DNA of 64,000 nucleotides from Natronorubrum halophilum. Its GTDB lineage: Archaea > Halobacteriota > Halobacteria > Halobacteriales > Natrialbaceae. The notes below the pieces were generated by a model that saw nothing but the letters and a program-made list of their open reading frames with translations, was not told the DNA's origin and did not search any database. Below, one piece after another: positions 1 to 64,000 of the stretch (position 1 is the first letter of the stretch; every line of letters starts with the position of its first letter). The stretch spans positions 62,001-126,000 of the forward strand of contig NZ_QQTY01000006.1 in the NCBI RefSeq assembly GCF_003670115.1, read 5' to 3'. A program made the translations under genes and the position numbers.

Positions 1-2505
1 GATGTATCCGCACAAAGGGAACTTCTGCACACACTTGTAAAGACGTTTGAAAATCAGTTAGATAAATTTGACTGGCTCCTCTCGGATACCGTCTGGGATC
101 AACTTGATCAAGTAACAGCTCATACCATTGGAATTGCTTTAGAACGCCACCTCACCCTGAAACAGAGTGAAGGATACGACACACCTTCAGGTCTGACATG
201 TCCGACTACCGATGAGGCTATTGAAGATGCTATCATCGACCAACTTCAAGTCGCTGTGGATGAGAAGTATACAGATTTATCCGAGATTCTTGGCACATCT
301 ATCGATTCTATCACTAGTGAACAATCAGCTGAAACGGATTGTAGTACTTTAAATCAAGAAACTCTTGAAATCATATATAAAGACATACTTCCAAAACTCC
401 GCATTGCTGATCCAGCCACCGGAAGTGGTACGTTCTTACTATCCGCTTTGGACACGATTGTGAAACTACGAAAGTACATTGAGTCAGTTCCTGATGTATT
501 TCGCTCATTTGAGGCCTATGACTATCCTACACAACTAGATAACCAAACTCAGCAAGGACTTACAGCCTGGACCTCAATCTCACAAAATCTATTCGGTGTC
601 GATATCAATCCCGAGGCAGTCGCTTACACACGCTTCCGTTTAGAATTAGCATATCTTTGCACAATCAACAACCAAGACGGGTTTCTCCCTCCTAGAGTCA
701 GCCATAATATTAAGCAGGGCAATAGTATTATTGGAAAACCATTTAGTACAGACCCACCGTACTGGTCAGGCCAGTTACCCCTCACAGCATTTCGAGACGA
801 AGAAGAACCATATTCTGCTTTGTTACAAGGAATTGACTCGTCAGATGCGTTGGCCAATGAGGTCAGACCGGTTCTGGCGAGCTATCGGAGTGCACCATCA
901 GCCGAGAGACAAGCACTGCTCAACACAATAATTGATACAATATCAGATCAAGTTGAGGCGATTAATCCTAGACTGAGGTTTGAGATGTATGGAGGAGTTG
1001 AGGAAAATAGTGAGTCAGAGACCAATGTGAAAGAGGAACTCACAAAAAAGGATGCTTTCCACTGGCCACTTGAATTCCCGTGTGTCATGGACGAAGGTGG
1101 GTTTGATGTCGTATTATTCCATTCTCCGTGGTCCAATTCTAATATACTCGATTCTCTCGACAAATCAACACGTGACTACCTCTATTCCGGTAGTCAGTAT
1201 CAACTTCCACCTCCAAAAGGTTGGAGACGCACTGGAGATGTCATAGATGCATTCTTTCTTCATCGTGCCCATGATATTGTTTCTAACGGGGGGACGATCG
1301 CAGCACTGGTTGACGAATCCGTGTTGACTACTTCAGCCTCGCACCACGCGCGTGTCCGATATCTTAGTACTACGGATATTGATCGTATTGCTACTTTCAC
1401 TAATCAAAACACATTCGGTCAAATTGACCGTAGGTTCAAGTATGCAATTATTGTTTCCCAAGCAAGGGAAGACACTGGAAAAATCAATATCGGTTCTGGA
1501 TTTGTTACCCCTGAAAACTACACCGACATGGAAAAATATCATGAAATTGATAAAGGATTTATCAATAGATTTTCTCCAAAAACGCTTGCCTTCCCGCAAA
1601 TCGAACATGACGTTCAACTCAAAGCCTTGGATCGAATTCTCGATGCTCCGATTCTTAGTGATGATGAGAAGAGTGATGGTTGGACCATATTTCCAACCGG
1701 AGAATTTAATCAAACAAATGACAGTAGATATATTTCAGAAAGTCGTTTCGAGAACAGTAGTCCTATATACAGAGGATCAAACATCTATCAGTACATCTAT
1801 CAAACTGCACCAGAGGCTACTGTAGATGAACCAGACCTGTGGACTATTCCACGGGAGGCTGAGCAGGGGATATCGACACGAGAGTATCTACGAGAGCGAA
1901 AACAAACATCCGGTCCTGTATCACTTTCAGTTGAGTCTTCACGCATTGTCTACCGTCGAATCACAAGCTCAGCAAATGAACGAAGTATGATTGCATCTCT
2001 TCTTCCTCCAAACAACTTTCACATAAACACGCTAAATAGCATAGACCCTAACCAAGGGGATCAAACAAATATTAAACAACGTTTAGTTCTCTTGGGTCTC
2101 TTAAACAGCGTTCCATATGACTACTTGCTCCGACAGAAGATTACCAATTCTGTTCCAAAGTACACTCTGTTTGAAACTAGGGTCCCCTTTATGACAGAAG
2201 ATCATCTGCTATTTGAACCAATTTTGAGGCGTGTTAGCCGCCTAAACCTGACTGGCACTCCTTTTGAGGCTCAACGGGAGGCATTGAACATTCAGCCAGC
2301 TACCGAATCGGAGGAACGCAGACGGAAATTACGGGCGGAGATTGATGCAGCAGCCTTTGACCTTTATGGTTTCCAGGACCAAGATCTCATAAAACAGGTT
2401 CTCAATGACTTTGGATTTGTACGCAGTCCACGTGTGATGGATTCGGACTATCATGATCTTATTTTGGATGTTCTTCAAAAGGGGGAGTATCGAGATGTCT
2501 CGTGA
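1..2505 (+). CDS. Eco57I/type IIG-style adenine methyltransferase-like protein, 5' end outside window
   Basis: The frame is open from base 1 with no stop, so the gene begins before the window and at least 834 residues are visible. The SAM-binding motif I (DPATGSGTF) is read near base 412. Around base 1125 the catalytic motif IV position reads FHSPW, where N6-adenine methylases normally have NPPY/F/W, so the key Asn and first Pro are missing. A long C-terminal part with a TNERT-like segment (SANERS, near base 1970) resembles the target-recognition region of type IIG, BREX PglX and DISARM DrmMI proteins. The stop overlaps the next gene, which suggests a two-gene unit. Family placement is fairly safe. 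Methylation activity is doubtful because of motif IV. Confidence 0.75.
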   Translation, partial: DVSAQRELLHTLVKTFENQLDKFDWLLSDTVWDQLDQVTAHTIGIALERHLTLKQSEGYDTPSGLTCPTTDEAIEDAIIDQLQVAVDEKYTDLSEILGTSIDSITSEQSAETDCSTLNQETLEIIYKDILPKLRIADPATGSGTFLLSALDTIVKLRKYIESVPDVFRSFEAYDYPTQLDNQTQQGLTAWTSISQNLFGVDINPEAVAYTRFRLELAYLCTINNQDGFLPPRVSHNIKQGNSIIGKPFSTDPPYWSGQLPLTAFRDEEEPYSALLQGIDSSDALANEVRPVLASYRSAPSAERQALLNTIIDTISDQVEAINPRLRFEMYGGVEENSESETNVKEELTKKDAFHWPLEFPCVMDEGGFDVVLFHSPWSNSNILDSLDKSTRDYLYSGSQYQLPPPKGWRRTGDVIDAFFLHRAHDIVSNGGTIAALVDESVLTTSASHHARVRYLSTTDIDRIATFTNQNTFGQIDRRFKYAIIVSQAREDTGKINIGSGFVTPENYTDMEKYHEIDKGFINRFSPKTLAFPQIEHDVQLKALDRILDAPILSDDEKSDGWTIFPTGEFNQTNDSRYISESRFENSSPIYRGSNIYQYIYQTAPEATVDEPDLWTIPREAEQGISTREYLRERKQTSGPVSLSVESSRIVYRRITSSANERSMIASLLPPNNFHINTLNSIDPNQGDQTNIKQRLVLLGLLNSVPYDYLLRQKITNSVPKYTLFETRVPFMTEDHLLFEPILRRVSRLNLTGTPFEAQREALNIQPATESEERRRKLRAEIDAAAFDLYGFQDQDLIKQVLNDFGFVRSPRVMDSDYHDLILDVLQKGEYRDVS

Positions 2506-4051
2506 AGAATATATAGTTCGGGCCTCCGACGAATTGAAGGACATTATTCGCGATCAAGATAACGAAGCAGTTGAAATTACAGAAGGAGAAGATAGACTTG
2601 GAGAGATCTCCGCGAAGGGAACTGAGAATTACCCAATCCTTATCGGTGCAATAGCCGCGAAATATATTGATCCCAATGACTGTCCGGAGTATGTTAATAT
2701 TGAAGATGACTATTCAGGGGATCGTTGGGAGCGGATGGTCCACCGAGCATTGATGAACGTCATACAGCGTTTACAACATAAGAAGCCGAATGAAAGTAGA
2801 TCAGATGAAGGAGAAAAAACCTCCGAGGTAATTGATGTACCACCTGTTCTATCCGAACTTGCTGATGCGGTTGATGATACAGAGACAGACTCACAAAACA
2901 GTTTAGACCAGCCGTTTGTTGATGTTTCTGATGAGGTTATAGTCGATATGTTTGATAGATGCTTAGCAGAAATATCAGAGCAAATTGATGAGGCAGAGTA
3001 CAATATATATTTCCCTCTGAATATACGAAAATCAGAACAAGAGAGTTTTTTAGTAGGTGGAACCGAAATTTGTCGAGTAGATAATTCCACAGTAGACCAG
3101 ATTTTCGAATCCAACGAGATAGGAGATATTTCTATTGGAACCGTACCACTAGAGAACTTTTTGAATGAGTCTAAACTACATCCTACTTCTTACAATGATA
3201 ATTGGTATTGGTCATGTAGCATTGAAGCCCCATCTTCTAAAGAAGCAGTCTCTAATGTTATCGAAGCTATCGAGATGATGATAGGAAAGATCAATTACAC
3301 CATTTATTATGATTCTAACCTGTTGAGTGAGGTGACTCTCGATCAGTTGTTTTCCTCAAATTTACTTGATGAAGAAGTGATTGTTGAGCATCCTCCATTC
3401 ATATTGGTATGCGAGGGTGATAAACTCGTAACTAGTGTTTCCAGATCGGACCGTTTTGGTAATCCAGTTAATTTAGGCGGGAGGTTTCAAACTACGTATT
3501 CAGACTTAGGCTTCCGTAAATTCCCACCATCATATGCTCGTCTGTCTGAAAAGTCACTCGCATCTGGCTTGCAAGGGTTCTTTTCAGCAGTGTCTGCTAC
3601 TAATCCGCGTGATTCATATTTTGCTTACTGGCGCGGGCTCGAGGATATTTCTTATACTGATCCAAGCGAAGATGAAAGTGCAGATGTTCTCAAACGCACA
3701 GGACATTTTTGTTCTATTGAGAACGTCGATACTTTGTATCACCGTCTAAAACAGACACGGAACAAACTTGTCCACTCTGGCGGCAGTGCGAATATTACCG
3801 TCAGAGACACCATTATTCTACGTGAAATCTTCCTTGATGCTTTTCCGAAAATCTGGGAGATTGAAGATAGCACTATGGACAACAATACAGATATGGGACA
3901 CATTCTGAACTATATTATTAACGAGTCTGGTATTGAACATACACGTGGAACGCTTGATCAAGAGATTAAGGAGATGCGTAGCCAGATTGAAGAATACGAG
4001 CGCAGAAAAACTGCACTGAGTGCTATCGAAAAGTGGCAGGATCCACAATAG
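2495..4051 (+). CDS. HEPN-motif protein coupled to the methyltransferase-like gene
   Basis: 518 residues, unrecognised as a named family. I chose the ATG at 2495 because GGGGGAG lies 8 bases upstream and this start overlaps the preceding stop by 11 bases, as in translational coupling; a longer start at 2453 lacks this. Near residue 422 the sequence RNKLVH fits the Rx4-6H motif of HEPN ribonucleases, set in a predicted helical region, and the last 40 residues look like a coiled coil. The N-terminal 150 residues are acidic and low in complexity. HEPN proteins paired with modification enzymes are often abortive defence or toxin modules, which is the inference here. AT-rich base use resembles the upstream gene and differs from the right half of the window. 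Confidence 0.6.
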   Translation: MSREEYIVRASDELKDIIRDQDNEAVEITEGEDRLGEISAKGTENYPILIGAIAAKYIDPNDCPEYVNIEDDYSGDRWERMVHRALMNVIQRLQHKKPNESRSDEGEKTSEVIDVPPVLSELADAVDDTETDSQNSLDQPFVDVSDEVIVDMFDRCLAEISEQIDEAEYNIYFPLNIRKSEQESFLVGGTEICRVDNSTVDQIFESNEIGDISIGTVPLENFLNESKLHPTSYNDNWYWSCSIEAPSSKEAVSNVIEAIEMMIGKINYTIYYDSNLLSEVTLDQLFSSNLLDEEVIVEHPPFILVCEGDKLVTSVSRSDRFGNPVNLGGRFQTTYSDLGFRKFPPSYARLSEKSLASGLQGFFSAVSATNPRDSYFAYWRGLEDISYTDPSEDESADVLKRTGHFCSIENVDTLYHRLKQTRNKLVHSGGSANITVRDTIILREIFLDAFPKIWEIEDSTMDNNTDMGHILNYIINESGIEHTRGTLDQEIKEMRSQIEEYERRKTALSAIEKWQDPQ

Positions 4052-4484
4052 TTCAGATTGTGAGCTTTGAGATACTTTGGAAAAACCGTGTTCTCGGGTA
4101 GTGAAATTCGCTCACCAGCACGGTCACAAATCGTCTCACGCAACAGTTGGCTGTCCGTCTCAACTGGGGGTTCACTTGCAAATGGAACTCAACGTCGATC
4201 GTGAACAGCTCCCGATCGAATGCTGCGTGATGGATCTTACTCAGCAGGAGCATATTCTGGAGATCAGCTTGATACTCTGGATAATCTGACCAAGGAAGGA
4301 TGTGGGCGACGTCCTCATGTTCGAACTTTTTTGTATTCATCCATTCAGAATCCTTCCATGGAACCGCTTTTTCAAATTTCCACAAATATTGTCCATCTCG
4401 TTGAATCACCAGTGTAAATATGCCTTTATCCACCGACTGGTCTTCAGGCATATAATACGATTTGTCACCCTCCATGCCACCCAT
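4036..4484 (-). pseudogene. HNH_2-type endonuclease remnant, frameshifted
   Basis: The minus frame from 4484 carries AHILPWS, then NMLLLSKIHHAAFDRELFTID, typical of the HNH_2 nuclease core. Near base 4142 the reading continues in another frame with LRETICDRAGERISLP and PKYLKAHN, the expected tail of the same family, so one frameshift splits the gene. The part before the core lacks the usual Cys-rich start, and the 3' end runs into the HEPN gene without a clean stop. Taken together it is a dead, probably truncated copy. Confidence 0.7.
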
Positions 4485-4656
4485 ATGTAGACTATTGATG
4501 TTTTCTCCCTTCTCAATTTGAAATGTGATTCTCAGAATTGTCTATGTCTATAATTATGGCCTGTGGTTATCCATAACGTGATTAGAACATACCTCGCTTG
4601 TACCGTATCTTCAGAAGGATCATTGGCTACCGAGAAACTCTTTTCGCTGCGGTCAA

Positions 4657-5523
4657 CTACTTGTCTGGGAACGGATGCTCACCTTCGAGATCCATCTCTT
4701 CGGCTTCCTCAGCCACCCACCGAATATCAGCGGCATCAACGGCCGCTCCCGTGTTCCTGTGTTTCTCCACGCCGAGTTTGATGTACTCCCGCGTGTCTAG
4801 GTCGGGGTCCGCGTCGATATGCGCGAGTACCTCCTCCACCGTAACTTCCGTGTCCCCATACCATTCGAACGGGGCTCCCTTGCCCGTATTATCCTCGAGC
4901 ACATGGTAGTCGAGTTGTTTGTGGTCCGATGGCCCCGATGTTGGTTCACTCGAGGACGATGATCGAGGGGTCTGATCTGCGCCGAGGTGACGCGTGTTCA
5001 TCTGCTCCGCAACTAGTGTGGAATCCTTGTTGGCGTCATCAGAGGCGGATATGGATTTCGTATCCGTCTCCATTCCCGGGTCCGTGGAAGTGGCGTTCTC
5101 CGCCCATGCGCCGAGTTTCGGGAAGACGTAGCCTTCGAGGGCAACGACCAACACGATGAACAGCAGGAGGCCCGGCCACCCCATCCCTAATCCGAGCATA
5201 AGAAACACGAACCCCCACACGAGGGCTTTCGACGCCACTTTTTTCTCCTCATCGGAAAGTTCATGCGTTGTGCCCGTTCCACTAGGGGCTCTCGCGGTGG
5301 GGGCCATCCGGTTGCCGTGGATCGAATCGTGGCAGGCCTTGCAATGGGTGATAAGATTGGATAACTGGTGACTCCCACCCTTACTTACTGGGACGCTATG
5401 GTGTACATGCAATTCCGCGTCGCCATTCGATCCTCTTTTCCGCCCGCAGTTTTGACAAGTATAATTATCCCGGCGCAGGACTTTACTCCGTCTGCTGCTC
5501 CAGTCGCTTGGCCGATTTCCCAT
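4657..5523 (-). CDS. HNH endonuclease with two membrane segments
   Basis: 288 residues. The N-terminal 60 residues form a McrA-like HNH domain: CQNC, then LHVHHSVPVSKGG, then a Asn-containing stretch and CKACHDSIHG, so both zinc Cys pairs and the catalytic His are present. Around residues 100-140 there are two hydrophobic stretches (ALVWGFVFLML and LLLFIVLVVALEG) that should cross the membrane. The remaining 140 residues are acidic, low in complexity and end in a short helical region. A membrane-tethered HNH protein is unusual; a role in cutting incoming DNA is inference. The gene stands alone, with no operon partner. Confidence 0.8.
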   Translation of the reverse strand: MGNRPSDWSSRRSKVLRRDNYTCQNCGRKRGSNGDAELHVHHSVPVSKGGSHQLSNLITHCKACHDSIHGNRMAPTARAPSGTGTTHELSDEEKKVASKALVWGFVFLMLGLGMGWPGLLLFIVLVVALEGYVFPKLGAWAENATSTDPGMETDTKSISASDDANKDSTLVAEQMNTRHLGADQTPRSSSSSEPTSGPSDHKQLDYHVLEDNTGKGAPFEWYGDTEVTVEEVLAHIDADPDLDTREYIKLGVEKHRNTGAAVDAADIRWVAEEAEEMDLEGEHPFPDK

Positions 5524-5630
5524 GGTAGAGAGTAACGTGTGAAATGATAAATAGGTAACCAGATGTTATTAATAAGGAATGTTAGTCTAACGAAATAGTC
5601 TCTGATGTCTGTCAGGGTGATAGTCCGATC

Positions 5631-6375
5631 GGCACTGTCTAGTTTAGCACCTCGTCAGCTGGCGTCTTTCCATCGAGCGATTGATGCGGTCTTTGATGGT
5701 TGTAGTAATGCACAAACTGATCAATCCATTTGCGGGCACTCCGCCGACTGCCCACCCACGAGTTATGGAAACGGTTAACGCGCATTTTGAAGGTGTGAAA
5801 CCACTTTTCGATCAGGTTTCGATCGGTATAGTCAACCCGACCGTTCAGTCCTACCCGAGCAAGGGCAGTCCGATAGCTAAATTGATCGACGAGAAACACT
5901 GCTTCGGAGAGATCGTGTTTCTCGCGGAGTCTATACAGGAACGCAGCTGCCGGATCAGTGCCGTGGCGGCTGAATAACTGAGCATCAAGAATCAACTTTG
6001 TATCGAGGTTTATTGCAGCGTACAACCAAGACCATTCGCCGTTGATCTTGACAGCGGTCTCGTCAACCGCGACCCGCGTCGGCGAAGCCGACGACGGGTC
6101 AGGAACGCTGTCAGCTAGCCGACGTACCCCATTCCAAACCGCTCCATAAGAGCGTTCAACGCCTAATTCAGCGAGAACCGTTGTTGTCTCTCGAAGCGAA
6201 CAACCGGTGGCGTGGAGACGGACGGCGACGCCCGTTAGGGCGTTCGCCGTCCGTTCGTTCTCCCAAGCTTCTTCTAAATCCTCATCGTAGCTCTTGCTGA
6301 GCAGGTCTGCGAGCATTAGTCCAAATTAACTCAACGGCCTGCTCACTTCTCAAACTGGCTCAACTAGACAATGCC
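5631..6375 (-). mobile_element. IS6-type insertion sequence, complete
   Basis: The ends are inverted repeats: GGCACTGTCTAGTT at 5631-5644 and AACTAGACAATGCC at 6362-6375, 13 of 14 positions matching. One transposase gene fills the 745-bp element. I see no matching target duplication in the flanking 8 bases, which may mean recombination after insertion. Relics of the same element occur at 23229-23310 and 28942-28955. Confidence 0.85.
5639..6316 (-). CDS. IS6 family transposase
   Basis: 225 residues, the usual size for the small haloarchaeal IS6-like transposases. The DDE triad is visible: Asp in RVAVDETAVKING, Asp in FLVDQFSYRTAL and Glu in NLIEKWFHTFKMR, followed by the C-terminal YYNHQRPHQSLDGKTP motif of this group. 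The N-terminus has a helix-turn-helix-like stretch (CSLRETTTVLAELGVERSYG). It catalyses replicative transposition through the flanking 14-bp ends. No frameshift is seen, so it may still be active. Confidence 0.93.
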   Translation of the reverse strand: MLADLLSKSYDEDLEEAWENERTANALTGVAVRLHATGCSLRETTTVLAELGVERSYGAVWNGVRRLADSVPDPSSASPTRVAVDETAVKINGEWSWLYAAINLDTKLILDAQLFSRHGTDPAAAFLYRLREKHDLSEAVFLVDQFSYRTALARVGLNGRVDYTDRNLIEKWFHTFKMRVNRFHNSWVGSRRSARKWIDQFVHYYNHQRPHQSLDGKTPADEVLN

Positions 6376-6401
6376 ATATACAAAATCGTGTTTTCGCCCA
6401 A

Positions 6402-8861
6402 TTAGTTTTCTTCTAAAGTCCAGTGAGCTTTACCTCCACATGAGCACTTCAGTGCGACTTCTTCATAACCCTCCTCGACTACGGATAGGCAGGAGTTGCA
6501 GTTGCTACACCAGAACAGGTCGTAGAGTTCTTTAAAGGCATCTACGGCAGGCTGGAGTTCTGCGATGGTGAATGTCGCCCACTCGTCCTCGTTGAAGTGG
6601 ACGTTCGGGTTGACCGCACCCATCTCGTTGTTGAACTGGGTGTAGACCTGGCTTCGTTTGTCGTCGAGATCGTTGATGTCCGAAATATCGTTGCCCCATG
6701 AGCTGCCTGCCCGTTTTGCTTGTTTGAGAAGCTCTTTGAACCGGGACATAGCGGGACCGGAGAAGTCGCCTAGTGTCCAACGCGAATCGGACTTGAACTG
6801 GACACGAGCTCCTAGTTGATGGCAGGTTTCACGGAGGAACCACTCGGCAGTATGCCTGAGGCGGGAGGCTGCGGCCTGGACGTCACCTTCATCCATGAGT
6901 TCCTCAACACGGTCCCATTCATCGCCGGATTTCCCGATTATCTGTGGGCCATCATCAAGAGACCAGCTGGAGAACTTGATTGTGCTACGCCGGGAAAGCA
7001 CGCCGACGGTTTTCAGGTGACGGTACCAGAGCTCATCGTGCGTAGTCATCAAGATCTGGAAGTCCGAGGAGATCTCTTTCTCCAGCAGGTTTGCGAGAGG
7101 CCGCCTGTGTTCCGCGTCTACCGACATAACAACGTCATCCAGCATTATGAGGGGGAGATCGCCGCCTTCCAGGTAATCACATAGGGCTAGGTAGAGGCAG
7201 AGACCCATGCTGTCCTGGTGACCTTCGCTGTGGAGCGCATGAGGTGGATGTTTACCTCTTCCATGGAACCCAACTTGAATATCAAGCCCGGTTTCGGTCG
7301 GGCTTATATCTGGTGAGAAGTCTTCCTCTTCTCCGTGTATCGTCTTATAGTATTTTTCAAACTGTTCTGAGATAGCCTCGTAGGTCTCGTTCAGGACGCT
7401 GTCACGGCTGTTGATGAATTCCTTCTGTACTTCATCCATCTGGTCTGCGGCTTCCCGGTACTCTTCCGACACCGTCTCCAGCCGTATCACGTCTTGGTAG
7501 TTTTCGTAGGCAGAGTTCAGTACGTCCCAAGCATTCTGAAGAGCATCGAGATCAGGAAGATCCTCGGCACGGCTCTTCAGCTCGGAAATGTACTCAACGG
7601 CGTTTTCAGGCTTCAATACCTGTTTCCGTTCTTCTCTTTCGTATTCCTCGTAAGGCAGTTCATCAACGATATTGTCTTCCAGGTTTTCCTCGTACTCTTC
7701 CAGATCTGTAAACAAGTCTTCGAGATTTTCTGTATCGAAGTCATCGTGCTGTCCTAAGATATTGGTTAGGGAATCCACCGCAGTGCGAATCTCCGTAAGT
7801 AGTGGAAGGAGTTCCTGCTGAATACCATTCAGCTCCTCCATTTTCTTGTTGGCTTCGGCCGCCTTCTCTTCCCTTTCTTCCAACAATTCTTCGAGTTCTT
7901 CTGCATCCCAGTCGGTTAAGCAGAGCGGACAACAGTCTGCATCCTCGTCAAGGAACTGTCTCCCGTCCTGGATTAACTCTAAAACGTCTAAGGCGCGCAG
8001 TGCCTCCTCGTCAGAGCGTACTGCCTCGGTTTTCTCTCTGAGTTCAGCTTCCAGTTCAAGAAACTCTTCAACATCGTTCTCAAACCATTCCTCGATTTTA
8101 GTCAGGAGTTCCTTGGTTTGTTTCGACTGAATAGGGCTGGCACTCGCCCGATCAGTAGGAGACTCGAGCTCGTTCCGAAACTCGGTATCTGGATCAAGTT
8201 CGTCCAGAGGTTCGCCATCCAAGTCTTCTCTTATCTGGTTTACCTTCTGCTGTACTTCCTCTAACGACTGTGCTTCTTCCTCAAAAAGGCTGAACAGACG
8301 TTGTTGACTACTGCTGTATTCTCTTTCTTTCCGGTCGGCCTCAGTACCTAGTTGATCTGCAGCTCCCTGGAGCTCTAACCGCTTCTGCTTGATATTGCTT
8401 AGCTTCAGTAGTGTGCGTAGTTGCTCCGACCGTGACTGTTTCCGTGCTACGATAAAGTTGAGTATCTCACTTCGGGACAACAGATGCTGTCCTCTCTCTG
8501 CAGCATCAATAAGCAACTCAAGTGAGTCCGGGAGTTCGCCATCATACTCCAGCGAGTTGTCCTCGACTGTACGCTTCAAGGTGATTTTCTCGGAGTCGTT
8601 CGAGAAAGTGATCTCGACCCAAGAGTCCTCAGGATCACTATCGACGTGTGGTCCGTGATCCTCAATTGAGATGTCGCCTGTTCCCTCCCCGGTCATTCTC
8701 TGTACAGTACCAGTTAAGAGGAAGTCGATAGCATCCATCACAGAGCTCTTTCCAGAACCGTTCGGCCCAATCAACCCGATATTATCGCCTTTAGGTTGTT
8801 TCTCAAGTTCAGTGATGCCTCGAAAGTTGTTGATCTGGAGCTCCTCAATCTTCATCTTCAC
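6402..8861 (-). CDS. SMC/Rad50-like ATPase with zinc hook and C-terminal zinc ribbon
   Basis: 819 residues. Walker A is GPNGSGKSS near residue 34 and the matching Walker B is LPLIMLDDV near residue 560, the split-ATPase layout of SMC, RecN and Rad50 proteins. Long coiled-coil arms flank a CPLC zinc hook near residue 310. After the ATPase comes a helical domain of about 200 residues I cannot name, ending in a four-Cys zinc ribbon (CSNCNSC and CSCGG). It overlaps a 62-residue gene upstream. No nuclease subunit follows, so this is not the Rad50-Mre11 operon. Related stand-alone SMC-like ATPases often act in anti-plasmid or anti-phage defence; that role is inferred. A second possible start lies two codons in, at 8855. 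Confidence 0.8.
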   Translation of the reverse strand: MKMKIEELQINNFRGITELEKQPKGDNIGLIGPNGSGKSSVMDAIDFLLTGTVQRMTGEGTGDISIEDHGPHVDSDPEDSWVEITFSNDSEKITLKRTVEDNSLEYDGELPDSLELLIDAAERGQHLLSRSEILNFIVARKQSRSEQLRTLLKLSNIKQKRLELQGAADQLGTEADRKEREYSSSQQRLFSLFEEEAQSLEEVQQKVNQIREDLDGEPLDELDPDTEFRNELESPTDRASASPIQSKQTKELLTKIEEWFENDVEEFLELEAELREKTEAVRSDEEALRALDVLELIQDGRQFLDEDADCCPLCLTDWDAEELEELLEEREEKAAEANKKMEELNGIQQELLPLLTEIRTAVDSLTNILGQHDDFDTENLEDLFTDLEEYEENLEDNIVDELPYEEYEREERKQVLKPENAVEYISELKSRAEDLPDLDALQNAWDVLNSAYENYQDVIRLETVSEEYREAADQMDEVQKEFINSRDSVLNETYEAISEQFEKYYKTIHGEEEDFSPDISPTETGLDIQVGFHGRGKHPPHALHSEGHQDSMGLCLYLALCDYLEGGDLPLIMLDDVVMSVDAEHRRPLANLLEKEISSDFQILMTTHDELWYRHLKTVGVLSRRSTIKFSSWSLDDGPQIIGKSGDEWDRVEELMDEGDVQAAASRLRHTAEWFLRETCHQLGARVQFKSDSRWTLGDFSGPAMSRFKELLKQAKRAGSSWGNDISDINDLDDKRSQVYTQFNNEMGAVNPNVHFNEDEWATFTIAELQPAVDAFKELYDLFWCSNCNSCLSVVEEGYEEVALKCSCGGKAHWTLEEN

Positions 8862-9033
8862 TCACCGCCTCCAAGGCCTGTTCTGCGACTTGATCCCGGC
8901 CTCCGAAATCATCCTCATCAGAAAGACCAGAGATAACAGTTGAAACTTCCTCTGAAACTATATCAGACGATTCAAGACTATCTATGAACTTGTCTACAAT
9001 ACTTTCCTCTAACGATTCCGAGCCATCTGGCAT
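8845..9033 (-). CDS. small acidic partner of the SMC-like ATPase
   Basis: 62 residues, very acidic, with no recognisable domain. Its stop overlaps the ATPase start by 17 bases, so the two are almost surely co-translated and the small protein probably binds or regulates the ATPase. The upstream side faces a decayed gene on the other strand, so the promoter must lie just beyond base 9033. Confidence rests on the overlap and on the shared base composition, not on homology. Confidence 0.55.
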   Translation of the reverse strand: MPDGSESLEESIVDKFIDSLESSDIVSEEVSTVISGLSDEDDFGGRDQVAEQALEAVSEDED

Positions 9034-9062
9034 ATACCATCACTATGCCACCTGACTGTCAT

Positions 9063-9696
9063 AAAACTATTCCAAAATATACTCAGTTAACTGATGTAGA
9101 GGACTGAATCGAAACAGAAAATATCTTCTACTACGAACGTCTTTTATGACATCTTCAAAGATGATCCAATGGCGGGTGATGGCTCCGGGATGTAGGAGTT
9201 CAAAACTGAGTCTTTCTCCATCTCCATCTGGCTGCTGATCTGCTATCTTAGCAAGTACTACGTCCTCGACGAAGATCCTAAAGAAGCCATCCACGAGTTC
9301 GTAGTCCAGTTCCACGAACGCTGGAAAGACCGGAGTGATGACGATCAGGACATCATGTTGTCCGACAACCGTCAATAGAGCGGTGGCGAAATCGGAGTGC
9401 GTGATTGGATTGTTCGACAAGCCTTCTTCGAGTATATTCGGAACAAGAAGTCGAGCTTACCGTTGTAGATGACCGTAGAAGCCTCAACGAGACCGAGTGA
9501 ATCAAGATTTGTCGACGTGACAACGGTCTTTGCCAGGAATGCCTCGACGAAGGTAAGCCCGGAAAAGAGGCAAAAGTCTGAGGACTACGAAGCCGCTCAC
9601 ATCTTTCCTCATTCTAAAGGTGGCGAAACAGATATCGAGAACCCCCAGCTACTCTGCAAACACCACAACCAGGTAAAAGGAAGTAACAGTGTTTAG
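9063..9696 (+). pseudogene. DUF262-type (GmrSD-like) protein with HNH domain, decayed
   Basis: Reading the plus strand with frame changes gives a continuous protein-like text. It runs from PKYTQLTDVED through EFKTESFSISIWLL and SKYYVLDEDPKEAIHEF to a Ser-Gly-Gly followed by VRDWIVRQAFFEYIRN. It ends in an HNH core: RRDNGLCQECLDEGKPG then AAHIFPHSKGG and LLCKHHN. It is broken by in-frame stops at 9193-9195 and 9376-9378, a frameshift near 9452, a TGA near 9498 and another frameshift near 9575. The N-terminal ParB-like half of the family is missing. In life such proteins are type IV modification-dependent restriction nucleases. A 117-residue ORF on the opposite strand is only its shadow. Confidence 0.75.
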
Positions 9697-9764
9697 AAAG
9701 CAGAATCTCGGGGTTGGTGGGGCTGACCGTGGTATAGGTCTGGTAACTCGCGCAGCCCCTCTAG

Positions 9765-9995
9765 ATGCTTTCTTGGATACACCTCGAGGACGTCGACGAG
9801 ACCAATCTCCTCTGGCAGGATCCGATCCCCGATTGCGATCACGTCTGGAAGGAGTTCGACGAGCTCGAGTACTGCGCTCGCTGTCGGATAAACTGCACGT
9901 ACAGTCACGAACGAACGCGGTTTCTATACGACAACATGGGCTTCTTGGGCCCTCTCGAGCGCCCGGACGTTCCGAAGGTGCCTGATCTCGATCCC
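9765..9995 (+). pseudogene. first unit of a CxxC-repeat protein, out of frame with the rest
   Basis: The frame from 9765 carries DCDHVWKEFDELEYCARC, which matches the repeated unit of the next gene (a Cys-Asp, a His-x-Trp, then CxxC). After about residue 60 the likeness stops and this frame becomes Arg-rich nonsense across the downstream gene. The simplest reading is that this is the 5' end of the same gene, separated by a frameshift between 9950 and 10000. Confidence 0.4.
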
Positions 9996-10027
9996 CTGAA
10001 CGTACGAACACGCAGTCGTCAACCACC

Positions 10028-10555
10028 GTGGAGACGACTGGCGCGCAACATGGCTACGGAGGGTGGGATCCTCACGGGATCCCTGACTGCGACTACGGGA
10101 AACATGATTGGAAAGAACACTGGGCGGATCAGCACAAAGGCAGCTGTCGGAAATGTGGTGTCTCAGTCGACATGGATAGACTCCCAGGATCGGTTACGCA
10201 GAAACTCAACAACCAGAGTACTACCACGACCGTCGAGATCCAGCCGTGCGACTCGATCCTACACAATACTCCCGAACACAACTGGGTCAAATACAACGAG
10301 TACGGCACAGTTCAATGCAACCGGTGTTACATGACCGTCACAAGAGGGCGCCTCCCCGATTCAGCTGAGATTGAGGATCAAAGTTCGCAACGGAAGAATA
10401 GAACTCCAATCGATCCATGCGACGAAGGTGGTGATCACAATTGGGCAGATACCGGCCGGACTGCAGACGTTGTTCAATGCGTAAAATGCTACGACACCGT
10501 CGATCGAGATCGGCTCCCTGACTCAACAGAGGTTGAAAAATCGTGGTGGTGGTGA
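10028..10555 (+). CDS. protein of three CxxC zinc-ribbon-like repeats
   Basis: 175 residues from a GTG start; no named family recognised. It holds three copies of a roughly 45-residue unit: a Cys-Asp, a His-Asp/Asn-Trp, a CRKC, CNRC or CVKC knuckle, and a closing RLPxS(T/A)E. Each unit has one CxxC plus one lone Cys, enough for a small metal site only if units pair up. A further unit lies upstream in another frame, so the gene may be a frameshifted version of a four-repeat protein. It ends 165 bases before the operator of the 107-residue gene. Function unknown. Confidence 0.5.
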   Translation: METTGAQHGYGGWDPHGIPDCDYGKHDWKEHWADQHKGSCRKCGVSVDMDRLPGSVTQKLNNQSTTTTVEIQPCDSILHNTPEHNWVKYNEYGTVQCNRCYMTVTRGRLPDSAEIEDQSSQRKNRTPIDPCDEGGDHNWADTGRTADVVQCVKCYDTVDRDRLPDSTEVEKSWWW

Positions 10556-10664
10556 GAGCTGCGATCAGAACGGTATCAGATATCGTCGATCAATTTGCCC
10601 ATCTCTGACTCGAAGACCACTTGTGAGGCCTTTTCCAAAGCAGATGGGAACCGATATCATTGTC

Positions 10665-10705
10665 TTAACCAACAAAACTATGGAGTGGCGTTCCGTGTTG
10701 GTTAA
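10665..10705. promoter_or_regulatory. 41-bp palindromic element, copy A
   Basis: Perfect 10-bp arms TTAACCAACA and TGTTGGTTAA separated by 21 bases. It ends 14 bases before the ATG at 10720, so a protein bound there would block or control the promoter. The same element with identical arm length and spacer occurs at 14693-14733 and 16745-16785. Confidence 0.75.
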
Positions 10706-10719
10706 CACGAGAACAGCCG

Positions 10720-11043
10720 ATGTCCTACGAGCCACCAACCCCACCGGCGGACCTCCCAACGGAGATGGTCACCACGCTCAACGAGTTCACTCCGGAGCGC
10801 CTCCGTGACGTTGCCACGTACGCCGAAGAGCTAGCCGAACACAAGGAACGCGAGGCTCGTCTCGAGGAGGAGGCAGACCAGGATGAGGTAGAGAAACGAC
10901 CAGACGACCTACCAGACAACGTCCCCGCAAAGGCGACAATCACGATCAAGGAAATCAACGACAACCGCTACTACTACTGGCAGTGGCGTGAAGGGGACAA
11001 GATCAAATCGAAGTACAAAGGCCCGGTCAACCCGGATGAATAA
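10720..11043 (+). CDS. small conserved protein, paralogue of 16802-17083
   Basis: 107 residues, not a family I can name with certainty. The N-terminal half is an acidic helical stretch (EELAEHKEREARLEEEA) and the C-terminal third is strongly conserved with its paralogue: PAKATITIKEINDNRYYYWQ, then a Lys-rich KIKSKYKGP. The latter resembles a small basic beta domain, so nucleic-acid binding is a fair guess. Both copies sit directly behind the 41-bp palindrome and start MSYE, so promoter and gene were duplicated as one block. Autoregulation through the palindrome is inference. Confidence 0.7.
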   Translation: MSYEPPTPPADLPTEMVTTLNEFTPERLRDVATYAEELAEHKEREARLEEEADQDEVEKRPDDLPDNVPAKATITIKEINDNRYYYWQWREGDKIKSKYKGPVNPDE

Positions 11044-11102
11044 CTAAGAAGCGCTCCAGTTAAATTGCCAGTTGTTCAGGGTAACACCCCGTCTGCGAAG
11101 TG

Positions 11103-11123
11103 AAAAAAGGGCTGTTAGCGCCC
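11103..11123 (-). terminator. hairpin plus T-run after the winged-helix gene
   Basis: On the minus strand GGGC, a seven-base loop and GCCC are followed by six T residues, overlapping the end of the regulator gene. Short stem, so moderate confidence. Confidence 0.45.
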
Positions 11124-11525
11124 GGGTCGCGGCGCGGTTTCGTAGCGTTTGATGACGTCGGTTTTCTCCACGTGGTCGTAGATCTCTCGAAGCGTGTCTT
11201 GTGCCCGGTGGAGCTTATGCTCCTCGAGGAACTGTCGACCACTCTCACTGATCCCGTAGAACTTGTACGGCAGGTCATTCTGGCGGCGATCTTCTGGCAG
11301 GAGCACTTCCTCGACGATACCAGCGTCGACGAGCTGCTGAAGGTGCTGGCGAATCGTCGTCTGGCTCTTGCTCGGGTTGACGTAGTCGAGTTCTTTCAGC
11401 GTCGGTAATTCCGACGGATGCCCAAGGATGTCCTGGAGGAGCGCAAACCGCGTCTCCTGGGTGACGACGTTGAGCCGCTCTCGAACGGACTCCAGGTCGC
11501 TTGGCGGGTGATCGGACGTACTCAT
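11115..11525 (-). CDS. winged-helix transcriptional regulator
   Basis: 136 residues. The middle (residues 20-95) is a winged helix: RFALLQDILGH, then NPSKSQTTIRQHLQQLVDAG as the recognition helix region, then the wing with PYKFYGISESGRQFLEEH. It resembles haloarchaeal ArsR/MarR-type regulators that sense or control local genes. It lies between the first small paralogue and the first repeat cluster, facing left. A sequence like the replication repeat (GTTCGAGTAGTACG) lies just upstream of its start, at about 11534, so it could be linked to that origin. Confidence 0.85.
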   Translation of the reverse strand: MSTSDHPPSDLESVRERLNVVTQETRFALLQDILGHPSELPTLKELDYVNPSKSQTTIRQHLQQLVDAGIVEEVLLPEDRRQNDLPYKFYGISESGRQFLEEHKLHRAQDTLREIYDHVEKTDVIKRYETAPRPGR

Positions 11526-11755
11526 TACCTCATTGTTCGAGTAGTACGTGCAAGAGCGTTTCGCTCAAATACGAATCGGTCTGAGGCGATACAGTTGCTG
11601 ATGCGGTCGTCACATTGAAGCAGGATACAGGAGAATTCCCGCTCTAATAACCGTAGACAGAGACGAATCGGAGACTTACACTCCCCCATTTCCGTCGTTT
11701 CTCCACGATGTCCTCGTCATCAGTGGCACCGACGACGAGAAAATCGTAGGACACA

Positions 11756-12104
11756 CCCCCCGTTTTCGAGTAGTAAATGGGAAAGGGCGAGGAGAAACCA
11801 TATCACCGTAGTAGAACGTCGACTCTCTTGGCTCACCCACCCCCCGTTTTCGAGTAGTAACGAGACACACCCTATTTTCGAGCTGTAACGAATCACCCCT
11901 GGCCGTGAACACCCCCCGTTTTCGAGTAGTAAATGGGAAGGGGCGAGGAGAAACCATATCACCTGTAGTAGAACGTCGAATCTCTTGGCTCACCCACCCC
12001 CCGTTTTCGAGTAGTAAATGGGAAGGGGCGAGGAGAAACCATATCACCTGTAGTAGAACGTCGAATCTCTTGGCTCACCCACCCCCCGTTTTCGAGTAGT
12101 AAAT
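11756..12104 (+). repeat. replication repeats family A, left cluster, with 85-bp tandem units
   Basis: Five copies of CCGTTTTCGAGTAGTAA, each behind a run of C, have C-runs starting at 11756, 11840, 11912, 11997 and 12082; a weaker copy (TATTTTCGAGCTGTAA) starts near 11872. The 84- or 85-base stretch following the first, third and fourth copies is nearly identical and contains GGCGAGGAGAAACCATATCA, so a longer unit has been duplicated. The cluster lies immediately downstream of an orc1/cdc6 gene. By analogy with haloarchaeal origins these are initiator-binding sites. Confidence 0.8.
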
Positions 12105-12125
12105 ACGGGGAGATTATGTGCGAGA

Positions 12126-13625
12126 TTAGTTCTTGCTACGGAACTGCTTCAGCCGTTCGCGGACAACTGCGCTAATAGTCGCCTCTTCGTGAGCCAGATC
12201 TTTGAACCGGGAATCCTCACGAATCGTCCCCATAATCGTTTCCGGATCCTCGGAGAGGGAGAAATACATATGTACTCCTCTGCCTCGACCCTTGCCTCGG
12301 CGCTCAAAGTCCAACACACCGTATGTACTCTGCTCGGTTACGTGATTTACGAAAGTCTCACGACTGTACTGATCTGCATCCATCGTGTCAGCAATGAATT
12401 GGTACGTCTTGAACGCAGGTCCAGCGGGTATCCACTCAGGATATTCTCTTGCGTAATGGGCAGTGGCCGCCACGGCGTAGATGGAGAGTTTCTTTTGAGT
12501 CGAGATTCCACTAATATGGCGGAGTTTTCGATTTTCGGTATATTTCTCCTGGGCCTCACGGACATCAGTCTCGATGACCGTGTCAGCACCACGCCGCTCA
12601 GCTAATTCGCCAGCCCACCTGAGAAGGTCAATCGCTTTCCGCGCATCCCCGTGTGTTTGGGACCCGAACGCGGCAACAAGCGGAATGACGTCATCCGAAA
12701 GTGATCCCGATTTGAATGCGTCCTGCCGATTTTTGAGAATACTACGGAGCTGTGTCGCATCGTAATCGTCGAAGAAGATGTCGTCAGGATTGTAGGAACT
12801 CTGTGCGCGGCTGTTGAGATCCTTCATGAAATCGGCATAGTTCGTGATAGTCGTAAGCGAGATCGGACCATCAAAATCAGCGAGTTTTCGAGCCCGAGAA
12901 AGCTGGTAGATGAGAGAATTGTATTCTGCCTCCTGGTACGGTCCCTCGAGCGTGTCGATCTCATCAAGGATGAAGATGACACCGTCGTAATGCTCACGCA
13001 TTAGTTCGTACAACCGCTCGAGCTTTTGATCCGTTGAGACACCGGTTTGGGGAACACCAGGATCAACACCGAGGTCTTCGGCAGCAGCTTTAACTAACCG
13101 ATAGACAGCACGATCTGCTGTCTTCGGCCCCTCGCAGTTGATAGAGAGGACCCCGAAGGTCTTGCCCTGTGACTCACATAGTTCGACGATCTGTTTACAG
13201 ACTGCATGAATGATAAGCGACTTCCCAGTTCCAGAGGGCCCACTCAGGAGCATATCAGGAATTCCTTCGTTCTGGAGCACCGGTTTTAGATTGTCGACGA
13301 CACGACCTAGCTGGTCATCACGACCGACGATACGATCCTCGTCAATGATAGTATCTGACCGAACGAGATCTTTGTTCGCGAAGACTCCACCGGACGACTC
13401 AGTTTGTAGCCGATCCCGGATTGAGATGCCACTATCGTCGCCGTTTGTTGCGTCTTGAGATGAATCGGTAGGATTCGATTCATTTTCGAACGTCATTTGT
13501 GACGTATCGGGAGACTCTGCATCCTCACCCGTTGACTCAGGATTTTCAGGATCAGCAGAAGAGGGTTCGTTATCCTTCTCACCTGCCGGATGATCCGATC
13601 CTATTCTACGTCCCTCTCGTCCCAT
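12126..13625 (-). CDS. orc1/cdc6: Orc1/Cdc6 replication initiator, first of three
   Basis: 499 residues, longer than the other two because of an acidic, disordered N-terminus of about 90 residues. AAA+ core: Walker A GPSGTGKSL, Walker B VIFILDEID, sensor-2 region GDARKAIDLLRWAG, then a C-terminal winged helix with YGVLDFERRGKGRGRG in the wing. Such proteins bind origin repeats and load MCM helicase. It is flanked by family A repeats on both sides and by nothing else, so gene plus repeats form a self-contained origin. It is clearly diverged from the pair at 17947 and 19806. Confidence 0.93.
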   Translation of the reverse strand: MGREGRRIGSDHPAGEKDNEPSSADPENPESTGEDAESPDTSQMTFENESNPTDSSQDATNGDDSGISIRDRLQTESSGGVFANKDLVRSDTIIDEDRIVGRDDQLGRVVDNLKPVLQNEGIPDMLLSGPSGTGKSLIIHAVCKQIVELCESQGKTFGVLSINCEGPKTADRAVYRLVKAAAEDLGVDPGVPQTGVSTDQKLERLYELMREHYDGVIFILDEIDTLEGPYQEAEYNSLIYQLSRARKLADFDGPISLTTITNYADFMKDLNSRAQSSYNPDDIFFDDYDATQLRSILKNRQDAFKSGSLSDDVIPLVAAFGSQTHGDARKAIDLLRWAGELAERRGADTVIETDVREAQEKYTENRKLRHISGISTQKKLSIYAVAATAHYAREYPEWIPAGPAFKTYQFIADTMDADQYSRETFVNHVTEQSTYGVLDFERRGKGRGRGVHMYFSLSEDPETIMGTIREDSRFKDLAHEEATISAVVRERLKQFRSKN

Positions 13626-13754
13626 TATGAACCCCCTCGAACTCTGGGTATAAAAATATGGACCCTTGTGGAGTTGTAACCGGGCGAAAACAGGCCATCT
13701 AACAACTATATCCCCATATTATCAAAGTGAGCCAGATACCGTCTTCGGAATCTA

Positions 13755-14520
13755 TCACCCTCCGTTGTCGAGTTGTAACGGATCCTCAAAGATATTCATC
13801 ATCGAAATCCCTGCGTGACCCAAACCCCCCGTTTTCGAGTTGTAAGACGTTGAAGAGCGGTAACATACCTAGTACAATTCACCACCCACCCCATTTTCGA
13901 GTTGTAAGTACAAGTAAGTCGAATCAAGCACAGGAGTAACCTCCGTATAGTTTGGATGTTATGAATGATTACCTAGTTGAAACGGTTCGTTCCACACTCC
14001 CCGTTTTCGAGTTGTAAGCACCAGAATCGTCGCGAAAGGACGACGCTCGTAGGAGCAGTTCACGAATGACAGTAATACCAATCTACAAATACCATAACTA
14101 CTTGGTCCGGTTTGCTAATCCGAACGCACTACCCTCTCCCCCCTTTTTCGAGTTGTAAGTCGCTGAGTGTAGGTCACTCAAAACAGCGAGTAGTGAGAGT
14201 CGAGGTTATCAGAGAGGATGAGGAGACTCTGAAATACCATTATTCACGGAAAAGAAACTACGAACGAGATTAGGAGATCGTACACTCTTTGAAATCCCAA
14301 TCATCTAGCCCAGCTATATGATTTGTTTTCTCATTCTCCAGTACGGTTGTAGTTAGTGAATATATAGCATAAGCTTTCGCATTTCTAGTTGGAACTTGTA
14401 GATTTAGGTGCTCAGACCTTCCATTGAGTGTATCCGCCACAATCGACTGTTTTGTTGTCTCTTCTGCTGTTCACCCCTCCCCTCCGTCAGCAGTTTACAA
14501 CTCGAAAAAGGGGGGAGGGG
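13755..14520 (+). repeat. replication repeats family A, right cluster
   Basis: Copies ending CGAGTTGTAA (not CGAGTAGTAA as on the left) lie at 13756-13778, 13825-13845, 13883-13908, 13993-14018 and 14133-14159, with an inverted copy at 14495-14520 and a weak half near 13670. Spacing is irregular, about 60-140 bases. The whole stretch 13626-14692 upstream of the initiator gene has no gene I can support; it probably holds the initiator promoter and an unwinding element. Confidence 0.75.
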
Positions 14521-14692
14521 GTTCGTTAGAGCCAGTTCATCATCAATGAAGAGAGTCACTCCTGTTCCACGTCTACACAAGGCTCTCTCTTATGGACCTT
14601 CCCCTAGCCTCTCGGCTGTTTTTCACTCTTGACGAGGGGTGTGGGTCACGTGCTTCGTCTATCTCTCCCACCCAGTATAAACAGCTTCTATC

Positions 14693-14733
14693 TTAACCAA
14701 CAAACCTCCGCTACTCTCGATTCTGTTGGTTAA
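14693..14733. promoter_or_regulatory. 41-bp palindromic element, copy C
   Basis: Same perfect arms TTAACCAACA and TGTTGGTTAA with a 21-base spacer as copies A and B. No intact gene starts beside it; its right arm overlaps the stop of a small gene relic on the minus strand. A half-site variant TTAACCAGCA lies at 14985-14994, right before the start of the GIY-YIG gene. Confidence 0.65.
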
Positions 14734-14920
14734 TTCTTGTCGAGCACGGTGAAGGCGGACAAGTTCGTTTCTCGAGTCTCAGCGATTTTGCGTCGAATCT
14801 CCGTCCGATCCCTTCCGAGCGCTGACAACACATTCTCGACAGCTCTGACGAGCTAGTCGTTCGACGATTCCGAAACCCGTCACGACGAGATGTACAGCAC
14901 GATCTAGGGTGGGCCGATGA
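14730..14920 (-). pseudogene. small unrecognised gene relic
   Basis: The minus strand reads LVRAVENVLSALGRDRTEIR and onward for 40 codons from 14852 to a TAA at 14730. Just upstream, one base out of frame, it reads HLVVTGFGIVERL. Joined, they look like the end of a real protein interrupted by a frameshift and a TAG. No family recognised. Confidence 0.3.
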
Positions 14921-14994
14921 ACTCGTCAAATGGTTGACGTTCGGTAGTGGATGTTTCACTACAACCGAATGCTCGTGTGTTTTATTAACCAGCA

Positions 14995-16377
14995 ATGATG
15001 CCTCTGTATTGGATGATAAAAGCAGCACTGTGGGAATCTTGGCTCGAGGACACGCTCCTACAGGATCTTCGCTCTGACGAGACTTCAGACCCGGTCCCGT
15101 TTTTCGAACACACAGAGGGCGAACCCGAGACGAGCAGTGCACTGAGCAGTTACAAGTGGGGTAAGAACGACGGAGAGTACCTATATCTGGTGTATCTGTT
15201 AGATGAAGATGATACGGACGTCTGCGACGTGACACCGATCTACGTCGGCGAATCTGCCGATATCAGTTCGCGAATCGGGCAGCACTCCCGAAAGATCCGG
15301 AATGCACTCCCGATCACGGAGTGGGAGGATGACGGTCAGTGGGGTAGTTTTTCGAAATACGACCATATCGCTGCAATCTACGAACTCGCAGATAGCCCAC
15401 TGTATGTCTGGATCATTGACGTCGATGAACTCGAGTACGGTCCGTACGGATATGACACGTATAGACAGGAACTCGAGGCCAAACTCGTCGGACTTGTACA
15501 TGCACAGGACCACTACGAGCGGATATTCGCGAACCGCGAGTTCGTTCCAAATCGAGTTCTTCACGAAATCGGAAAGGCTGGATCCGAATGGGTCGCAAGC
15601 GAAGCCCCATTGTCCGCTAGACCGTCAGCTGACGGCAAATCAAAACCAGTGCAGCGTTTCACGACGAAGACGGGGTGCTGGAGAGACTGGGTTTCGGACT
15701 ACATGTTGACTGACATCCAAAACGAAGAACGATCCGATCCAGTTCCATTGTTCGATGTCACCGACGATCTACAGGTCCATGTGAACGATGATGGCATCCT
15801 CGAACGGTCTGCCGAGATCGATACCTGTATTCGCCAAGAGGGAAAGAAGTGCGTCGATGATTCTGGCGTCCTCGAGGATGGCTGTGATGGCCTGTTGTAT
15901 GTCATGTATCACCTCGAGACGTCTCCAGAGCAGGCGACCCCATCCGACGTCGTACCACGGTATATCGGTAAGGCCGAAACATACGGGAAGAAGAGGGAGC
16001 TGAGTTCAAACTTCACGGAGATCGCGTACGATCGAAATTCGACGCGAAGCTTTGCACGATGGGGCGGCGGGAACTACTGGCATGTTGGAGAGCTGTCGAT
16101 GGCCCTCGCTGGGGAAGATGAACGAAAACAACACTGGGTTCAGGCACTCTTCGATTCTGACTCACAGACACTCTCCCAACAGACGTACCTCTGGGTGCAT
16201 GCATGGAGTGTTGAAGACGACATTGGACCGTATGGAACACCAGCGACGCTCGCGGAAGTAGAGCCATTGCTCATCGGTACCGCGTACGATGCATATCCTG
16301 GTGAATTCCTGAATAAAAGTGGAGTTCCGGACGTAGCACCAATCAAGGCAGATATGCTAAAATCCTCTTCACATTGA
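14995..16377 (+). CDS. tandem GIY-YIG-like protein
   Basis: 460 residues in two repeated halves. Each half opens with a similar helix (ESWLEDTLLQDLRSDETSDP and RDWVSDYMLTDIQNEERSDP). A GIY-YIG-like pair of strands follows: YLVYLL with PIYVGES near residues 60-87, and LLYVMYHL with PRYIGKA near residues 297-325. Both have a basic helix after the second motif. GIY-YIG folds cut DNA or, more rarely, only bind it. The catalytic Glu is not obvious in either half. The gene stands alone between replication elements; it could be a mobile or defence nuclease. Confidence 0.55.
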   Translation: MMPLYWMIKAALWESWLEDTLLQDLRSDETSDPVPFFEHTEGEPETSSALSSYKWGKNDGEYLYLVYLLDEDDTDVCDVTPIYVGESADISSRIGQHSRKIRNALPITEWEDDGQWGSFSKYDHIAAIYELADSPLYVWIIDVDELEYGPYGYDTYRQELEAKLVGLVHAQDHYERIFANREFVPNRVLHEIGKAGSEWVASEAPLSARPSADGKSKPVQRFTTKTGCWRDWVSDYMLTDIQNEERSDPVPLFDVTDDLQVHVNDDGILERSAEIDTCIRQEGKKCVDDSGVLEDGCDGLLYVMYHLETSPEQATPSDVVPRYIGKAETYGKKRELSSNFTEIAYDRNSTRSFARWGGGNYWHVGELSMALAGEDERKQHWVQALFDSDSQTLSQQTYLWVHAWSVEDDIGPYGTPATLAEVEPLLIGTAYDAYPGEFLNKSGVPDVAPIKADMLKSSSH

Positions 16378-16433
16378 TCTCCTCCTGAGCCTGAAGAGGC
16401 AGCAGTCCTGGAGAATGACGAATGATCAACCCG

Positions 16434-16655
16434 CATTGAACGATCGCTCTATTTATATACAGTTCTGGAACGATCGTGTCGACGAGATAGGCGCCGAGTC
16501 GATCTCGAACCGTATTGAACGGGGAGAGATCCGCGATGAAATTAGCGTGGTCACCCGTATCGCTCCTCGAGTTTAACCAAGGCCTCGTTCGCGAAAGTGG
16601 CGAACAGGTCGTCGCCAAGCCAATTGATCTGCACCTTGAGTTCGATACGCTATAG
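16434..16655 (+). pseudogene. unrecognised gene relic upstream of copy B
   Basis: Reads SIYIQFWNDRVDEIGAESIS and onward to a stop near 16578. A +1 shift then gives EFNQGLVRESGEQVVAKPID and LHLEFDTL with a TAG at 16653-16655. The joined text is protein-like but short and broken. The rest of 16378-16744 shows nothing else. Confidence 0.35.
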
Positions 16656-16744
16656 CACGATATAACATAGTACGGAACTTGCATATGAATGAGTTTCGAG
16701 TAGTGTTACAGCTAACGGGAGCAACGGGCCAATTCAAGATTGTC

Positions 16745-16785
16745 TTAACCAACAAAGCTATCGCTTGCCGGTTCGTGTTGGTTAA
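16745..16785. promoter_or_regulatory. 41-bp palindromic element, copy B
   Basis: Arms and 21-base spacer exactly as in copy A, and the bases just outside (ATTGTC before, AAC/CGA after) are also shared. It ends 16 bases before the ATG at 16802. Confidence 0.75.
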
Positions 16786-16801
16786 CGCGAGGCGACAGCC
16801 C

Positions 16802-17083
16802 ATGTCCTACGAGCGACTAATTCCGCCGGCAGGCTTCCCGACCGAATTAGTCAAGATCCTTGCCGAAGAGCTGGCTGAATACAACGAACGCGAGACTCGC
16901 CTTAAGGGGAAATCAGATGAGGACAACATCGAGGAGCGGCCCGACGATCTTCCAGACGACGTCCCCGCAAAAGCGACGATCACGATCAAGGAAATCAACG
17001 ACAACCGCTACTACTACTGGCAGTGGCGTAAAGGGGACAAAATCAAATCAAAGTACAAAGGTCCAGTCAGCTCGGGTGAGTGA
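16802..17083 (+). CDS. small conserved protein, paralogue of 10720-11043
   Basis: 93 residues. Starts MSYE like its paralogue and shares the C-terminal block PAKATITIKEINDNRYYYWQ nearly letter for letter, while the N-terminal helix differs and is about 15 residues shorter. I chose the ATG at 16802, not the earlier in-frame start at 16679, because the palindrome lies between them and the paralogue starts at the matching place. The gene ends 10 bases before the first family B repeat, so it may belong functionally to the second origin. Confidence 0.7.
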   Translation: MSYERLIPPAGFPTELVKILAEELAEYNERETRLKGKSDEDNIEERPDDLPDDVPAKATITIKEINDNRYYYWQWRKGDKIKSKYKGPVSSGE

Positions 17084-17093
17084 AGATGAACGC

Positions 17094-17900
17094 TACACCA
17101 CCATGTCCGGAGTAATTGACACAGAGAGCCGTTATTACGTGATATAAATACCATAATGTCTGCTGTTGTAGTCGTTGCGTGAGTGGATGAGACTTGGGGA
17201 ATGGCCAGCTGAAAACGAGCCCAACACCACCATGTCCGGAGTTGTGCTCGACGAGTATTCGACAAAACCAGCGAAGAACAGCGGACATTGTGGTGTGAGT
17301 AGGTGAATTACTGTTAGCGTAGCTACGGAAACGGTGGTGTATTCGGATGCTATCACGCAATTTTATTGCAATTAGACACACCACTATGTCCGGAGCTCTC
17401 GAGCAGCGATACTAAGTGAACAGCAGAACAGCGGACACGGTGGGGTGTTCAACCGGTAGCTGGAAACACGAAACAAGTCCAGAACACCACGGAGAAGTCT
17501 GGGAGGGACTGATATGACGAAGATTGCCGAACTCAGGCGGTTGCCACGACGGTGTGAACACTCTCCCCCCAGTTTGTCCGCTGTTCTCGAGAAAAAGCGT
17601 GACTCGCGCTGAGACGGGAACTCGTGACGAACGGAGAACAGACTCGATTTCCGTGATCTGAGTTGAGAATAACGCGGTTTCTAGTGAATGAGGTGTACAC
17701 CACACTCATTCACGCCTGTTTGACCCACTGCGGACTAGTAGAGACCTCTAACACATAAACTTTTCCTGTGTCAATAGTTTATTTGATGTGTTGAGGCCCC
17801 CACCCTAGGTGTGATGGTTGGAACAGCGGACATGGTGGGGTGGGTGTGGACGGACATTCTTTTATAAACAAAGGAACAGCGGACACTCCGGACGGGGTGG
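17094..17900. repeat. replication repeats family B, left cluster
   Basis: Direct copies of CACCACCATGTCCGGAGT at 17094-17117, 17224-17245 and 17376-17397; inverted copies (AACAGCGGACA then a GGTG tail) at 17273-17297, 17427-17448, 17820-17843 and 17872-17900. Two half-types occur, TGTCCGGAGTAAT and TGTCCGCTGTTC. The stretch 17449-17819 has no gene I can support. These lie upstream of the second orc1/cdc6 gene. Confidence 0.8.
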
Positions 17901-17946
17901 TTTTATTATACGTGACACCAATAGGTCAGGTAATTGGAACTCATCC

Positions 17947-19203
17947 ATGGGAATGTTTGAACGGGATACTGACATCTATAAGGATCGCGATGCGCTTCGC
18001 GAAGATTACCAACCGGAGGAACTCGTTGGTCGCGACGATGAGCTCCGTGCTTACCAAACGGCGTTGCAACCAGTGGTCAACGGCGAGCAACCGAACAACA
18101 TTTTTCTCTACGGAAAGACGGGTGTAGGGAAAACAGCGGCAACGAATTACCTACTCTCCCACCTCAAGGAAGATGTTAAACAGTACGAGGACATCGATTT
18201 CGACCTCGTCTTTTTCAACTGTGACGGGCTTACTTCTTCGTATCAAATCGCTACGCGACTCGTGAACGAACTTCGCGATGATTCAAATCAGATCAGTACA
18301 ACCGGATATCCCCGGTCAAGCGTCTACGAGATGCTGTGGGAGGAACTCGACGATGTAGGCGGGACGATTCTCATCGTCCTCGACGAGATTGACCACGTCA
18401 AAGACGATTCCATTCTCTATCAACTCCCACGTGCCCGGGCAAACGAAAATCTTACCAAGGCGAAAACTGGAATTATCGGGATCTCTAACGACTTCTCTTT
18501 TCGTGACGATCTCTCACCGAAGGTGAAAAGCTCGCTCTGTGAACAGGAGATCCATTTCCCCGCGTACGATGCAGGTGATCTTCAGCAAATTCTCACCGAG
18601 CGAGCAGATGTTGCCTTTTATAACGGCGTTCTCGACGACGCTGTCATTCCTCTCTGTGCAGCATACGGCGCTAAGGATGCAGGAGATGCTCGCCAGTCGA
18701 TCGATCTGTTAATGAAAGCCGGTGACCTCGCTCGCGACGGCGATACCGAGATCGTGGTCGAGAAACACGTCGAACGTGGTCGTCGGGATCTCGAGCGCGG
18801 ACGGATCGAGGAAGGCATCAATGGGCTCACCCAGCATGGCCATCTCGTGCTGTACGCCCTGTTAACGCTCGATCTGGAGAATGAAACGCCGGTTCGATCT
18901 CGAGATGTCCGCCCACGATACACCCGATTTGTGGAACGAGCCGGTCGGGATCCACTCGTCCCGCGTCGGATGCGTGATCATCTCTCCGAGCTTGCGATGC
19001 TCGGCTTGATCTCTGTAACCGAGCGGAATGAAGGTCGGCGAGGGGGAACTTACCGAGAGTACAATCTCGATATGAATGCCAGTCTCATCCTCAACGCTCT
19101 TGATGATATCCTCGAGAATGTTGGCATCCACGAGTCCGTCAATCAATATTTCAACGCTGATGACGAGTTCGAAGAGGAACCTGCATTGTCCGACTTTTCG
19201 TGA
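17947..19203 (+). CDS. orc1/cdc6: Orc1/Cdc6 replication initiator, second of three
   Basis: 418 residues from ATG at 17947. I prefer this over an in-frame start at 17818 because the sister protein at 19806-21023 begins at the same point (MGxFxxDTDI) and because family B repeats occupy 17820-17900. Walker A YGKTGVGKTA, Walker B ILIVLDEIDHV, sensor-2 GDARQSIDLLMKAGDLA, and a C-terminal winged helix with RNEGRRGGTYREY. A TTTTATTATA box lies about 40 bases upstream. It loads the helicase at the surrounding family B repeats. It converges with its sister gene. Confidence 0.93.
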   Translation: MGMFERDTDIYKDRDALREDYQPEELVGRDDELRAYQTALQPVVNGEQPNNIFLYGKTGVGKTAATNYLLSHLKEDVKQYEDIDFDLVFFNCDGLTSSYQIATRLVNELRDDSNQISTTGYPRSSVYEMLWEELDDVGGTILIVLDEIDHVKDDSILYQLPRARANENLTKAKTGIIGISNDFSFRDDLSPKVKSSLCEQEIHFPAYDAGDLQQILTERADVAFYNGVLDDAVIPLCAAYGAKDAGDARQSIDLLMKAGDLARDGDTEIVVEKHVERGRRDLERGRIEEGINGLTQHGHLVLYALLTLDLENETPVRSRDVRPRYTRFVERAGRDPLVPRRMRDHLSELAMLGLISVTERNEGRRGGTYREYNLDMNASLILNALDDILENVGIHESVNQYFNADDEFEEEPALSDFS

Positions 19204-19220
19204 ATCAGTATCACATGGAT

Positions 19221-19531
19221 CACACCACTGTGTCCGGAGTAATATCCACACGCATGTCACAGTCCACGAACTCACACCACCATGTCCGGAGTAAAACCGA
19301 TGAATAGCCAATGAGATGTCTGTTGATCCGCCCCACCCTGTCCGCTATTTCTTGTTCAGATTGAGACCACGTCCGTTTCGAATATACTGAGTATCACACA
19401 TCCGATGTAATCCATCATATGAATTCGGGACGCCAGTCCACGGGCCCACACCACCGTGTCCGCTGTTTCTCCTTTCCAAATCTGGACGCATTCGATTTGG
19501 GAATTCTGAACACCGCCATGTCCGGAGTAAT
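19221..19531 (+). repeat. replication repeats family B, right cluster
   Basis: Copies at 19221-19243, 19271-19293, 19330-19350, 19444-19469 and 19508-19531, all with the TGTCCG core in a CACCACC-like context. Three carry the GGAGTAA half-type and two the GCTNTTTC half-type. They follow the stop of the second initiator and end about 50 bases before the first family C copy. Confidence 0.8.
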
Positions 19532-19583
19532 CTCATAATAGACAGTCCCTATTTCCGTCTTCTCGAGTCCTAATCCAATGTCC

Positions 19584-19799
19584 ACACCCCATCGTGTCCA
19601 GTGTCTTCTCACAATCTGCGAACCGAACTGCACCCCACCCCACTACGTCCAGTGTCTTGGGTAGCTCGAGAGTCGCAGGACACCCCAGTTTGTCCAGTGT
19701 CTTCGCGGCCATTTCGGTACTCGGACGACCACCCCAGTTTGTCCAGTGTCCAAATCACCAGCAGGCGACAGAATACACCCCATCGTGTCCAGTGTCTTT
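19584..19799 (+). repeat. replication repeats family C, left cluster
   Basis: Five copies of CACCCCATCGTGTCCAGTGT or close variants at 19584-19607, 19636-19659, 19681-19702, 19729-19750 and 19775-19799. The TGTCCAGTGTC core separates them cleanly from family B. They lie directly downstream of the third initiator gene; one more match (CACCATGTCCACTGTCTCG, 19850-19868) is inside its coding end. Confidence 0.8.
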
Positions 19800-19805
19800 C
19801 GGGTG

Positions 19806-21023
19806 TCAGAGCTCCTGATCGAGACGCTGCTGAACGGCGTCAGTTACCCCCACCATGTCCACTGTCTCGTCGAGAGCGTCGAGCAGGAGATCGGGATTCG
19901 TGTCGAGGGCGTACTCGTAATACCGACCACCCGATTCACCTCTGTTCCGCTCTGTACGACTCGCAATCCCTAACATCGAGAGCTCGCCGAGATGGTCACG
20001 CATCCGTCGGGGAACGAGCGGGTCAACTGCAGCTCGGCCACAGATAATCTCGTATCGATCCTGCACGTCACGCGCCCGAATCGGTGTATCACCCTCTTCG
20101 TGTAACATTAGGAGGGCGTACAACACGAGATGTCCCTGTTGGGTGAGACCAGCAACACCGTCGACGATCCGACTCCGCTCGAGAGACTCTCGAGCCTGGT
20201 CGACGTGGTCGACGGTTACCTGCGTGGCGTCCTGTTCGACAGCCACGTCCCCTGCTTCCATAAGCAGATCCAGACTCTGTCGGGCGTCTCCCGCGTCTTT
20301 AGCACCGAACGCCGCACACTTCGCGATGACTTCATGCGGCACGACATCGTCGAAAAACGCGATATCAGCGCGTTGGCGAAGGATATCACGGAGTTCATTC
20401 GCATTATAGGCAGGGAACTGGAGTTCCTTTTCGCACAGGCTCGACTGGACTTTCGAACTCAGCGACTCGCGGAACTTGAAGTCGTTTGAGATACCGATGA
20501 TTCCGACCTTCGATTTCTCCAGATTGCCGTTTGCTCGAGCGCGTGGGATCTGGTATAGAATCGAATCATCGTCGATGTGATCGACCTCATCGAATACGAT
20601 GATGACGGTGCCGCCGATAGCGTCGAGTTCCTCCCAAAGCCACTCGTTGACTTGTCGTCGGGGATATCCGGTCGGCTTCAAATGATCCTCTGGGTCGCGG
20701 AGATCGTTGATCAGTTGAATCGCGACCTGATAGCTCGTACTCAGATCCTCGCAGTTCGTACGGATAGTTGTGAGATCGACATCGAATTCAGCCGCGTCGT
20801 CTTTGAGTTCCCGAAGAAGATAGCGCGTACAGGCGGTTTTCCCGACGCCAGCTTTGCCATAGAGAAAGATATTCGCAGGCTGATCGCCGTTGATGACGGG
20901 CTGCAGGGCCGAAATATACTGCTGTAGCTCTTCATCGCGACCGACAATCTCCTTTGGTTGGTAATCCTCCCGGAGGACATCTCGCTCCTGAAAGATATCC
21001 GTGTCAGGCTGGAACAAGCCCAT
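19806..21023 (-). CDS. orc1/cdc6: Orc1/Cdc6 replication initiator, third of three
   Basis: 405 residues. Walker A YGKAGVGKTA, Walker B VIIVFDEVDHI, sensor-2 GDARQSLDLLMEAGDVA and a winged-helix C-terminus with NRGESGGRYYEYA. It is close to the second initiator (same start, same length, same motifs), so the two arose by duplication, yet each is framed by a different repeat family. The coding end carries a family C-like match. It converges with the second initiator gene. Confidence 0.93.
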   Translation of the reverse strand: MGLFQPDTDIFQERDVLREDYQPKEIVGRDEELQQYISALQPVINGDQPANIFLYGKAGVGKTACTRYLLRELKDDAAEFDVDLTTIRTNCEDLSTSYQVAIQLINDLRDPEDHLKPTGYPRRQVNEWLWEELDAIGGTVIIVFDEVDHIDDDSILYQIPRARANGNLEKSKVGIIGISNDFKFRESLSSKVQSSLCEKELQFPAYNANELRDILRQRADIAFFDDVVPHEVIAKCAAFGAKDAGDARQSLDLLMEAGDVAVEQDATQVTVDHVDQARESLERSRIVDGVAGLTQQGHLVLYALLMLHEEGDTPIRARDVQDRYEIICGRAAVDPLVPRRMRDHLGELSMLGIASRTERNRGESGGRYYEYALDTNPDLLLDALDETVDMVGVTDAVQQRLDQEL

Positions 21024-21060
21024 AGTGATCTTGCCTTAGCGTATTTGGGAACCGACATAA

Positions 21061-21332
21061 AACCATCGTGTCGAGTGTGTCCAGTGTGTCTAGTGTCGCG
21101 TTTCTCACCCCCTCTCCCCCACCCCACTATGTCCAGTGTCTTCCCGGAATAGCAAGGGAGACTCCGCTGCCAAAGAACTCTAAACATGAGAAAAGTTTAA
21201 AAGGTCTATCCACAAACTAGTCCGAACGATAGCTAATGCAGTAGTGAGTGAATGGATTTCTTGGGTTGGAGTGACTCCAACAGCTTTCCGATCAAACTGG
21301 TGCACAAAGACACTGGACACGATGGGGTGGGT
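21061..21332. repeat. replication repeats family C, right cluster
   Basis: A good copy at 21120-21142, an inverted copy at 21305-21332, and a degenerate triplet (GTGTCGAGTGTGTCCAGTGT and TCTAGTGTC) at 21061-21098, all upstream of the third initiator. An A/T-rich stretch (AAAAGTTTAAAAGG) at 21190-21203 between them could be an unwinding element. Confidence 0.75.
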
Positions 21333-21927
21333 GTGTCCACAGCCATCGACTTTCGGAAACCAGAATCGTCGGTGTAACGTTTTTCATTGAAAATGAGGGG
21401 TGTCTTCCAAAGTAGCGGAATCGACCGTATCTGTTACATCTGCTCGACAGTGACCCTCTACCGACAGCTTGGCGACCTACACCTTTGTGTTTAAATCACG
21501 CAACTATCTTGATAGACGGTCGCAAACCATCGCTGAAACGATGCGAAACGGCACATATTTGTTCGATAGCGTTGCACAGAGTCACAACTACCAGTCCGCG
21601 ACATTGCCCGAGGCGCGATTGGCATGACGACCGCTGACGCGATCACGCCGCGTGTTTCACCTCAAATGGCTCTGTGAATCGTTAGACTACAGTGACTTTT
21701 GGCACTAGATTCGGTGAATCGATGCGATACTCTTGGACAATTCTGGCTACAACTTTCAGCGAATCCATGTTGGCGAAGCAGTCAGATTCATGTACAGGGC
21801 CACTAAGACTGTCTAACCCAACACCCTATAGCGATTCACCAGACCTCTCAAGAGATTAGTGGTAACTTATTGACTGCCTCGAGAACGTTTTTTCGCGTCT
21901 GAAAAGCGTGAGGAGCCATCAGATGCC
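21333..21927. other. gene-free stretch
   Basis: About 600 bases between the family C repeats and the restriction gene. I find no frame with convincing protein text, no RNA gene and no IS end. Several short frames look like debris of an older gene or IS but match nothing I can name. Confidence 0.5.
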
Positions 21928-23079
21928 TTAAGTTAATTTCCTAATTTCACTTACAATCTCATCAGTGAGACGGTGATTTTCGACCAGATCAGTTTGGAGA
22001 AGTAACTCAACTAAGTCAGTAGCTGCGAACAACCGAACCGGATAGGTTGTCGAATTTTCTTTTTGTGCGCTGTGTGTGAAGTGGGAAGTAGTAAAAAACA
22101 ATCCAATTTCACCATCATCGATCCTAGAAGCCAGTCTGCTGAGTTCTTTCCCAGAGATACTACTGGCCGTGTTTTTTGCCTGTGCCTTGAAATCTACCGT
22201 TGTTGCAGTTCCACTCAGATGAGTATCTACAAGGAGATCGATACTCCCTGTGAGATCTACACCCCTATCACCGCTTGGGGGAGTCAACTCTACATTAGTG
22301 AATGCGGGGAGTTGTTCGAGAAGAAATTTGAGAAGATACTCGAGTTGGACCCCCTTATTCGGACCGTCGAGACGGTTCCGGATATCATTGAGCAGTTCTT
22401 TCTCGTGTCCGTCTGGGTATTGGGTCTCCTTTGCGCGGATGCTGTCTTTGTATATCGAGTACCGTTGAATCCGTCCATCTGACACCCACTGGTTCCAAGC
22501 GTCAGGCCCGCCGATATCGACACCAGTCCGGGCCTTTCGATGAATCCATTCCAGACTGGCAGCATCGGTATCTAGGATCGAAAGCTCAATCAAGTAGTTG
22601 ACAGCCGTTTCGCCCTCATCTTTGTGACGTTCAATTCTGAGATCAGTAATTACGCACACTCCACGGAAGGTGACCTTACCTGATTCTGGCTGTTCAAATA
22701 ATAACACTGGTGGAGCGTCTGCACGCTTGCCCTGAGCGTAGGTTTCAGTATAGTCTGTTTTGACCCATCTATTACCCGTGGGAGCGTCTGGATCAGGACG
22801 ATGCCTTGCTTTAGCGTCGCCCCAGTAGTGAGCAATGCCATCAGACATATTGATGACGTCTTCCCATGGGTTTTGAGTCTGAGAGGTGCTGGAATCAGAG
22901 TAGAAGACTAGGAACTCGCGTTCACTGGTGTTGGGATTATTAATCGAGCGGATGCCGCCTGAATTTCTTATTCCTGTATCAATTGGTCCGTTCAGCCACG
23001 TCTGGAATTCATCTTTCGCTGGGTCCATCGAACTCCGGTATGTCTCATTTACGACGTACTTGTCGCCATAACTGGTCAT
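21928..23079 (-). CDS. modification-dependent restriction endonuclease candidate (AspBHI-like)
   Basis: 383 residues. The C-terminal half is an Mrr-type PD-(D/E)xK nuclease: helix GVQLEYLLKFLLEQL, Asp in GDRGVDLTGSIDLL, then VDFKAQAKN, where Gln-x-Lys replaces Glu-x-Lys as usual in Mrr enzymes. A Ser/Thr strand (GEIGLFFTTS) follows. The N-terminal half has the layout of the AspBHI/SRA-like reader of methylated cytosine (a conserved GNRWVKTD near residue 100, then strands up to residue 200). The expected job is cutting DNA that carries 5-methylcytosine, as a type IV restriction barrier. It stands alone with no methylase beside it, as expected. The exact recognised base is unknown. Confidence 0.7.
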   Translation of the reverse strand: MTSYGDKYVVNETYRSSMDPAKDEFQTWLNGPIDTGIRNSGGIRSINNPNTSEREFLVFYSDSSTSQTQNPWEDVINMSDGIAHYWGDAKARHRPDPDAPTGNRWVKTDYTETYAQGKRADAPPVLLFEQPESGKVTFRGVCVITDLRIERHKDEGETAVNYLIELSILDTDAASLEWIHRKARTGVDIGGPDAWNQWVSDGRIQRYSIYKDSIRAKETQYPDGHEKELLNDIRNRLDGPNKGVQLEYLLKFLLEQLPAFTNVELTPPSGDRGVDLTGSIDLLVDTHLSGTATTVDFKAQAKNTASSISGKELSRLASRIDDGEIGLFFTTSHFTHSAQKENSTTYPVRLFAATDLVELLLQTDLVENHRLTDEIVSEIRKLT

Positions 23080-23228
23080 AGAGCATAGATTCTACCAGGG
23101 GTGTTTTGCTCTTATCCTTCAGAGACTGCTGCTCATTTTGTCGATACACTCCCGATACTGTATCCGTGAATTCCATCCTCTATGACAATTCACCTCATTA
23201 TCGGGGACAGTTGCTATACTGATAGCCC

Positions 23229-23310
23229 ATCTCGCTGAGCACGTCTGCGAGCATTGTCCCAGACAAACTCTACGACCTACTCGATCCTCAAATCGGTCTA
23301 ACTAGACATT
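23229..23310 (-). mobile_element. relic of the right end of the IS6-type element
   Basis: Aligns over about 80 bases with 6295-6371 of the intact element, including the transposase start (minus strand MLADVLSE) and the terminal AACTAGACA. The rest of the element, to the left, is gone. Confidence 0.75.
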
Positions 23311-23391
23311 CTGTCTGCTGTGAATAGCCTCACAGATATACACAGTACCTTTACAGACAAACTTATTATCATATAACAGAGCCTATATTTC

Positions 23392-26106
23392 GTGTCAATC
23401 AAACGGTCGAAACCGATCGATCGGCTGTACGAGGAGATCTCCAGGTGCGACCTCGTCGTCGTTCCCGATGCACCACTCGCGAGCGCGCTCAACCGCCGTC
23501 TCGAGCGCTCCCATTTCGGGCCGTTCGCGATCACACCGCGACGACTCGCCGCCCGCCGTCGAGAGACAGCCGAAGATCGGCTGGCTTTTCTCGAGGTGAT
23601 CGAACAAACCGACCTCAGCTGGAAACAGGCCGCCTATGCGATCGGGAACGTGTTGCAGTGCTGGGAGCACCAGGGCAATCCCAATGCGATTCTCGAGTAC
23701 GAGGCGTTCGATACGCCGGCAACACGAGCCGTCATCGATTGCATCTCACCACTCGAGACGACCTCGCGAAAACTCACGGACTACCGTATCGACCACGAGG
23801 AATACGAGTCAATCGCCGTCGTCGGTGAGTCCCAGCTGACGAATCTCGAGCGATCGATCCTTCCCGAGGAGTACACCGCCATCGATCGGTTTTGCGACGA
23901 GTCGTTCGAGTTACCCCCGCTTCGAATCTTCGACTCGCCGGCAGCGATCGTCGACGCGATCCTCGATACGGTTACAGCGGAAAACGCCGAGGATGTCGCT
24001 GTCGTGCTCGATGCGGGTAGCGAGTATTCGGCGCTCGTCGAGTCCGCGTTCGAAGCTGCGGAGATCCCGTTCTATGGCGGGCCGGATTTCGTCGACGCGC
24101 AGGATCACCGTGGCTTCATCCAGTTGCTCCGGTGTACCGTCGCGGGCTCCGATACCCGTATTGGGACCGTAAAACCGTTACTGACCTGTCTCGGGTCGAC
24201 AGTCGACGTCGAGCACGACGAAAAGCGCCTTTTCGAAGTTGACGACCCGGAACTCGAGTGGCTTTGTGAGTTCTGTACGCGAGCGTCGACGCTCACGATC
24301 GGTGACGCCTTGGAGGCGTACGAGGACCGAGCAGCATGCACACTGGATGCGTTCCGTGAGGAACTCGAGCGTCTCGGCCTCGCCGAGGAACAGCTCACCG
24401 AGGTGGTCATCGATCGACTCACGTTCTACCTCCAGACTTACGACGTCCCCATCGACCGAGAGAACGACGGCGTTCTGCTCGCAGATGCGAAATCGGCGTC
24501 GTTCGTCGATCGACCGGTCGTCTTCTATCTCGGCCTCGACGAGAACTGGACACACGATTCGCCACGACGCCCCTGGGTCGACCGTGACTACGAGTTTGAG
24601 CGTAATATCGACCAGTTCCAGTCGCTGCTCCAGAACGGAGCCGAGCAGTACTACCTCGTTCAGGATACCGCCGGCGGATCACCAGTGACGCCCTGTCTGT
24701 ACTTCGAAGAACTCCTCGCAGACGAGTTCGACCGCTTTAGCGATCTCGAGTCGATTCGACACTCACGGACGTTTCGACCGACGCACGAGGGATTCGAGAA
24801 GGAGTCAGTTGACGTCTCCACGAAAACAGTGTCGACGCTCAGCCAGTCGAGTCTCAACACCTACGCGAACTCTCCGAGGGACTATTTCTTTGGACGACTC
24901 GTCGATGGGCCAGACAAGGATTACTTCGCCGAGGGGAACCTCTTCCATGACTTCGCAGAATTCGTCGTCAATCATCCGGGTTTCGTCGACGAGGACGTCA
25001 TCGAGGAGATCGCCGGCGTCATGTTAGAGGAGACGCAGGCGTTCCATCGCGACGTCGATCTCGGCACCCGTCGCACGGAATACCGTATTGGCCTCGAGAC
25101 GATCGTCGAGTATCTCGAAGCGCACGCCCCATCGGAGACGGACTTCCTTACGCCTGCGAGTGGCTGGGGCCAGAATTTCTTCGAGGACTATTTCGATCGG
25201 TCGGTCGATTCGCCGGTCACTGAACGGTGGTTCGAAGACGAGGATATCGGTGTCAAGGGAAAGATCGACCTGATTCAGTCGCCAATCTCCTTACTCGATT
25301 TCAAAAGTGGCAGAAAGAAGTCTGCCTCGCAGGTGACGAAACACGCAGCGCTCGAGCCACCCAGTGATCAGCCGAATTTTCAGGCGTTGCTCTATCTCAC
25401 CTACTATCGGCATCAGCAACCGGACGAACAGCTTGAGTTCACCTTCTTCCACTTCCTCGAGACGCTCGATGACGTCATTACGGGCGGTGGCAACCTCGCA
25501 GATTGCCTCACGACGATTATGTATCATCCGATCCCATTCGACGAATTCGTGCAATCGCGAGCCGTCTTCGAAGCGTTGTGTGAGGAGGCGTCGAACGCCT
25601 GCAACAAGACGTTCTCCAAGAGCAGCTACGATGTGTATCGAACGGTTCTCGATAGACACCAGATTCCTCGAACTCGAGACGCCGACGAGATGGCGGATTC
25701 ATCGTTCGGCCAGGCGCTCACTGAACAGCTGATTGCAGATGTTGGTGACTACAAGTACGTCACTAAAGGTTGTGTGCAGGCGTTCAGATTCCTCTGTGGG
25801 TATCGTACGGAGAGCTACTTCGCTGAGGATATCGACGAATTCGAACGGTTCGTCGACGAGCAACTCGAGGAACTGAATCGTTATCGTCGGGGCGACGCCC
25901 GCTTTCCCGTTAACGGCCGGGCAGGAGAACCGAATTATCGCTATGTAGACCACCGTGACCTGATTCTGACTGACGACCGTACGATTCGCGGTAACGAGCA
26001 GACGACTGGTAATACAGACGAGTGGACTGCCGATGATGAACGTGAAATCAATGGTGACCGCACCGACGAACCGGTCGACGCTGCGGTCCGGGGGGCGAAT
26101 CGATGA
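23392..26106 (+). CDS. AddB-like exonuclease subunit (PD-(D/E)xK)
   Basis: 904 residues from a GTG start. No Walker A is visible at the N-terminus, as expected for an AddB-type helicase-like body that has lost ATPase function. The mid part has FYLGLDENW and PRRPWVDRDYEFER, the hallmark region of AddB. The C-terminal nuclease has GKIDLI then LLDFKSG near residues 622-640, followed by NFQALLYLTYY, the motif QxxxY equivalent of RecB-family nucleases. The stop overlaps the start of the helicase gene by four bases (ATGA), so both are made together as a dimer that degrades or resects double-strand ends. Sequence between two IS relics suggests mobility. Confidence 0.8.
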   Translation: MSIKRSKPIDRLYEEISRCDLVVVPDAPLASALNRRLERSHFGPFAITPRRLAARRRETAEDRLAFLEVIEQTDLSWKQAAYAIGNVLQCWEHQGNPNAILEYEAFDTPATRAVIDCISPLETTSRKLTDYRIDHEEYESIAVVGESQLTNLERSILPEEYTAIDRFCDESFELPPLRIFDSPAAIVDAILDTVTAENAEDVAVVLDAGSEYSALVESAFEAAEIPFYGGPDFVDAQDHRGFIQLLRCTVAGSDTRIGTVKPLLTCLGSTVDVEHDEKRLFEVDDPELEWLCEFCTRASTLTIGDALEAYEDRAACTLDAFREELERLGLAEEQLTEVVIDRLTFYLQTYDVPIDRENDGVLLADAKSASFVDRPVVFYLGLDENWTHDSPRRPWVDRDYEFERNIDQFQSLLQNGAEQYYLVQDTAGGSPVTPCLYFEELLADEFDRFSDLESIRHSRTFRPTHEGFEKESVDVSTKTVSTLSQSSLNTYANSPRDYFFGRLVDGPDKDYFAEGNLFHDFAEFVVNHPGFVDEDVIEEIAGVMLEETQAFHRDVDLGTRRTEYRIGLETIVEYLEAHAPSETDFLTPASGWGQNFFEDYFDRSVDSPVTERWFEDEDIGVKGKIDLIQSPISLLDFKSGRKKSASQVTKHAALEPPSDQPNFQALLYLTYYRHQQPDEQLEFTFFHFLETLDDVITGGGNLADCLTTIMYHPIPFDEFVQSRAVFEALCEEASNACNKTFSKSSYDVYRTVLDRHQIPRTRDADEMADSSFGQALTEQLIADVGDYKYVTKGCVQAFRFLCGYRTESYFAEDIDEFERFVDEQLEELNRYRRGDARFPVNGRAGEPNYRYVDHRDLILTDDRTIRGNEQTTGNTDEWTADDEREINGDRTDEPVDAAVRGANR

Positions 26107-28928
26107 CGTCACCCAACGCGAAACAACGCGAACTGATCGAGAATATCGATGGGTTGTCCCTCGTCGACGCCGGTGCTGGCACCGGAAAGACGTTCACGGT
26201 CACCCGACGCTACGCCGAAATCGTCGCACAGGACGACGTTGAACCTGACGACGTCCTCTTGATTACGTTCACCCGCAACGCTGCGACAGAGATGAAAGAC
26301 CGTATCGTTTCCCACTGCGACTACGGTATGCGTGCGCTGAAGGACGCGCCGATCCAGACGTTCCATAGCCTCTGTCACGATATTCTCGAGGAACATGGCT
26401 TTCACGCCCCCTCTCACCTCGGAATCGACGATGCGATCACCGGCTCGACACAGATTCTCGAGAACGAGACGATTGAACGGGAGTACTTTCAGGAGTTCAT
26501 CGGCCAGTTCAGTGACGAGCACGAGGAATACGACGATTTGTTCAGCTGTATTTCGGATCCAAGTGAGCTACTCAGACTCGTCACCACCCTCGCATCTAAA
26601 GGCGTCTTTCCGACCGCCGACGGCTGGTACCGTGACTGTCAGCGCCACCTTGAGGGCGACTTCGACGCCTTTCGGGAGGTCTTCGACGAGTTGAACCAGC
26701 CTCGAAATGGCGGAAGCAAACAGTCGGAACTACGCTCGAAGCTAGGCCGGTACGGCTCGGACAAGTGTTACCTGCCGGAGGCACCCGATCGGTCGGAACT
26801 CCGAGGGGAGCGAGGATCGAAGACAGTTCCTGACGAGGTCATCGAGCGCGTCTTCGAGGAAGATCGCGAGCAGCTCGTCGACTTCGTCCACGACGTCTAC
26901 ATCGGGTACCTCGAGTTCGCGCTCCGTCGGAATTACCTCAACTTCTCGTTCCTCCAGCTGTTTGCGTTCGTCCTCTTGTGTGAGGACGACGAACTCCGTA
27001 GTTCTCTGGAATTCGAGTACGTGATGATCGACGAGTTTCAGGACTCGAGCGAGAGTCAGTTCAAACTCGCACTGTTGCTCGCCGGAACGGACAACATCTG
27101 CGTCGTCGGCGACTGGAAACAGAGTATCTACTCCTTCCAGTACGCCGCCGTCGAGAACATCACCGAATTCGAGTCACGACTCGAGCGCTTCACGGCCGAG
27201 TTGAACGACGATGCCGACCGTGTCGCCTTCCCGACTGACTCCGTCTCTACGATCGAGCTCGAGCAGAACTACCGATCGACTCAGGACATTCTCGATTTCG
27301 CTGAACATGCCCTCGTCACACCGGCAAGTAGTCGTGAATCGGTCGATCGAGAGTCGATCCTCGAGCGGATCGTCTCCCTGTCTTCGAACACGGGGCACGA
27401 ACACTCTCAGATCGAGGCGTTCCAGCACGAGGACGAACACGAAGCGATCTTGACGAAGGTGCAGGAGATCGTCGACAACGACGCCTATGCGATCGAAGAG
27501 GATGGTGAGCTTCGTTCCCCAACGTACAACGATATTGCCGTGTTGACCCGGACGCGCGACTTCGGTCGTGACCTGCTTTCGGTCGCCGAAGAGTACGAAT
27601 TCCCGATGGCCTACGAGGGTGGGATCGAACTCTTTCGAACCGACCAGGCAAAACTCCTGCTCGCCTGGTTACGTGTCCTCGAGTCCAACGAGGACAGGGG
27701 CTGGGCAGTCGTCCTCGAGCGGGCTGGCTATACGCTCGACGAGATTGATCACATCCTCGACGTTGAGGCGTACCCCCAGAACATGATCACGTTCCGGACG
27801 GAACTGTCGACACTCGAGACCATCACTGCGATCACACGACGCGTGTTCGATCGCTACGGATACGATGGATCGACGGCGGACGTCGTCCTCACGACGATCC
27901 AGTCAGTTCACAGCGCGACGACGATGACGCTCGGAGACCTGATCCGTTTTCTCGAACAGGGGATCGATGCAGGACACACCGAGGAAGTAAACGCTGCCGC
28001 AGGAGCCGACGCGATCACCGTACAGACGATCCACTCGGTCAAGGGTCTCGAGTATCCGATCGTGATCCTCGGAAATATGAACAGTGGGAAGTTCCCACCG
28101 TCCGGCGGACGCAGCGGGATACTCACGTACTCGGAAGTTACTGGGCTCCGTCAACGCAAGTGCTACGCAGAGGCCCACGGCGAGCCACACATATACGACA
28201 ACTGGCGATCCGACGTTCTCCGGCGATGTCAACCGACGGAGTACGACGAAGAACGCAGACTGCTCTACGTCGCGATCACTCGAGCCAAAGATCACTTGCT
28301 GTTTTCTACAGGGGCGGACCAGAACGCTTTCCTCGAGGAGCTACCAGTTTCGATCGAATCCCTTGACCCAGTGGTCGAGATGGACAGTACTGATACGACT
28401 GTCCAGTCCAGGCTCAGTGTCTCGATCCCACAACCGGACGGCCCCGACGGATACTCACCGCATTCATTGATGAGCGACGACGTCTACGAGGGCGCGACCG
28501 ACGGTAAGGGCATGGACTTCGGGTCGGCAGTTCACGATTTTGCGGAACGATACGCTCTTGGTGAGAAGATTTCCCCCCGAAACGAGGACGAACGGAACGT
28601 CGAGGCGTTACTCGATTCGCTCGAAGGAACTGTTGCAGTCGAAGAACCAGCATATCTCCCACTCAAGATCGATGGTGAACGAGTGACACTCTCCGGAATC
28701 GTCGACCTTGTCCACATAACGCCCGATCGCGTCGAGATAATCGACTACAAGACGGACCGAGGGCGCCACGCAGAATCGGAGTATCAAACGCAACTCAGCG
28801 CGTACTATCATGCACTCGACGATTGGTTCGACGGTCGAGACGTGACTGCCTCGCTCTACTATACGGCAGACGATACTCGAGTTGAGATTGATCCGCTCTC
28901 GAAAATAGAACTTGTTCGTTTAATTTAA
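26103..28928 (+). CDS. AddA-like UvrD-family helicase-nuclease
   Basis: 941 residues. Superfamily 1 helicase motifs in order: I DAGAGTGKTF (about 21), Ia LITFTRNAATEM, II MIDEFQDSSESQ (about 308), III VVGDWKQSIYSFQ, IV LEQNYRSTQDI, V TIHSVKGLEYPIVIL, VI LLYVAITRAKDHLLFS (about 718). The last 150 residues form a RecB-type nuclease with IVDLVHI, EIIDYKTDRG (about 877) and YQTQLSAYYHAL. With the upstream gene this makes a two-nuclease AddAB-like or AdnAB-like machine for end resection or for destroying foreign linear DNA. No Chi-like sequence can be proposed. Confidence 0.88.
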   Translation: MTSPNAKQRELIENIDGLSLVDAGAGTGKTFTVTRRYAEIVAQDDVEPDDVLLITFTRNAATEMKDRIVSHCDYGMRALKDAPIQTFHSLCHDILEEHGFHAPSHLGIDDAITGSTQILENETIEREYFQEFIGQFSDEHEEYDDLFSCISDPSELLRLVTTLASKGVFPTADGWYRDCQRHLEGDFDAFREVFDELNQPRNGGSKQSELRSKLGRYGSDKCYLPEAPDRSELRGERGSKTVPDEVIERVFEEDREQLVDFVHDVYIGYLEFALRRNYLNFSFLQLFAFVLLCEDDELRSSLEFEYVMIDEFQDSSESQFKLALLLAGTDNICVVGDWKQSIYSFQYAAVENITEFESRLERFTAELNDDADRVAFPTDSVSTIELEQNYRSTQDILDFAEHALVTPASSRESVDRESILERIVSLSSNTGHEHSQIEAFQHEDEHEAILTKVQEIVDNDAYAIEEDGELRSPTYNDIAVLTRTRDFGRDLLSVAEEYEFPMAYEGGIELFRTDQAKLLLAWLRVLESNEDRGWAVVLERAGYTLDEIDHILDVEAYPQNMITFRTELSTLETITAITRRVFDRYGYDGSTADVVLTTIQSVHSATTMTLGDLIRFLEQGIDAGHTEEVNAAAGADAITVQTIHSVKGLEYPIVILGNMNSGKFPPSGGRSGILTYSEVTGLRQRKCYAEAHGEPHIYDNWRSDVLRRCQPTEYDEERRLLYVAITRAKDHLLFSTGADQNAFLEELPVSIESLDPVVEMDSTDTTVQSRLSVSIPQPDGPDGYSPHSLMSDDVYEGATDGKGMDFGSAVHDFAERYALGEKISPRNEDERNVEALLDSLEGTVAVEEPAYLPLKIDGERVTLSGIVDLVHITPDRVEIIDYKTDRGRHAESEYQTQLSAYYHALDDWFDGRDVTASLYYTADDTRVEIDPLSKIELVRLI

Positions 28929-28941
28929 TAAAGTCAATACG

Positions 28942-28955
28942 GGCACTGTCTAGTT
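28942..28955. repeat. solitary left IR of the IS6-type element
   Basis: GGCACTGTCTAGTT, identical over all 14 bases to the left end of the intact IS at 5631-5644. The bases after it belong to the partition gene, so only the terminal repeat survives. Confidence 0.6.
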
Positions 28956-28966
28956 AGAATACGGTG

Positions 28967-29401
28967 CTATTCGAAGTCGTAGCCCCACTCCCGAAGAACG
29001 TCGGCAACTTCGCCGATGTGGTCCATCCCGACGAGGAGGGCGGCTTCACGAAGATCTGCCTTCTTGACCGACTCTCCGAGTTCGCTTTCGGCGTCTGAGA
29101 GTGCATCCGTCTGACGCTCTCGAGTCGACTCCTGGAGATGGAGCTGGACGGTTTTCGCACGCCCGTCAGTGATACTCGAGCGGCGATATATCCACGGCAA
29201 CCCACTGCTGGTCGATGCTGTCTCGCTGGTCTCTTCGTCGTCCTCAACTCGACGCTGTTCGTGATTGTTTGTGCGTGCTGATGTCGTAGTCTGGTCAGCT
29301 GTGGAACTACCGATATTGGTCGTGGTGTCGTCCTCATCGTCGGTGGTGTCATCGTCACTATCGTACGGCGAGGAGGATGCACCGCTCTTAAACCCGGTCA
29401 T
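28967..29401 (-). CDS. small partner of ParA
   Basis: 144 residues. The first 65 are acidic and Ser/Thr/Asp-rich, apparently disordered. The rest (GRAKTVQLHLQESTRERQ, then a helical acidic C-terminus) looks like a compact helical domain of the kind that follows ParA on haloarchaeal plasmids. It overlaps the ParA stop by four bases (ATGA), so the two are translated together. It could be the DNA-binding partner that recognises the upstream palindromes, but no classical ParB fold is visible. Confidence 0.6.
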   Translation of the reverse strand: MTGFKSGASSSPYDSDDDTTDDEDDTTTNIGSSTADQTTTSARTNNHEQRRVEDDEETSETASTSSGLPWIYRRSSITDGRAKTVQLHLQESTRERQTDALSDAESELGESVKKADLREAALLVGMDHIGEVADVLREWGYDFE

Positions 29402-30267
29402 ACTTCCACCTTGAGCGCACCTGGTTCTGGCGGGTTCGGGGCCTCAAGGCCACCCTGGTCCTCGAGGTATCGTGCGATTCGGTCGAGTTGAGCCAGCGTC
29501 TCGACCTCGTAGTCGCGCTGTCGATCTCGATGTTCCTGGACGTACCGGAATGCCGAACACTGTTGCTTCCACGAACCTTCGAGTAGTGACGTCCGGTCAC
29601 CGATCACCTCGGGTGTCGGGAACGCGATCTCGTCGATCATCTCTTTCTGATCACTCGTGTTCTTGACGCCGTTCGGAACGGCGCCGAGCACACCGACGTC
29701 GATATTCAACTGGCCAGCGAAATTGGTCGCGAGTTCCTCGAGACCTTCGACCGAGGCCTGCCCTTTCGCCGACGGCTCGACAGGGATCACTAAATTCCGC
29801 GTCGCATATATCGCGTTATAGAGGTGGTCTGACTCCGTGGCTGGCGGATCACAGATCAGAACGTCATAATGGTCGGCAACGCCGGCATCCTGAAGGACGC
29901 GCTGCAGTTGGGCGTAAATATTGTATGCGTCACCGAGAGTTTCGGCCTGTTTTTGTTCACGGTCGAGGAAATCCGAGAGATCCGAGAGCATGTTATGTTC
30001 TGGAATGATATCGACCCCCTCTGCTGTCCGAATCAGGTCTTCGAACTCCCCCCGTGGACTCTGAACTATATGCCGGACCAGGTTATCTGCATCGCCGTCG
30101 GCCCGGTCGTCGTCGACGCCAAGGAGTCGACTGAGATCGCCATCTTGTGGATCGAGTGGAACGACCAAGACATTGAGACCCGCTCGAGCGTGCGCGACGG
30201 CGAGGTTTGCAGTGAGCGACGTCTTCCCAACGCCGCCAGCTTCACTGTAAACTGTGTACGATAGCAT
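29398..30267 (-). CDS. parA: ParA-family partition ATPase
   Basis: 289 residues from ATG at 30267; this start puts the nucleotide loop at residue 8 as in relatives, whereas the longer frame begins in the palindrome region. Deviant Walker A reads EAGGVGKTS, lacking the usual signature Lys before GG. Other ParA motifs are VVPLDPQDGDLSRLLG and DVLICDPPATESDHLYNAI, and LVIPVEPSAKGQ further on. It drives replicon segregation by cycling on DNA with its partner gene next door. It faces the AddAB-like genes tail to tail. Confidence 0.88.
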   Translation of the reverse strand: MLSYTVYSEAGGVGKTSLTANLAVAHARAGLNVLVVPLDPQDGDLSRLLGVDDDRADGDADNLVRHIVQSPRGEFEDLIRTAEGVDIIPEHNMLSDLSDFLDREQKQAETLGDAYNIYAQLQRVLQDAGVADHYDVLICDPPATESDHLYNAIYATRNLVIPVEPSAKGQASVEGLEELATNFAGQLNIDVGVLGAVPNGVKNTSDQKEMIDEIAFPTPEVIGDRTSLLEGSWKQQCSAFRYVQEHRDRQRDYEVETLAQLDRIARYLEDQGGLEAPNPPEPGALKVEV

Positions 30268-30315
30268 GACTGTCACTGATGAGTTACTGAGATATGAAAG
30301 TTTGCAAAACAAGTT

Positions 30316-30588
30316 ATCTAAGATTGATGGGTAAGTGAGATGTCTAAGAGAGCGATCTAAGAATCTTAGATTAAATTCTTAGGTTAGGTTTGCAGGCAAC
30401 TGATTCCGTATACCTAGAGAAGGTACTTTCTCGCATGCTGTGCAGTTAGAATGCGGCCGGGGTCTCTTAGATTCCAATCTCAGACTCATATCTTGGATGG
30501 CGAATGCACCATACGGTAGGAATATGCTCTCTACGTTCATCTGGCGAGATCTCTGTTACTTAGATTCCAATCTTAGATGGGTGTCTTA
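30316..30588. promoter_or_regulatory. cluster of CTTAGAT palindromes upstream of parA
   Basis: A perfect palindrome ATCTAAGA-A-TCTTAGAT lies at 30355-30371. Related sites are ATCTAAGATT at 30317-30326, GTCTAAGAG near 30342, TCTTAGATTccAATCTcAGA at 30465-30484 (one mismatch) and CTTAGATTCCAATCTTAGAT near 30559-30578. The array covers the parA promoter and could be its operator and the centromere of the replicon. The stretch 30589-30794 shows nothing further. Confidence 0.6.
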
Positions 30589-30794
30589 GCCACCCGACTT
30601 GGTATCCTGGGTTAGATGAGTAACCATTCGCAAAAGGAGAGTACGGCGGAACGAAGTCCATGAGATCAGCGAAACCGACGGTTCACCAAATAACGAAAGA
30701 CCAACTGTCTGTCGAAATATGTTCCACAGATTGCGTCGTCACACGGAGCCAACTGCCTCACGTATCGTGTTCTGTAAAGGCGTCACCAGCGTCT

Positions 30795-31617
30795 TTAGCC
30801 ATCTCTTTGGCTTTCGATGTGTGAGTACGACTGTTGAACGACTTCCTCGATGTTATCTAACAGACGGGCTACAGCGGTAAACCCGCGTTGACGGACCATC
30901 ACTTCGCCGGCGCCGCGTCGGCCGCCGTGGGGTGCGAGGTAGCCGTGTTTGTCGTCGAGTTCGATCCCAGCGTCCTCACACAGCCGTCGCATAATCCGCC
31001 GGCGCCGTCCGTGTTGATCGACGGTGGTGTCAGTTCGTACTCGCGCAGTGCGTCGAACACCTCGAGTTGACCGGTGAGATCATCGACGAGCATCTCGATC
31101 TCACCCGTGGCCTAGCCGTGTTCGTCCCGTAGTCCGTACAGTGCGTCTTGTAGAGCGAGGGCAGGTGAAACGTCGGAAGCACCGGCCACTCGTCGCCGAC
31201 GGGATCGTCGATTCTTTTATATTGCGACATGGGATTTATGGACTATTTCGTCAGCGACCTGTCGGACCAGTCCTGTTTTTTCGCGAGGACGGCCATCCAC
31301 TGGTCCTCGAGGGAGATATTCCCCCATCTAAGACCGTTTCGCCGCTCGCCTTTCGGATTCGCGAATATCTCGCCGCCGCGGACACCGGAGTAACAGAGCA
31401 CGTAGACGAGCGCCCGATCCCGATACTCTCTGATCGCACCGAATCCCTTCTCATCGGTAGCGTCGTGGGCGCGTTTATCAACGTACTGCGTGATCAACAG
31501 CCGGTGTTCGTCGGTCCAGGCCTGCTGATCGCCCGACCGACGCCCGTTGACTCGTATCGGAACTCGAGTCGTATGCCGTATCTGTCCGCTCGATCGGACC
31601 CAGTACGGATCTAGTGT
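30795..31617 (-). pseudogene. tyrosine recombinase (XerC/phage integrase type), decayed
   Basis: Three minus-strand pieces in different frames line up as one integrase. 31617-31243: YRDRALVYVLCYSGVRGGEI, with the first catalytic Arg. 31230 to about 31030: YKRIDDPVGDEWPVLPTFHL. 30992-30795: APHGGRRGAGEVMVRQRG, with the H-x-x-R-like box, followed by the SYSHIE region where the Tyr nucleophile is expected. Stops and frameshifts separate them, and the N-terminal domain is mostly missing. It probably once integrated or resolved the left-half element. Confidence 0.75.
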
Positions 31618-32320
31618 TTACTGTCGGTAAACGCCATTCGAGTACTGTTACCGCTCCACTAGGCTGTGTTCCGCTTGGATTCCTGCGGTAGTGCCGGGAG
31701 CGTTTACAGCCATACTGATGTAAATCCGACCGACTTTTGGCCGTTACACTCCCGTCCCCGACTGAGCGTGTGGACTGCATGCCGCGTGCTGACTCTCGTC
31801 CGCCAGACAGTTCACGGCGACGTTGACGAGCACTTCGAATCCCTCGCCGCGAACGCGTCGTCGGTTGTCGCCGGCTCGGACTCTTCTAGTCGGTCGTTCG
31901 ACGTCGATTTCCCGTCGCTCGAGTCCGTTTTCTACCTGTTTCGCATTTCTCGGCTGGTCTCGTCATCGGTGAGGATCCGGTTCGGGTCGGAAATTTCCCC
32001 TTCGAGCGGCGTGTGTTCCGTCGTCTCAGGCTCTTATCGCAGCAATTTTAGTCCCGATGCTCGGTCTCCGTTTACGCTGCGAAAACGCGATTCCCGAACG
32101 CTCGACGTTGCGGACCTCGCGCCGTCTCTCATCCGTCGTCACGGCGCCCATCTCGGTGCTCGCCCGATGATACGTTTCGTGTGGGACGTGGAGACGATTT
32201 CGCTTCCCTTTGGGTTCGCTCTACTGGAGCCTTCTCCCGTCGATACGGACCGAATCGATTTTCGGCGGCTCACGCGACTGCAACGTGTTTACCATGTCTA
32301 AACGACTGTTGCAGTGGGCT

Positions 32321-32364
32321 GCCTCTCGAGCGAGAGTGGGAGCAGTGACCGTCCCTCGAGAGGC
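32321..32364. promoter_or_regulatory. inverted repeat before the metabolic block
   Basis: Perfect arms GCCTCTCGAG and CTCGAGAGGC with a 24-base spacer, about 100 bases before the first oxidoreductase. Could be an operator or a transcript hairpin. Confidence 0.4.
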
Positions 32365-32435
32365 GTTTCAGCCGAGCAGTCACGAAGCCGCGAGTAACCT
32401 CGACCCGTGCGCCCGACACCTCGTCTGCGGCAAAC

Positions 32436-32440
32436 TATAA
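32436..32440 (+). promoter_or_regulatory. TATA box of the first oxidoreductase
   Basis: TATAA in AAACTATAAGTAACC, 32 bases before the ATG at 32468. Transcription should start within a few bases of the ATG, giving a near-leaderless mRNA, as is common in haloarchaea. Confidence 0.55.
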
Positions 32441-32467
32441 GTAACCGAACGCGTCATTGAGTGATAG

Positions 32468-33364
32468 ATGGCCGATATTGGTATCGTCGGATTAGATACG
32501 AGTCATGCCGAGTCATTCGCCGCGGCGATCGGCGACCACTCCGGCGCGAATCTGGCTGCGGTCTGGGACGGCGGCGACGTCCGCAGCGAATCGTACGCAC
32601 GCGAGTTTTGCGAACAGCACGAGGCGACACGGTACGACAACCCGGCGGATCTGATCGGCGTCGTCGACGCGGTGATGATCCTCACTGTTAACTGGGACAC
32701 GCACCGGGAACTCGCCGTTCCGTTTCTCGCCAGCGACGTTCCCACGCTGATCGATAAACCGATCGCCGGACGGCTCGAGGACGTGAACGCGATCCGATCG
32801 GCGATCGGTGAGACACCGTTCTTCGGCGGGTCGGCGGTCCCGTACCACTCGTCGCTGCACTCGTTCGATACCGGGAACGGCACCGACGATCGGATGTTCT
32901 ACTGCGTCGGCTACAACGATTCGTTCTATTACGGCGTCCACCTCGTCGACACGCTGTGTCGACTCGTCGGCGACCGGTGGGTCTACGTTTCGCGCGCCGA
33001 CGATCCGGGACAGACGGTCGACGTCGCCTTCGACGACGGAACGCACGCGACGATCCGACTTGACAACCCGGGTGAGGAGATGCAGTTCTCCTTTTTCAGC
33101 ATCGGTGATCGAACGCGAATGCGAGACGTCGGCACCACGAGCGCGGAAATGGACAGCATGTACCGCTTGTACCTCGAGACGTTCCTCGAGGTCGTCGACG
33201 GGGACGCCGACCTGAGCGGGTACGTCCTCGATGCGGCGGAACTCCTGCTGGCGATCGACGCGACGCTGGAACACGACCGCCCGATCACGCCGAACTGTCG
33301 CGTCCTCGCCGATCACGCCGTCGACGGACGGGCATTTCTCGAGAGCTACAGCCCGTACTACTGA
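32468..33364 (+). CDS. Gfo/Idh/MocA-family oxidoreductase
   Basis: 298 residues, short for the family (usual 330-390). N-terminal Rossmann fold starts IGIVGLDTSHAESFA, not the usual GxGxxG; the Lys-Pro box near residue 98 reads LIDKPIAG, so the catalytic Lys is present. The C-terminal alpha/beta half is compact. These enzymes oxidise or reduce sugars or inositols with NAD(P); the substrate cannot be read. It faces right towards a broken copy of the same family. Confidence 0.85.
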   Translation: MADIGIVGLDTSHAESFAAAIGDHSGANLAAVWDGGDVRSESYAREFCEQHEATRYDNPADLIGVVDAVMILTVNWDTHRELAVPFLASDVPTLIDKPIAGRLEDVNAIRSAIGETPFFGGSAVPYHSSLHSFDTGNGTDDRMFYCVGYNDSFYYGVHLVDTLCRLVGDRWVYVSRADDPGQTVDVAFDDGTHATIRLDNPGEEMQFSFFSIGDRTRMRDVGTTSAEMDSMYRLYLETFLEVVDGDADLSGYVLDAAELLLAIDATLEHDRPITPNCRVLADHAVDGRAFLESYSPYY

Positions 33365-33410
33365 CCTCCTAATCCGATAGCTTATACCGGATTGCGGCGA
33401 TGATGCCGAT

Positions 33411-34364
33411 ATGTCTTCCACGCGGATCGGCGCCATCGGCGCCGGGAATCTCGGACGCGTTCACGCAAAGACGCTACAGTCGATCGGGGGAACCGATCGC
33501 GGCAGTCGCGGATATCGATCCGGACGCGCGAGACGCGTTCGCCGAGACGTTCGACGTCCCCAACACCTACGAGAACTTCCGAGCGATGCTCGAGAGTGCG
33601 GCGCTCGTCCTTGTCGTCGTTGCGGTGCCGAACGCGCTGCACGCCGACTGCGCCGTCGCCGCGCTCGAGGCGGACGTTGACGTCTTCGTCGAGAAGCCCC
33701 TCGCGCACACGCTCGAGGCCGCGCACCGAGTCGCCGACGCCGAGGTCGTCCGCCGGCGGGGGATCCCTCGCTCGGAAGCTAGTTCACCCAGAAGAACGCC
33801 GCGGGCGGCGGCGCGCTCATCGACGTCGGGGTGCATGTCCTCCACCTCGTTCTCCGGATTTTGGACTTCCCCGAGATCGCGTCTGTCTCGGCGTCGACCG
33901 GCGGCCACTTCGGGATTGACGAGGACTATACCTACCTCTCGATGTGGGGCGGCGGCCCGGTCAACGGCGGCGCGTTCGACGTCGACGACTACGCGCGGGC
34001 GTTCGTCCGGATCGCGGACGGCGCGACGATCCACGTCCACTTCGCGTGGGCGGCGAACGGCACCGCGACCGACGGGATCCGCGTCTACGGCGCTGACACG
34101 GGCGTTACGATTGACGCGACCGACGGCTTGCCGAAGGCGACGACGTACTCGGCGAGCGGCCGGGCGCTCACCGACATCGAGTTGTACCTGCCGGAGCGCG
34201 AACGGTTCGTCGAGCAGTGGTCGTACGCCGTCGATGTCGCCCGCGGCGAACGCGAATCAACCCGAAACACGCTCGAGGAGGGACTCACCGTTCAGGAACT
34301 CGTCAATGCGATCTACGAGAGCGCCGAACGAGGGCGGGAGGTCGTCCCGTCCGAATTGTCGTAG
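33411..34364 (+). pseudogene. Gfo/Idh/MocA-family oxidoreductase, broken
   Basis: The gene starts well (IGAIGAGNLGRVHAKTLQSIG), but an extra G in the G-run at 33484-33488 shifts the frame. The next piece reads PIAAVADIDPDARDAF and VFVEKPLAHTLEAAHR. Near 33760 the text ends, and 33785 onward returns to the first frame with NAAGGGALIDVGVHVLHLVL, skipping about 50-60 residues of the family. The C-terminal part to 34364 is intact. An insertion plus a deletion make it non-functional. Confidence 0.8.
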
Positions 34365-34378
34365 CGGTGTAACGGAGT

Positions 34379-35467
34379 CTACTCGCCGTCGACCGTCCCG
34401 CCGGGTCCGACGCCGGTGACGCGCTCGAGGCCGCAGTAAGTCCTCGCGGTGAACGCTGCCTCGACGGTTTCGCCGGCCCCGATCACCTTCATGGTCCCGT
34501 TCTCCCGTTGTGCGTCCGGATAGCTGCCGCTGGGGTAGGCGGTCGTCGGTTCGAGACCGATGTTGTAGTTGCGGTTAAACCACGGCGACTCGTGGTAGCC
34601 ACCGAACGGCTGCCAGTACCAGAGGCACTCGAACGGCTCGAGCGGGAAGGTCAACGCGAACCCGAGGTCGAGGTCGGGGTTGGTGAGCGCGTACCAGCCC
34701 TCGGCCATGTCGACGGCGTACGACTGGTCGTGGACCGTCGCGTCCCGCGGCGGAATCTCGCGCAGATCGACGGCGTCGCCGTCCCGACCCGGCGCGTTCG
34801 GCCACTCGAACCGCGTCTCCTCCTCGAGGCGGGCGTTCGGGAACGCGTCGCCGTACGGCGGCGTGATCCCCGTCGCCTCGGGGAGGTCGAGCCGAGCGGC
34901 GGGGGAGAGCAGCGGTTCGCCCAGGGTAACGTGTTGCTGCCAGACGTATTCGAGGGGGACCTCACCGACGTTCGTGACCGATTCGCTGATCTCGAGACGG
35001 GGGCCGTCGGCCGGGAGCGTCAGGTCGCGCTCGACGGCGAACGGGTAGCGCACGAGTTCGACGGTCAGTCGGAGCGTCACGGCCTCGTCGTCGTCGCGGA
35101 CGACCGCCGCATCCCACGGAAGCAGGGCGCTCTCGCCGTGGAGACCGTAGGCGCTGCCGTCGATTTCCATGCCGTCGCCCGCGACGGGGAGGTTGACCTG
35201 CCAGCCGCCGGGGTAGTGTTCGTTCCAGGTCGCCCTCGAGGCGGTCGGGACGTACCGCTCGCGTGGCGGCGTCCAGTTGTGGGGCGTCCGCCAGAGGACG
35301 TCGACGTCCGTTCGCTTATCGCGAAACTCGAGGATGTCCCCACCCTTTCCCGGCAGGACCATCACGCGGAGGTGCTCGTTCTCGAGGAATGCGGCCTCGA
35401 GTCCCCGATACTTGAAGTCGGTCGAAATTCGGGGGCCGGTGGCGCCGCGGAGGTCGGTCACGCGCAC
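34379..35467 (-). CDS. DUF4432 aldose-1-epimerase-like protein
   Basis: 362 residues of a galactose-mutarotase-like beta sandwich. Visible are VMVLPGKGGDILEFRDKRTD near the start, GLHGESALLPWD (the HGE box) near residue 130, VWQQHVTLGEPLLS near 190 and FECLWYWQPFGG near 300. Such proteins interconvert sugar anomers or bind them. It ends 15 bases from the broken oxidoreductase and lies 25 bases after the ceramidase-like gene, so the two minus-strand genes probably form one transcript. Confidence 0.8.
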   Translation of the reverse strand: MRVTDLRGATGPRISTDFKYRGLEAAFLENEHLRVMVLPGKGGDILEFRDKRTDVDVLWRTPHNWTPPRERYVPTASRATWNEHYPGGWQVNLPVAGDGMEIDGSAYGLHGESALLPWDAAVVRDDDEAVTLRLTVELVRYPFAVERDLTLPADGPRLEISESVTNVGEVPLEYVWQQHVTLGEPLLSPAARLDLPEATGITPPYGDAFPNARLEEETRFEWPNAPGRDGDAVDLREIPPRDATVHDQSYAVDMAEGWYALTNPDLDLGFALTFPLEPFECLWYWQPFGGYHESPWFNRNYNIGLEPTTAYPSGSYPDAQRENGTMKVIGAGETVEAAFTARTYCGLERVTGVGPGGTVDGE

Positions 35468-35492
35468 CTCCGTCGGGTGTCGACGCGGCGGG

Positions 35493-36776
35493 TCACACGT
35501 CCCTCTGCCGGGCGCCGGCGCGCTCGGCCACCGCGACCGATTTCGAGAGGATGCGCTCCTCGGTCGAGGGCGCGTATGTCCCCTCCTCGAAAGACTGCCA
35601 CGACTCGTAGCCGCCTTCCGCGAGGATCCGAACCGTCGGCAGGTAGCCGGTGTTGTTCGCGTACGCCGCCACCCAGAGGGGCGACGCCAGCGTCTCCTTC
35701 AGTCGCAGGGCGAACTCCGCGACGACTTCGCCCGACAGCGAGAGGATCGTGAGGTCGGTGCCGAACCCAATCGCCTGGATTGGATACGGGCGGTGGTCGG
35801 TGACCTGCCGCCCCTCTCGAGGCGTCCCATCCTTCATCGGCGTCTCGATCTCGAGAGGGATTTCGTCTGCGACCAGTTTCAGGGGGCCGCGAACCGGCCG
35901 TGGTTCCGTAACGAGCGCGCGTTCGACCGCCGTCACCGCCGTCTGCGCATGGCGGTGGACGAGGTCGCGGGTTCCCTGCGGGTACGCCTTCTGATCGCCG
36001 GCGCAGCCGATGACGAACACGGCCGTTGCGTCCTCGAATGTCTCCTCTAACTCCGCCATCGCGTACCCCGGCCAGTCGCCGTTGACTTCGTTACAGTGGG
36101 CCATCCCGACCGTCGGGTGGCAGGCGTAGCCGAACAGGACGGCCTTCGTCGCACCGTCCGCCGTCTCGGCGGTCAACACCGGCAGGTCGTGGTCGACTGG
36201 CCCGTCCGGGTGCGGATCGAAGCCGATGCCGTCCTCGGTCGGCCGCCGTCGGTTCATCGCGATGGCGCACGACGCGGAATACTGCGACAGCGATGCGGGC
36301 TCGAGGTCGTCGAGCGCGTCGCCGATGACCTCGAGCAGCACACCGTCGACGTACTCGCGGTAGGCGGCGACAAGGTCTTCGTCGCGGTCGATCCCCTTGT
36401 CGAGCCCCTTGGCGTGGACGTCGTAGTCCGGGCCGTAGTGGGTGTGACTCGGCGTGATGAACAGCGCCTCGGGTTCGAGCTCCCACCGCTTCGCACACTC
36501 CTCTTCGAGGTGGGCGCGCTGGGTCTCGAACACGAACAGCAGTTCGAACGAGAGGACGACGAGTTGTCGGCCCGTGCGGTCCTCGAGCGCGACGGCGCGT
36601 GCGTAGATGTCGTGCTCGACGCCCTCCATCGTCCCCTCGCGGGCGCCGAATCCGATGAGTCGATGGGACTCGTCGGGATCCGGAGTGATCGGTGCCTTCG
36701 CCGTGCCTACCCGCCACTCGGCGGTCACGTCTCCCTCGGTCTCGCGGCCGTGTTGCCAGTCTCGATTGGATCCCAT
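35493..36776 (-). CDS. neutral/alkaline ceramidase-family amidohydrolase
   Basis: 427 residues, containing only the N-terminal catalytic domain of the family and no signal peptide. Motifs: DIYARAVALEDRTGRQLVVL, SHTHYGPDYDVH (zinc ligand His), YACHPTVGMAHCNEVNGDWP (second His and its partner) and VFVIGCAGDQKAYPQG. Known members hydrolyse the amide bond of ceramide outside the cell. Here the enzyme is cytoplasmic and shorter, so it more likely cleaves an N-acyl or similar amide of an imported compound. It pairs with the paralogue at 38381. Confidence 0.82.
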   Translation of the reverse strand: MGSNRDWQHGRETEGDVTAEWRVGTAKAPITPDPDESHRLIGFGAREGTMEGVEHDIYARAVALEDRTGRQLVVLSFELLFVFETQRAHLEEECAKRWELEPEALFITPSHTHYGPDYDVHAKGLDKGIDRDEDLVAAYREYVDGVLLEVIGDALDDLEPASLSQYSASCAIAMNRRRPTEDGIGFDPHPDGPVDHDLPVLTAETADGATKAVLFGYACHPTVGMAHCNEVNGDWPGYAMAELEETFEDATAVFVIGCAGDQKAYPQGTRDLVHRHAQTAVTAVERALVTEPRPVRGPLKLVADEIPLEIETPMKDGTPREGRQVTDHRPYPIQAIGFGTDLTILSLSGEVVAEFALRLKETLASPLWVAAYANNTGYLPTVRILAEGGYESWQSFEEGTYAPSTEERILSKSVAVAERAGARQRDV

Positions 36777-36844
36777 GAGTGTGTTTCTGTAGCTACTCGC
36801 GGTACTACCTATAGGTTTTGCGCCGGGCCGATGTCGATCCCGAT

Positions 36845-38218
36845 CTACTCGCTCGACTCCTCGTCACCGGTTCGCTCCCGCAGCGTCGCGCCGACGGGGT
36901 CGCCCTCGAGTCGCTGCTCGACCTTGCCGGCCTCGAGCGCGTCCCGGACGACGGTGAGACACTCGTGGTAGACGTCCAGCACGATCTCGACGTCCTCGTC
37001 GGTGTGGCTGTAGGTGGGAATGTGGGCGCCGGTGTAGAGCACACCCCGTCTGTGGGCCTCCTGCATGAACAGGCTCCGCAGGAGTTGCCCCGCGGAGTCG
37101 TCCCCCGTCGACGACCCGATCCGCACGTCGTCGCTGAAGTCGATCGCGAACCGCGGCGGGAAACCGTTCGCTCGGGTTACGTCCCCCAGCTCGAGTTCGG
37201 CGGCGAGTTCGTTGTAGCCGTTCATGAGCGTCTCCCCCTGCCGGAAGATGTGTCCGTGGACGTCCTCCTCGCGCTGGACGGTGATCGTCGCCTTGGCGGC
37301 CGCGAGCGAGACCGCGTCGCCGGCGTAGGTCATCGAGTAGAAGAAATCGTCGTCGTCGATGGTCTCCATCACCTCCCGCGTGCCGGCCAGCGCTGATATC
37401 GGGAACCCGTTGGCCATCGCCTTCGCAAAACACGCCAGGTCGGGCGTGACGCCGAAGTACTCCTGGGCGCCACCGATCGCGAACCGGAACCCGGTCAGCA
37501 CCTCGTCGAACACCAGCACCGCCCCCTCGCGATCGGCGAGGTCGCGGAGGTCCTCGAGGAAACCGTCTTCGGACTCCTCTAGGTTCACTGGTGTCGTCAC
37601 GATCGCGGCGACGTCGTCGGGGTGGTCCTCGAAGATCCGCTCGACGCTCTCGAGGTCGTTGTACGCGAACGACTCGGTGTAGTCGCCGACGACGTCGGGG
37701 ATGCCGCGGTTGAGGTCCTCGTTCGCCCCCATCCAGACGTCGGGCCAGCCGTGGTAGCCCTGAGTCGCAATCACGTTGCGGCCGGTGTGCGCCCGGGCGA
37801 CCTTCGCGGCGAGCGCCGTCACGTCGTTGCCACTCTTCGCGAACTTCACCATCTCGGCGCAGGGGACGACCTCGGTGAACAGCTCCGCGACCTCCACATG
37901 CAACGGGTGCTCCATCGTGTACATCGTGCCGTCCTCGAGTTGCCTCGAGACGGCCTCGGTCACGGCAGGATAGTTGTGTCCGAGCAGTACCGGCCCGAGC
38001 GCGGCGTTGCAGTCGACGTACTCGTTGCCGTCCGGATCCCATAGCCGGCTTCCCTGTGCGCGTTCGATGTGGGTCGGCGAGACACCCTGGACGAACTGCG
38101 ACGGCCGCTTGCTGTTCGTCTGGGAACACCCCGGTACAACGTTCGCTGCTCGTTCGATCAGTTCTCGCGATCGACGTGTCGATCGACTACTCGAGGCTAA
38201 CGGTGAACCGCTGGACAT
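36845..38218 (-). CDS. class III PLP aminotransferase (glutamate-1-semialdehyde aminomutase-like)
   Basis: 457 residues. The PLP Lys is in CFAKAMANGFPISAL (about residue 266) and the Asp that contacts the pyridine N is in VLVFDEVLTG (about 238). Further family boxes are SGNDVTALAAKVARAHTGR and GYHGWPD. I chose the ATG at 38218 (MSSG), since the upstream extension has no homology. In a catabolic setting this enzyme may move an amino group off an amino-sugar-derived keto acid. It stands between two ceramidase-like genes. Confidence 0.88.
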   Translation of the reverse strand: MSSGSPLASSSRSTRRSRELIERAANVVPGCSQTNSKRPSQFVQGVSPTHIERAQGSRLWDPDGNEYVDCNAALGPVLLGHNYPAVTEAVSRQLEDGTMYTMEHPLHVEVAELFTEVVPCAEMVKFAKSGNDVTALAAKVARAHTGRNVIATQGYHGWPDVWMGANEDLNRGIPDVVGDYTESFAYNDLESVERIFEDHPDDVAAIVTTPVNLEESEDGFLEDLRDLADREGAVLVFDEVLTGFRFAIGGAQEYFGVTPDLACFAKAMANGFPISALAGTREVMETIDDDDFFYSMTYAGDAVSLAAAKATITVQREEDVHGHIFRQGETLMNGYNELAAELELGDVTRANGFPPRFAIDFSDDVRIGSSTGDDSAGQLLRSLFMQEAHRRGVLYTGAHIPTYSHTDEDVEIVLDVYHECLTVVRDALEAGKVEQRLEGDPVGATLRERTGDEESSE

Positions 38219-38341
38219 TAGGACGCAACTCACTCTCACCGCTGATAAGTTCTTCGCTAACGTCCCTCATGGACGGATGACCGTCGGCGAACACTCGGTC
38301 TCACGATAAAGTTAAGCGATGGGCAGACCAGAGTGAGTCGC

Positions 38342-38380
38342 ATGGAGTTGGCCACCGATTTCGGACGGGAGGTTGTGTAA
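38342..38380 (+). CDS. 12-residue leader ORF ahead of the second ceramidase-like gene
   Basis: An ATG at 38342 starts a 12-codon frame (MELATDFGREVV) whose TAA at 38378-38380 touches the next ATG at 38381. The ribosome site GGAGG lies inside it (38370-38374) and a TATA-like ATAAAGTTAA (38306-38315) stands about 30 bases before it, so transcription may begin at the mini-ORF. It may couple initiation on the downstream gene. Confidence 0.35.
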   Translation: MELATDFGREVV

Positions 38381-39787
38381 ATGCTGCCTCACGAAGCGCG
38401 ACTGCGCGCGGGAACCGCTACGGCGGACGTCACGCCGGACGACCCCGTCGTGATGAGCGGCTACGGCGCCCGCGACGGCCGCTCGACGGGCGTCAACGAT
38501 CCGCTGTTCGCGTCGGCGCTCGTCCTCGACGACGGACACACGACGGTCGGCGTCGCCTCGGTCGACGTCCTGAACGTCTCCCGGGAACTCACGCGGGCGG
38601 TGACCGACTCGCTGGCCGCCGAGGGCGTCGACCTCGAGACGGTCGTCCTCGCGGCGACCCACACCCACGCCGGACCCTACGTTCCGGCGCGAGCGCTCGA
38701 CGTCAGCCCGCCGCTGCGAGCGACCGAGGACGTCTCCGAGGTCGTCGCGTCCCTCGAGCGCGGGATCGTCAACATATTTGATCGCGCGTACGAGCGCGTA
38801 GAGCCGGCACGAATCCGCGTCGGTCACGCGTCGGAGCGCGAGACGCTGGTGAACCGCCGCGCCGGCGGCGGCGTGAGCGGGAACGTTCGCATGCCGGCCG
38901 GCCCGATCGATCCACGGGTGACGGCGCTGCTCGTCGAGACCGAGTCGGGGGCTGAGACCGTCGTCTACAACGTCGCGTGCCATCCGGTGTGTACGACGGC
39001 CGAGGAGACGCTGCTGTCGGCCGACTGGCCCAGCGCCGCGCGAGCGCGGATCGAAGCCGAGCGCGACGGTGCGACGGTCCTCTTTTGCAACGGCGCGGCC
39101 GGGGACATCAATCCGGCCGGTCTGGACGAGCACCGCTCGGGGTCGGCCGTCTACGACTGCATGGACCGCGTCGGCTCGCGGATCGGCAACGCGGTGTGCC
39201 GGGCGCTCGAGGACGCTGAATCGGGCGACGCCTCGACGCTGCGCCGGGCGCCGATCTGCGTCGACGAGACCGACCTTCGACTGCCCGTCAAGCGGACGCC
39301 GGCTCTCGAGACGATCCGGGCGCGGATCGACGACCTCGACGCGCAACTCACGACCCTCGAACGGGCCGGCGACGAGGTCGGTCACGAGAACGTGTGGCGG
39401 GACCGCCAGTACGCAGAAGAGCTGCTGGCGATCGCCCGGTGGGACGCGCGATTCCTCCCGGCGAAACTCACCTTCGTTGAGATCGGTCCTATCGGCCTGC
39501 TGGGGATGCCCGGCGAGATGCATGCGCGCCACGGGCTCCGCCTCAGGGAGCGGGCGCGCGTCCCGTCGCTCCTCCCAGTGGGCTACGCCAACGGCTACGT
39601 CGGCTACGTGCCGACGCTCGACGATCTCGAGAACGGCGGTTACGAGGTTCGAACGATGAAGATCGCGCCCGACGCGATCGTCGAGTTCCGCGACTGTGCG
39701 CTCGAACTCGTCGGCGGACTCGAGCCGCACCGACCTGGAACGGTGCCGAACTCCGAACGACAAAACAGCTATAGGGATCGTGCGTGA
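38381..39787 (+). CDS. neutral/alkaline ceramidase-family amidohydrolase, second copy
   Basis: 468 residues, no signal peptide. Motifs match the first copy: RAGTATADVTPDDPVVMSGY, the zinc box ATHTHAGPYVP, NVACHPVCTTAEETLLSADW, and NGAAGDINPAG. It shares about the same length and domain order with the gene at 35493, but sequence differs enough that both were probably kept for different substrates. The start is fixed by the adjacent mini-ORF stop and by GGAGG 7 bases upstream. It is divergent from the aminotransferase. Confidence 0.82.
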   Translation: MLPHEARLRAGTATADVTPDDPVVMSGYGARDGRSTGVNDPLFASALVLDDGHTTVGVASVDVLNVSRELTRAVTDSLAAEGVDLETVVLAATHTHAGPYVPARALDVSPPLRATEDVSEVVASLERGIVNIFDRAYERVEPARIRVGHASERETLVNRRAGGGVSGNVRMPAGPIDPRVTALLVETESGAETVVYNVACHPVCTTAEETLLSADWPSAARARIEAERDGATVLFCNGAAGDINPAGLDEHRSGSAVYDCMDRVGSRIGNAVCRALEDAESGDASTLRRAPICVDETDLRLPVKRTPALETIRARIDDLDAQLTTLERAGDEVGHENVWRDRQYAEELLAIARWDARFLPAKLTFVEIGPIGLLGMPGEMHARHGLRLRERARVPSLLPVGYANGYVGYVPTLDDLENGGYEVRTMKIAPDAIVEFRDCALELVGGLEPHRPGTVPNSERQNSYRDRA

Positions 39788-39913
39788 TCACCACACGTGG
39801 ACCGTTCGCACACCGACTCCGCACCGGTTCGGACTGCGAGGTATCGCGTCCGTACCGCGACCGTCACGAGCAGGTCGCCGTCTGCGAGCGAACGACCGTG
39901 AGAACACGATGAT

Positions 39914-40459
39914 ATGACATCGGACGACTCGGGCGAAACGACGGATTCGGAGCCGCTCGTCACCGCGGCGGGCGTGCGAGCCGCCGCCGACCGACTCGAC
40001 GACAGCCGGTCGCTCAGCCGAGGGCGACGACGCAGAGTTCGTCCACGCCTTCGACGATCCGGGGATCGTCGCGGGCCAAGGGACGATCGCGCTCGAGATC
40101 GGCAGCGGACTGATCGGCGATCACGTCGATATCGAGGGCGAAACCGCGGTGGCGGTGCTCTCCGGGGGCAACCTCGACCTGACGATGCTCGACACCCTGC
40201 TGACCTACGAACTCACCGCGCGGAGCCAGCACATCTGACTCGAGGTGCGCATCGACGACGGACCGGAAAGATGGCGGAACTTTCGGGGATCATCGCGGGT
40301 CGCGGGGACAACATCCAGACGGTCGAACACGTGCGATCGGACGACCGGCTTGACGTCGGCGAGGCGCTCCTGACGTTCCTCGACGAGACCAGCGGCGGGG
40401 CCACGCCGAGGCGGTCCGCGAGGCGATCGCTGACCACGAGTACGCCGTACAGCGAGTGA
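39914..40459 (+). pseudogene. threonine ammonia-lyase, internally deleted
   Basis: Fragments in two frames line up with a PLP threonine/serine dehydratase. The N-terminus is VTAAGVRAAADRLDDSRSLS; the mid-late part is AFDDPGIVAGQGTIALEIGS and ETAVAVLSGGNLDLTML. A C-terminal ACT-like segment reads KMAELSGIIAGRGDNIQTVE. About 130 central residues, including the PLP Lys, are absent, and a TGA and frameshifts split the rest. The active enzyme would be fed by RidA, and a RidA gene is present at 52552. Confidence 0.72.
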
Positions 40460-40470
40460 ACTAGGACACT

Positions 40471-41475
40471 ATGACAACGAATCCAACCATCGTCTTCACC
40501 GACGTCGAAACGGTAACGATCGAAGAACACCCGGTTCCCGAGCCGGACCCCGACGAAGTCGTTATTCGGACCGACCGCACGCTAGTGAGTACTGGAACGG
40601 AACTCACTATCCTCTCGGGCGACGTCCCGCCGGGGTCCGCCTGGGACGACCACATCGAGTACCCGTTCACGCCCGGCTACAACAACGTGGGAACGGTCAC
40701 GGCCGTCGGCGAGTCGGTCGACGATCTCGCCGAGGGGGACCGCGTCGCCACGTACGGCTCGCACGCGAAATACGTCGTTGCGAGCGCCGAGGGATGCCGA
40801 CCGATCCCGGATGGCGTGAGCGACGACGAGGCGACGTTCTTCACCATTGCCGAGATCGTGATGAACGGCATTCGCCGGAGCGACCTCGTGTGGGGCGAGA
40901 CCGCGGTCGTCTACGGACTCGGCCTGCTGGGACAGCTCACAGCCCAACTTTGTCACGCCGCCGGCGCCCGACCCGTGGTTGCGGCCGACGTCGCGGACTT
41001 GAGGCTCGGCTACCTGCCCGAGCGGCCGGGACTCACGGCTGCGAACCCGATCGACGACGACGTTCCAGCGGTCGTCCGAGTGGCCGCCGGCGATCGGCTA
41101 GCCGACGTTGTCTTCGAGGTGACCGGCAACCCAGATGTGATCACCGACGAACTCGAGTCGCTCCGAGAGCAGGGCCGGTTCGTCGTCCTCAGCAGCCCGC
41201 GCGGGGAGACCGCGTTCGACTTCCATGACCACTGCAACTCGCCGAGTTACACCCTTGTCGGGGCGCACAACTCGTCGCACCCGTCGGTTGCGACGCCGGC
41301 GAACCCGTGGACGCAGCACCGACACGCCGAACTGTTCTTCAACCTCGTCGCCGAGGGTACCCTCGAGGTCGCCTCGCTCGTCAGCCACCGTGAGTCGTAC
41401 GCGGCGGCTCCGGGGCTGTACGACGACCTGCTCGCCGATCGAACCGAGGCGATGGGCGTCGTCCTCGAATGGTAG
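40471..41475 (+). CDS. zinc-independent MDR dehydrogenase
   Basis: 334 residues of medium-chain dehydrogenase/reductase. The Rossmann box is VVYGLGLLGQLTAQLCHAAG near residue 150. The catalytic-zinc Cys is missing (STGTELT where zinc enzymes have CGTD), the GHE box reads GYNNVG, and no four-Cys structural zinc loop is present, so it probably works without metal. Candidates are sugar or polyol oxidation with NAD(P). The start ATG lies 11 bases after the dehydratase relic. It converges with the oxidoreductase pair at 41492-43461. Confidence 0.75.
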   Translation: MTTNPTIVFTDVETVTIEEHPVPEPDPDEVVIRTDRTLVSTGTELTILSGDVPPGSAWDDHIEYPFTPGYNNVGTVTAVGESVDDLAEGDRVATYGSHAKYVVASAEGCRPIPDGVSDDEATFFTIAEIVMNGIRRSDLVWGETAVVYGLGLLGQLTAQLCHAAGARPVVAADVADLRLGYLPERPGLTAANPIDDDVPAVVRVAAGDRLADVVFEVTGNPDVITDELESLREQGRFVVLSSPRGETAFDFHDHCNSPSYTLVGAHNSSHPSVATPANPWTQHRHAELFFNLVAEGTLEVASLVSHRESYAAAPGLYDDLLADRTEAMGVVLEW

Positions 41476-41491
41476 CGAAAAACGCGTTTTT

Positions 41492-42487
41492 TCAGTACGC
41501 CACGTCTACGGGTTCGCCGCGCTCGGCGGACTCGTAGGCCGCCTCGACGACGGCGACGGCGGCGACGCCCTCGGCGCCGGTCGTCTCGGGCGCGCGGTCG
41601 GCGCGGATCGCCTCGACGAAGTCTGCCACGAGTCCAGCGTTCGGATCGCTGCCCCAGTACAGCGACTGGATCCCGTCACTCTCGTCACTGTCGTCCGTGT
41701 GGGTGAGTTTCTGCGCGAAGCAGTCGACGTCGACCGTTGCATCGGTGCCGACGAGGCTCACGGTCGCGTCGCCCCAGAAGTCCCACTCGTCGGGTCGGCT
41801 CCACGAGCCGTCGAGCGAGAACTGCGTCCCGTCCTCGAGGGTCATCGAGAGCACGTTGACGTCCTCGACCGAAATGTCGTGGAACCGCGTGCCCGTCTCG
41901 GCGTACACCTCGGCGACGCGGTCGCCGGTCAGCCAGTGGACGAGGTCGACGATGTGGACCGTATGGTCCATCACGGCCCCGCCGCCCGTGGCGTCGGGAT
42001 CGACGAACCAGCCGCCGGGCAGCTGTCCTCGATTCGTGCCGCTGATCGCCCGCAGCGAACCGATCGTCCCGTCCTCGAGGGCCGCCTTCGCCCGCCTGGC
42101 CGGGAGACTGAACCGAAGCGGCATGGCGACCCCCAGGTGGACGTCCGCGTCCCGGCATGTGTCGACGATGGCTCGAGCGTCCTCGGCTGCCGGCGAGAGC
42201 GGCTTTTCGGAGAGGACGTCGACCCCGGTGGCGCTCGCTCGCTCGATCCAGTTGCGGTGGCGGACGTTCGTCGAGCAGACGACGACACCGTCGGCGCGCT
42301 CGAGCAGCGACTCGGCGTCGAGGAAGTCGGTCCCGTGCGTCTCGGCGAACTCCCGACCGCGGTCGTCGTACTCGTCCACCACGCCGACGAGTTCGGCGCC
42401 GTCGAGCGAACGGAGGACCGACGCGTAGGCGCCCGCGTGCAGGTGTGCGGCCGACAACATGCCGACGCGGACCGGATCGGCGCTCAT
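41492..42487 (-). CDS. Gfo/Idh/MocA-family oxidoreductase
   Basis: 331 residues. Rossmann start VGMLSAAHLHAGAYASVLRS (atypical glycines), the catalytic box DVLSEKPLSPAAED near residue 95, and the C-terminal GGGAVMDHTVHIVDLVHWL near 170, typical of the family. It oxidises a sugar or inositol hydroxyl, or a related amino-sugar, with NAD. It is the downstream member of a pair; its ATG overlaps the stop of the upstream gene by four bases. Confidence 0.9.
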   Translation of the reverse strand: MSADPVRVGMLSAAHLHAGAYASVLRSLDGAELVGVVDEYDDRGREFAETHGTDFLDAESLLERADGVVVCSTNVRHRNWIERASATGVDVLSEKPLSPAAEDARAIVDTCRDADVHLGVAMPLRFSLPARRAKAALEDGTIGSLRAISGTNRGQLPGGWFVDPDATGGGAVMDHTVHIVDLVHWLTGDRVAEVYAETGTRFHDISVEDVNVLSMTLEDGTQFSLDGSWSRPDEWDFWGDATVSLVGTDATVDVDCFAQKLTHTDDSDESDGIQSLYWGSDPNAGLVADFVEAIRADRAPETTGAEGVAAVAVVEAAYESAERGEPVDVAY

Positions 42488-43461
42488 GCGCGCACCTCCT
42501 CAACCTCGACGGGTCGCCCCTCGGCCGCAGATCGGAGCGCCGCCAGCGAGACTCGCAACGCCTCGACCGCGTCCTCGGCGGTCACGGGCGGCGAGTCACC
42601 CGTTCGTCGGCTCTCGAGGAACGCCTCGAGCTGGCGCTGGTAGCCGTCCGCGGCGAGCGGACTCTCCGCGTCCGTCCCCGCCGCCGTCCGCGTCGTGACG
42701 GCCGGTTCGTCCCCGTCGAACTCGACGAGGCCGTCGTCGCCGGCCAGTTCGAACGAGTGCTCGAGGCCGTGGTCCGGCGGGAGCCCCCACGACGCCTCGA
42801 CGTAGCCGACGGCGCCGTCGGCGAATCGGACCGTCGCGTGGGCCTGCTCGCCGCGGTCCCACGTCGTCCGGCGCGCGAAGACGCGATCGATGTCGCCGAC
42901 GACCCACCGGAGATAGTCGAAGTCGTGGATCGCGAGATCGAGCAGGACGCCGCCGCTGCTGTCGCGGTCGGCGTACCAGTTCTCGTGTCCCCACGCGGGA
43001 AATTCCGAGAGCCGGCGCGCTCTGGCGACGCCGGGGTCGCCGATCCCGCCGTCTCGAACGAGGTCTCGAATCCGGGCGTACTGCGGAAAGAACCGGAGGA
43101 CGTGGCCGACCATGAACATCACGTCAGCTTCGGCGACGACATCCGTGATCGCGCGCGCGTCGGCGAGCGATCCGGCGATCGGTTTCTCGCAGAATACGTC
43201 GAGACCGCGTTCGACGGCCGCTTCGACCATCGGTCGGTGCGTTGGCGTCGGCGAACAGACGTCGATTGCGTCGACGTTCGCCTCGTCCATCATCGTCTCC
43301 GCCGAGCGGTAGGTCGTCGCCTCGAGGCCCGCGCGTTCGACGAACTCGTCGGCCGTGTTCGGCGAGGCGACCGCCGCGACGGTCGCGTCGTCGATTTCGG
43401 CGTAGGCGTCTACGTGCATCTGTGACATGAAGCCGCTGCCGATCAACCCAATGCGTACCAT
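42484..43461 (-). CDS. Gfo/Idh/MocA-family oxidoreductase
   Basis: 325 residues. Classical NAD loop IGLIGSGFMSQMHVDAY, the catalytic box DVFCEKPIAGSLADAR near residue 95 and a C-terminal SSGGVLLDLAIHDFDYLRW. ATGA overlap with the downstream family member means the two act together, perhaps as a 3-dehydro then 5-dehydro step or as a heteromer. No zinc or Fe-S motifs. The 88 bases between it and the Yip1-family gene hold no other gene. Confidence 0.9.
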   Translation of the reverse strand: MVRIGLIGSGFMSQMHVDAYAEIDDATVAAVASPNTADEFVERAGLEATTYRSAETMMDEANVDAIDVCSPTPTHRPMVEAAVERGLDVFCEKPIAGSLADARAITDVVAEADVMFMVGHVLRFFPQYARIRDLVRDGGIGDPGVARARRLSEFPAWGHENWYADRDSSGGVLLDLAIHDFDYLRWVVGDIDRVFARRTTWDRGEQAHATVRFADGAVGYVEASWGLPPDHGLEHSFELAGDDGLVEFDGDEPAVTTRTAAGTDAESPLAADGYQRQLEAFLESRRTGDSPPVTAEDAVEALRVSLAALRSAAEGRPVEVEEVRA

Positions 43462-43549
43462 GACAGGCCCATCGGAGAGGCGGAATAAAACGTTGCCGCC
43501 GGTTCGGAGGACGGGGACCGGATGAGGTGCGTGCGATCGCGAGCGACGA

Positions 43550-44179
43550 CTACACCAGCGGCAGGACGAGCCACCCGAGGCAGACGACGACCGGAAGCGC
43601 GCTGACGGTCATTGCCTGGCGCGTCGTGAGGTCGCTCAGGTGCGTGGCGACCAGGGTCCAGACGTAGCCGCTGCAGAGTACGAACAGCGCCGCGATGATC
43701 GTTCCGGCGATGACGACCGGGTGGCCGGCCACCGCATCGACGTAGGCCTGGTACGCCTCGTACTCGAACTGGAATGCGGAGAAGTGTGGCTCCGGCGGGG
43801 CGTCCACACTTTGTAACGCGTAAAGGCGCGTGCCGCTCGAGACGGCGCCGGCCGCGATCAGCGGGGCCAGCCCCCAGCCGACGAGCCGAAAGAGGAGTTC
43901 GATCTGAAAGTAGCCGTCGTAGACTCGAGCGCCGAAGTAGATGGCGACGGTCGCGAGCCCCCAGATGAGGAAGGGAACCGCTAGGGAGACGCCGGTCAAC
44001 ACCATAACCGGGCCGGACACGCGGGAGAACTCGGGACCGAGGACGGAGGAGACGCCGATGTGCTGGAGGCCGAAGATGACGCCAACGACGATGGCGATGA
44101 TGCTCTGGGTCTGAATCCCCGGATACTTCGATTGACGCGCGACGAACGCGTGCGGATTGCTTACTAGTCTCGCGATCAT
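43550..44179 (-). CDS. Yip1-family membrane protein
   Basis: 209 residues with five predicted membrane segments (for example IIAIVVGVIFGLQHIGV, LIWGLATVAIYFGARVY, VIAGTIIAALFVLCSGYVW, LPVVVCLGWLVLPLV). I chose ATG 44179 over upstream frame extensions, which are Arg- and Thr-rich without homology. The Yip1 domain is common in haloarchaea and has no known role. It faces left, away from the transporter operon. Confidence 0.7.
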   Translation of the reverse strand: MIARLVSNPHAFVARQSKYPGIQTQSIIAIVVGVIFGLQHIGVSSVLGPEFSRVSGPVMVLTGVSLAVPFLIWGLATVAIYFGARVYDGYFQIELLFRLVGWGLAPLIAAGAVSSGTRLYALQSVDAPPEPHFSAFQFEYEAYQAYVDAVAGHPVVIAGTIIAALFVLCSGYVWTLVATHLSDLTTRQAMTVSALPVVVCLGWLVLPLV

Positions 44180-44345
44180 GCCTCTACTTCCCCAATCCAA
44201 CCTCCTATACGTTGTGGTTTGTATCCTGATCGCTACGCTGTGTAATATACGTCGAACGCGGTGGTCCTCGTCCGTTGCCCGCGAAAGGCGACGTCTCGAG
44301 TCGACCGGCAAAACGATTATGGGGGTCCGAATATATGATACGAGT

Positions 44346-44591
44346 ATGCATCCCACAGTCCGTGCCGAGCGGAACTCCACTGTCGCCTCCGTGAGGGGGG
44401 TGGTCGCCGAGTACGCGATCCTGGTCTGTCCACTCCTCTTCGGCGCCCTGCTCATCGCACTCGCCCTCGCGCTCGACTTGCTCGGTAAAGGCGTCGAAGC
44501 GGGCGTGACGGGTGCGATGGGTGTCATCATCGGTGCGATCGCCGTCGTCGTCTACGCAACCCTCTGGCTGCTGGGGCGGTATGGTCACTGA
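44346..44591 (+). CDS. small two-span membrane protein
   Basis: 81 residues with two hydrophobic spans (YAILVCPLLFGALLIALALA and VIIGAIAVVVYATLWLLG). The ATG at 44346 sits in a favourable spot behind TATGATACGAG; no named family. It ends 143 bases before the solute-binding protein and may be unrelated. Confidence 0.55.
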   Translation: MHPTVRAERNSTVASVRGVVAEYAILVCPLLFGALLIALALALDLLGKGVEAGVTGAMGVIIGAIAVVVYATLWLLGRYGH

Positions 44592-44698
44592 GCACTGAGC
44601 CAGAATTCGAACGTGCGTCCCGAAGAATCAGTATAAACTGAAAGTTCGTCACTCGATCTGCAAATTCGGAGAACACATGTCTGATAAAAACCGAAGTT

Positions 44699-44705
44699 TT
44701 TAATA
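44699..44705 (+). promoter_or_regulatory. TATA box of the ABC importer operon
   Basis: TTTAATA in AAGTTTTTAATATCGC, about 32 bases before the ATG at 44735, giving a near-leaderless start. Upstream 44592-44690 has no further gene. Confidence 0.5.
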
Positions 44706-44734
44706 TCGCTTATTGGCACCTGTAGACTGATACC

Positions 44735-46618
44735 ATGCGAAAAAGTAACGCAGGGTCTGGGAGGATCCCCTCTCGACATCGAGCTTTGCTCAACCGACGA
44801 CAGCTGCTAGCCCTCACCGGCGCGGGGACGGCGGGCTTGCTCGCCGGATGTACCGGCGGCAGCGACCGGGACGAAAACGAATTCGTCTCGACGTACCTCG
44901 GCACGGTGGAGGACGTCCAGTTCAATCCGCGAAACATTACGCTCGAGGCCGACTGGGGCATGATGGCGGCGCTGTACGCTGACGCCGCGGTCGAGTCACG
45001 GACGCACGGCGAGTTCTATCCGGTCGGGCTGTCCGACTACACCATCGACGGGGACCGACTGACCGCGACCGTCCACGACTCGCTCACGTGGCACAACGGG
45101 GACTCGGTCACGGCGGAAGACGTCGTTCGATCGGTTCAAGTCGGCTATATCGGCCGCGAAAACGTCGTCGACTACTTCGACGATATCGAGGACATGTACG
45201 CCGAGGACGATCACACCGCGGTTTTCGAGCTCAACGACACCTACAATCCGGTGGCGATCCAGACGTACGTCCTCAGCGAGCACCCGATACACGCTCACGA
45301 AGAAGTCTACGGCGACCTCGTCGACCGGTACCTTGACGCCTCGGAATCCGAACGCGAGGATATACAGGCCGAACTCGCCGAACTCAACCACCGCGATCCC
45401 GAGCCCTACGCCTGCGGTCCGTTCGAACTCGAGAACATCGACAACCAGGGCGCACACTTCGTCAAGTACGACGACTACCCGTGGGCGGACATCAAGGGGA
45501 ACCTCGAGGACAACTGGGATCTCGACCTGTCGTCGTACCCTGACGAACTCAACTACGACGGACTGCGATTCAGATTCTTCGGCGAGCGGGCCGCGCTGCA
45601 CCAGGCGGCGATGAACGGCGATATCGACGGCGGCGACGGCTTCGAGATCGAGTCCGAAGACGAACTGTCCTCGAACTACCCCGATGGCGCGGACTACAAC
45701 CCGATCGTCTCTGGATGGAACGACGCGTTTGTCTTCAACTGGGTCAACGGCGAGCACGCCGACGCGTGGCGAGACGCCCGCGTTCGGAAGGCGTTCGCAC
45801 ACATCCTGAACTTCGAGGGGATCAGCGAGCAGTACCACGGCGAGTACGGCGTCGTCGACACGACGTTCGGCGGGATGACGCCAGTCATGGAGGAGTACGT
45901 GTCGGACGACTTCCTCGACAGCCTGACGACCTACGACGAGGACTGGGACCGCGCCGAGGAGTTGCTCGAGGACGCCGGCCTGACCAAAGAGGACGACCGG
46001 TGGTACAAACCGAATGGCGAACTCCTCGAGGCGCGGTGGGCGGCGCCCTCGACCGTGCAGTGGCAGATCGATGGGATAGAGTACGCGGCGTCGAACTTGA
46101 ACCAGTTCGGCATCGAGTCCGAGGTCACGGTCGTCGAGGGGACGACGTTCTTCGGGCAGACGCTGCCGAGTCTCGACTACGAACTCACGCGCGGGTTCAT
46201 CGGTTTCTCGAACGTGATGACGGGGTGGGACCTCTCGTGGACCCGGTACGACGGCGAGAACGAGGACGAGGAACCGTTCTCGTACTACCTCAGCGAACCC
46301 TACGGCGAACCGGGCGTCGAGGTACCGCCGGTCGGAGAACCGGACAGCGACGACCGGATCGAAGTCGATCCGGTCGAGTTGGTCAGCCAGCTTACGTACA
46401 CGACCGACGAGGCTGAACTGATGGAGCTCTCCGAGACGCTCGCCTGGACGTTCAATCAGTCCGTTCCGAAGCTCCCCGGCTCGGCGGGGGTGTACGGCTG
46501 GTTCATGATGGGCGATCGGTGGGACTACCCGAACGACTACGGCAACGACCCCACGGCGGGCTTCATGCCCTTCACCTACTCGCTGCCACAAATCGGCGCG
46601 CTCTCCCGGAAGGAGTAG
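44735..46618 (+). CDS. ABC solute-binding lipoprotein, family 5 (peptide/opine/oligosaccharide type)
   Basis: 627 residues. Twin-arginine signal LNRRQLLALTGAGTAGLLAG with RR at 21-22 and a lipobox Cys at 39, so it is folded inside, exported by Tat and anchored by lipid. Family 5 motifs include SLTWHNGDSVTAEDVVRS, EPYACGPFELE and VRKAFAHILNFEGISEQYHG. Members bind oligopeptides, opines or sugar polymers. The binding pocket cannot be predicted. It is followed at 46893 by the permeases after a 180-base gap with its own TATA box. Confidence 0.92.
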   Translation: MRKSNAGSGRIPSRHRALLNRRQLLALTGAGTAGLLAGCTGGSDRDENEFVSTYLGTVEDVQFNPRNITLEADWGMMAALYADAAVESRTHGEFYPVGLSDYTIDGDRLTATVHDSLTWHNGDSVTAEDVVRSVQVGYIGRENVVDYFDDIEDMYAEDDHTAVFELNDTYNPVAIQTYVLSEHPIHAHEEVYGDLVDRYLDASESEREDIQAELAELNHRDPEPYACGPFELENIDNQGAHFVKYDDYPWADIKGNLEDNWDLDLSSYPDELNYDGLRFRFFGERAALHQAAMNGDIDGGDGFEIESEDELSSNYPDGADYNPIVSGWNDAFVFNWVNGEHADAWRDARVRKAFAHILNFEGISEQYHGEYGVVDTTFGGMTPVMEEYVSDDFLDSLTTYDEDWDRAEELLEDAGLTKEDDRWYKPNGELLEARWAAPSTVQWQIDGIEYAASNLNQFGIESEVTVVEGTTFFGQTLPSLDYELTRGFIGFSNVMTGWDLSWTRYDGENEDEEPFSYYLSEPYGEPGVEVPPVGEPDSDDRIEVDPVELVSQLTYTTDEAELMELSETLAWTFNQSVPKLPGSAGVYGWFMMGDRWDYPNDYGNDPTAGFMPFTYSLPQIGALSRKE

Positions 46619-46767
46619 TTGACGTTCCTTCGCTCGGTCCGATCGCGGCGCGACAGCGACGTGTGACTCGAGCCGATCGACTCGTGTCGACGGACGGTTG
46701 CTTTTGCTGGATGATCCTACACGGACCCGTGAAATAGCGTTCGACATTCGCTCTATGAAGGGGAAGA

Positions 46768-46772
46768 TATAA
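46768..46772 (+). promoter_or_regulatory. TATA box inside the ABC importer operon
   Basis: TATAA in AAGATATAAGTAATCG, 30 bases before the ATG of a 30-codon frame at 46798. A second promoter here would let permeases be made apart from the binding protein. Confidence 0.5.
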
Positions 46773-46797
46773 GTAATCGAACGAGAATTCGAGTTGT

Positions 46798-46890
46798 ATG
46801 ACGCGCTATGGGACAAGTGAACACACGTCTACCAGCGAGCACGTTGCTCCGAGACCGATTCGACGAGTCCGTGTGGTTGCCAACGCCTGA
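46798..46890 (+). CDS. 30-residue leader ORF before the permease gene
   Basis: ATG at 46798 opens MTRYGTSEHTSTSEHVAP and on to 30 residues, with TGA at 46888-46890, two bases before the permease ATG at 46893. The TATA box sits at the leaderless distance. No homology. The position is like that of the 12-residue frame at 38342, so it may be a coupled leader peptide, or just chance. Confidence 0.35.
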   Translation: MTRYGTSEHTSTSEHVAPRPIRRVRVVANA

Positions 46891-46892
46891 AC

Positions 46893-47900
46893 ATGGTCGC
46901 AATTGAGTACTTCGTGAAACGAACGGGGATGGCCGTCGCGACGTTCGTCGCCGTCATCACCCTCTCCTTCGGCCTCGTTCGGCTCATGCCGGGCGGCCCG
47001 ATGGACTACATCCGACAGATGAACGAGGGGGCCGGCCAGAGTCCGGACGAGGTCGCCCGGCAGGTGGAACTCTACGCGGCGATGAACCCTGACGAACCGC
47101 TCTGGCAGCAGTACCTCTCGTACCTTGGGAACGTCCTGCGGGGCGATCTGGGACGATCGACCTGGTACCACGAACCGGTCGCCGAGATCCTCGGCAACGC
47201 GATGCCGTGGACGATCTTCGTCTCGATCATCTCGATGATCCTCATCTACCTGATCGGGATCAGCATCGGCGCGTTCATGGCGTACGTCGAGGGGACGCGA
47301 TTCGACGTCTCCTGGTCGGGCGCGTCGATTCTGCTCACGTCGATCCCGTTCTACGTGGTCGGTCTTGTCCTCGTTTCAGTCCTGGGATACAACCTCGACC
47401 TGTTTCCGACGGGCGGCCACTATGGCTCGGGGATCGACGAGGGGTTTAACCTCGCGTTCATCGCGAGCGTCATTCACCACGGCGCGCTCCCGATCCTCTC
47501 GCTGGTGCTCGCGGGCTTCGGTGCCGTTGCCCTCCAGATGCGCGGCAACGCGATTCAGGTCCTCGGTGAGGACTACCTTCGCGTCGCGCGACTCCGGGCG
47601 CTGTCCCAGCGCCGGATCGCGCTGCGGTACGTCGCGCGGAACGCGATCTTGCCCATGTACACCTCGATGATGATTTCGATCGGCTCCCTGTTCGGGAGTT
47701 CGATCATCTTGGAGCAGATCTTCCAGTACCCCGGCGTCGGCTACTTCATGTTTCGAGCGATAAGCGCCCGCGATTACCCCTTGATGATGGGGACGTTCCT
47801 CTTCATCACCGCCGGCGTGATCGTTGGCGTCTACCTCGCGGACCTGACCTACGGCTACATCGATCCGAGAGCGGAGAGTGGTGACAGTGAAGCGTTCTGA
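46893..47900 (+). CDS. dppB: ABC transporter permease, DppB type
   Basis: 335 residues with six membrane segments. It opens with the typical TMS1 and extracytoplasmic start (AVATFVAVITLSFGLVRLMP), has YLRVARLRALSQRRIALRYV as the EAA-like coupling loop and ends in a segment with FLFITAGVIVGVYLADLTYG. It forms the membrane channel with the next gene. The overlap with that gene (about 20 bases) shows co-translation. Confidence 0.93.
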   Translation: MVAIEYFVKRTGMAVATFVAVITLSFGLVRLMPGGPMDYIRQMNEGAGQSPDEVARQVELYAAMNPDEPLWQQYLSYLGNVLRGDLGRSTWYHEPVAEILGNAMPWTIFVSIISMILIYLIGISIGAFMAYVEGTRFDVSWSGASILLTSIPFYVVGLVLVSVLGYNLDLFPTGGHYGSGIDEGFNLAFIASVIHHGALPILSLVLAGFGAVALQMRGNAIQVLGEDYLRVARLRALSQRRIALRYVARNAILPMYTSMMISIGSLFGSSIILEQIFQYPGVGYFMFRAISARDYPLMMGTFLFITAGVIVGVYLADLTYGYIDPRAESGDSEAF

Positions 47901-48909
47901 GTCGAACACGGCGACCGACGGCGGCAGCATCGCTCGCGAACCAGCCCAGTCACCGTTCGAAACGGTGTCCGAAATCGAGATCACGCGCTCGGAGCGCTAT
48001 CGAGCGCTCGTCAACGAGTACGTGATCACGCCGGCGCACATCCTCTGGGACGACTGGCGGGCCAGGGTCGGCTTCCTGATCACGCTGTCGTTCCTGCTGA
48101 TCGGGACCGTCGGCGTCCTCCTCGTCGAGGAGACCTACGCGGGACACGGCGACACGCTCGTCGCGCCGTTCCAGACGATGGCTCATCCGCTCGGCACGGA
48201 CGGACTCGGCCGGGACATCCTCAGCCAACTTGTCCACGCGACCCCGGCGATGCTCGAGATGATGGCCGCCGGCGCCATCTTCTCGACGGTGATGGCGGTC
48301 TTCTGGGGCGTCACCGCCGGCTACAAGGGTGGTTCGGTCGACCAGACGATGATGGCCGTCACAGACGTGCTGATGACGATTCCGGGACTGCCGCTCGTCG
48401 TCGTGCTCGCGGCCGTCATCGACCCCTCGAGCGCGTGGATGATCGGCGTTGTCCTCGTCGTCAACGCGTGGGCCGGCTTCGCCCGCGCGCTTCGATCCGA
48501 GGTGATGAAGCTCCGCCAGGAGTCCTACGTCGAGGCCTCGCGGACGATGGGCATCTCGCTGCCGGCGATCGTGACGAAGGACATTCTGCCGAACGTCATG
48601 CCGCTAGTCGTCGTCAACTTTGTGACGACCGCGCGAAACGTCATCATGATGTCCGTCGGGCTCTACTTCCTCGGCTTGCTGCCCAACACGGGCTTCAACT
48701 GGGGCGTGATGATGAACGCCGCGTACGGACAGGGCGGCGTCTACCTCTCGTCGCTGTTCCACTGGTTCTACGCACCGATGGTCGTCATCGTCACCCTGTC
48801 GCTGGGACTGTTGTTGCTCGGCCAGGGGCTCGACCGTATCTTCAACCCACGAATCCGCGCTCGACACATGAACACCGACGACGAACCGACGTCCGAACCA
48901 CAGCATTAG
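47878..48909 (+). CDS. dppC: ABC transporter permease, DppC type
   Basis: 343 residues. GTG at 47878 is the first start, with further GTGs at 47881 and 47887 in frame; all overlap the preceding stop. Six membrane spans, preceded by the DppC N-terminal tail (YVITPAHILWDDWRARVGFL). The coupling loop is YVEASRTMGISLPAIVTKDI. Works with DppB. Its stop is 6 bases before the next ATG. Confidence 0.92.
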   Translation: MVTVKRSESNTATDGGSIAREPAQSPFETVSEIEITRSERYRALVNEYVITPAHILWDDWRARVGFLITLSFLLIGTVGVLLVEETYAGHGDTLVAPFQTMAHPLGTDGLGRDILSQLVHATPAMLEMMAAGAIFSTVMAVFWGVTAGYKGGSVDQTMMAVTDVLMTIPGLPLVVVLAAVIDPSSAWMIGVVLVVNAWAGFARALRSEVMKLRQESYVEASRTMGISLPAIVTKDILPNVMPLVVVNFVTTARNVIMMSVGLYFLGLLPNTGFNWGVMMNAAYGQGGVYLSSLFHWFYAPMVVIVTLSLGLLLLGQGLDRIFNPRIRARHMNTDDEPTSEPQH

Positions 48910-48915
48910 ATACCG

Positions 48916-49983
48916 ATGCCCCAATCAGCAACACGCGCGACCAACACCGAATTCGAGATCGACGACCCGATTGTCTCCATCCGAAACGCCAGCGTCACCT
49001 TCGACATGGAACGCGGCCGATCGAAGGTGCTGAACGACGTCAGCATGGATATCGAACGAAACGAAATTCTCGGCGTCGTCGGGGAGAGCGGCTCGGGCAA
49101 ATCGATGTTCGCCGACGCACTGCTCGACGCCGTCGTCGACCCCGGCGTGCTCGGCGGCTCGGTCGCCTACTATCCGACGCCCGGCGAGGTGGTCGAGATC
49201 TTAGAACTCAGCACGAAAGAGTTGAAGCAGTACCGCTGGGCCGAGATTTCGATGGTGTTCCAAGGGGCGATGAGTTCGTTCAACCCGACGATGAAGATCA
49301 GGACGCATTTCCAGGAGACCCTCGACGCTCACGGCGCGAACCCCGCCGAAGGCATGCGACGGGCCAGGGAGTTGCTGACGGATTTGTACCTCGACCCCGA
49401 CCGCGTCCTCGACGCCTACCCGCACGAACTCAGCGGCGGCATGCGCCAGCGGACCCTCATCGTGCTCAGCATGATCTTGCAGCCGAAGGTGCTCGTCATG
49501 GACGAACCGACCGCCGCGCTCGACCTGCTGATGCAGCGGTCGATCCTCAAGCTGCTGACGGAGATCAAAGAGAAGTACGACATCACGCTGATCTTCATCA
49601 CCCACGACCTGCCGCTGGTCGCCGAACTCGCCGACCGCGTGGCCGTGATGTACGCCTTCGAGTTCGTCGAGGTCGGCCCGACGCAGGAACTCCTCGCGAA
49701 CGCCGCCCACCCGTACACGCGGTCGCTGCTCAACACGACGCCGAACATGAGCACACCCGTCGAGGAGATGAAACCGATCGACGGCTCAAGTCCCGACCCA
49801 GTCGACGTCCCGACCGGGTGTTCGTACCACCCGCGCTGTCCGCTCGCGACGACGGAGTGTCGGACCGACGACCCCGACTACCACCAGATCCGGCCGGAAC
49901 ATCGGAGCAAGTGCTTCCACTGGCGGGACGCCGAGGCGGAAATTCCGCTGTCCATCCCTGACCTCCGGGAGGTGAGCGACTGA
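48916..49983 (+). CDS. dppD: ABC transporter ATPase, DppD type
   Basis: 355 residues. Walker A GESGSGKSM, Q-loop VFQGAMSSFNP, signature LSGGMRQR, Walker B VLVMDEPTAALD, H-loop ITHDLPLVAELA, and the C-terminal oligopeptide-type extension with CSYHPRCPLATTEC (Fe-S or zinc-like Cys). Couples ATP hydrolysis to import. Its stop TGA overlaps the next ATG by one base. Confidence 0.94.
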   Translation: MPQSATRATNTEFEIDDPIVSIRNASVTFDMERGRSKVLNDVSMDIERNEILGVVGESGSGKSMFADALLDAVVDPGVLGGSVAYYPTPGEVVEILELSTKELKQYRWAEISMVFQGAMSSFNPTMKIRTHFQETLDAHGANPAEGMRRARELLTDLYLDPDRVLDAYPHELSGGMRQRTLIVLSMILQPKVLVMDEPTAALDLLMQRSILKLLTEIKEKYDITLIFITHDLPLVAELADRVAVMYAFEFVEVGPTQELLANAAHPYTRSLLNTTPNMSTPVEEMKPIDGSSPDPVDVPTGCSYHPRCPLATTECRTDDPDYHQIRPEHRSKCFHWRDAEAEIPLSIPDLREVSD

Positions 49984-51389
49984 TGGCCACCGATCGCGAC
50001 GACGTCGTGCTCTCGCTCGAGGACGTCGAAGTCTACTTCGAAGACAACTCGGGGAGCGTCCTGAACCCGTTCTCGAAGCCGAATACCGTACGGGCGGTCG
50101 ACGGCGTCTCACTCGACATCCACGAGAACGAGGTGATCGCGCTGATCGGCGAGAGCGGCTGCGGGAAGACCACCCTCGGCAAGACGGCGATCGGCCTGCA
50201 GCAACCGACCGGCGGCAGCGTAACGTACCGCGGCCAGAACGTCCAGGACGCGAAGACCGGCAACGGCGAGATCGAGATCCCGTTCTGGGAGATCCGGCAG
50301 GCGCTCCAGATCATCCACCAGGACCCCGGCAGCGCTCTAAACCCGAACCGCAAGGTGATGGCGAGTCTCGAGTCGCCGCTCAAGAAGTGGGAGAAACACC
50401 TCTCGAAGGCGGATCGAACCGCGCGCGTGTTAGGGTTGCTCGAGCGCGTCGGCATGTCGCCGCCCGAGGACTACGCCTACCGGTTCCCCCACCAGCTCTC
50501 GGGCGGCGAGAAGCAACGCGTCGCGTTGATCCGCGCGCTTCTGATGAATCCGGATGTAATCCTGGCCGACGAGGCGATCAGCGCGCTCGACGTCTCCTTG
50601 CGCATCGAGATGATGGACCTGATGCACGAACTGCAGGAGATGTTCGACACGTCGTTCCTGTTCATCTCCCACGACTTCTCGAACGCGCGGTACATCACCG
50701 AGAAGGTCGGCGGCCGAATCGGCGTGATGTACCTCGGCGAACTGGTCGAGATCGGTCCCGCAGAGGAGGTCGCTCAGAACCCCCAACATCCCTACACCAA
50801 GTCGCTACGGTGGGCGACACCGGACTTCCAGACGATGGGTCGATCCGAGGAGATGCCGATCCGCAAGATCGACGTCCCCGACCCCGTCAACCCGCCGAGC
50901 GGCTGTCGGTTCCACACCCGCTGTCCCGAGGTGATCCAGCCCGACGGGCTCGACCTCGAGTCGGACGAGTGGGGGCGGGTGCTCGACTTCCGCCAGCGCA
51001 TCGAAAACGGTAAGATCGATCTCGAGGCTCGCCGTCGGACCGTCGCGGCGACCGACGGGGCTGCGGATGCGGAGTCCGCGGCCGCTGAGGTGTCCGACGA
51101 GGCACTCGCGATCAAACTCCGCCACGAGTTCAGCCTCGAGGGTCCCCTCACCCAGCAACGGGCCGAGACGGTGCTCGACGAGGCGATTCGGGCGCTCGTC
51201 GAAGGGCGACGCGATGAGGCAGTCGCCCAGCTCGGCGACCTGTTCACGACGCCCTGTGAGCAGCGGCGCCCAGTCTCGGAGGAAGTCGGCCCCGATCACG
51301 TCGCCGCCTGCCTCCGCCACTCCCACCGTCGCGAGGAGTCGGGCGCCGACTCGAGTTCGAGTTCGTCGTCGGAGGCGGCGGGCGACTGA
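49983..51389 (+). CDS. dppF: ABC transporter ATPase, DppF type, with C-terminal extension
   Basis: 468 residues, about 120 longer than usual. Walker A GESGCGKTT, Q-loop IIHQDPGSALNP, signature LSGGEKQR, Walker B VILADEAISALD, H-loop ISHDFSNARYI and the oligo_HPY-like CRFHTRCPEVIQPDG. The extra tail is acidic, includes a small helical repeat-like region and ends in Ser/Ala/Gly-rich low complexity. The tail is likely a haloarchaeal add-on, of unknown role. Confidence 0.93.
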   Translation: MATDRDDVVLSLEDVEVYFEDNSGSVLNPFSKPNTVRAVDGVSLDIHENEVIALIGESGCGKTTLGKTAIGLQQPTGGSVTYRGQNVQDAKTGNGEIEIPFWEIRQALQIIHQDPGSALNPNRKVMASLESPLKKWEKHLSKADRTARVLGLLERVGMSPPEDYAYRFPHQLSGGEKQRVALIRALLMNPDVILADEAISALDVSLRIEMMDLMHELQEMFDTSFLFISHDFSNARYITEKVGGRIGVMYLGELVEIGPAEEVAQNPQHPYTKSLRWATPDFQTMGRSEEMPIRKIDVPDPVNPPSGCRFHTRCPEVIQPDGLDLESDEWGRVLDFRQRIENGKIDLEARRRTVAATDGAADAESAAAEVSDEALAIKLRHEFSLEGPLTQQRAETVLDEAIRALVEGRRDEAVAQLGDLFTTPCEQRRPVSEEVGPDHVAACLRHSHRREESGADSSSSSSSEAAGD

Positions 51390-51437
51390 TCGACTCAAGA
51401 GATAGGTTTACGTCGCCGCCGTCACTCTGTCTCTACT

Positions 51438-51659
51438 ATGTCCAACCGGTTCTGGGAGATCGTTTGCGCCGGGGCGCCGCTCTGGGGCATCCTATTCGGA
51501 CTCAACGTCGTGTTGCTCGTCTTCATCGGCCTCTCGCTGTTCCTCGCGACGCCCGAACCCGGAACGTCCCACATCATGGTCATCAACCTGGTGCTCGTCG
51601 TCGGCTTCCTCGCCGTGCTCGGGTTCACGCTTCGTAAGTGTCGAACCGCGGAGTACTAG
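51438..51659 (+). CDS. small two-span membrane protein
   Basis: 73 residues with two hydrophobic spans (GILFGLNVVLLVFIGLSLFL and VINLVLVVGFLAVLGFTLR). It follows the transporter by 48 bases on the same strand, so it may ride on the operon. No family recognised. Confidence 0.55.
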   Translation: MSNRFWEIVCAGAPLWGILFGLNVVLLVFIGLSLFLATPEPGTSHIMVINLVLVVGFLAVLGFTLRKCRTAEY

Positions 51660-51726
51660 GGTCGACCGGCACTTCGATCGAGCGACTCACCGCAGCGGGG
51701 CGTCGAGAGATCGCGAAAACGGCTCC

Positions 51727-52425
51727 TCACTTGAGGTGCTCGACCGACGCGTCGTGCAACCGGGTGAACCCTTCGGCGTAGGTCGCGCCCGCCTGCCGGC
51801 CGAGGGCGTGGCCCGTGGCGCGCATGCCCTCGACGAAGTCGCTGAACTCAGCGTCGATGCCTCCGTGTTCCTCGAGCCACTCGATCTGCGACTCGTGGTG
51901 GAGGGCGGCCTCCTCCTTCCGTTCCTGAACGTCGGTAATGTCGACGACGACGTCTGGGTCGAACGACGACGTCGGCTTGCCAAAGTAGTAGACGTTCGAC
52001 GGACCGGCGGGCGGGTGTTCGGTCTCGAGCAGGGGCAACGAGGACATGTAGTAGGCGTCGGTCACGAGTCGCGACGTAGCCCGGTGGTCGGGGTGCATGT
52101 CGTCCGCGTAGTGGGTGAGGACAATATCGGGGTCGTGCTCCCGGAGGGTGTCGACGATCGCGAGTCGGTTCTCGAGCGAGTAGGTGATCCGGCCGTCTTC
52201 GAACTCGAGGAAGGTGACCAACGCGCCGAGGGCGTCCGCCGCGCGTCGGGCCTCCGCTTCGCGGGTGTCGGCGAGTTCCGCCTGGGTCGTGTCAAAGCCG
52301 CCGAACTCGCCGCGGGTCATGTAGGCGATCGTGACGTCGTCGCCGCGGTCGGCGTGTTTTGCGAGCGTTCCACCGCAGAAGATTTCGGCGTCGTCCGGAT
52401 GGGCTACGATTGCGAGCAGATCCAT
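51727..52425 (-). CDS. PIG-L family N-acetyl deacetylase
   Basis: 232 residues from ATG 52425 (MDLLAIVAHPDD), chosen because the zinc motif AHPDD must lie at the start. The rest of the zinc site is HPDHRATS near residue 115. Members remove acetyl from GlcNAc-type sugars. It probably acts on imported N-acetylated sugar; the second copy at 62756 is similar but not close. It is divergent from the RidA gene with a 126-base intergene. Confidence 0.88.
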   Translation of the reverse strand: MDLLAIVAHPDDAEIFCGGTLAKHADRGDDVTIAYMTRGEFGGFDTTQAELADTREAEARRAADALGALVTFLEFEDGRITYSLENRLAIVDTLREHDPDIVLTHYADDMHPDHRATSRLVTDAYYMSSLPLLETEHPPAGPSNVYYFGKPTSSFDPDVVVDITDVQERKEEAALHHESQIEWLEEHGGIDAEFSDFVEGMRATGHALGRQAGATYAEGFTRLHDASVEHLK

Positions 52426-52551
52426 GGCAGATACGCTCGCTCCGGTCACATATAGGTTCTTCCGCCGTCGGTTCGACCGTCGGCCACTCGAGTGTGATCG
52501 AAGTCACCGGTAGAATTAACCGACCCGAGACGAATCCGTCTACCTGCGACC

Positions 52552-52926
52552 ATGGAACCAATTCACACAGACGACGCGCCGGCGGCGATCGGACCGTACT
52601 CGCAGGGAGTGCGAGACGGCGACCGGATCTTCGTCTCTGGACAGGGACCCGTCGACCCCGAAACCGGCGACATCGTCGGCGAGGACATCAAAGAACAGAC
52701 CGAACGAACCCTCGAGAACGTCGCCGCGGTGCTCGAGGCGGGCGGCAGTTCGCTCGACAACGTCGTGAAGGCGACGGTGTTCGTCACCGACATGGACGAC
52801 TACGCCGACGTGAACGAGGTGTACGCCGAGTACATGAGCGACCCGTTCCCCGCACGGAGCGCGGTCGAAGTGGCCGATCTACCGATCGATATCGGCGTCG
52901 AAATCGAGATTATCGCGACCGTATGA
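52552..52926 (+). CDS. ridA: RidA (reactive imine/enamine deaminase)
   Basis: 124 residues. YSQGVRDGDRIFVSGQGP, NVVKATVFVTDMDDYADVN and FPARSAVEVADLP with the conserved substrate Arg are all present. It hydrolyses 2-aminoacrylate-like imines released by PLP enzymes. Several PLP enzymes sit nearby, so it probably protects this pathway. ATGA overlap with the next gene. Confidence 0.93.
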   Translation: MEPIHTDDAPAAIGPYSQGVRDGDRIFVSGQGPVDPETGDIVGEDIKEQTERTLENVAAVLEAGGSSLDNVVKATVFVTDMDDYADVNEVYAEYMSDPFPARSAVEVADLPIDIGVEIEIIATV

Positions 52927-53987
52927 GCGACCGAGAGCACACCGAAGCGGTGCCCGACGGCGGCGTCCAGCGGGCGGTCGTCACCGACGGAACCGGGACC
53001 GCGTGGGCCGAGGATCGCGAGATTCCCGACCCCGGGCCGGGCGAGGCGCTCGTCCGGGTCACCGCGATCGGCATCTGCGGGAGCGACGTCGGCCTCGTCG
53101 AGGGCGAGGGACCGCCCTGGACCGACTTCCCCGTCGTCCTCGGTCACGAGGTCGCGGGCGAGGTCGTCGAACTCGGCGAAGGCGTCGACGATCTCGAGGT
53201 CGGGCAGCGGGTCGCCCTCCACGGGTTCGTCTACTGTGGCACCTGCGGGGCGTGCCGGGACGGTCGCTACTACCAGTGTGACGACCTCAAAGAGATCGGC
53301 TTCACGGTCGACGGCGGCTACCGAAAGTACGCCGCCTGGCCCGCCTACACGCTGACGCCGCTGCCGGACGACGTCTCCGACGTCGAGGCGACGCAGATCG
53401 ACTCCGCTGGCTGTACCCTCCACGCGATGAACCGCGTCGAGACGTCGTTCACCGACACGGCCGCCGTCCTCGGCCCCGGCGCGCTCGGCCTGTACGGCGT
53501 CCAGTTGCTTCGAGCTCAGGGCGTCACGGACGTCGTGCTGACCGGGACGCGCGACGAACCGCTCGAGGCCGGGCGAAAGCTCGGCGCGACGCGGACGGTC
53601 AACATCTGCGAGGAGGACCCGGTCGAGGCGATCAGAGCGCACACCGACGGCCGCGGCGTCGATATCTGCGTCGAGGCCGCCGGCGCGGGCGACGTCCTCG
53701 AGACCTGCGTGCAGAGCGCGGCGAAGCAGGGGAAGATCGTTCTCACCGGCGTCTTCGGCGAGCGCAAGGCGATCGATCCCGACCAGATCGTCGCGAAGGA
53801 ACTCACCGTGGTCGGCGGCGTCACCGCCTCCCACGCCGTCGACGAGGTCATCGAGCTCTTCCGACGGGGCGACCTGACCGTCGACGGCGTCGTCACCCAC
53901 GAGTTCCCGCTCGAGGAGTTCGAGGAGGCCTTCAAAACCATCAGAGAGCGCCGCGACGGCATCGTCAAGGCGGTGCTCCGGCCGTAG
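52923..53987 (+). CDS. zinc-dependent alcohol dehydrogenase (MDR)
   Basis: 354 residues. Catalytic zinc site GICGSDVGLVEGEG and GHEVAGEVVELGEGV, and the structural zinc loop CGTCGACRDGRYYQC, are intact. The NAD loop is LGPGALGLYGVQLLRAQGV. A sorbitol/threonine-dehydrogenase-like enzyme oxidising a polyol or amino-alcohol; substrate unknown. ATG overlaps the RidA stop, and its TAG is directly followed by the next ATG, so the three genes 52552-54734 form one tight operon. Confidence 0.9.
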   Translation: MSDREHTEAVPDGGVQRAVVTDGTGTAWAEDREIPDPGPGEALVRVTAIGICGSDVGLVEGEGPPWTDFPVVLGHEVAGEVVELGEGVDDLEVGQRVALHGFVYCGTCGACRDGRYYQCDDLKEIGFTVDGGYRKYAAWPAYTLTPLPDDVSDVEATQIDSAGCTLHAMNRVETSFTDTAAVLGPGALGLYGVQLLRAQGVTDVVLTGTRDEPLEAGRKLGATRTVNICEEDPVEAIRAHTDGRGVDICVEAAGAGDVLETCVQSAAKQGKIVLTGVFGERKAIDPDQIVAKELTVVGGVTASHAVDEVIELFRRGDLTVDGVVTHEFPLEEFEEAFKTIRERRDGIVKAVLRP

Positions 53988-54734
53988 ATGTCGGCCGACG
54001 ACGGCCCAGTTATCCTCCTCGCCGGCGAATCCTGGCGGACCCTCTCGTTCGAGATCAAGGGCCGGAACGTGGTCGCCGACGGCGAGTACGTCGAGGGCGC
54101 GGATCACCTCGTCGCCGCCCTCGAGGCGGCGGGCGCGAGCGTCGAGTTCCAGCCCTGCCACGTCGCGGTCGACGCCTTTCCGCGTTCGCGCGAGGAACTC
54201 GACGCGTACGACCTCGTGCTCCTGAGCGACATCGGGGCCGACTCGCTCCAGATCACGCCGCGGGTCGCGGCCGGCGAGACCGACGTCGACCGGTGTGCCC
54301 TGCTCGAACGGTGGGTCCGCGACGGCGGCGCGCTCGGGATGATCGGCGGCTACATGAGCTTCGCCGGCGTCGGCGGACAGGCGCGGTACGCACGCACCGC
54401 CGTCGCCGACGCGCTTCCGGTCCGGATCGCGCCGCACGACGACCGCATCGAAGTGCCGGGCGGCGTCGCGCCCCGCCGAACTGGCGGCCCGGACTCGCTG
54501 CCCGAAGAGTGGCCCGTCGTGCTCGGTTACAACCGCCTCGAGGCGGACCCGGACGCCGACGTCTGGGCGTCCGTCGGCGACGACCCGCTGCTCGTCGTCG
54601 GCGATCACGGCGACGGGCGCGCGTTCGCGTTCGCGACGGACTGTGCGCCCCACTGGGCGCCCCTCGACTTTCTCGAGTGGGAGCGGTTGCCCGAGATCTG
54701 GGACGCGATTCTCGAGGCGACGGTCGGCTCCTAG
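53988..54734 (+). CDS. class I glutamine-amidotransferase-like protein without the usual Cys
   Basis: 248 residues of a flavodoxin-like alpha/beta fold. The nucleophile elbow reads LGMIGGYMSFAGVGG, so Gly-Tyr stands where true glutaminases have Cys. It fits the uncharacterised DUF1355-type branch. It lies stop-to-start with the dehydrogenase and so shares its transcript. Possibly binds a sugar rather than glutamine. Confidence 0.7.
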   Translation: MSADDGPVILLAGESWRTLSFEIKGRNVVADGEYVEGADHLVAALEAAGASVEFQPCHVAVDAFPRSREELDAYDLVLLSDIGADSLQITPRVAAGETDVDRCALLERWVRDGGALGMIGGYMSFAGVGGQARYARTAVADALPVRIAPHDDRIEVPGGVAPRRTGGPDSLPEEWPVVLGYNRLEADPDADVWASVGDDPLLVVGDHGDGRAFAFATDCAPHWAPLDFLEWERLPEIWDAILEATVGS

Positions 54735-54841
54735 CTCCTCGCGAATCGATCGGCCGACTGGCTCGAGCGGTGATCGTCTTCGACCCGTTGTGGGTACAGT
54801 TAACTTATCCCGGTGACAACCGGGTAGCCGAACACGCGATT

Positions 54842-55930
54842 ATGTCGACAGGTGTAACCATCCACGATCCCAACGCGACCGACGAGGGGTACACGCTCCT
54901 CTGTGAAACATACCAATTCCCGGAAGAGGCGCCCGACGGAACGGGGAAGATCTACCTCATCGATATGGACGGCGAGCCGGTCCACGAGTGGCGCGTCGAC
55001 ACGGCGGTCCAGTCGTTCTGCACCCTCCTGCCGAACGGCAACCTCCTCTACCCGACGCGCGATCGATCCGACCTCTCGCGGGCCGGCCTGCGGGAGCTTA
55101 CGCCCGACGGTGAGGTCGTCTGGTCGTACCACTGCCGGATCGACCACGATTACGCGGTCCTCGAGAACGGCAACCTGCTGTTGCACACCATCTCGGACTA
55201 CATGGTGCCCGAGATCAGTCCCGAACTCAAGCGCAACTCCTACGTCCTCGAGATCGATCGCGAGAAGGAGATCCACTGGGAGTGGCGCGGCGACGAGCAC
55301 TTCGAGGAACTGGGCGACCTGCTCCCCGCGGAGGACTGGGCGTACGTTCGCGACCGCATCGAGTCCGAGTTCCCGTTCGACTGGGCGCACAACAACACGC
55401 TCCAGGTCATCCCCGAGAACGAGACCTACCGAAGAGAACTCGAGGGCGACGGCCCCGTTCGCTTCGAGCCCGGGAACATCGTCTTCTCCTACCGGAGCGT
55501 GGACGTCATCGGCGTCATCGACTACCCGAGCGGCGAGATCGTCTGGGCGTGGGGGCCCGGCGAACTCGACGGCCAGCACCTCCCGCACGTCCTCGAGAAC
55601 GGCAACGTGCTCGTCTTCGACAACGGGACCGAGCGCGGCTACTCGCGGGTGCTCGAACTCGATCCGCTGACCGAGGAAATCGTCTGGGAGTACACCGGCT
55701 CGCCGAAAGAGGAGTTCTTCAGCAAGTACATCTCCGGCGCGCGTCGCCTGCCCAACGGAAACACGCTCATCTGCGAGGGCGGAAAGACCCACCTGTTCGA
55801 GGTGACGCCCGACGGCGAGGTCGTCTGGGACTTCGTCAGTCCGTTCGGCGAATCGGGATCGATGGGGACTATCTACCGGTGTCAGCGGTACTCGCCCGAG
55901 TACGTCGAACCGCTGCTCGAGTCGCTCTGA
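54842..55930 (+). CDS. arylsulfotransferase-family beta-propeller protein
   Basis: 362 residues with a six-bladed repeat: LPNGNLLYPT, LENGNLLLHT, HNNTLQVIPEN, LENGNVLVFDNG and LPNGNTLICEGG mark the blades. No signal peptide, unlike most bacterial members, so it would act in the cytoplasm. The real start is ATG 54842, since upstream codons run through the previous gene in another frame. A TTAACTTATCC box is about 40 bases before it. Members move sulfate between phenolic groups. A sulfatase gene is 2.5 kb away. Confidence 0.72.
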   Translation: MSTGVTIHDPNATDEGYTLLCETYQFPEEAPDGTGKIYLIDMDGEPVHEWRVDTAVQSFCTLLPNGNLLYPTRDRSDLSRAGLRELTPDGEVVWSYHCRIDHDYAVLENGNLLLHTISDYMVPEISPELKRNSYVLEIDREKEIHWEWRGDEHFEELGDLLPAEDWAYVRDRIESEFPFDWAHNNTLQVIPENETYRRELEGDGPVRFEPGNIVFSYRSVDVIGVIDYPSGEIVWAWGPGELDGQHLPHVLENGNVLVFDNGTERGYSRVLELDPLTEEIVWEYTGSPKEEFFSKYISGARRLPNGNTLICEGGKTHLFEVTPDGEVVWDFVSPFGESGSMGTIYRCQRYSPEYVEPLLESL

Positions 55931-56337
55931 TACGGGCTCGTCGGTTAGCGTTCAGTCGGAACCAGTCTCGGTCTCTCTCGAGACGACGAGTCACACGGTG
56001 AACGGAACCTCGAGTCCAACGCCCATCGACGGCGAAGACGAGCGTCCTGCAGTCGCTGGCGGCTGTGATTTTCACCTCCTCCCCAGCCGATTCGCTCCGT
56101 TCGCTTCAGGCTCACGGCCACTGGCCGTTCGCCTCGCCGCAACGCGCCGCGCTCTCACTCGCTCATCCACAGGAAGACGCTTCGCGTCTTCCAAGCCTTC
56201 GCTCGCGAGGCTCGCGAAGACCTCGCACGATCGTTGGCCCGAGACTCGCTGGTCGCTCGTCACGGTCCAGCGCGCGCCACCGCATGTGGTTCTGATCGGA
56301 CCGAGGCGAACCACGGATCACCGCCGATTCTGCGTTC
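55931..56337. repeat. hairpin-rich intergenic element
   Basis: About 400 bases without a gene. A perfect hairpin GGAAGACGC-TTC-GCGTCTTCC lies at 56171-56191. There are smaller ones at about 56115 (ACGGCCActGGCCGT) and 56196-56221, and many GTTCGC/CTCGC words. This looks like the REP/MITE-type repeat family seen between haloarchaeal genes, and may end the upstream transcript. Confidence 0.45.
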
Positions 56338-57570
56338 TCACTCGAGTAGTTCGTCGACGTTCGCCCGAATCTTGCGAACGGCTTCGGCCACCGAGCGAAT
56401 CCCCGCTTCGTCGGCGAGCAGCAGTTTGTGGCTGTAGGTGACGTTGGTCCGGCAGATTTCTTCCGTACCGGGGAGGTGGAGGTTGGGATAGTCCGGAACC
56501 TCGGTTCCCCGCGGGAGGAAGCGAGCCACCTCGTTGCGGTAGAACGCCGGCTGTCTGTAGAGGGGCAGTTGATACCCCTCGCTCACCGGAACGCTCTCCG
56601 CGACGAGCGCCTCGATGAACCGATCCCGGTGGAGACCGCCGAACGCGTCGGCGTCGTACCGGAAATTCTCGATGCAGTAGCCGCGAGCCGTGATTCGGTC
56701 GTCTCGCGGCTTCGTCGCGATGCCGTCGATCGACTCGAGTTCGGCGAGCAGGACCTCCTCGTTCCGTTCGCGGATCCGGTTCTCGTCGTCGAGTTTCTCG
56801 AGTTGAGCCAGCGCCAGCGCGGCCTGCAGTTCCGAGAGGCGGCGGTTCGACGCCAGGAAGTGGTGGTAGTAGTCGACCGTCCCCTGCCGGCGGCCGATGT
56901 TGGCCATCGTGCGGGCGCGGTCGGCCAACACCGTGTCGTCGGTCGTCACGATGCCGCCCTCGCCGCTGGGCAGGGACTTCGACTCCTGGAAGGAGAACGT
57001 GCCGAAGTCGCCGAACGTGCCGACCTTTTCACCTCGCCATTCCGACCCCTGCGCGTGGGCCGCGTCCTCGATCAGGAACAGGTCGTGCTCCTCGATAATG
57101 GGGAGGAGTCGATCCATATCCATCGTGTAGCCGGCGAAGTGGACGCCGACGACGCCGACCGTCCGGTCCGTGATCACTTCCTCGAGGTGGTCCAGATCGA
57201 TATTGTACGTCTCGGGGTCGGTGTCGACGAACCGCGGCACCGCGCCGACGCAGGGAACCGCGCTCGCGCTGGCGATGAACGAGTACGACGGGACGACGAC
57301 CTCGTCGCCCGGTTGGACGCCGCAGGCCCGCAACGCGAGTTCGATCGCGGTCGTGCCGTTGCTCACGGCGATCGCGGTCTCCACGTCGTGGTACGCGGCG
57401 AACGCCTCCTCGAGTCGATCGCAGAACTCGCCGCCGGTGGTCCGACACCAGCGTCCGCTCTCGAGTGACTCCGTTACGTACTGCCTGCTCGTCTCGGTCA
57501 GTCGCGGCCACTCGGGGAGTTTCAGTGCCTCCGCTGCTGCCGGTCCGCCGTTGATGGCTAACTCTGGCAT
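56338..57570 (-). CDS. DegT/DnrJ/EryC1/StrS-family PLP aminotransferase
   Basis: 410 residues from ATG 57570. The PLP Lys is in FSFQESKSLPSGEGG (about residue 198) and the Asp in FLIEDAAHAQG. Other boxes are SNGTTAIELALRACGVQPGD and SYSFIASASAVP. Typical members add an amino group to keto-sugars (as in dideoxysugar synthesis), but the reverse, removing an amino group from an amino sugar, fits this catabolic setting. It lies 76 bases after the isomerase-like gene on the same strand. Confidence 0.9.
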   Translation of the reverse strand: MPELAINGGPAAAEALKLPEWPRLTETSRQYVTESLESGRWCRTTGGEFCDRLEEAFAAYHDVETAIAVSNGTTAIELALRACGVQPGDEVVVPSYSFIASASAVPCVGAVPRFVDTDPETYNIDLDHLEEVITDRTVGVVGVHFAGYTMDMDRLLPIIEEHDLFLIEDAAHAQGSEWRGEKVGTFGDFGTFSFQESKSLPSGEGGIVTTDDTVLADRARTMANIGRRQGTVDYYHHFLASNRRLSELQAALALAQLEKLDDENRIRERNEEVLLAELESIDGIATKPRDDRITARGYCIENFRYDADAFGGLHRDRFIEALVAESVPVSEGYQLPLYRQPAFYRNEVARFLPRGTEVPDYPNLHLPGTEEICRTNVTYSHKLLLADEAGIRSVAEAVRKIRANVDELLE

Positions 57571-57646
57571 GCTCTTGCTCGAGTGCTTCGCGTCCGAGAC
57601 GATAAGTCTGTGCGTACTTGTCTCACAGTCGCTACCGATTAGCAAC

Positions 57647-58423
57647 TCACGACGAGTCGACTACGCGGTCGCGAACGTCGGCGAACACGGCGCTCCCGTA
57701 CTCGAGCGATTTCAGTCCGTCGTCGGTGCGGCCGTTCTCGCAGACAAACCACTCGGTGCCGGCGGCCGCGGTGGCGGACGTGCAGGCCTCGATGTTGACG
57801 GCGCCCTTCCCGACGTCGGCGTGCAGGGCGGCCGGATCCGACGGGATAGAGTCGGTGAGGTGGACGACAGGGGCCTGACCGTCGACGGCCTCGAGGAGAG
57901 CGAGCGGATCGTAGCCGGCGTGTTTCGCGAGGCCGACGTCGGGTTCGAACCCGAACCGGCCGTCCGCGCGGTCGACGAACCGTTCGAAGGCGACCCTGCC
58001 ATCGACGTCCGCGAACTCGAATGTGTGGTTGTGGTAGAGCAGGTCAATGTCGTACTCGGCGAGTTCGGCCGCCGCGTCGCCGATGCGGTCGGCCGCGGAC
58101 TCGATTCCCTCGACGGTCGCGAACGCCTCTGGCTCGTAGGTGGGGACGACGAGTGTCGAACAACCGACGGCCAGGCAGTGTCCGACGAGGTCGTCGAGTT
58201 CCGTCTCGAGCCGGTCGATGTCGACGTGGGCGCCGGCGACCGCGAGCCCGGCGTCCTCGAGCGCGTCCCGCGTCCGACTCACGGCACCGTCGTAGAACTC
58301 GTCGAAGTGCGCGTCGTAGAACTCGACGCCCTCGAACTCGGTCTCGCCGACGCGGGCGATCAGCTCCGGCGTCGACTCGTCGACGTCTTTCAGCGTGAAC
58401 AGCTGGATGGCAGTCCGTAACAC
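57647..58423 (-). CDS. sugar isomerase/epimerase-like TIM barrel (AP endonuclease family 2)
   Basis: 258 residues. GVEFYDAHFDEFYDG, YHNHTFEFADVDGR (the zinc His-Asn-His box) and GFEPDVGLAKHAG match the xylose-isomerase-like barrel family used on inositols and rare sugars. It is followed by the DegT-family gene, and both face left from the sulfatase. Substrate unknown. Confidence 0.85.
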   Translation of the reverse strand: MLRTAIQLFTLKDVDESTPELIARVGETEFEGVEFYDAHFDEFYDGAVSRTRDALEDAGLAVAGAHVDIDRLETELDDLVGHCLAVGCSTLVVPTYEPEAFATVEGIESAADRIGDAAAELAEYDIDLLYHNHTFEFADVDGRVAFERFVDRADGRFGFEPDVGLAKHAGYDPLALLEAVDGQAPVVHLTDSIPSDPAALHADVGKGAVNIEACTSATAAAGTEWFVCENGRTDDGLKSLEYGSAVFADVRDRVVDSS

Positions 58424-58492
58424 ACGTCGAGTAACTCAGAACGCGGCTAAAACCCTTTTGCTCGAAACAGGAGTCGGGAATCGGAACCGCAG

Positions 58493-59965
58493 TTAGCTGC
58501 TCGAGGCACAGTCGTCCGAATCGCCGACGTCGTCCGAGCCGGCCGTCGTCGTGGTGAGCGCCCCGTCCTCGACGAACCCCTCGGGACGATTCGAGAGTCG
58601 GTCGACCATTGCGGTTCGTCCCCGCTTAAGGACGTCCGCGTACGCCTCGTCGTCGGTGCGATCGTACAGTTCGTTGGGGTCCTCCTCGAGGTCGAACAGC
58701 AACTCCTCGCCGGTCGCCGGATTCCAGACGAACTTGTGTCGGCCGTCGACGACGTACTGACAGCCATTCTCCGGGTCGTAGCTCCCGGCGGCGTGCTCGC
58801 CGTGGTACCACTCCCGCCAGTCGTCCCGGTCGGGGTCGCGAACCAACTCGAGCAGGTCGCTCCCCTCGACAGTCTCGGGGACGGGGACGTCCGCGACCGA
58901 CAGCAGCGTCGGCATGACGTCCTCGAGGCCGACCGGCCGGTCGACGAGCTGTTTTCGCGGCAGGTCCATCGACTCGGGGAGTCGCAGCACCATCGGAACC
59001 CGCGCAGAGCCCTCGTAGGCGTAGGTCTTCCGCCAGAGGTAGTGGTCGCCGAGCATCTCGCCGTGATCCGAGATGAACATGACGAACGTGTTCTCGAGTT
59101 CGCCGATCATCTGCAACTTGTCGAAGACGCGTTTCAACTGGTGGTCGATGTGCGTGATGAGGCCGTAGTAGGCGGCTCGCGCGCGACGAACGATCGTCGG
59201 CGGCAGGTCGGCGACCCAGGCGTCGACAGGCGGATAGTCGGGGATTTTCTCGCCGTAGACGTCGTCGGCCCACTCGCCGATGGACGGCGCCGGGATCTCG
59301 CGGTCGACGTACATGTCCCAGTACGCTTGGGGTGGATCGAACGGGGTGTGCGGGCGGACGTACGAGAGGTTGAGGAAGAACGGCCGCATCTCGTCGCGCT
59401 GGTCGAGGAAGTCGAGCGCGCGGTCGGTCGTCCAGTTCGTCGGGTGGTAGTGTTCGTCGACGTGCCACGGTCGGGGGTCCCACGAGTTCCGGCCGAGGCC
59501 GTGGGAGAGTTCGTCGAACAGGCCGTCGCTCTCCTGCTCGAGCCAGCGCGTGTAGTCGTCGTCGGGGTGGGCAAAGAGCGCCTCATGCTGGTCCAGGCTC
59601 TCGAAGCCGACGTGGCTGCGGATCGGGATAGAGTGAATCTTTCCGGTGAGTTTCGTCTGGTAGCCCGCGTCGCGGAGCACGCTCGGCAGCGTGTCGTCGA
59701 AGTCCCACGGCGTCGTCACCCAGCCCGGCGCCCCGTTCGTCGACGGCGTCTGGCCCGTCAACAGCGACCGGCGAGCCGGGATGCACGACGGTGCGGGGGT
59801 GTAGGCGCGGGTGAACAGCGCGCCGTCCTCGACGAAGCTGTCGATGTTCGGCGTGTGGACGAGCGGGCGGTCGTCGTCGTCGGTCGGCGAGTCCGGGTCC
59901 ACACCGAGGCAGTCGCCGCGGTGCTGGTCGGTCATGATGAACAGGATGTTCGGTCGACTCGGCAT
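58493..59965 (-). CDS. cytoplasmic sulfatase
   Basis: 490 residues from ATG 59965. Calcium-site start LFIMTDQHRGD, the formylglycine signature CIPARRSLLTG (Cys61 in C-x-P-x-R context), SYVRPHTPFDPP and FISDHGEMLGDH are all present. There is no signal peptide, so it desulfates an imported compound. A formylglycine-generating enzyme is not seen in this window. It starts a leftward run with the isomerase and aminotransferase. Confidence 0.92.
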   Translation of the reverse strand: MPSRPNILFIMTDQHRGDCLGVDPDSPTDDDDRPLVHTPNIDSFVEDGALFTRAYTPAPSCIPARRSLLTGQTPSTNGAPGWVTTPWDFDDTLPSVLRDAGYQTKLTGKIHSIPIRSHVGFESLDQHEALFAHPDDDYTRWLEQESDGLFDELSHGLGRNSWDPRPWHVDEHYHPTNWTTDRALDFLDQRDEMRPFFLNLSYVRPHTPFDPPQAYWDMYVDREIPAPSIGEWADDVYGEKIPDYPPVDAWVADLPPTIVRRARAAYYGLITHIDHQLKRVFDKLQMIGELENTFVMFISDHGEMLGDHYLWRKTYAYEGSARVPMVLRLPESMDLPRKQLVDRPVGLEDVMPTLLSVADVPVPETVEGSDLLELVRDPDRDDWREWYHGEHAAGSYDPENGCQYVVDGRHKFVWNPATGEELLFDLEEDPNELYDRTDDEAYADVLKRGRTAMVDRLSNRPEGFVEDGALTTTTAGSDDVGDSDDCASSS

Positions 59966-60141
59966 ACCCATACCTTCCGTTCCGATCACAAATGTCTATC
60001 CCTTCCCCGACTCTCGAGGCACACGTATCGGCGCCGCAGACGGTCTCTTTCCCGAGAAAACCGGTCCGCCATCGAGCTTATAACGAGAGTACATGTGTAG
60101 TTACAGTTTTATCGGAGTACCCAGTAGTGGTGATTGATAGC

Positions 60142-61590
60142 ATGCCTCGAGAATCACGCGACAGTGAGAGTGAACGATACCGAACCCGAACGAGTGAAGC
60201 GAATGCAGATGCGAGTCCCGTGGGGCGAAACCTGCCAACGCGGCGGTCCGTCCTGCGCACCGCTGCCGCCGGGACGGCGGTCGTCGGGCTTGGACTCGGC
60301 GTAACCGGATCGGTCGCCGCGAGCGACGAGTACGGCACCGTCGTGAACCTCGTCGACGACTTCGGCGCCGACCCGACCGGTGAGGAACCGATCGACGACG
60401 TCCTCGACGAGGCGGTGCAAAACGACACGAAGGTGATCTTCCCCGAGGGCGAGTACTACCTTGAGGAGGGCGGCTTCCACCGAAACGGCGCTGGCACCGC
60501 GGCCTCGTTCGATCCGGATGGAACGCCCGAGGAGTACGTGTTCGACGTCGCACTCGTCGGCCAGGGGGACGTGACGCTTCGGCCGGCAGAGGGCGTGGAG
60601 ACGTTCGTCCTCGCCCTCTGGGGTGACGGCGTTCGCGTCGAGAACTTCCGGATTGATCAGACCGCCGCGGAGACGAACGTCGGGATGTCGTACCTGGTCC
60701 AGAACGACCTGGTGGTGCGCGACATCGTCTACGAAGGGCTCGCGGACACGTGGGGGACGGTCAAGATCGGTCCGGGCATCGTCGAACCGGACGGCACCGG
60801 CCTGATCGAGAACTTCCACGTACCGGACGGCTCGATGGGGTACGGCCGCGAGACGGGCGCCTGGGTGTTCCCCGACCACGCGGGTGACCTGCTGTTCAAG
60901 CGGTGCTCGTTCAAGGGGTTGGCCGACAACGCGATCTACGCCTCCGGTCCCGGCGGGAACGGGAACGGCTCGGTCGGCGTCGAGAACTGCTACTTCGAGA
61001 ACAACAACGTCTCCTCGATCCGTCTCGGGACGCCCGGCAGCTACGCGAAGAACTGCACCGTCGTCCTCGACGGCTACATCCCCGAGTACGACACCTGGGG
61101 AGCGGTCACCGCCCGCGCGGTGTGGCTGTGGAGCGAGTTCGGGGGCGAACTCAGGAACATCGACGTGCGCTGCAACCACGAGAGCAGCTACGGCGTCCTC
61201 GATTACGCCGGACACGACGGTGCGGTAGCGATGCGCAACTGCCGGTTCGAGATGAACGCCGACGGCAACCAGGCCGTCGACCTCACCAACGGGACGGCCG
61301 ACATCGCGATGAAGAACACGAGCATCACCGGCGACGCCAGCGGGGGGACGGCGCTGGAACTCACCGACAGCGCCGTCGCGATCCAGAATCTCTGTCTGGC
61401 ACAGTCGGGCGCCGACCGCGACGGTGTCACGCTCGAGAACGCGACCGGAACGATCCGGAACGCCAGGATCGACGTCACCGGCGAGCAGGTCGTGACCGAC
61501 GGCGACAGCGACGTCGCGGTGACGAACCTGAGCGAGCACGGCGACTGTCCGCCGGCGCAGGCCCGGCACCCGCTCCAAAACCGGTTCTGA
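60142..61590 (+). CDS. secreted right-handed beta-helix (pectate-lyase-like) protein
   Basis: 482 residues. A twin-arginine signal LPTRRSVLRTAAAGTAVVGL, RR at 34-35, is followed by VAAS for cleavage, so it is exported. The rest is a beta-helix: repeated strand turns such as VENFRIDQTAAETN, LFKRCSFKGLADNAIYASG, VENCYFENNNVSSIRL and MRNCRFEMNADGNQAVDL. A long-polymer (pectin- or alginate-like) lyase or binding role is usual for this fold. It would act outside the cell, before the importer. ATG 60142 chosen; a GTTTTATCGG box precedes. Confidence 0.78.
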   Translation: MPRESRDSESERYRTRTSEANADASPVGRNLPTRRSVLRTAAAGTAVVGLGLGVTGSVAASDEYGTVVNLVDDFGADPTGEEPIDDVLDEAVQNDTKVIFPEGEYYLEEGGFHRNGAGTAASFDPDGTPEEYVFDVALVGQGDVTLRPAEGVETFVLALWGDGVRVENFRIDQTAAETNVGMSYLVQNDLVVRDIVYEGLADTWGTVKIGPGIVEPDGTGLIENFHVPDGSMGYGRETGAWVFPDHAGDLLFKRCSFKGLADNAIYASGPGGNGNGSVGVENCYFENNNVSSIRLGTPGSYAKNCTVVLDGYIPEYDTWGAVTARAVWLWSEFGGELRNIDVRCNHESSYGVLDYAGHDGAVAMRNCRFEMNADGNQAVDLTNGTADIAMKNTSITGDASGGTALELTDSAVAIQNLCLAQSGADRDGVTLENATGTIRNARIDVTGEQVVTDGDSDVAVTNLSEHGDCPPAQARHPLQNRF

Positions 61591-61697
61591 TCGACCGCAC
61601 GCGACCGAACACCGACGGCGACATCGTTCCCGTCTCCGTTCCCATCTTCGTCCCGTCGACCGGTCGATTTTATGCTCGTCGCCTCGAGTGAGTGGGT

Positions 61698-62723
61698 ATG
61701 GCCACGGTACTGACTATCGGCGGCGCCCGGTTCATGGGTCGATTCACCGTCCGCGAGTTTCTCGAGCGCGGTGACGACGTGACGCTGTTCACCCGCGGGA
61801 ACAGCGAAATTCCGTTCGCCGAATCCGACGTCGACCACGTCGAGGGCGACCGACGGAACGAGGCGGACCTGCGGGCGGCGTACGACGCCGTCGATCCCGA
61901 CGTCGTCGTCGACTTCGCGGGCTTTCACCCCGCCGACGTCCGCGCGGCCGTCGATATCTTCGCCGACGTCGATGCCTACCTGTTCGTCTCGAGTACGAGC
62001 GCCTATCGGCTCTCGACGGCCGTTCCGATCCGGGAGGACGAGACGCCCCTCGAGTCGTGTACGCCCGAGCAGGCGACCGACGATTCGTGGGAGAGCTACG
62101 GCGCCCGGAAGGCCGAGTGCGATCGAATCCTCTTCGAGGCGGCCGACGACGGGGTGAACGCCATTAGCGTCCGCCCGACCGCGATATACGGGCCGCACGA
62201 TCCGACGCAGCGACTCGACTACTGGATCGACCGCGTGCGGCGCTACGACCGGATCGTCGTTCCGGGCGACGAGTACTGGATGCCGATGCACCTCGGGTAC
62301 GCGGAAGACGCCGCTCGAGCGATCACCGTCCTCGCCGAGGAGGGGACGCCGGGCGAAGCGTACAACGTCGCGAACCGTGAGCAGTGCCAGTTCGATCGAC
62401 TGATCGAACACATTGCGACGGCGCTCGAGACGTCCGTGACGATCGTTCGGCCCTCGCCTCGGGAGTTGGCGACGATCGACCTCTTCCCCAAGAACTTCAG
62501 CCTCTGTCGCCCGTTCCCGTACGTTGTCTCGACCGAGCGGCTCGCCGCGCTGGGCTGGAAGTCGACGCCGCTCGAGGCGGGAATCGAGACCGCCGTCGAG
62601 CACCACCTCGAGACCGAACCCGACGGGAGCCGGCACGGACCCAGTCGGGAGACGGAGGAGCGACTCCTCGAACTGTGTGCCCACGGCGTCCGTTCGATCG
62701 ACGGGCGCGGACGTGATTCGTGA
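61698..62723 (+). CDS. NAD-dependent epimerase/reductase (extended SDR)
   Basis: 341 residues. NAD loop TIGGARFMGRFTVREFLERG, then VSSTSAYR and YGARKAECDRIL holding the catalytic Tyr-x-x-x-Lys. RPTAIYGPHDPTQR and MPMHLGYAEDAARAI follow. Resembles UDP-glucose 4-epimerase-type and NDP-sugar reductases. It faces the PIG-L deacetylase gene tail to tail, with 32 bases between. Confidence 0.9.
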   Translation: MATVLTIGGARFMGRFTVREFLERGDDVTLFTRGNSEIPFAESDVDHVEGDRRNEADLRAAYDAVDPDVVVDFAGFHPADVRAAVDIFADVDAYLFVSSTSAYRLSTAVPIREDETPLESCTPEQATDDSWESYGARKAECDRILFEAADDGVNAISVRPTAIYGPHDPTQRLDYWIDRVRRYDRIVVPGDEYWMPMHLGYAEDAARAITVLAEEGTPGEAYNVANREQCQFDRLIEHIATALETSVTIVRPSPRELATIDLFPKNFSLCRPFPYVVSTERLAALGWKSTPLEAGIETAVEHHLETEPDGSRHGPSRETEERLLELCAHGVRSIDGRGRDS

Positions 62724-62755
62724 TCGCGCCGTAGACGGCGTTCAACGCGTCGCGA

Positions 62756-63598
62756 TCACTCGATCGGGAAGAGGATATCTCGGTTCTCGTCGGTGAGTTG
62801 GCCGCCGTACTCGCAGTGTTCGAAGGCCTCGGCATACCGAACCTCCGATCCGCGCTCCTCGCCATAGCGCTCGACGAGCGCGTCGCGGTGGCGGTCGGCG
62901 ACGGCCGCGAATCCGGGGAGTCGGTCCTCGGCCAGCCACTCGCGGCGTTCGTCGTCGTCTTCCGGCACTTCTTCGAGTTTTCCGACGTTGTATGGGAGCC
63001 ACTCGTACATCTGGGAGTCGTGTTCGTGGATCGCGTCGAGTTTCGTCTCGACCACGTCGTCGATGTCGACGACGACGTCGGGATTGAACGGATACGGTTT
63101 CTGGAAGTCGTCGTGGAGGTAGCAGATGACGGGGTTGTAGGTGATGTGGGGCGTGTTCGTGCAGATGTTCGGGACCGTAACCATGTATGCAGAGTCTTGT
63201 ACCAGGTCGGAAGTGTACCGGTGGTCGGGATGGTAGTCGTTCGGTCGGTGCGTTAGTATCAGATCGGCCTTGAACTCGCGGATGAGCCGAATCACCTTGT
63301 TTCGGTTCTCGATGCTCGGCCTGAGTTCGCCCTCGTGGGTGTCGAGGAACGTGTACTCGACGCCGAGGATCTCGGCGGCTCTCCGTCCCTCGGCCTGACG
63401 CCTGCGGGTGAGTTCGATCCCGCCGATCTCGTGGTGGCCGGCCTCGCCGTTCGTCATCGAGACGAAGCGGACGTTGTGGCCGAGGTCGGCGTACTTGCGC
63501 GCGGTTCCGCCGAAGGTGATCTCGCAGTCGTCGATGTGGGCGCCGATGACGAGCACGTTGAGCGGTCCGTCGGGTACCCTAACGTCAAATGTTGGCAT
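62756..63598 (-). CDS. PIG-L family N-acetyl deacetylase, second copy
   Basis: 280 residues from ATG 63598. Zinc motif in NVLVIGAHIDDCEITFGG (AHIDD, where most have AHPDD) and THRPNDYHPDHRYTSDL near residue 115. Longer than the first copy and with a Tyr- and Pro-rich middle. The upstream open frame from 63685 lacks homology. Expected to deacetylate or otherwise cleave an N-acyl sugar. Confidence 0.88.
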   Translation of the reverse strand: MPTFDVRVPDGPLNVLVIGAHIDDCEITFGGTARKYADLGHNVRFVSMTNGEAGHHEIGGIELTRRRQAEGRRAAEILGVEYTFLDTHEGELRPSIENRNKVIRLIREFKADLILTHRPNDYHPDHRYTSDLVQDSAYMVTVPNICTNTPHITYNPVICYLHDDFQKPYPFNPDVVVDIDDVVETKLDAIHEHDSQMYEWLPYNVGKLEEVPEDDDERREWLAEDRLPGFAAVADRHRDALVERYGEERGSEVRYAEAFEHCEYGGQLTDENRDILFPIE

Positions 63599-63736
63599 GG
63601 GTCGTCGTCCACTCTTTTTTCCGAATCGGTCATAGGTGTTTCGCCCTGACGACGCAGCGTGGGTTCGTCGAGACGGTGACGACACCGGAACCGGCGTCCC
63701 GAATCGCCCGGGTTCAGCGAACCAAGAGGTGGCCGT

Positions 63737-64000
63737 TCACTCGAGGTACGATCGGATGCGCTCGACGACGTAGTCGGCCTCGTCGTCCGTGAGACACATC
63801 GGGTTCACGGTGAACGCAGACTCGTGGAGGTTGTCGGGACCAACGAAGATCCGGGGGTTCTCCTTGCGGAGCTGCCCGACGAGGGTCGTCGCGTCGATTC
63901 CCGCCGTCTCCGGATCGATGCGGACGAACACCTCCGGCGCGACGGCCGTCTTTTCCCCCTCGGTGACGGTGATAGACAGGCCGGACTCCTCGCGCAGTTC
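63737..64000 (-). CDS. C-terminal end of a PLP-dependent (SelA-like) enzyme, truncated by the window
   Basis: 88 codons in frame up to the window edge; the start is beyond it. TVTEGEKTAVAPEVFVRID, LRKENPRIFVGPDNLH and FTVNPMCLTDDEADYVVERI match the C-terminus of aminotransferase class V / SelA-like enzymes, including D-glucosaminate-phosphate ammonia-lyase types, common in haloarchaea. In this setting it could break down an amino-sugar acid, but the catalytic part is not visible. Confidence 0.65.
   Translation of the reverse strand, partial: ELREESGLSITVTEGEKTAVAPEVFVRIDPETAGIDATTLVGQLRKENPRIFVGPDNLHESAFTVNPMCLTDDEADYVVERIRSYLE

Follow-up and report, generated by a model that had tools for sequence, protein, structure and literature searches.

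A plasmid-borne gene island of Natronorubrum halophilum, probably spread horizontally and serving the catabolism of an N-acylated amino-sugar compound

Introduction

The breakdown of amino-sugar compounds by haloarchaea is little known outside predicted chitin use. A module predicted in Natrarchaeobius consists of a deacetylase, a homologue of glucosaminate-6-phosphate lyase, RutC/RidA, labelled a repressor in that report, and IclR, and lies beside chitinases (PMC12343721). Among sulfatases, the S1_46 enzyme BT1918 is a 3-O-sulfo-GlcNAc sulfatase that requires the N-acetyl group of its substrate, which it contacts through a Tyr/Tyr/Arg N-acetyl pocket and an Asn, described without residue numbers (PMC10154612). 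The halococcal wall polymer is a sulfated heteropolysaccharide that includes acetate, glucosamine, galactosamine, gulosaminuronic acid and N-glycyl-glucosaminyl bridges (PMC4187196). Literature searches returned no paper on ceramidases in haloarchaea, on sulfatases and sulfated polysaccharides in haloarchaea, on diketo-3-deoxy sugar acids in haloarchaea, or on 2-deoxystreptamine catabolism.

Here we analyse a locus found in a 64,000-nucleotide stretch of N. halophilum DNA (the window). The reading that we consider probable (about 60%) is that of a catabolic island of ~40 kb, borne by a plasmid, spread horizontally and working as a single regulon, whose substrate is an N-acylated amino-sugar compound, probably with sulfate as well.

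Results and Discussion

Extent and gene content of the island

The island is carried by a circular plasmid of 165.5 kb (genome, 4.67 Mb) and spans from ~32.4 to ~72.4 kb in window coordinates, with ~30 genes. Its GC content is 62-69%, against 50-58% for the plasmid, with the boundaries at 32 and 72 kb, and an integrase-family gene is found immediately past the right edge. The 31-kb extent ending at position 64000 that had been proposed from the letters alone was too short, and the portion beyond the window adds most of a SelA-like PLP enzyme, a flavin monooxygenase, a further Gfo/Idh protein, an IclR protein, an FAH-family hydrolase and an amidohydrolase (Table 1). Gene identities, assigned by Pfam and NCBIfam scans, bore out the parts list of the original prediction: two PF04734 amidases, two PIG-L deacetylases, sulfatase, ASST-type propeller, RidA, DUF4432, TIM barrel, beta-helix protein, three PLP enzymes, three intact Gfo/Idh/MocA genes plus one broken copy, and a complete family 5 ABC importer (44735-51389). 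The N. halophilum copy is slightly decayed. Two ORFs at 31141 and 31666 were dismissed as non-coding, with basic products and low GC3.

Table 1. Features of the island and its left flank, in window coordinates
Feature	Coordinates	Strand	Remarks
Operator-like palindrome, 1 mismatch to CGTTTAC-N5-GTAAACG	31615-31633		The genome has just two sites with <=1 mismatch, this being one
Operator-like palindrome, 1 mismatch	32069-32087		Second of these two sites
Operator-like palindrome, 2 mismatches	32286-32304		Upstream of first Gfo gene
GfoA, Gfo/Idh/MocA oxidoreductase, island gene 1	32468-33364	+	PF01408; conserved in clusters
GfoB, Gfo/Idh/MocA pseudogene	~33379-34355	+	Two frames, internal loss
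DUF4432, aldose 1-epimerase-like	34379-35467	-	PF14486; 8/8 full clusters
CerA, short ceramidase-type zinc amidase	35493-36776	-	PF04734; zinc-ligand motifs retained; 8/8 clusters
Class III PLP enzyme, GSA-aminotransferase-like	36845-38239	-	PF00202; 7/8 clusters
CerB, second short ceramidase-type amidase	38381-39787	+	PF04734
PALP/ACT serine-threonine-type dehydratase remnant	39914-40461	+	Intact in relatives
MDR1, zinc-type dehydrogenase	40471-41475	+	PF00107/PF08240; 8/8 clusters
GfoC oxidoreductase	41492-42487	-	PF01408/PF22725
GfoD oxidoreductase	42484-43461	-	PF01408/PF22725
Yip1-domain membrane protein	43550-44530	-	PF04893; adjoins importer
Family 5 solute-binding lipoprotein	44735-46618	+	PF00496; type kept in 4/8 clusters
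Opp-type permeases (two)	46893-47900, 47878-48909	+	PF00528
Opp-type ATPases (two)	48916-49983, 49983-51389	+	PF00005/PF08352
PIG-L/CE14-type deacetylase 1	51727-52449	-	PF02585; motifs AHPDD, HPDH
RidA/RutC-family protein	52552-52926	+	PF01042
MDR2, threonine/scyllo-inosose dehydrogenase-like MDR	52920-53987	+	Start codon approximate
GATase1-like protein, optional	53988-54734	+	PF07090; 2/8 clusters
ASST-type propeller	54842-55930	+	PF05935; 8/8 clusters
DegT/DnrJ aminotransferase	56338-57645	-	Nearest solved: 2-deoxy-scyllo-inosose aminotransferases
AP_endonuc_2 TIM barrel	57647-58423	-	PF01261; 8/8 clusters
S1-type sulfatase	58493-59989	-	C-x-P-x-R, Cys69; 8/8 clusters
Right-handed beta-helix protein	59992-61590	+	Twin-arginine leader
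SDR epimerase/dehydratase, optional	61692-62723	+	PF01370; 2/8 clusters
PIG-L deacetylase 2	62756-63685	-	PF02585; motifs AHIDD, HPDH
SelA-like PLP enzyme	63737-65035	-	Crosses window end (63737-64000 in window)
LLM flavin monooxygenase	65836-66816	+	Outside window
GfoE	66819-67907	+	Outside window
IclR regulator	67968-68861	+	Outside window
FAH-family hydrolase	69185-69919	+	Outside window
Amidohydrolase	70691-72394	-	Outside window

Conservation and a common operator

Three tests support a single functional unit: the co-occurrence of the sulfatase with the ceramidase-type genes, the recurrence of the gene set and a palindromic operator. PF04734 genes occur in 18 of 125 genomes of the family, and the 12 family genomes with sulfatase orthologues (at least 75% identical) are all among these 18 (hypergeometric 1e-12, relatedness ignored). 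The island gene set, with its order shuffled, was found in eight further genomes, a Halomontanus rarus plasmid also carries it, and most members are also present in clusters from at least two other haloarchaeal families. The conserved set comprises ~25 gene families co-inherited over many genera, and the island-type SelA (at least 79% identity) is confined to seven of these clusters. The importer, whose binding protein is conserved in four of eight clusters, is optional, as are the epimerase and the PF07090 GATase1-like gene, both of which were excluded from the core for their presence in just two of eight clusters. The relatives' clusters include an AAC(3)-family protein (7/8) and a flippase-like protein (three clusters), and a second, related cluster type has just part of the set. 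Separate locations in relatives had been named beforehand as an observation that would speak against one unit; the relatives keep the genes together. This co-inheritance links families without a known role, namely the short ceramidase-type amidases, DUF4432 and the ASST-type propeller.

The palindrome CGTTTAC-N5-GTAAACG has 28 sites with up to two mismatches in the clusters, whereas permuted palindromes averaged 1.1 sites and never exceeded 7, the motif having been discovered on the same clusters in which its enrichment was counted. The two genomic sites with at most one mismatch both precede GfoA, and two more sites were found before GfoA in Halomontanus, a cluster left out of motif discovery. 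In several genomes the operator lies upstream of GfoA, IclR, FAH, GfoD and CerB, and it is present at both island ends; it is absent from the clusters of other haloarchaeal families. A common operator at several cluster promoters is what a single regulon would have, and it argues against different inducers for parts of the island. The IclR protein is likely the regulator acting at these sites, and the island is probably switched on by one regulator. The operator also offers a cheap reporter route to the inducer and hence to the substrate.

The amino-sugar core

The best solved match of the SelA-like enzyme is the glucosaminate-6-phosphate ammonia-lyase 7lc0 (8e-48), a fold-level homologue across nearly the whole chain that keeps the PLP lysine region (Lys248); identity is low, and the substrate may be unphosphorylated. 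The lysine region aligns as in a SelA-fold PLP ammonia-lyase related to DgaE, and both PIG-L proteins are CE14/PIG-L N-deacetylases with their zinc motifs. The RutC/RidA family is better regarded as enamine/imine hydrolases than as repressors. The best solved relatives of the FAH protein are HpcE-type decarboxylase/isomerases, not sugar-acid hydrolases. As judged from family membership, the PIG-L proteins, oxidoreductases, SelA-type ammonia-lyase, RidA and FAH hydrolase point to an N-acetylated amino sugar as substrate, and PIG-L, the SelA-like ammonia-lyase and RidA uphold the N-acylated amino-sugar theme of the original prediction.

The CE14/PIG-L protein, glucosaminate-6-phosphate ammonia-lyase homologue, RutC/RidA and IclR are common to the island and the Natrarchaeobius GlcNAc/chitin module (PMC12343721), and we see the same grouping around non-island SelA genes: of 20 such loci, 10 have RidA beside SelA and 9 have PIG-L there. 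Unlike that module the island lacks a chitinase (PMC12343721), and it has in addition sulfatases, ceramidase-type amidases, DegT, DUF4432, the ASST-type propeller, the flavin monooxygenase and FAH. As for the earlier statement that these parts match no haloarchaeal pathway on record, it holds when they are taken together; a sub-module had already been predicted (PMC12343721). The scans detected no GH18/GH20 chitinase or other GH family in the cluster, and in neither the island nor the scanned conserved members of relatives was a glycoside hydrolase or lyase recognised.

Sulfatase, amidases and beta-helix protein

The best solved match of the sulfatase is BT1918 (7oz8, S1_46; 3.7e-98 over 473 residues), with 9koq nearly as good (1.9e-92); this likeness is one of sequence match. 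The C-x-P-x-R signature reads CIPAR in 12 of 12 close orthologues (eleven relatives and the window). No formylglycine-generating enzyme (FGE, PF03781) was found in the N. halophilum genome or in 8 of the 11 island-bearing genomes that were scanned, nor any match to the anaerobic maturase (TIGR03942) above cut-off. From the sulfatase family the substrate probably carries sulfate; the missing known maturation enzyme weakens this part of the prediction, and how a sulfatase could do without any known maturase is a question of its own, open to experiment.

CerB has neutral ceramidase as best PDB match by sequence and by predicted fold. Both CerA and CerB share the fold and zinc-ligand motifs (HTH, ACH, GE, Tyr, invariant in the alignments) with neutral ceramidases (PF04734; PDB 2zws, 4wgk), but they have ~430-470 amino acids compared with ~650-690, are neighbours of sugar enzymes, and fall outside the full-length family (NF041649: CerB 57.9 against a cut-off of 1200, CerA no score). 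Planctomycetes and Verrucomicrobia relatives of CerA (35-40% identity) have almost no other island gene within 10 kb, and these neighbourhoods are therefore uninformative on the substrate. The class III aminotransferase had no PDB relative at 1e-60. For the beta-helix protein, a Foldseek search with the model recovered the general fold alone, placing it among mannuronan epimerases and a polysaccharide lyase from Vibrio (TM 0.2-0.4), so that extracellular cutting, as originally proposed, has a fold-level basis only.

Proposed route

Every substrate in the following scheme is one that we infer, none being fixed by a characterised orthologue. A first step might perhaps take place outside the cell, with the exported beta-helix protein trimming or epimerising a glycan that contains uronate. 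The Opp-type importer, whose gene set is complete, would then bring in a small product. The sulfatase could strip it of sulfate and the zinc amidases CerA and CerB of N-acyl groups, and the PIG-L/CE14-type deacetylases would free the amino group. Gfo/Idh and MDR dehydrogenases would convert the sugar to an amino-sugar acid, from which the SelA-like ammonia-lyase would take the amino group to yield a 2-keto-3-deoxy acid; the enamine/imine would be hydrolysed by RidA. A second oxidation followed by the FAH-family hydrolase may give pyruvate and a short hydroxy acid. For other amino groups, DegT and the class III aminotransferase may be responsible, joined in relatives by the dehydratase. The last steps of the original prediction were vague; the carbon route suggested here relies on the SelA-like lyase and FAH hydrolase, mostly outside the window. 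A bolder version is unlikely, namely a GH-free, plasmid-spread haloarchaeal route in which Gfo/Idh dehydrogenases and TIM-barrel partners oxidatively cleave an N-acylated, sulfated amino-sugar conjugate, with ceramidase-fold sugar amidases and a sulfatase that has no known formylglycine-generating enzyme.

Alternative explanations

The substrate could be an aminocyclitol or aminoglycoside-like compound instead of a hexosamine, which we regard as unlikely. DegT working backwards would deaminate the aminocyclitol, the Gfo/MDR and TIM-barrel proteins would serve as inositol dehydrogenase, inosose dehydrogenase and isomerase, PIG-L would deacetylate as in GlcNAc-inositol, and FAH or a TIM barrel would open the diketo ring. 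The solved matches of DegT (Table 1) are consistent with this, as are the best models for GfoC and GfoD (IolG) and MDR2 (IolM/Tdh) and a weak IolE match of the TIM barrel, but all are under family cut-offs. Aminocyclitol-antibiotic enzymes are an equally good match for several members, namely DegT, PIG-L and the AAC(3)-like protein of relatives, and 2-deoxystreptamine biosynthesis likewise includes a DOI-aminotransferase-type DegT, PIG-L deacetylases and an AAC(3)-like protein; unlike it, the island has an importer and a lyase, and no DOI synthase or glycosyltransferase was found among the scanned island genes. The glucosaminate-lyase-type SelA suits an open-chain amino-sugar acid, and the sulfatases and mutarotase-like DUF4432 suit sugars. 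A biosynthetic or modification cluster for an amino-sugar or aminocyclitol surface glycan or metabolite is very unlikely: DegT, epimerase, ASST-type propeller, AAC(3)-like and flippase-like proteins are common in such loci, but no nucleotidyltransferase or DHQ-synthase-like gene was recognised either, and the complete importer, IclR, ammonia-lyase, RidA, FAH and many amide hydrolases speak for catabolism.

That independent catabolic operons were merely gathered in a plasmid hot spot is quite unlikely. Members on both strands, the variable order, the optional genes and the partial second cluster type would fit, but the gene set turns up again across several genera and no fewer than three families, island-type sulfatase and SelA orthologues are confined to the clusters, and both ends share the operator. 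Within the preferred amino-sugar reading, a halococcal wall polymer is a highly improbable substrate: it has every group for whose removal the island seems equipped (sulfate, acetate, amide-linked glycine, amino-sugar acid; PMC4187196), and the ranking of the beta-helix fold would suit it, but these fold scores are low and no glycoside hydrolase for its neutral sugars was recognised.

Plasmid location and borders of the island

The contig NZ_QQTY01000006.1 is 175,117 bp long, and its two ends match exactly over 9,623 bp, which makes it a circular plasmid with a size of 165,494 bp. Three Orc1/Cdc6-type genes are located in the left half of the window. Beside an Orc1/Cdc6 gene a 19-bp site, CGTTTTCGAGTAGTAAATG, is found as three identical copies, possibly the replication-origin repeats of the plasmid. 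The G+C content is about 41-58% in the first 32 kb of the window, 60-69% between 32 kb and about 72 kb, and 52-58% past this point. Every gene type listed in the original prediction was confirmed in the island, which was found to extend past the end of the window. An integrase-family gene about 2.4 kb past the last island gene, beyond the right border, may be a trace of the island's movement.

Features of the plasmid and the island in window coordinates (contig position = window position + 62,000)
Feature	Position	Remarks
19-bp site CGTTTTCGAGTAGTAAATG	11761, 11917, 12002	contig 73761, 73917, 74002
CGTTTAC-N5-GTAAACG palindromes	31615-32304; ~68026, 68879-69051	the latter two outside window; FAH sites are a pair around ATTACA-N10-TGTAAT
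Broken Gfo/Idh copy	~33379-34355	
PALP/ACT dehydratase fragments	39914-40461	
Sulfatase	58493-59989	
SelA-like PLP enzyme	63737-65035	runs past window end
Luciferase-like monooxygenase (LLM)	start 65836	outside window
Additional Gfo/Idh enzyme	start 66819	outside window
IclR	start 67968	outside window
FAH	start 69185	outside window
Amidohydrolase	70691-72394	outside window
Integrase-family gene	74748-75998	L003:10748-11998

Distribution of the gene set

Tblastn analysis with 33 island proteins revealed the same gene set in eight genomes, where it spans 45-72 kb in a shuffled order. All eight clusters include DUF4432, the ceramidase-type amidase CerA, the dehydrogenase MDR1, the ASST-type propeller, the TIM barrel, the sulfatase, the Gfo/Idh enzyme GfoE and the amidohydrolase; seven include the class III aminotransferase, CerB, GfoC, OppD/F, RidA, MDR2, DegT, SelA and IclR, and six FAH, the deacetylase PIG-L 1 and LLM. 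Carriers include Natronosalvus hydrolyticus, Halovivax sp. KZCA124, Natrononativus amylolyticus and Halosolutus gelatinilyticus, and in Halomontanus rarus the set is likewise plasmid-borne. Most of it was also found in genomes of two further families, one represented by Haladaptatus sp. DYF46.

Of the 125 genomes of the family, 18 contain genes for PF04734 (ceramidase-type) proteins. Sulfatase orthologues (at least 75%) were found in N. halophilum and 11 other genomes, all 12 within these 18, an overlap with a chance probability of about 1e-12 when relatedness is left out of account, which overstates the association. This confinement and the recurrence of the set in eight genomes lend good support to the proposal that the island is one catabolic unit. 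Since the nine other sampled genomes of the genus all have neither PF04734 genes nor sulfatase orthologues, the island was probably acquired through transfer.

The Gfo/Idh copy near the left border is split in two frames with an internal loss, and only fragments remain of the PALP/ACT dehydratase, which is intact in six of the eight relatives. An AAC(3)-family protein (for example the N-acetyltransferase at L064:4166-4984 in a relative's locus), a second TIM barrel and a further sulfatase, each found in seven of the eight relatives' clusters, as well as a flavin reductase found in those of five genomes, are missing. The N. halophilum copy is therefore somewhat reduced.

Predicted pathway and substrate

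Among 20 SelA loci outside the island, RidA is nearby in 10, PIG-L in nine and IclR in eight, a grouping that corresponds to a module of Natrarchaeobius whose predicted role is the use of GlcNAc (PMC12343721). In another, related type of cluster SelA adjoins FAH; this second type has a more distant CerA (~40%) and shares FAH, SelA, RidA, MDR2, GfoE and PIG-L 2. Island-type SelA (at least 79%) is confined to full clusters. On the basis of the SelA neighbors, the Natrarchaeobius module and the SelA-FAH adjacency, we read the core as an amino-sugar-acid route, in which deacetylation would be followed by oxidation to the amino-sugar acid, the action of the ammonia-lyase with RidA, further oxidation, and FAH-type cleavage. 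The last step is the weakest because the best solved relatives of FAH are HpcE-type enzymes, with 2,4-diketo-3-deoxyrhamnonate hydrolase ranking lower.

CerA and CerB are short chains that keep the zinc motifs and fold of neutral ceramidases. Given their gene neighborhood, they are likelier to act on the N-acyl groups of sugars than on ceramide; genes for beta-oxidation or lipid metabolism were not seen in the island. Planctomycetes and Verrucomicrobia commonly have short ceramidase-type proteins as well (L103-L177), without any of the genes that neighbor them in haloarchaea.

The substrate is likely an N-acylated amino sugar, as originally predicted, and a cyclitol is possible because some enzymes resemble those of aminocyclitol metabolism. 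Neither a glycoside hydrolase nor a recognized lyase turned up in the island or the scanned conserved members, the unlabelled genes of the relatives having only been sampled. The beta-helix protein carries a twin-arginine leader in which the arginines are invariant, and the likeness of its model to mannuronan epimerases and polysaccharide lyases is one of fold only. An oxidative opening of sugar bonds might fall to the Gfo/Idh enzymes. The halococcal wall polymer (PMC4187196), at most a remote candidate substrate, has chemical groups that match.

That the substrate is sulfated, the other part of the prediction, is plausible. The sulfatase has a CIPAR signature, and among solved structures it is matched best by BT1918 (7oz8), which takes the 3-O-sulfate off GlcNAc and requires the N-acetyl group; since the structure 9koq scores nearly as well, the sugar identity is a lead only. 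FGE is absent from the N. halophilum genome and from eight of the 11 carriers in which it was sought, and no candidate anaerobic maturase scores above the cut-off. The signature cysteine is nevertheless retained in all close orthologues, from 11 genomes. This leaves two readings: a maturase of an unknown kind, or an enzyme that works in some other way.

Candidate operator

A palindrome search of the intergenic DNA of nine clusters identified CGTTT-N9-AAACG in 15 copies in eight genomes, as compared to at most three copies of any palindrome in shuffled DNA. The extended motif CGTTTAC-N5-GTAAACG, with up to two mismatches, has 28 sites in 520 kb of clusters, six in 358 kb of flanks and two in 479 kb of other loci, while 60 permuted palindromes gave a mean of 1.1 and a maximum of seven sites. 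The contrast between clusters and flanks alone is modest (p = 0.005), and the motif was discovered on the same clusters. Out-of-sample checks consisted of a scan of the whole 4.67-Mb genome, where no more than two sites have one mismatch or none, both upstream of the first island gene, GfoA, at distances of 0.4 and 0.85 kb, and of Halomontanus, outside the discovery set, which has two sites upstream of GfoA. The motif was not found in the clusters of the other two families. Sites are also located upstream of FAH, IclR, GfoD, MDR1 or CerB in several genomes, and are often paired, flanking ATTACA-N10-TGTAAT. The palindrome may serve as the operator of the island regulon. A site often lies just upstream of the IclR gene, and IclR is inferred to bind it.
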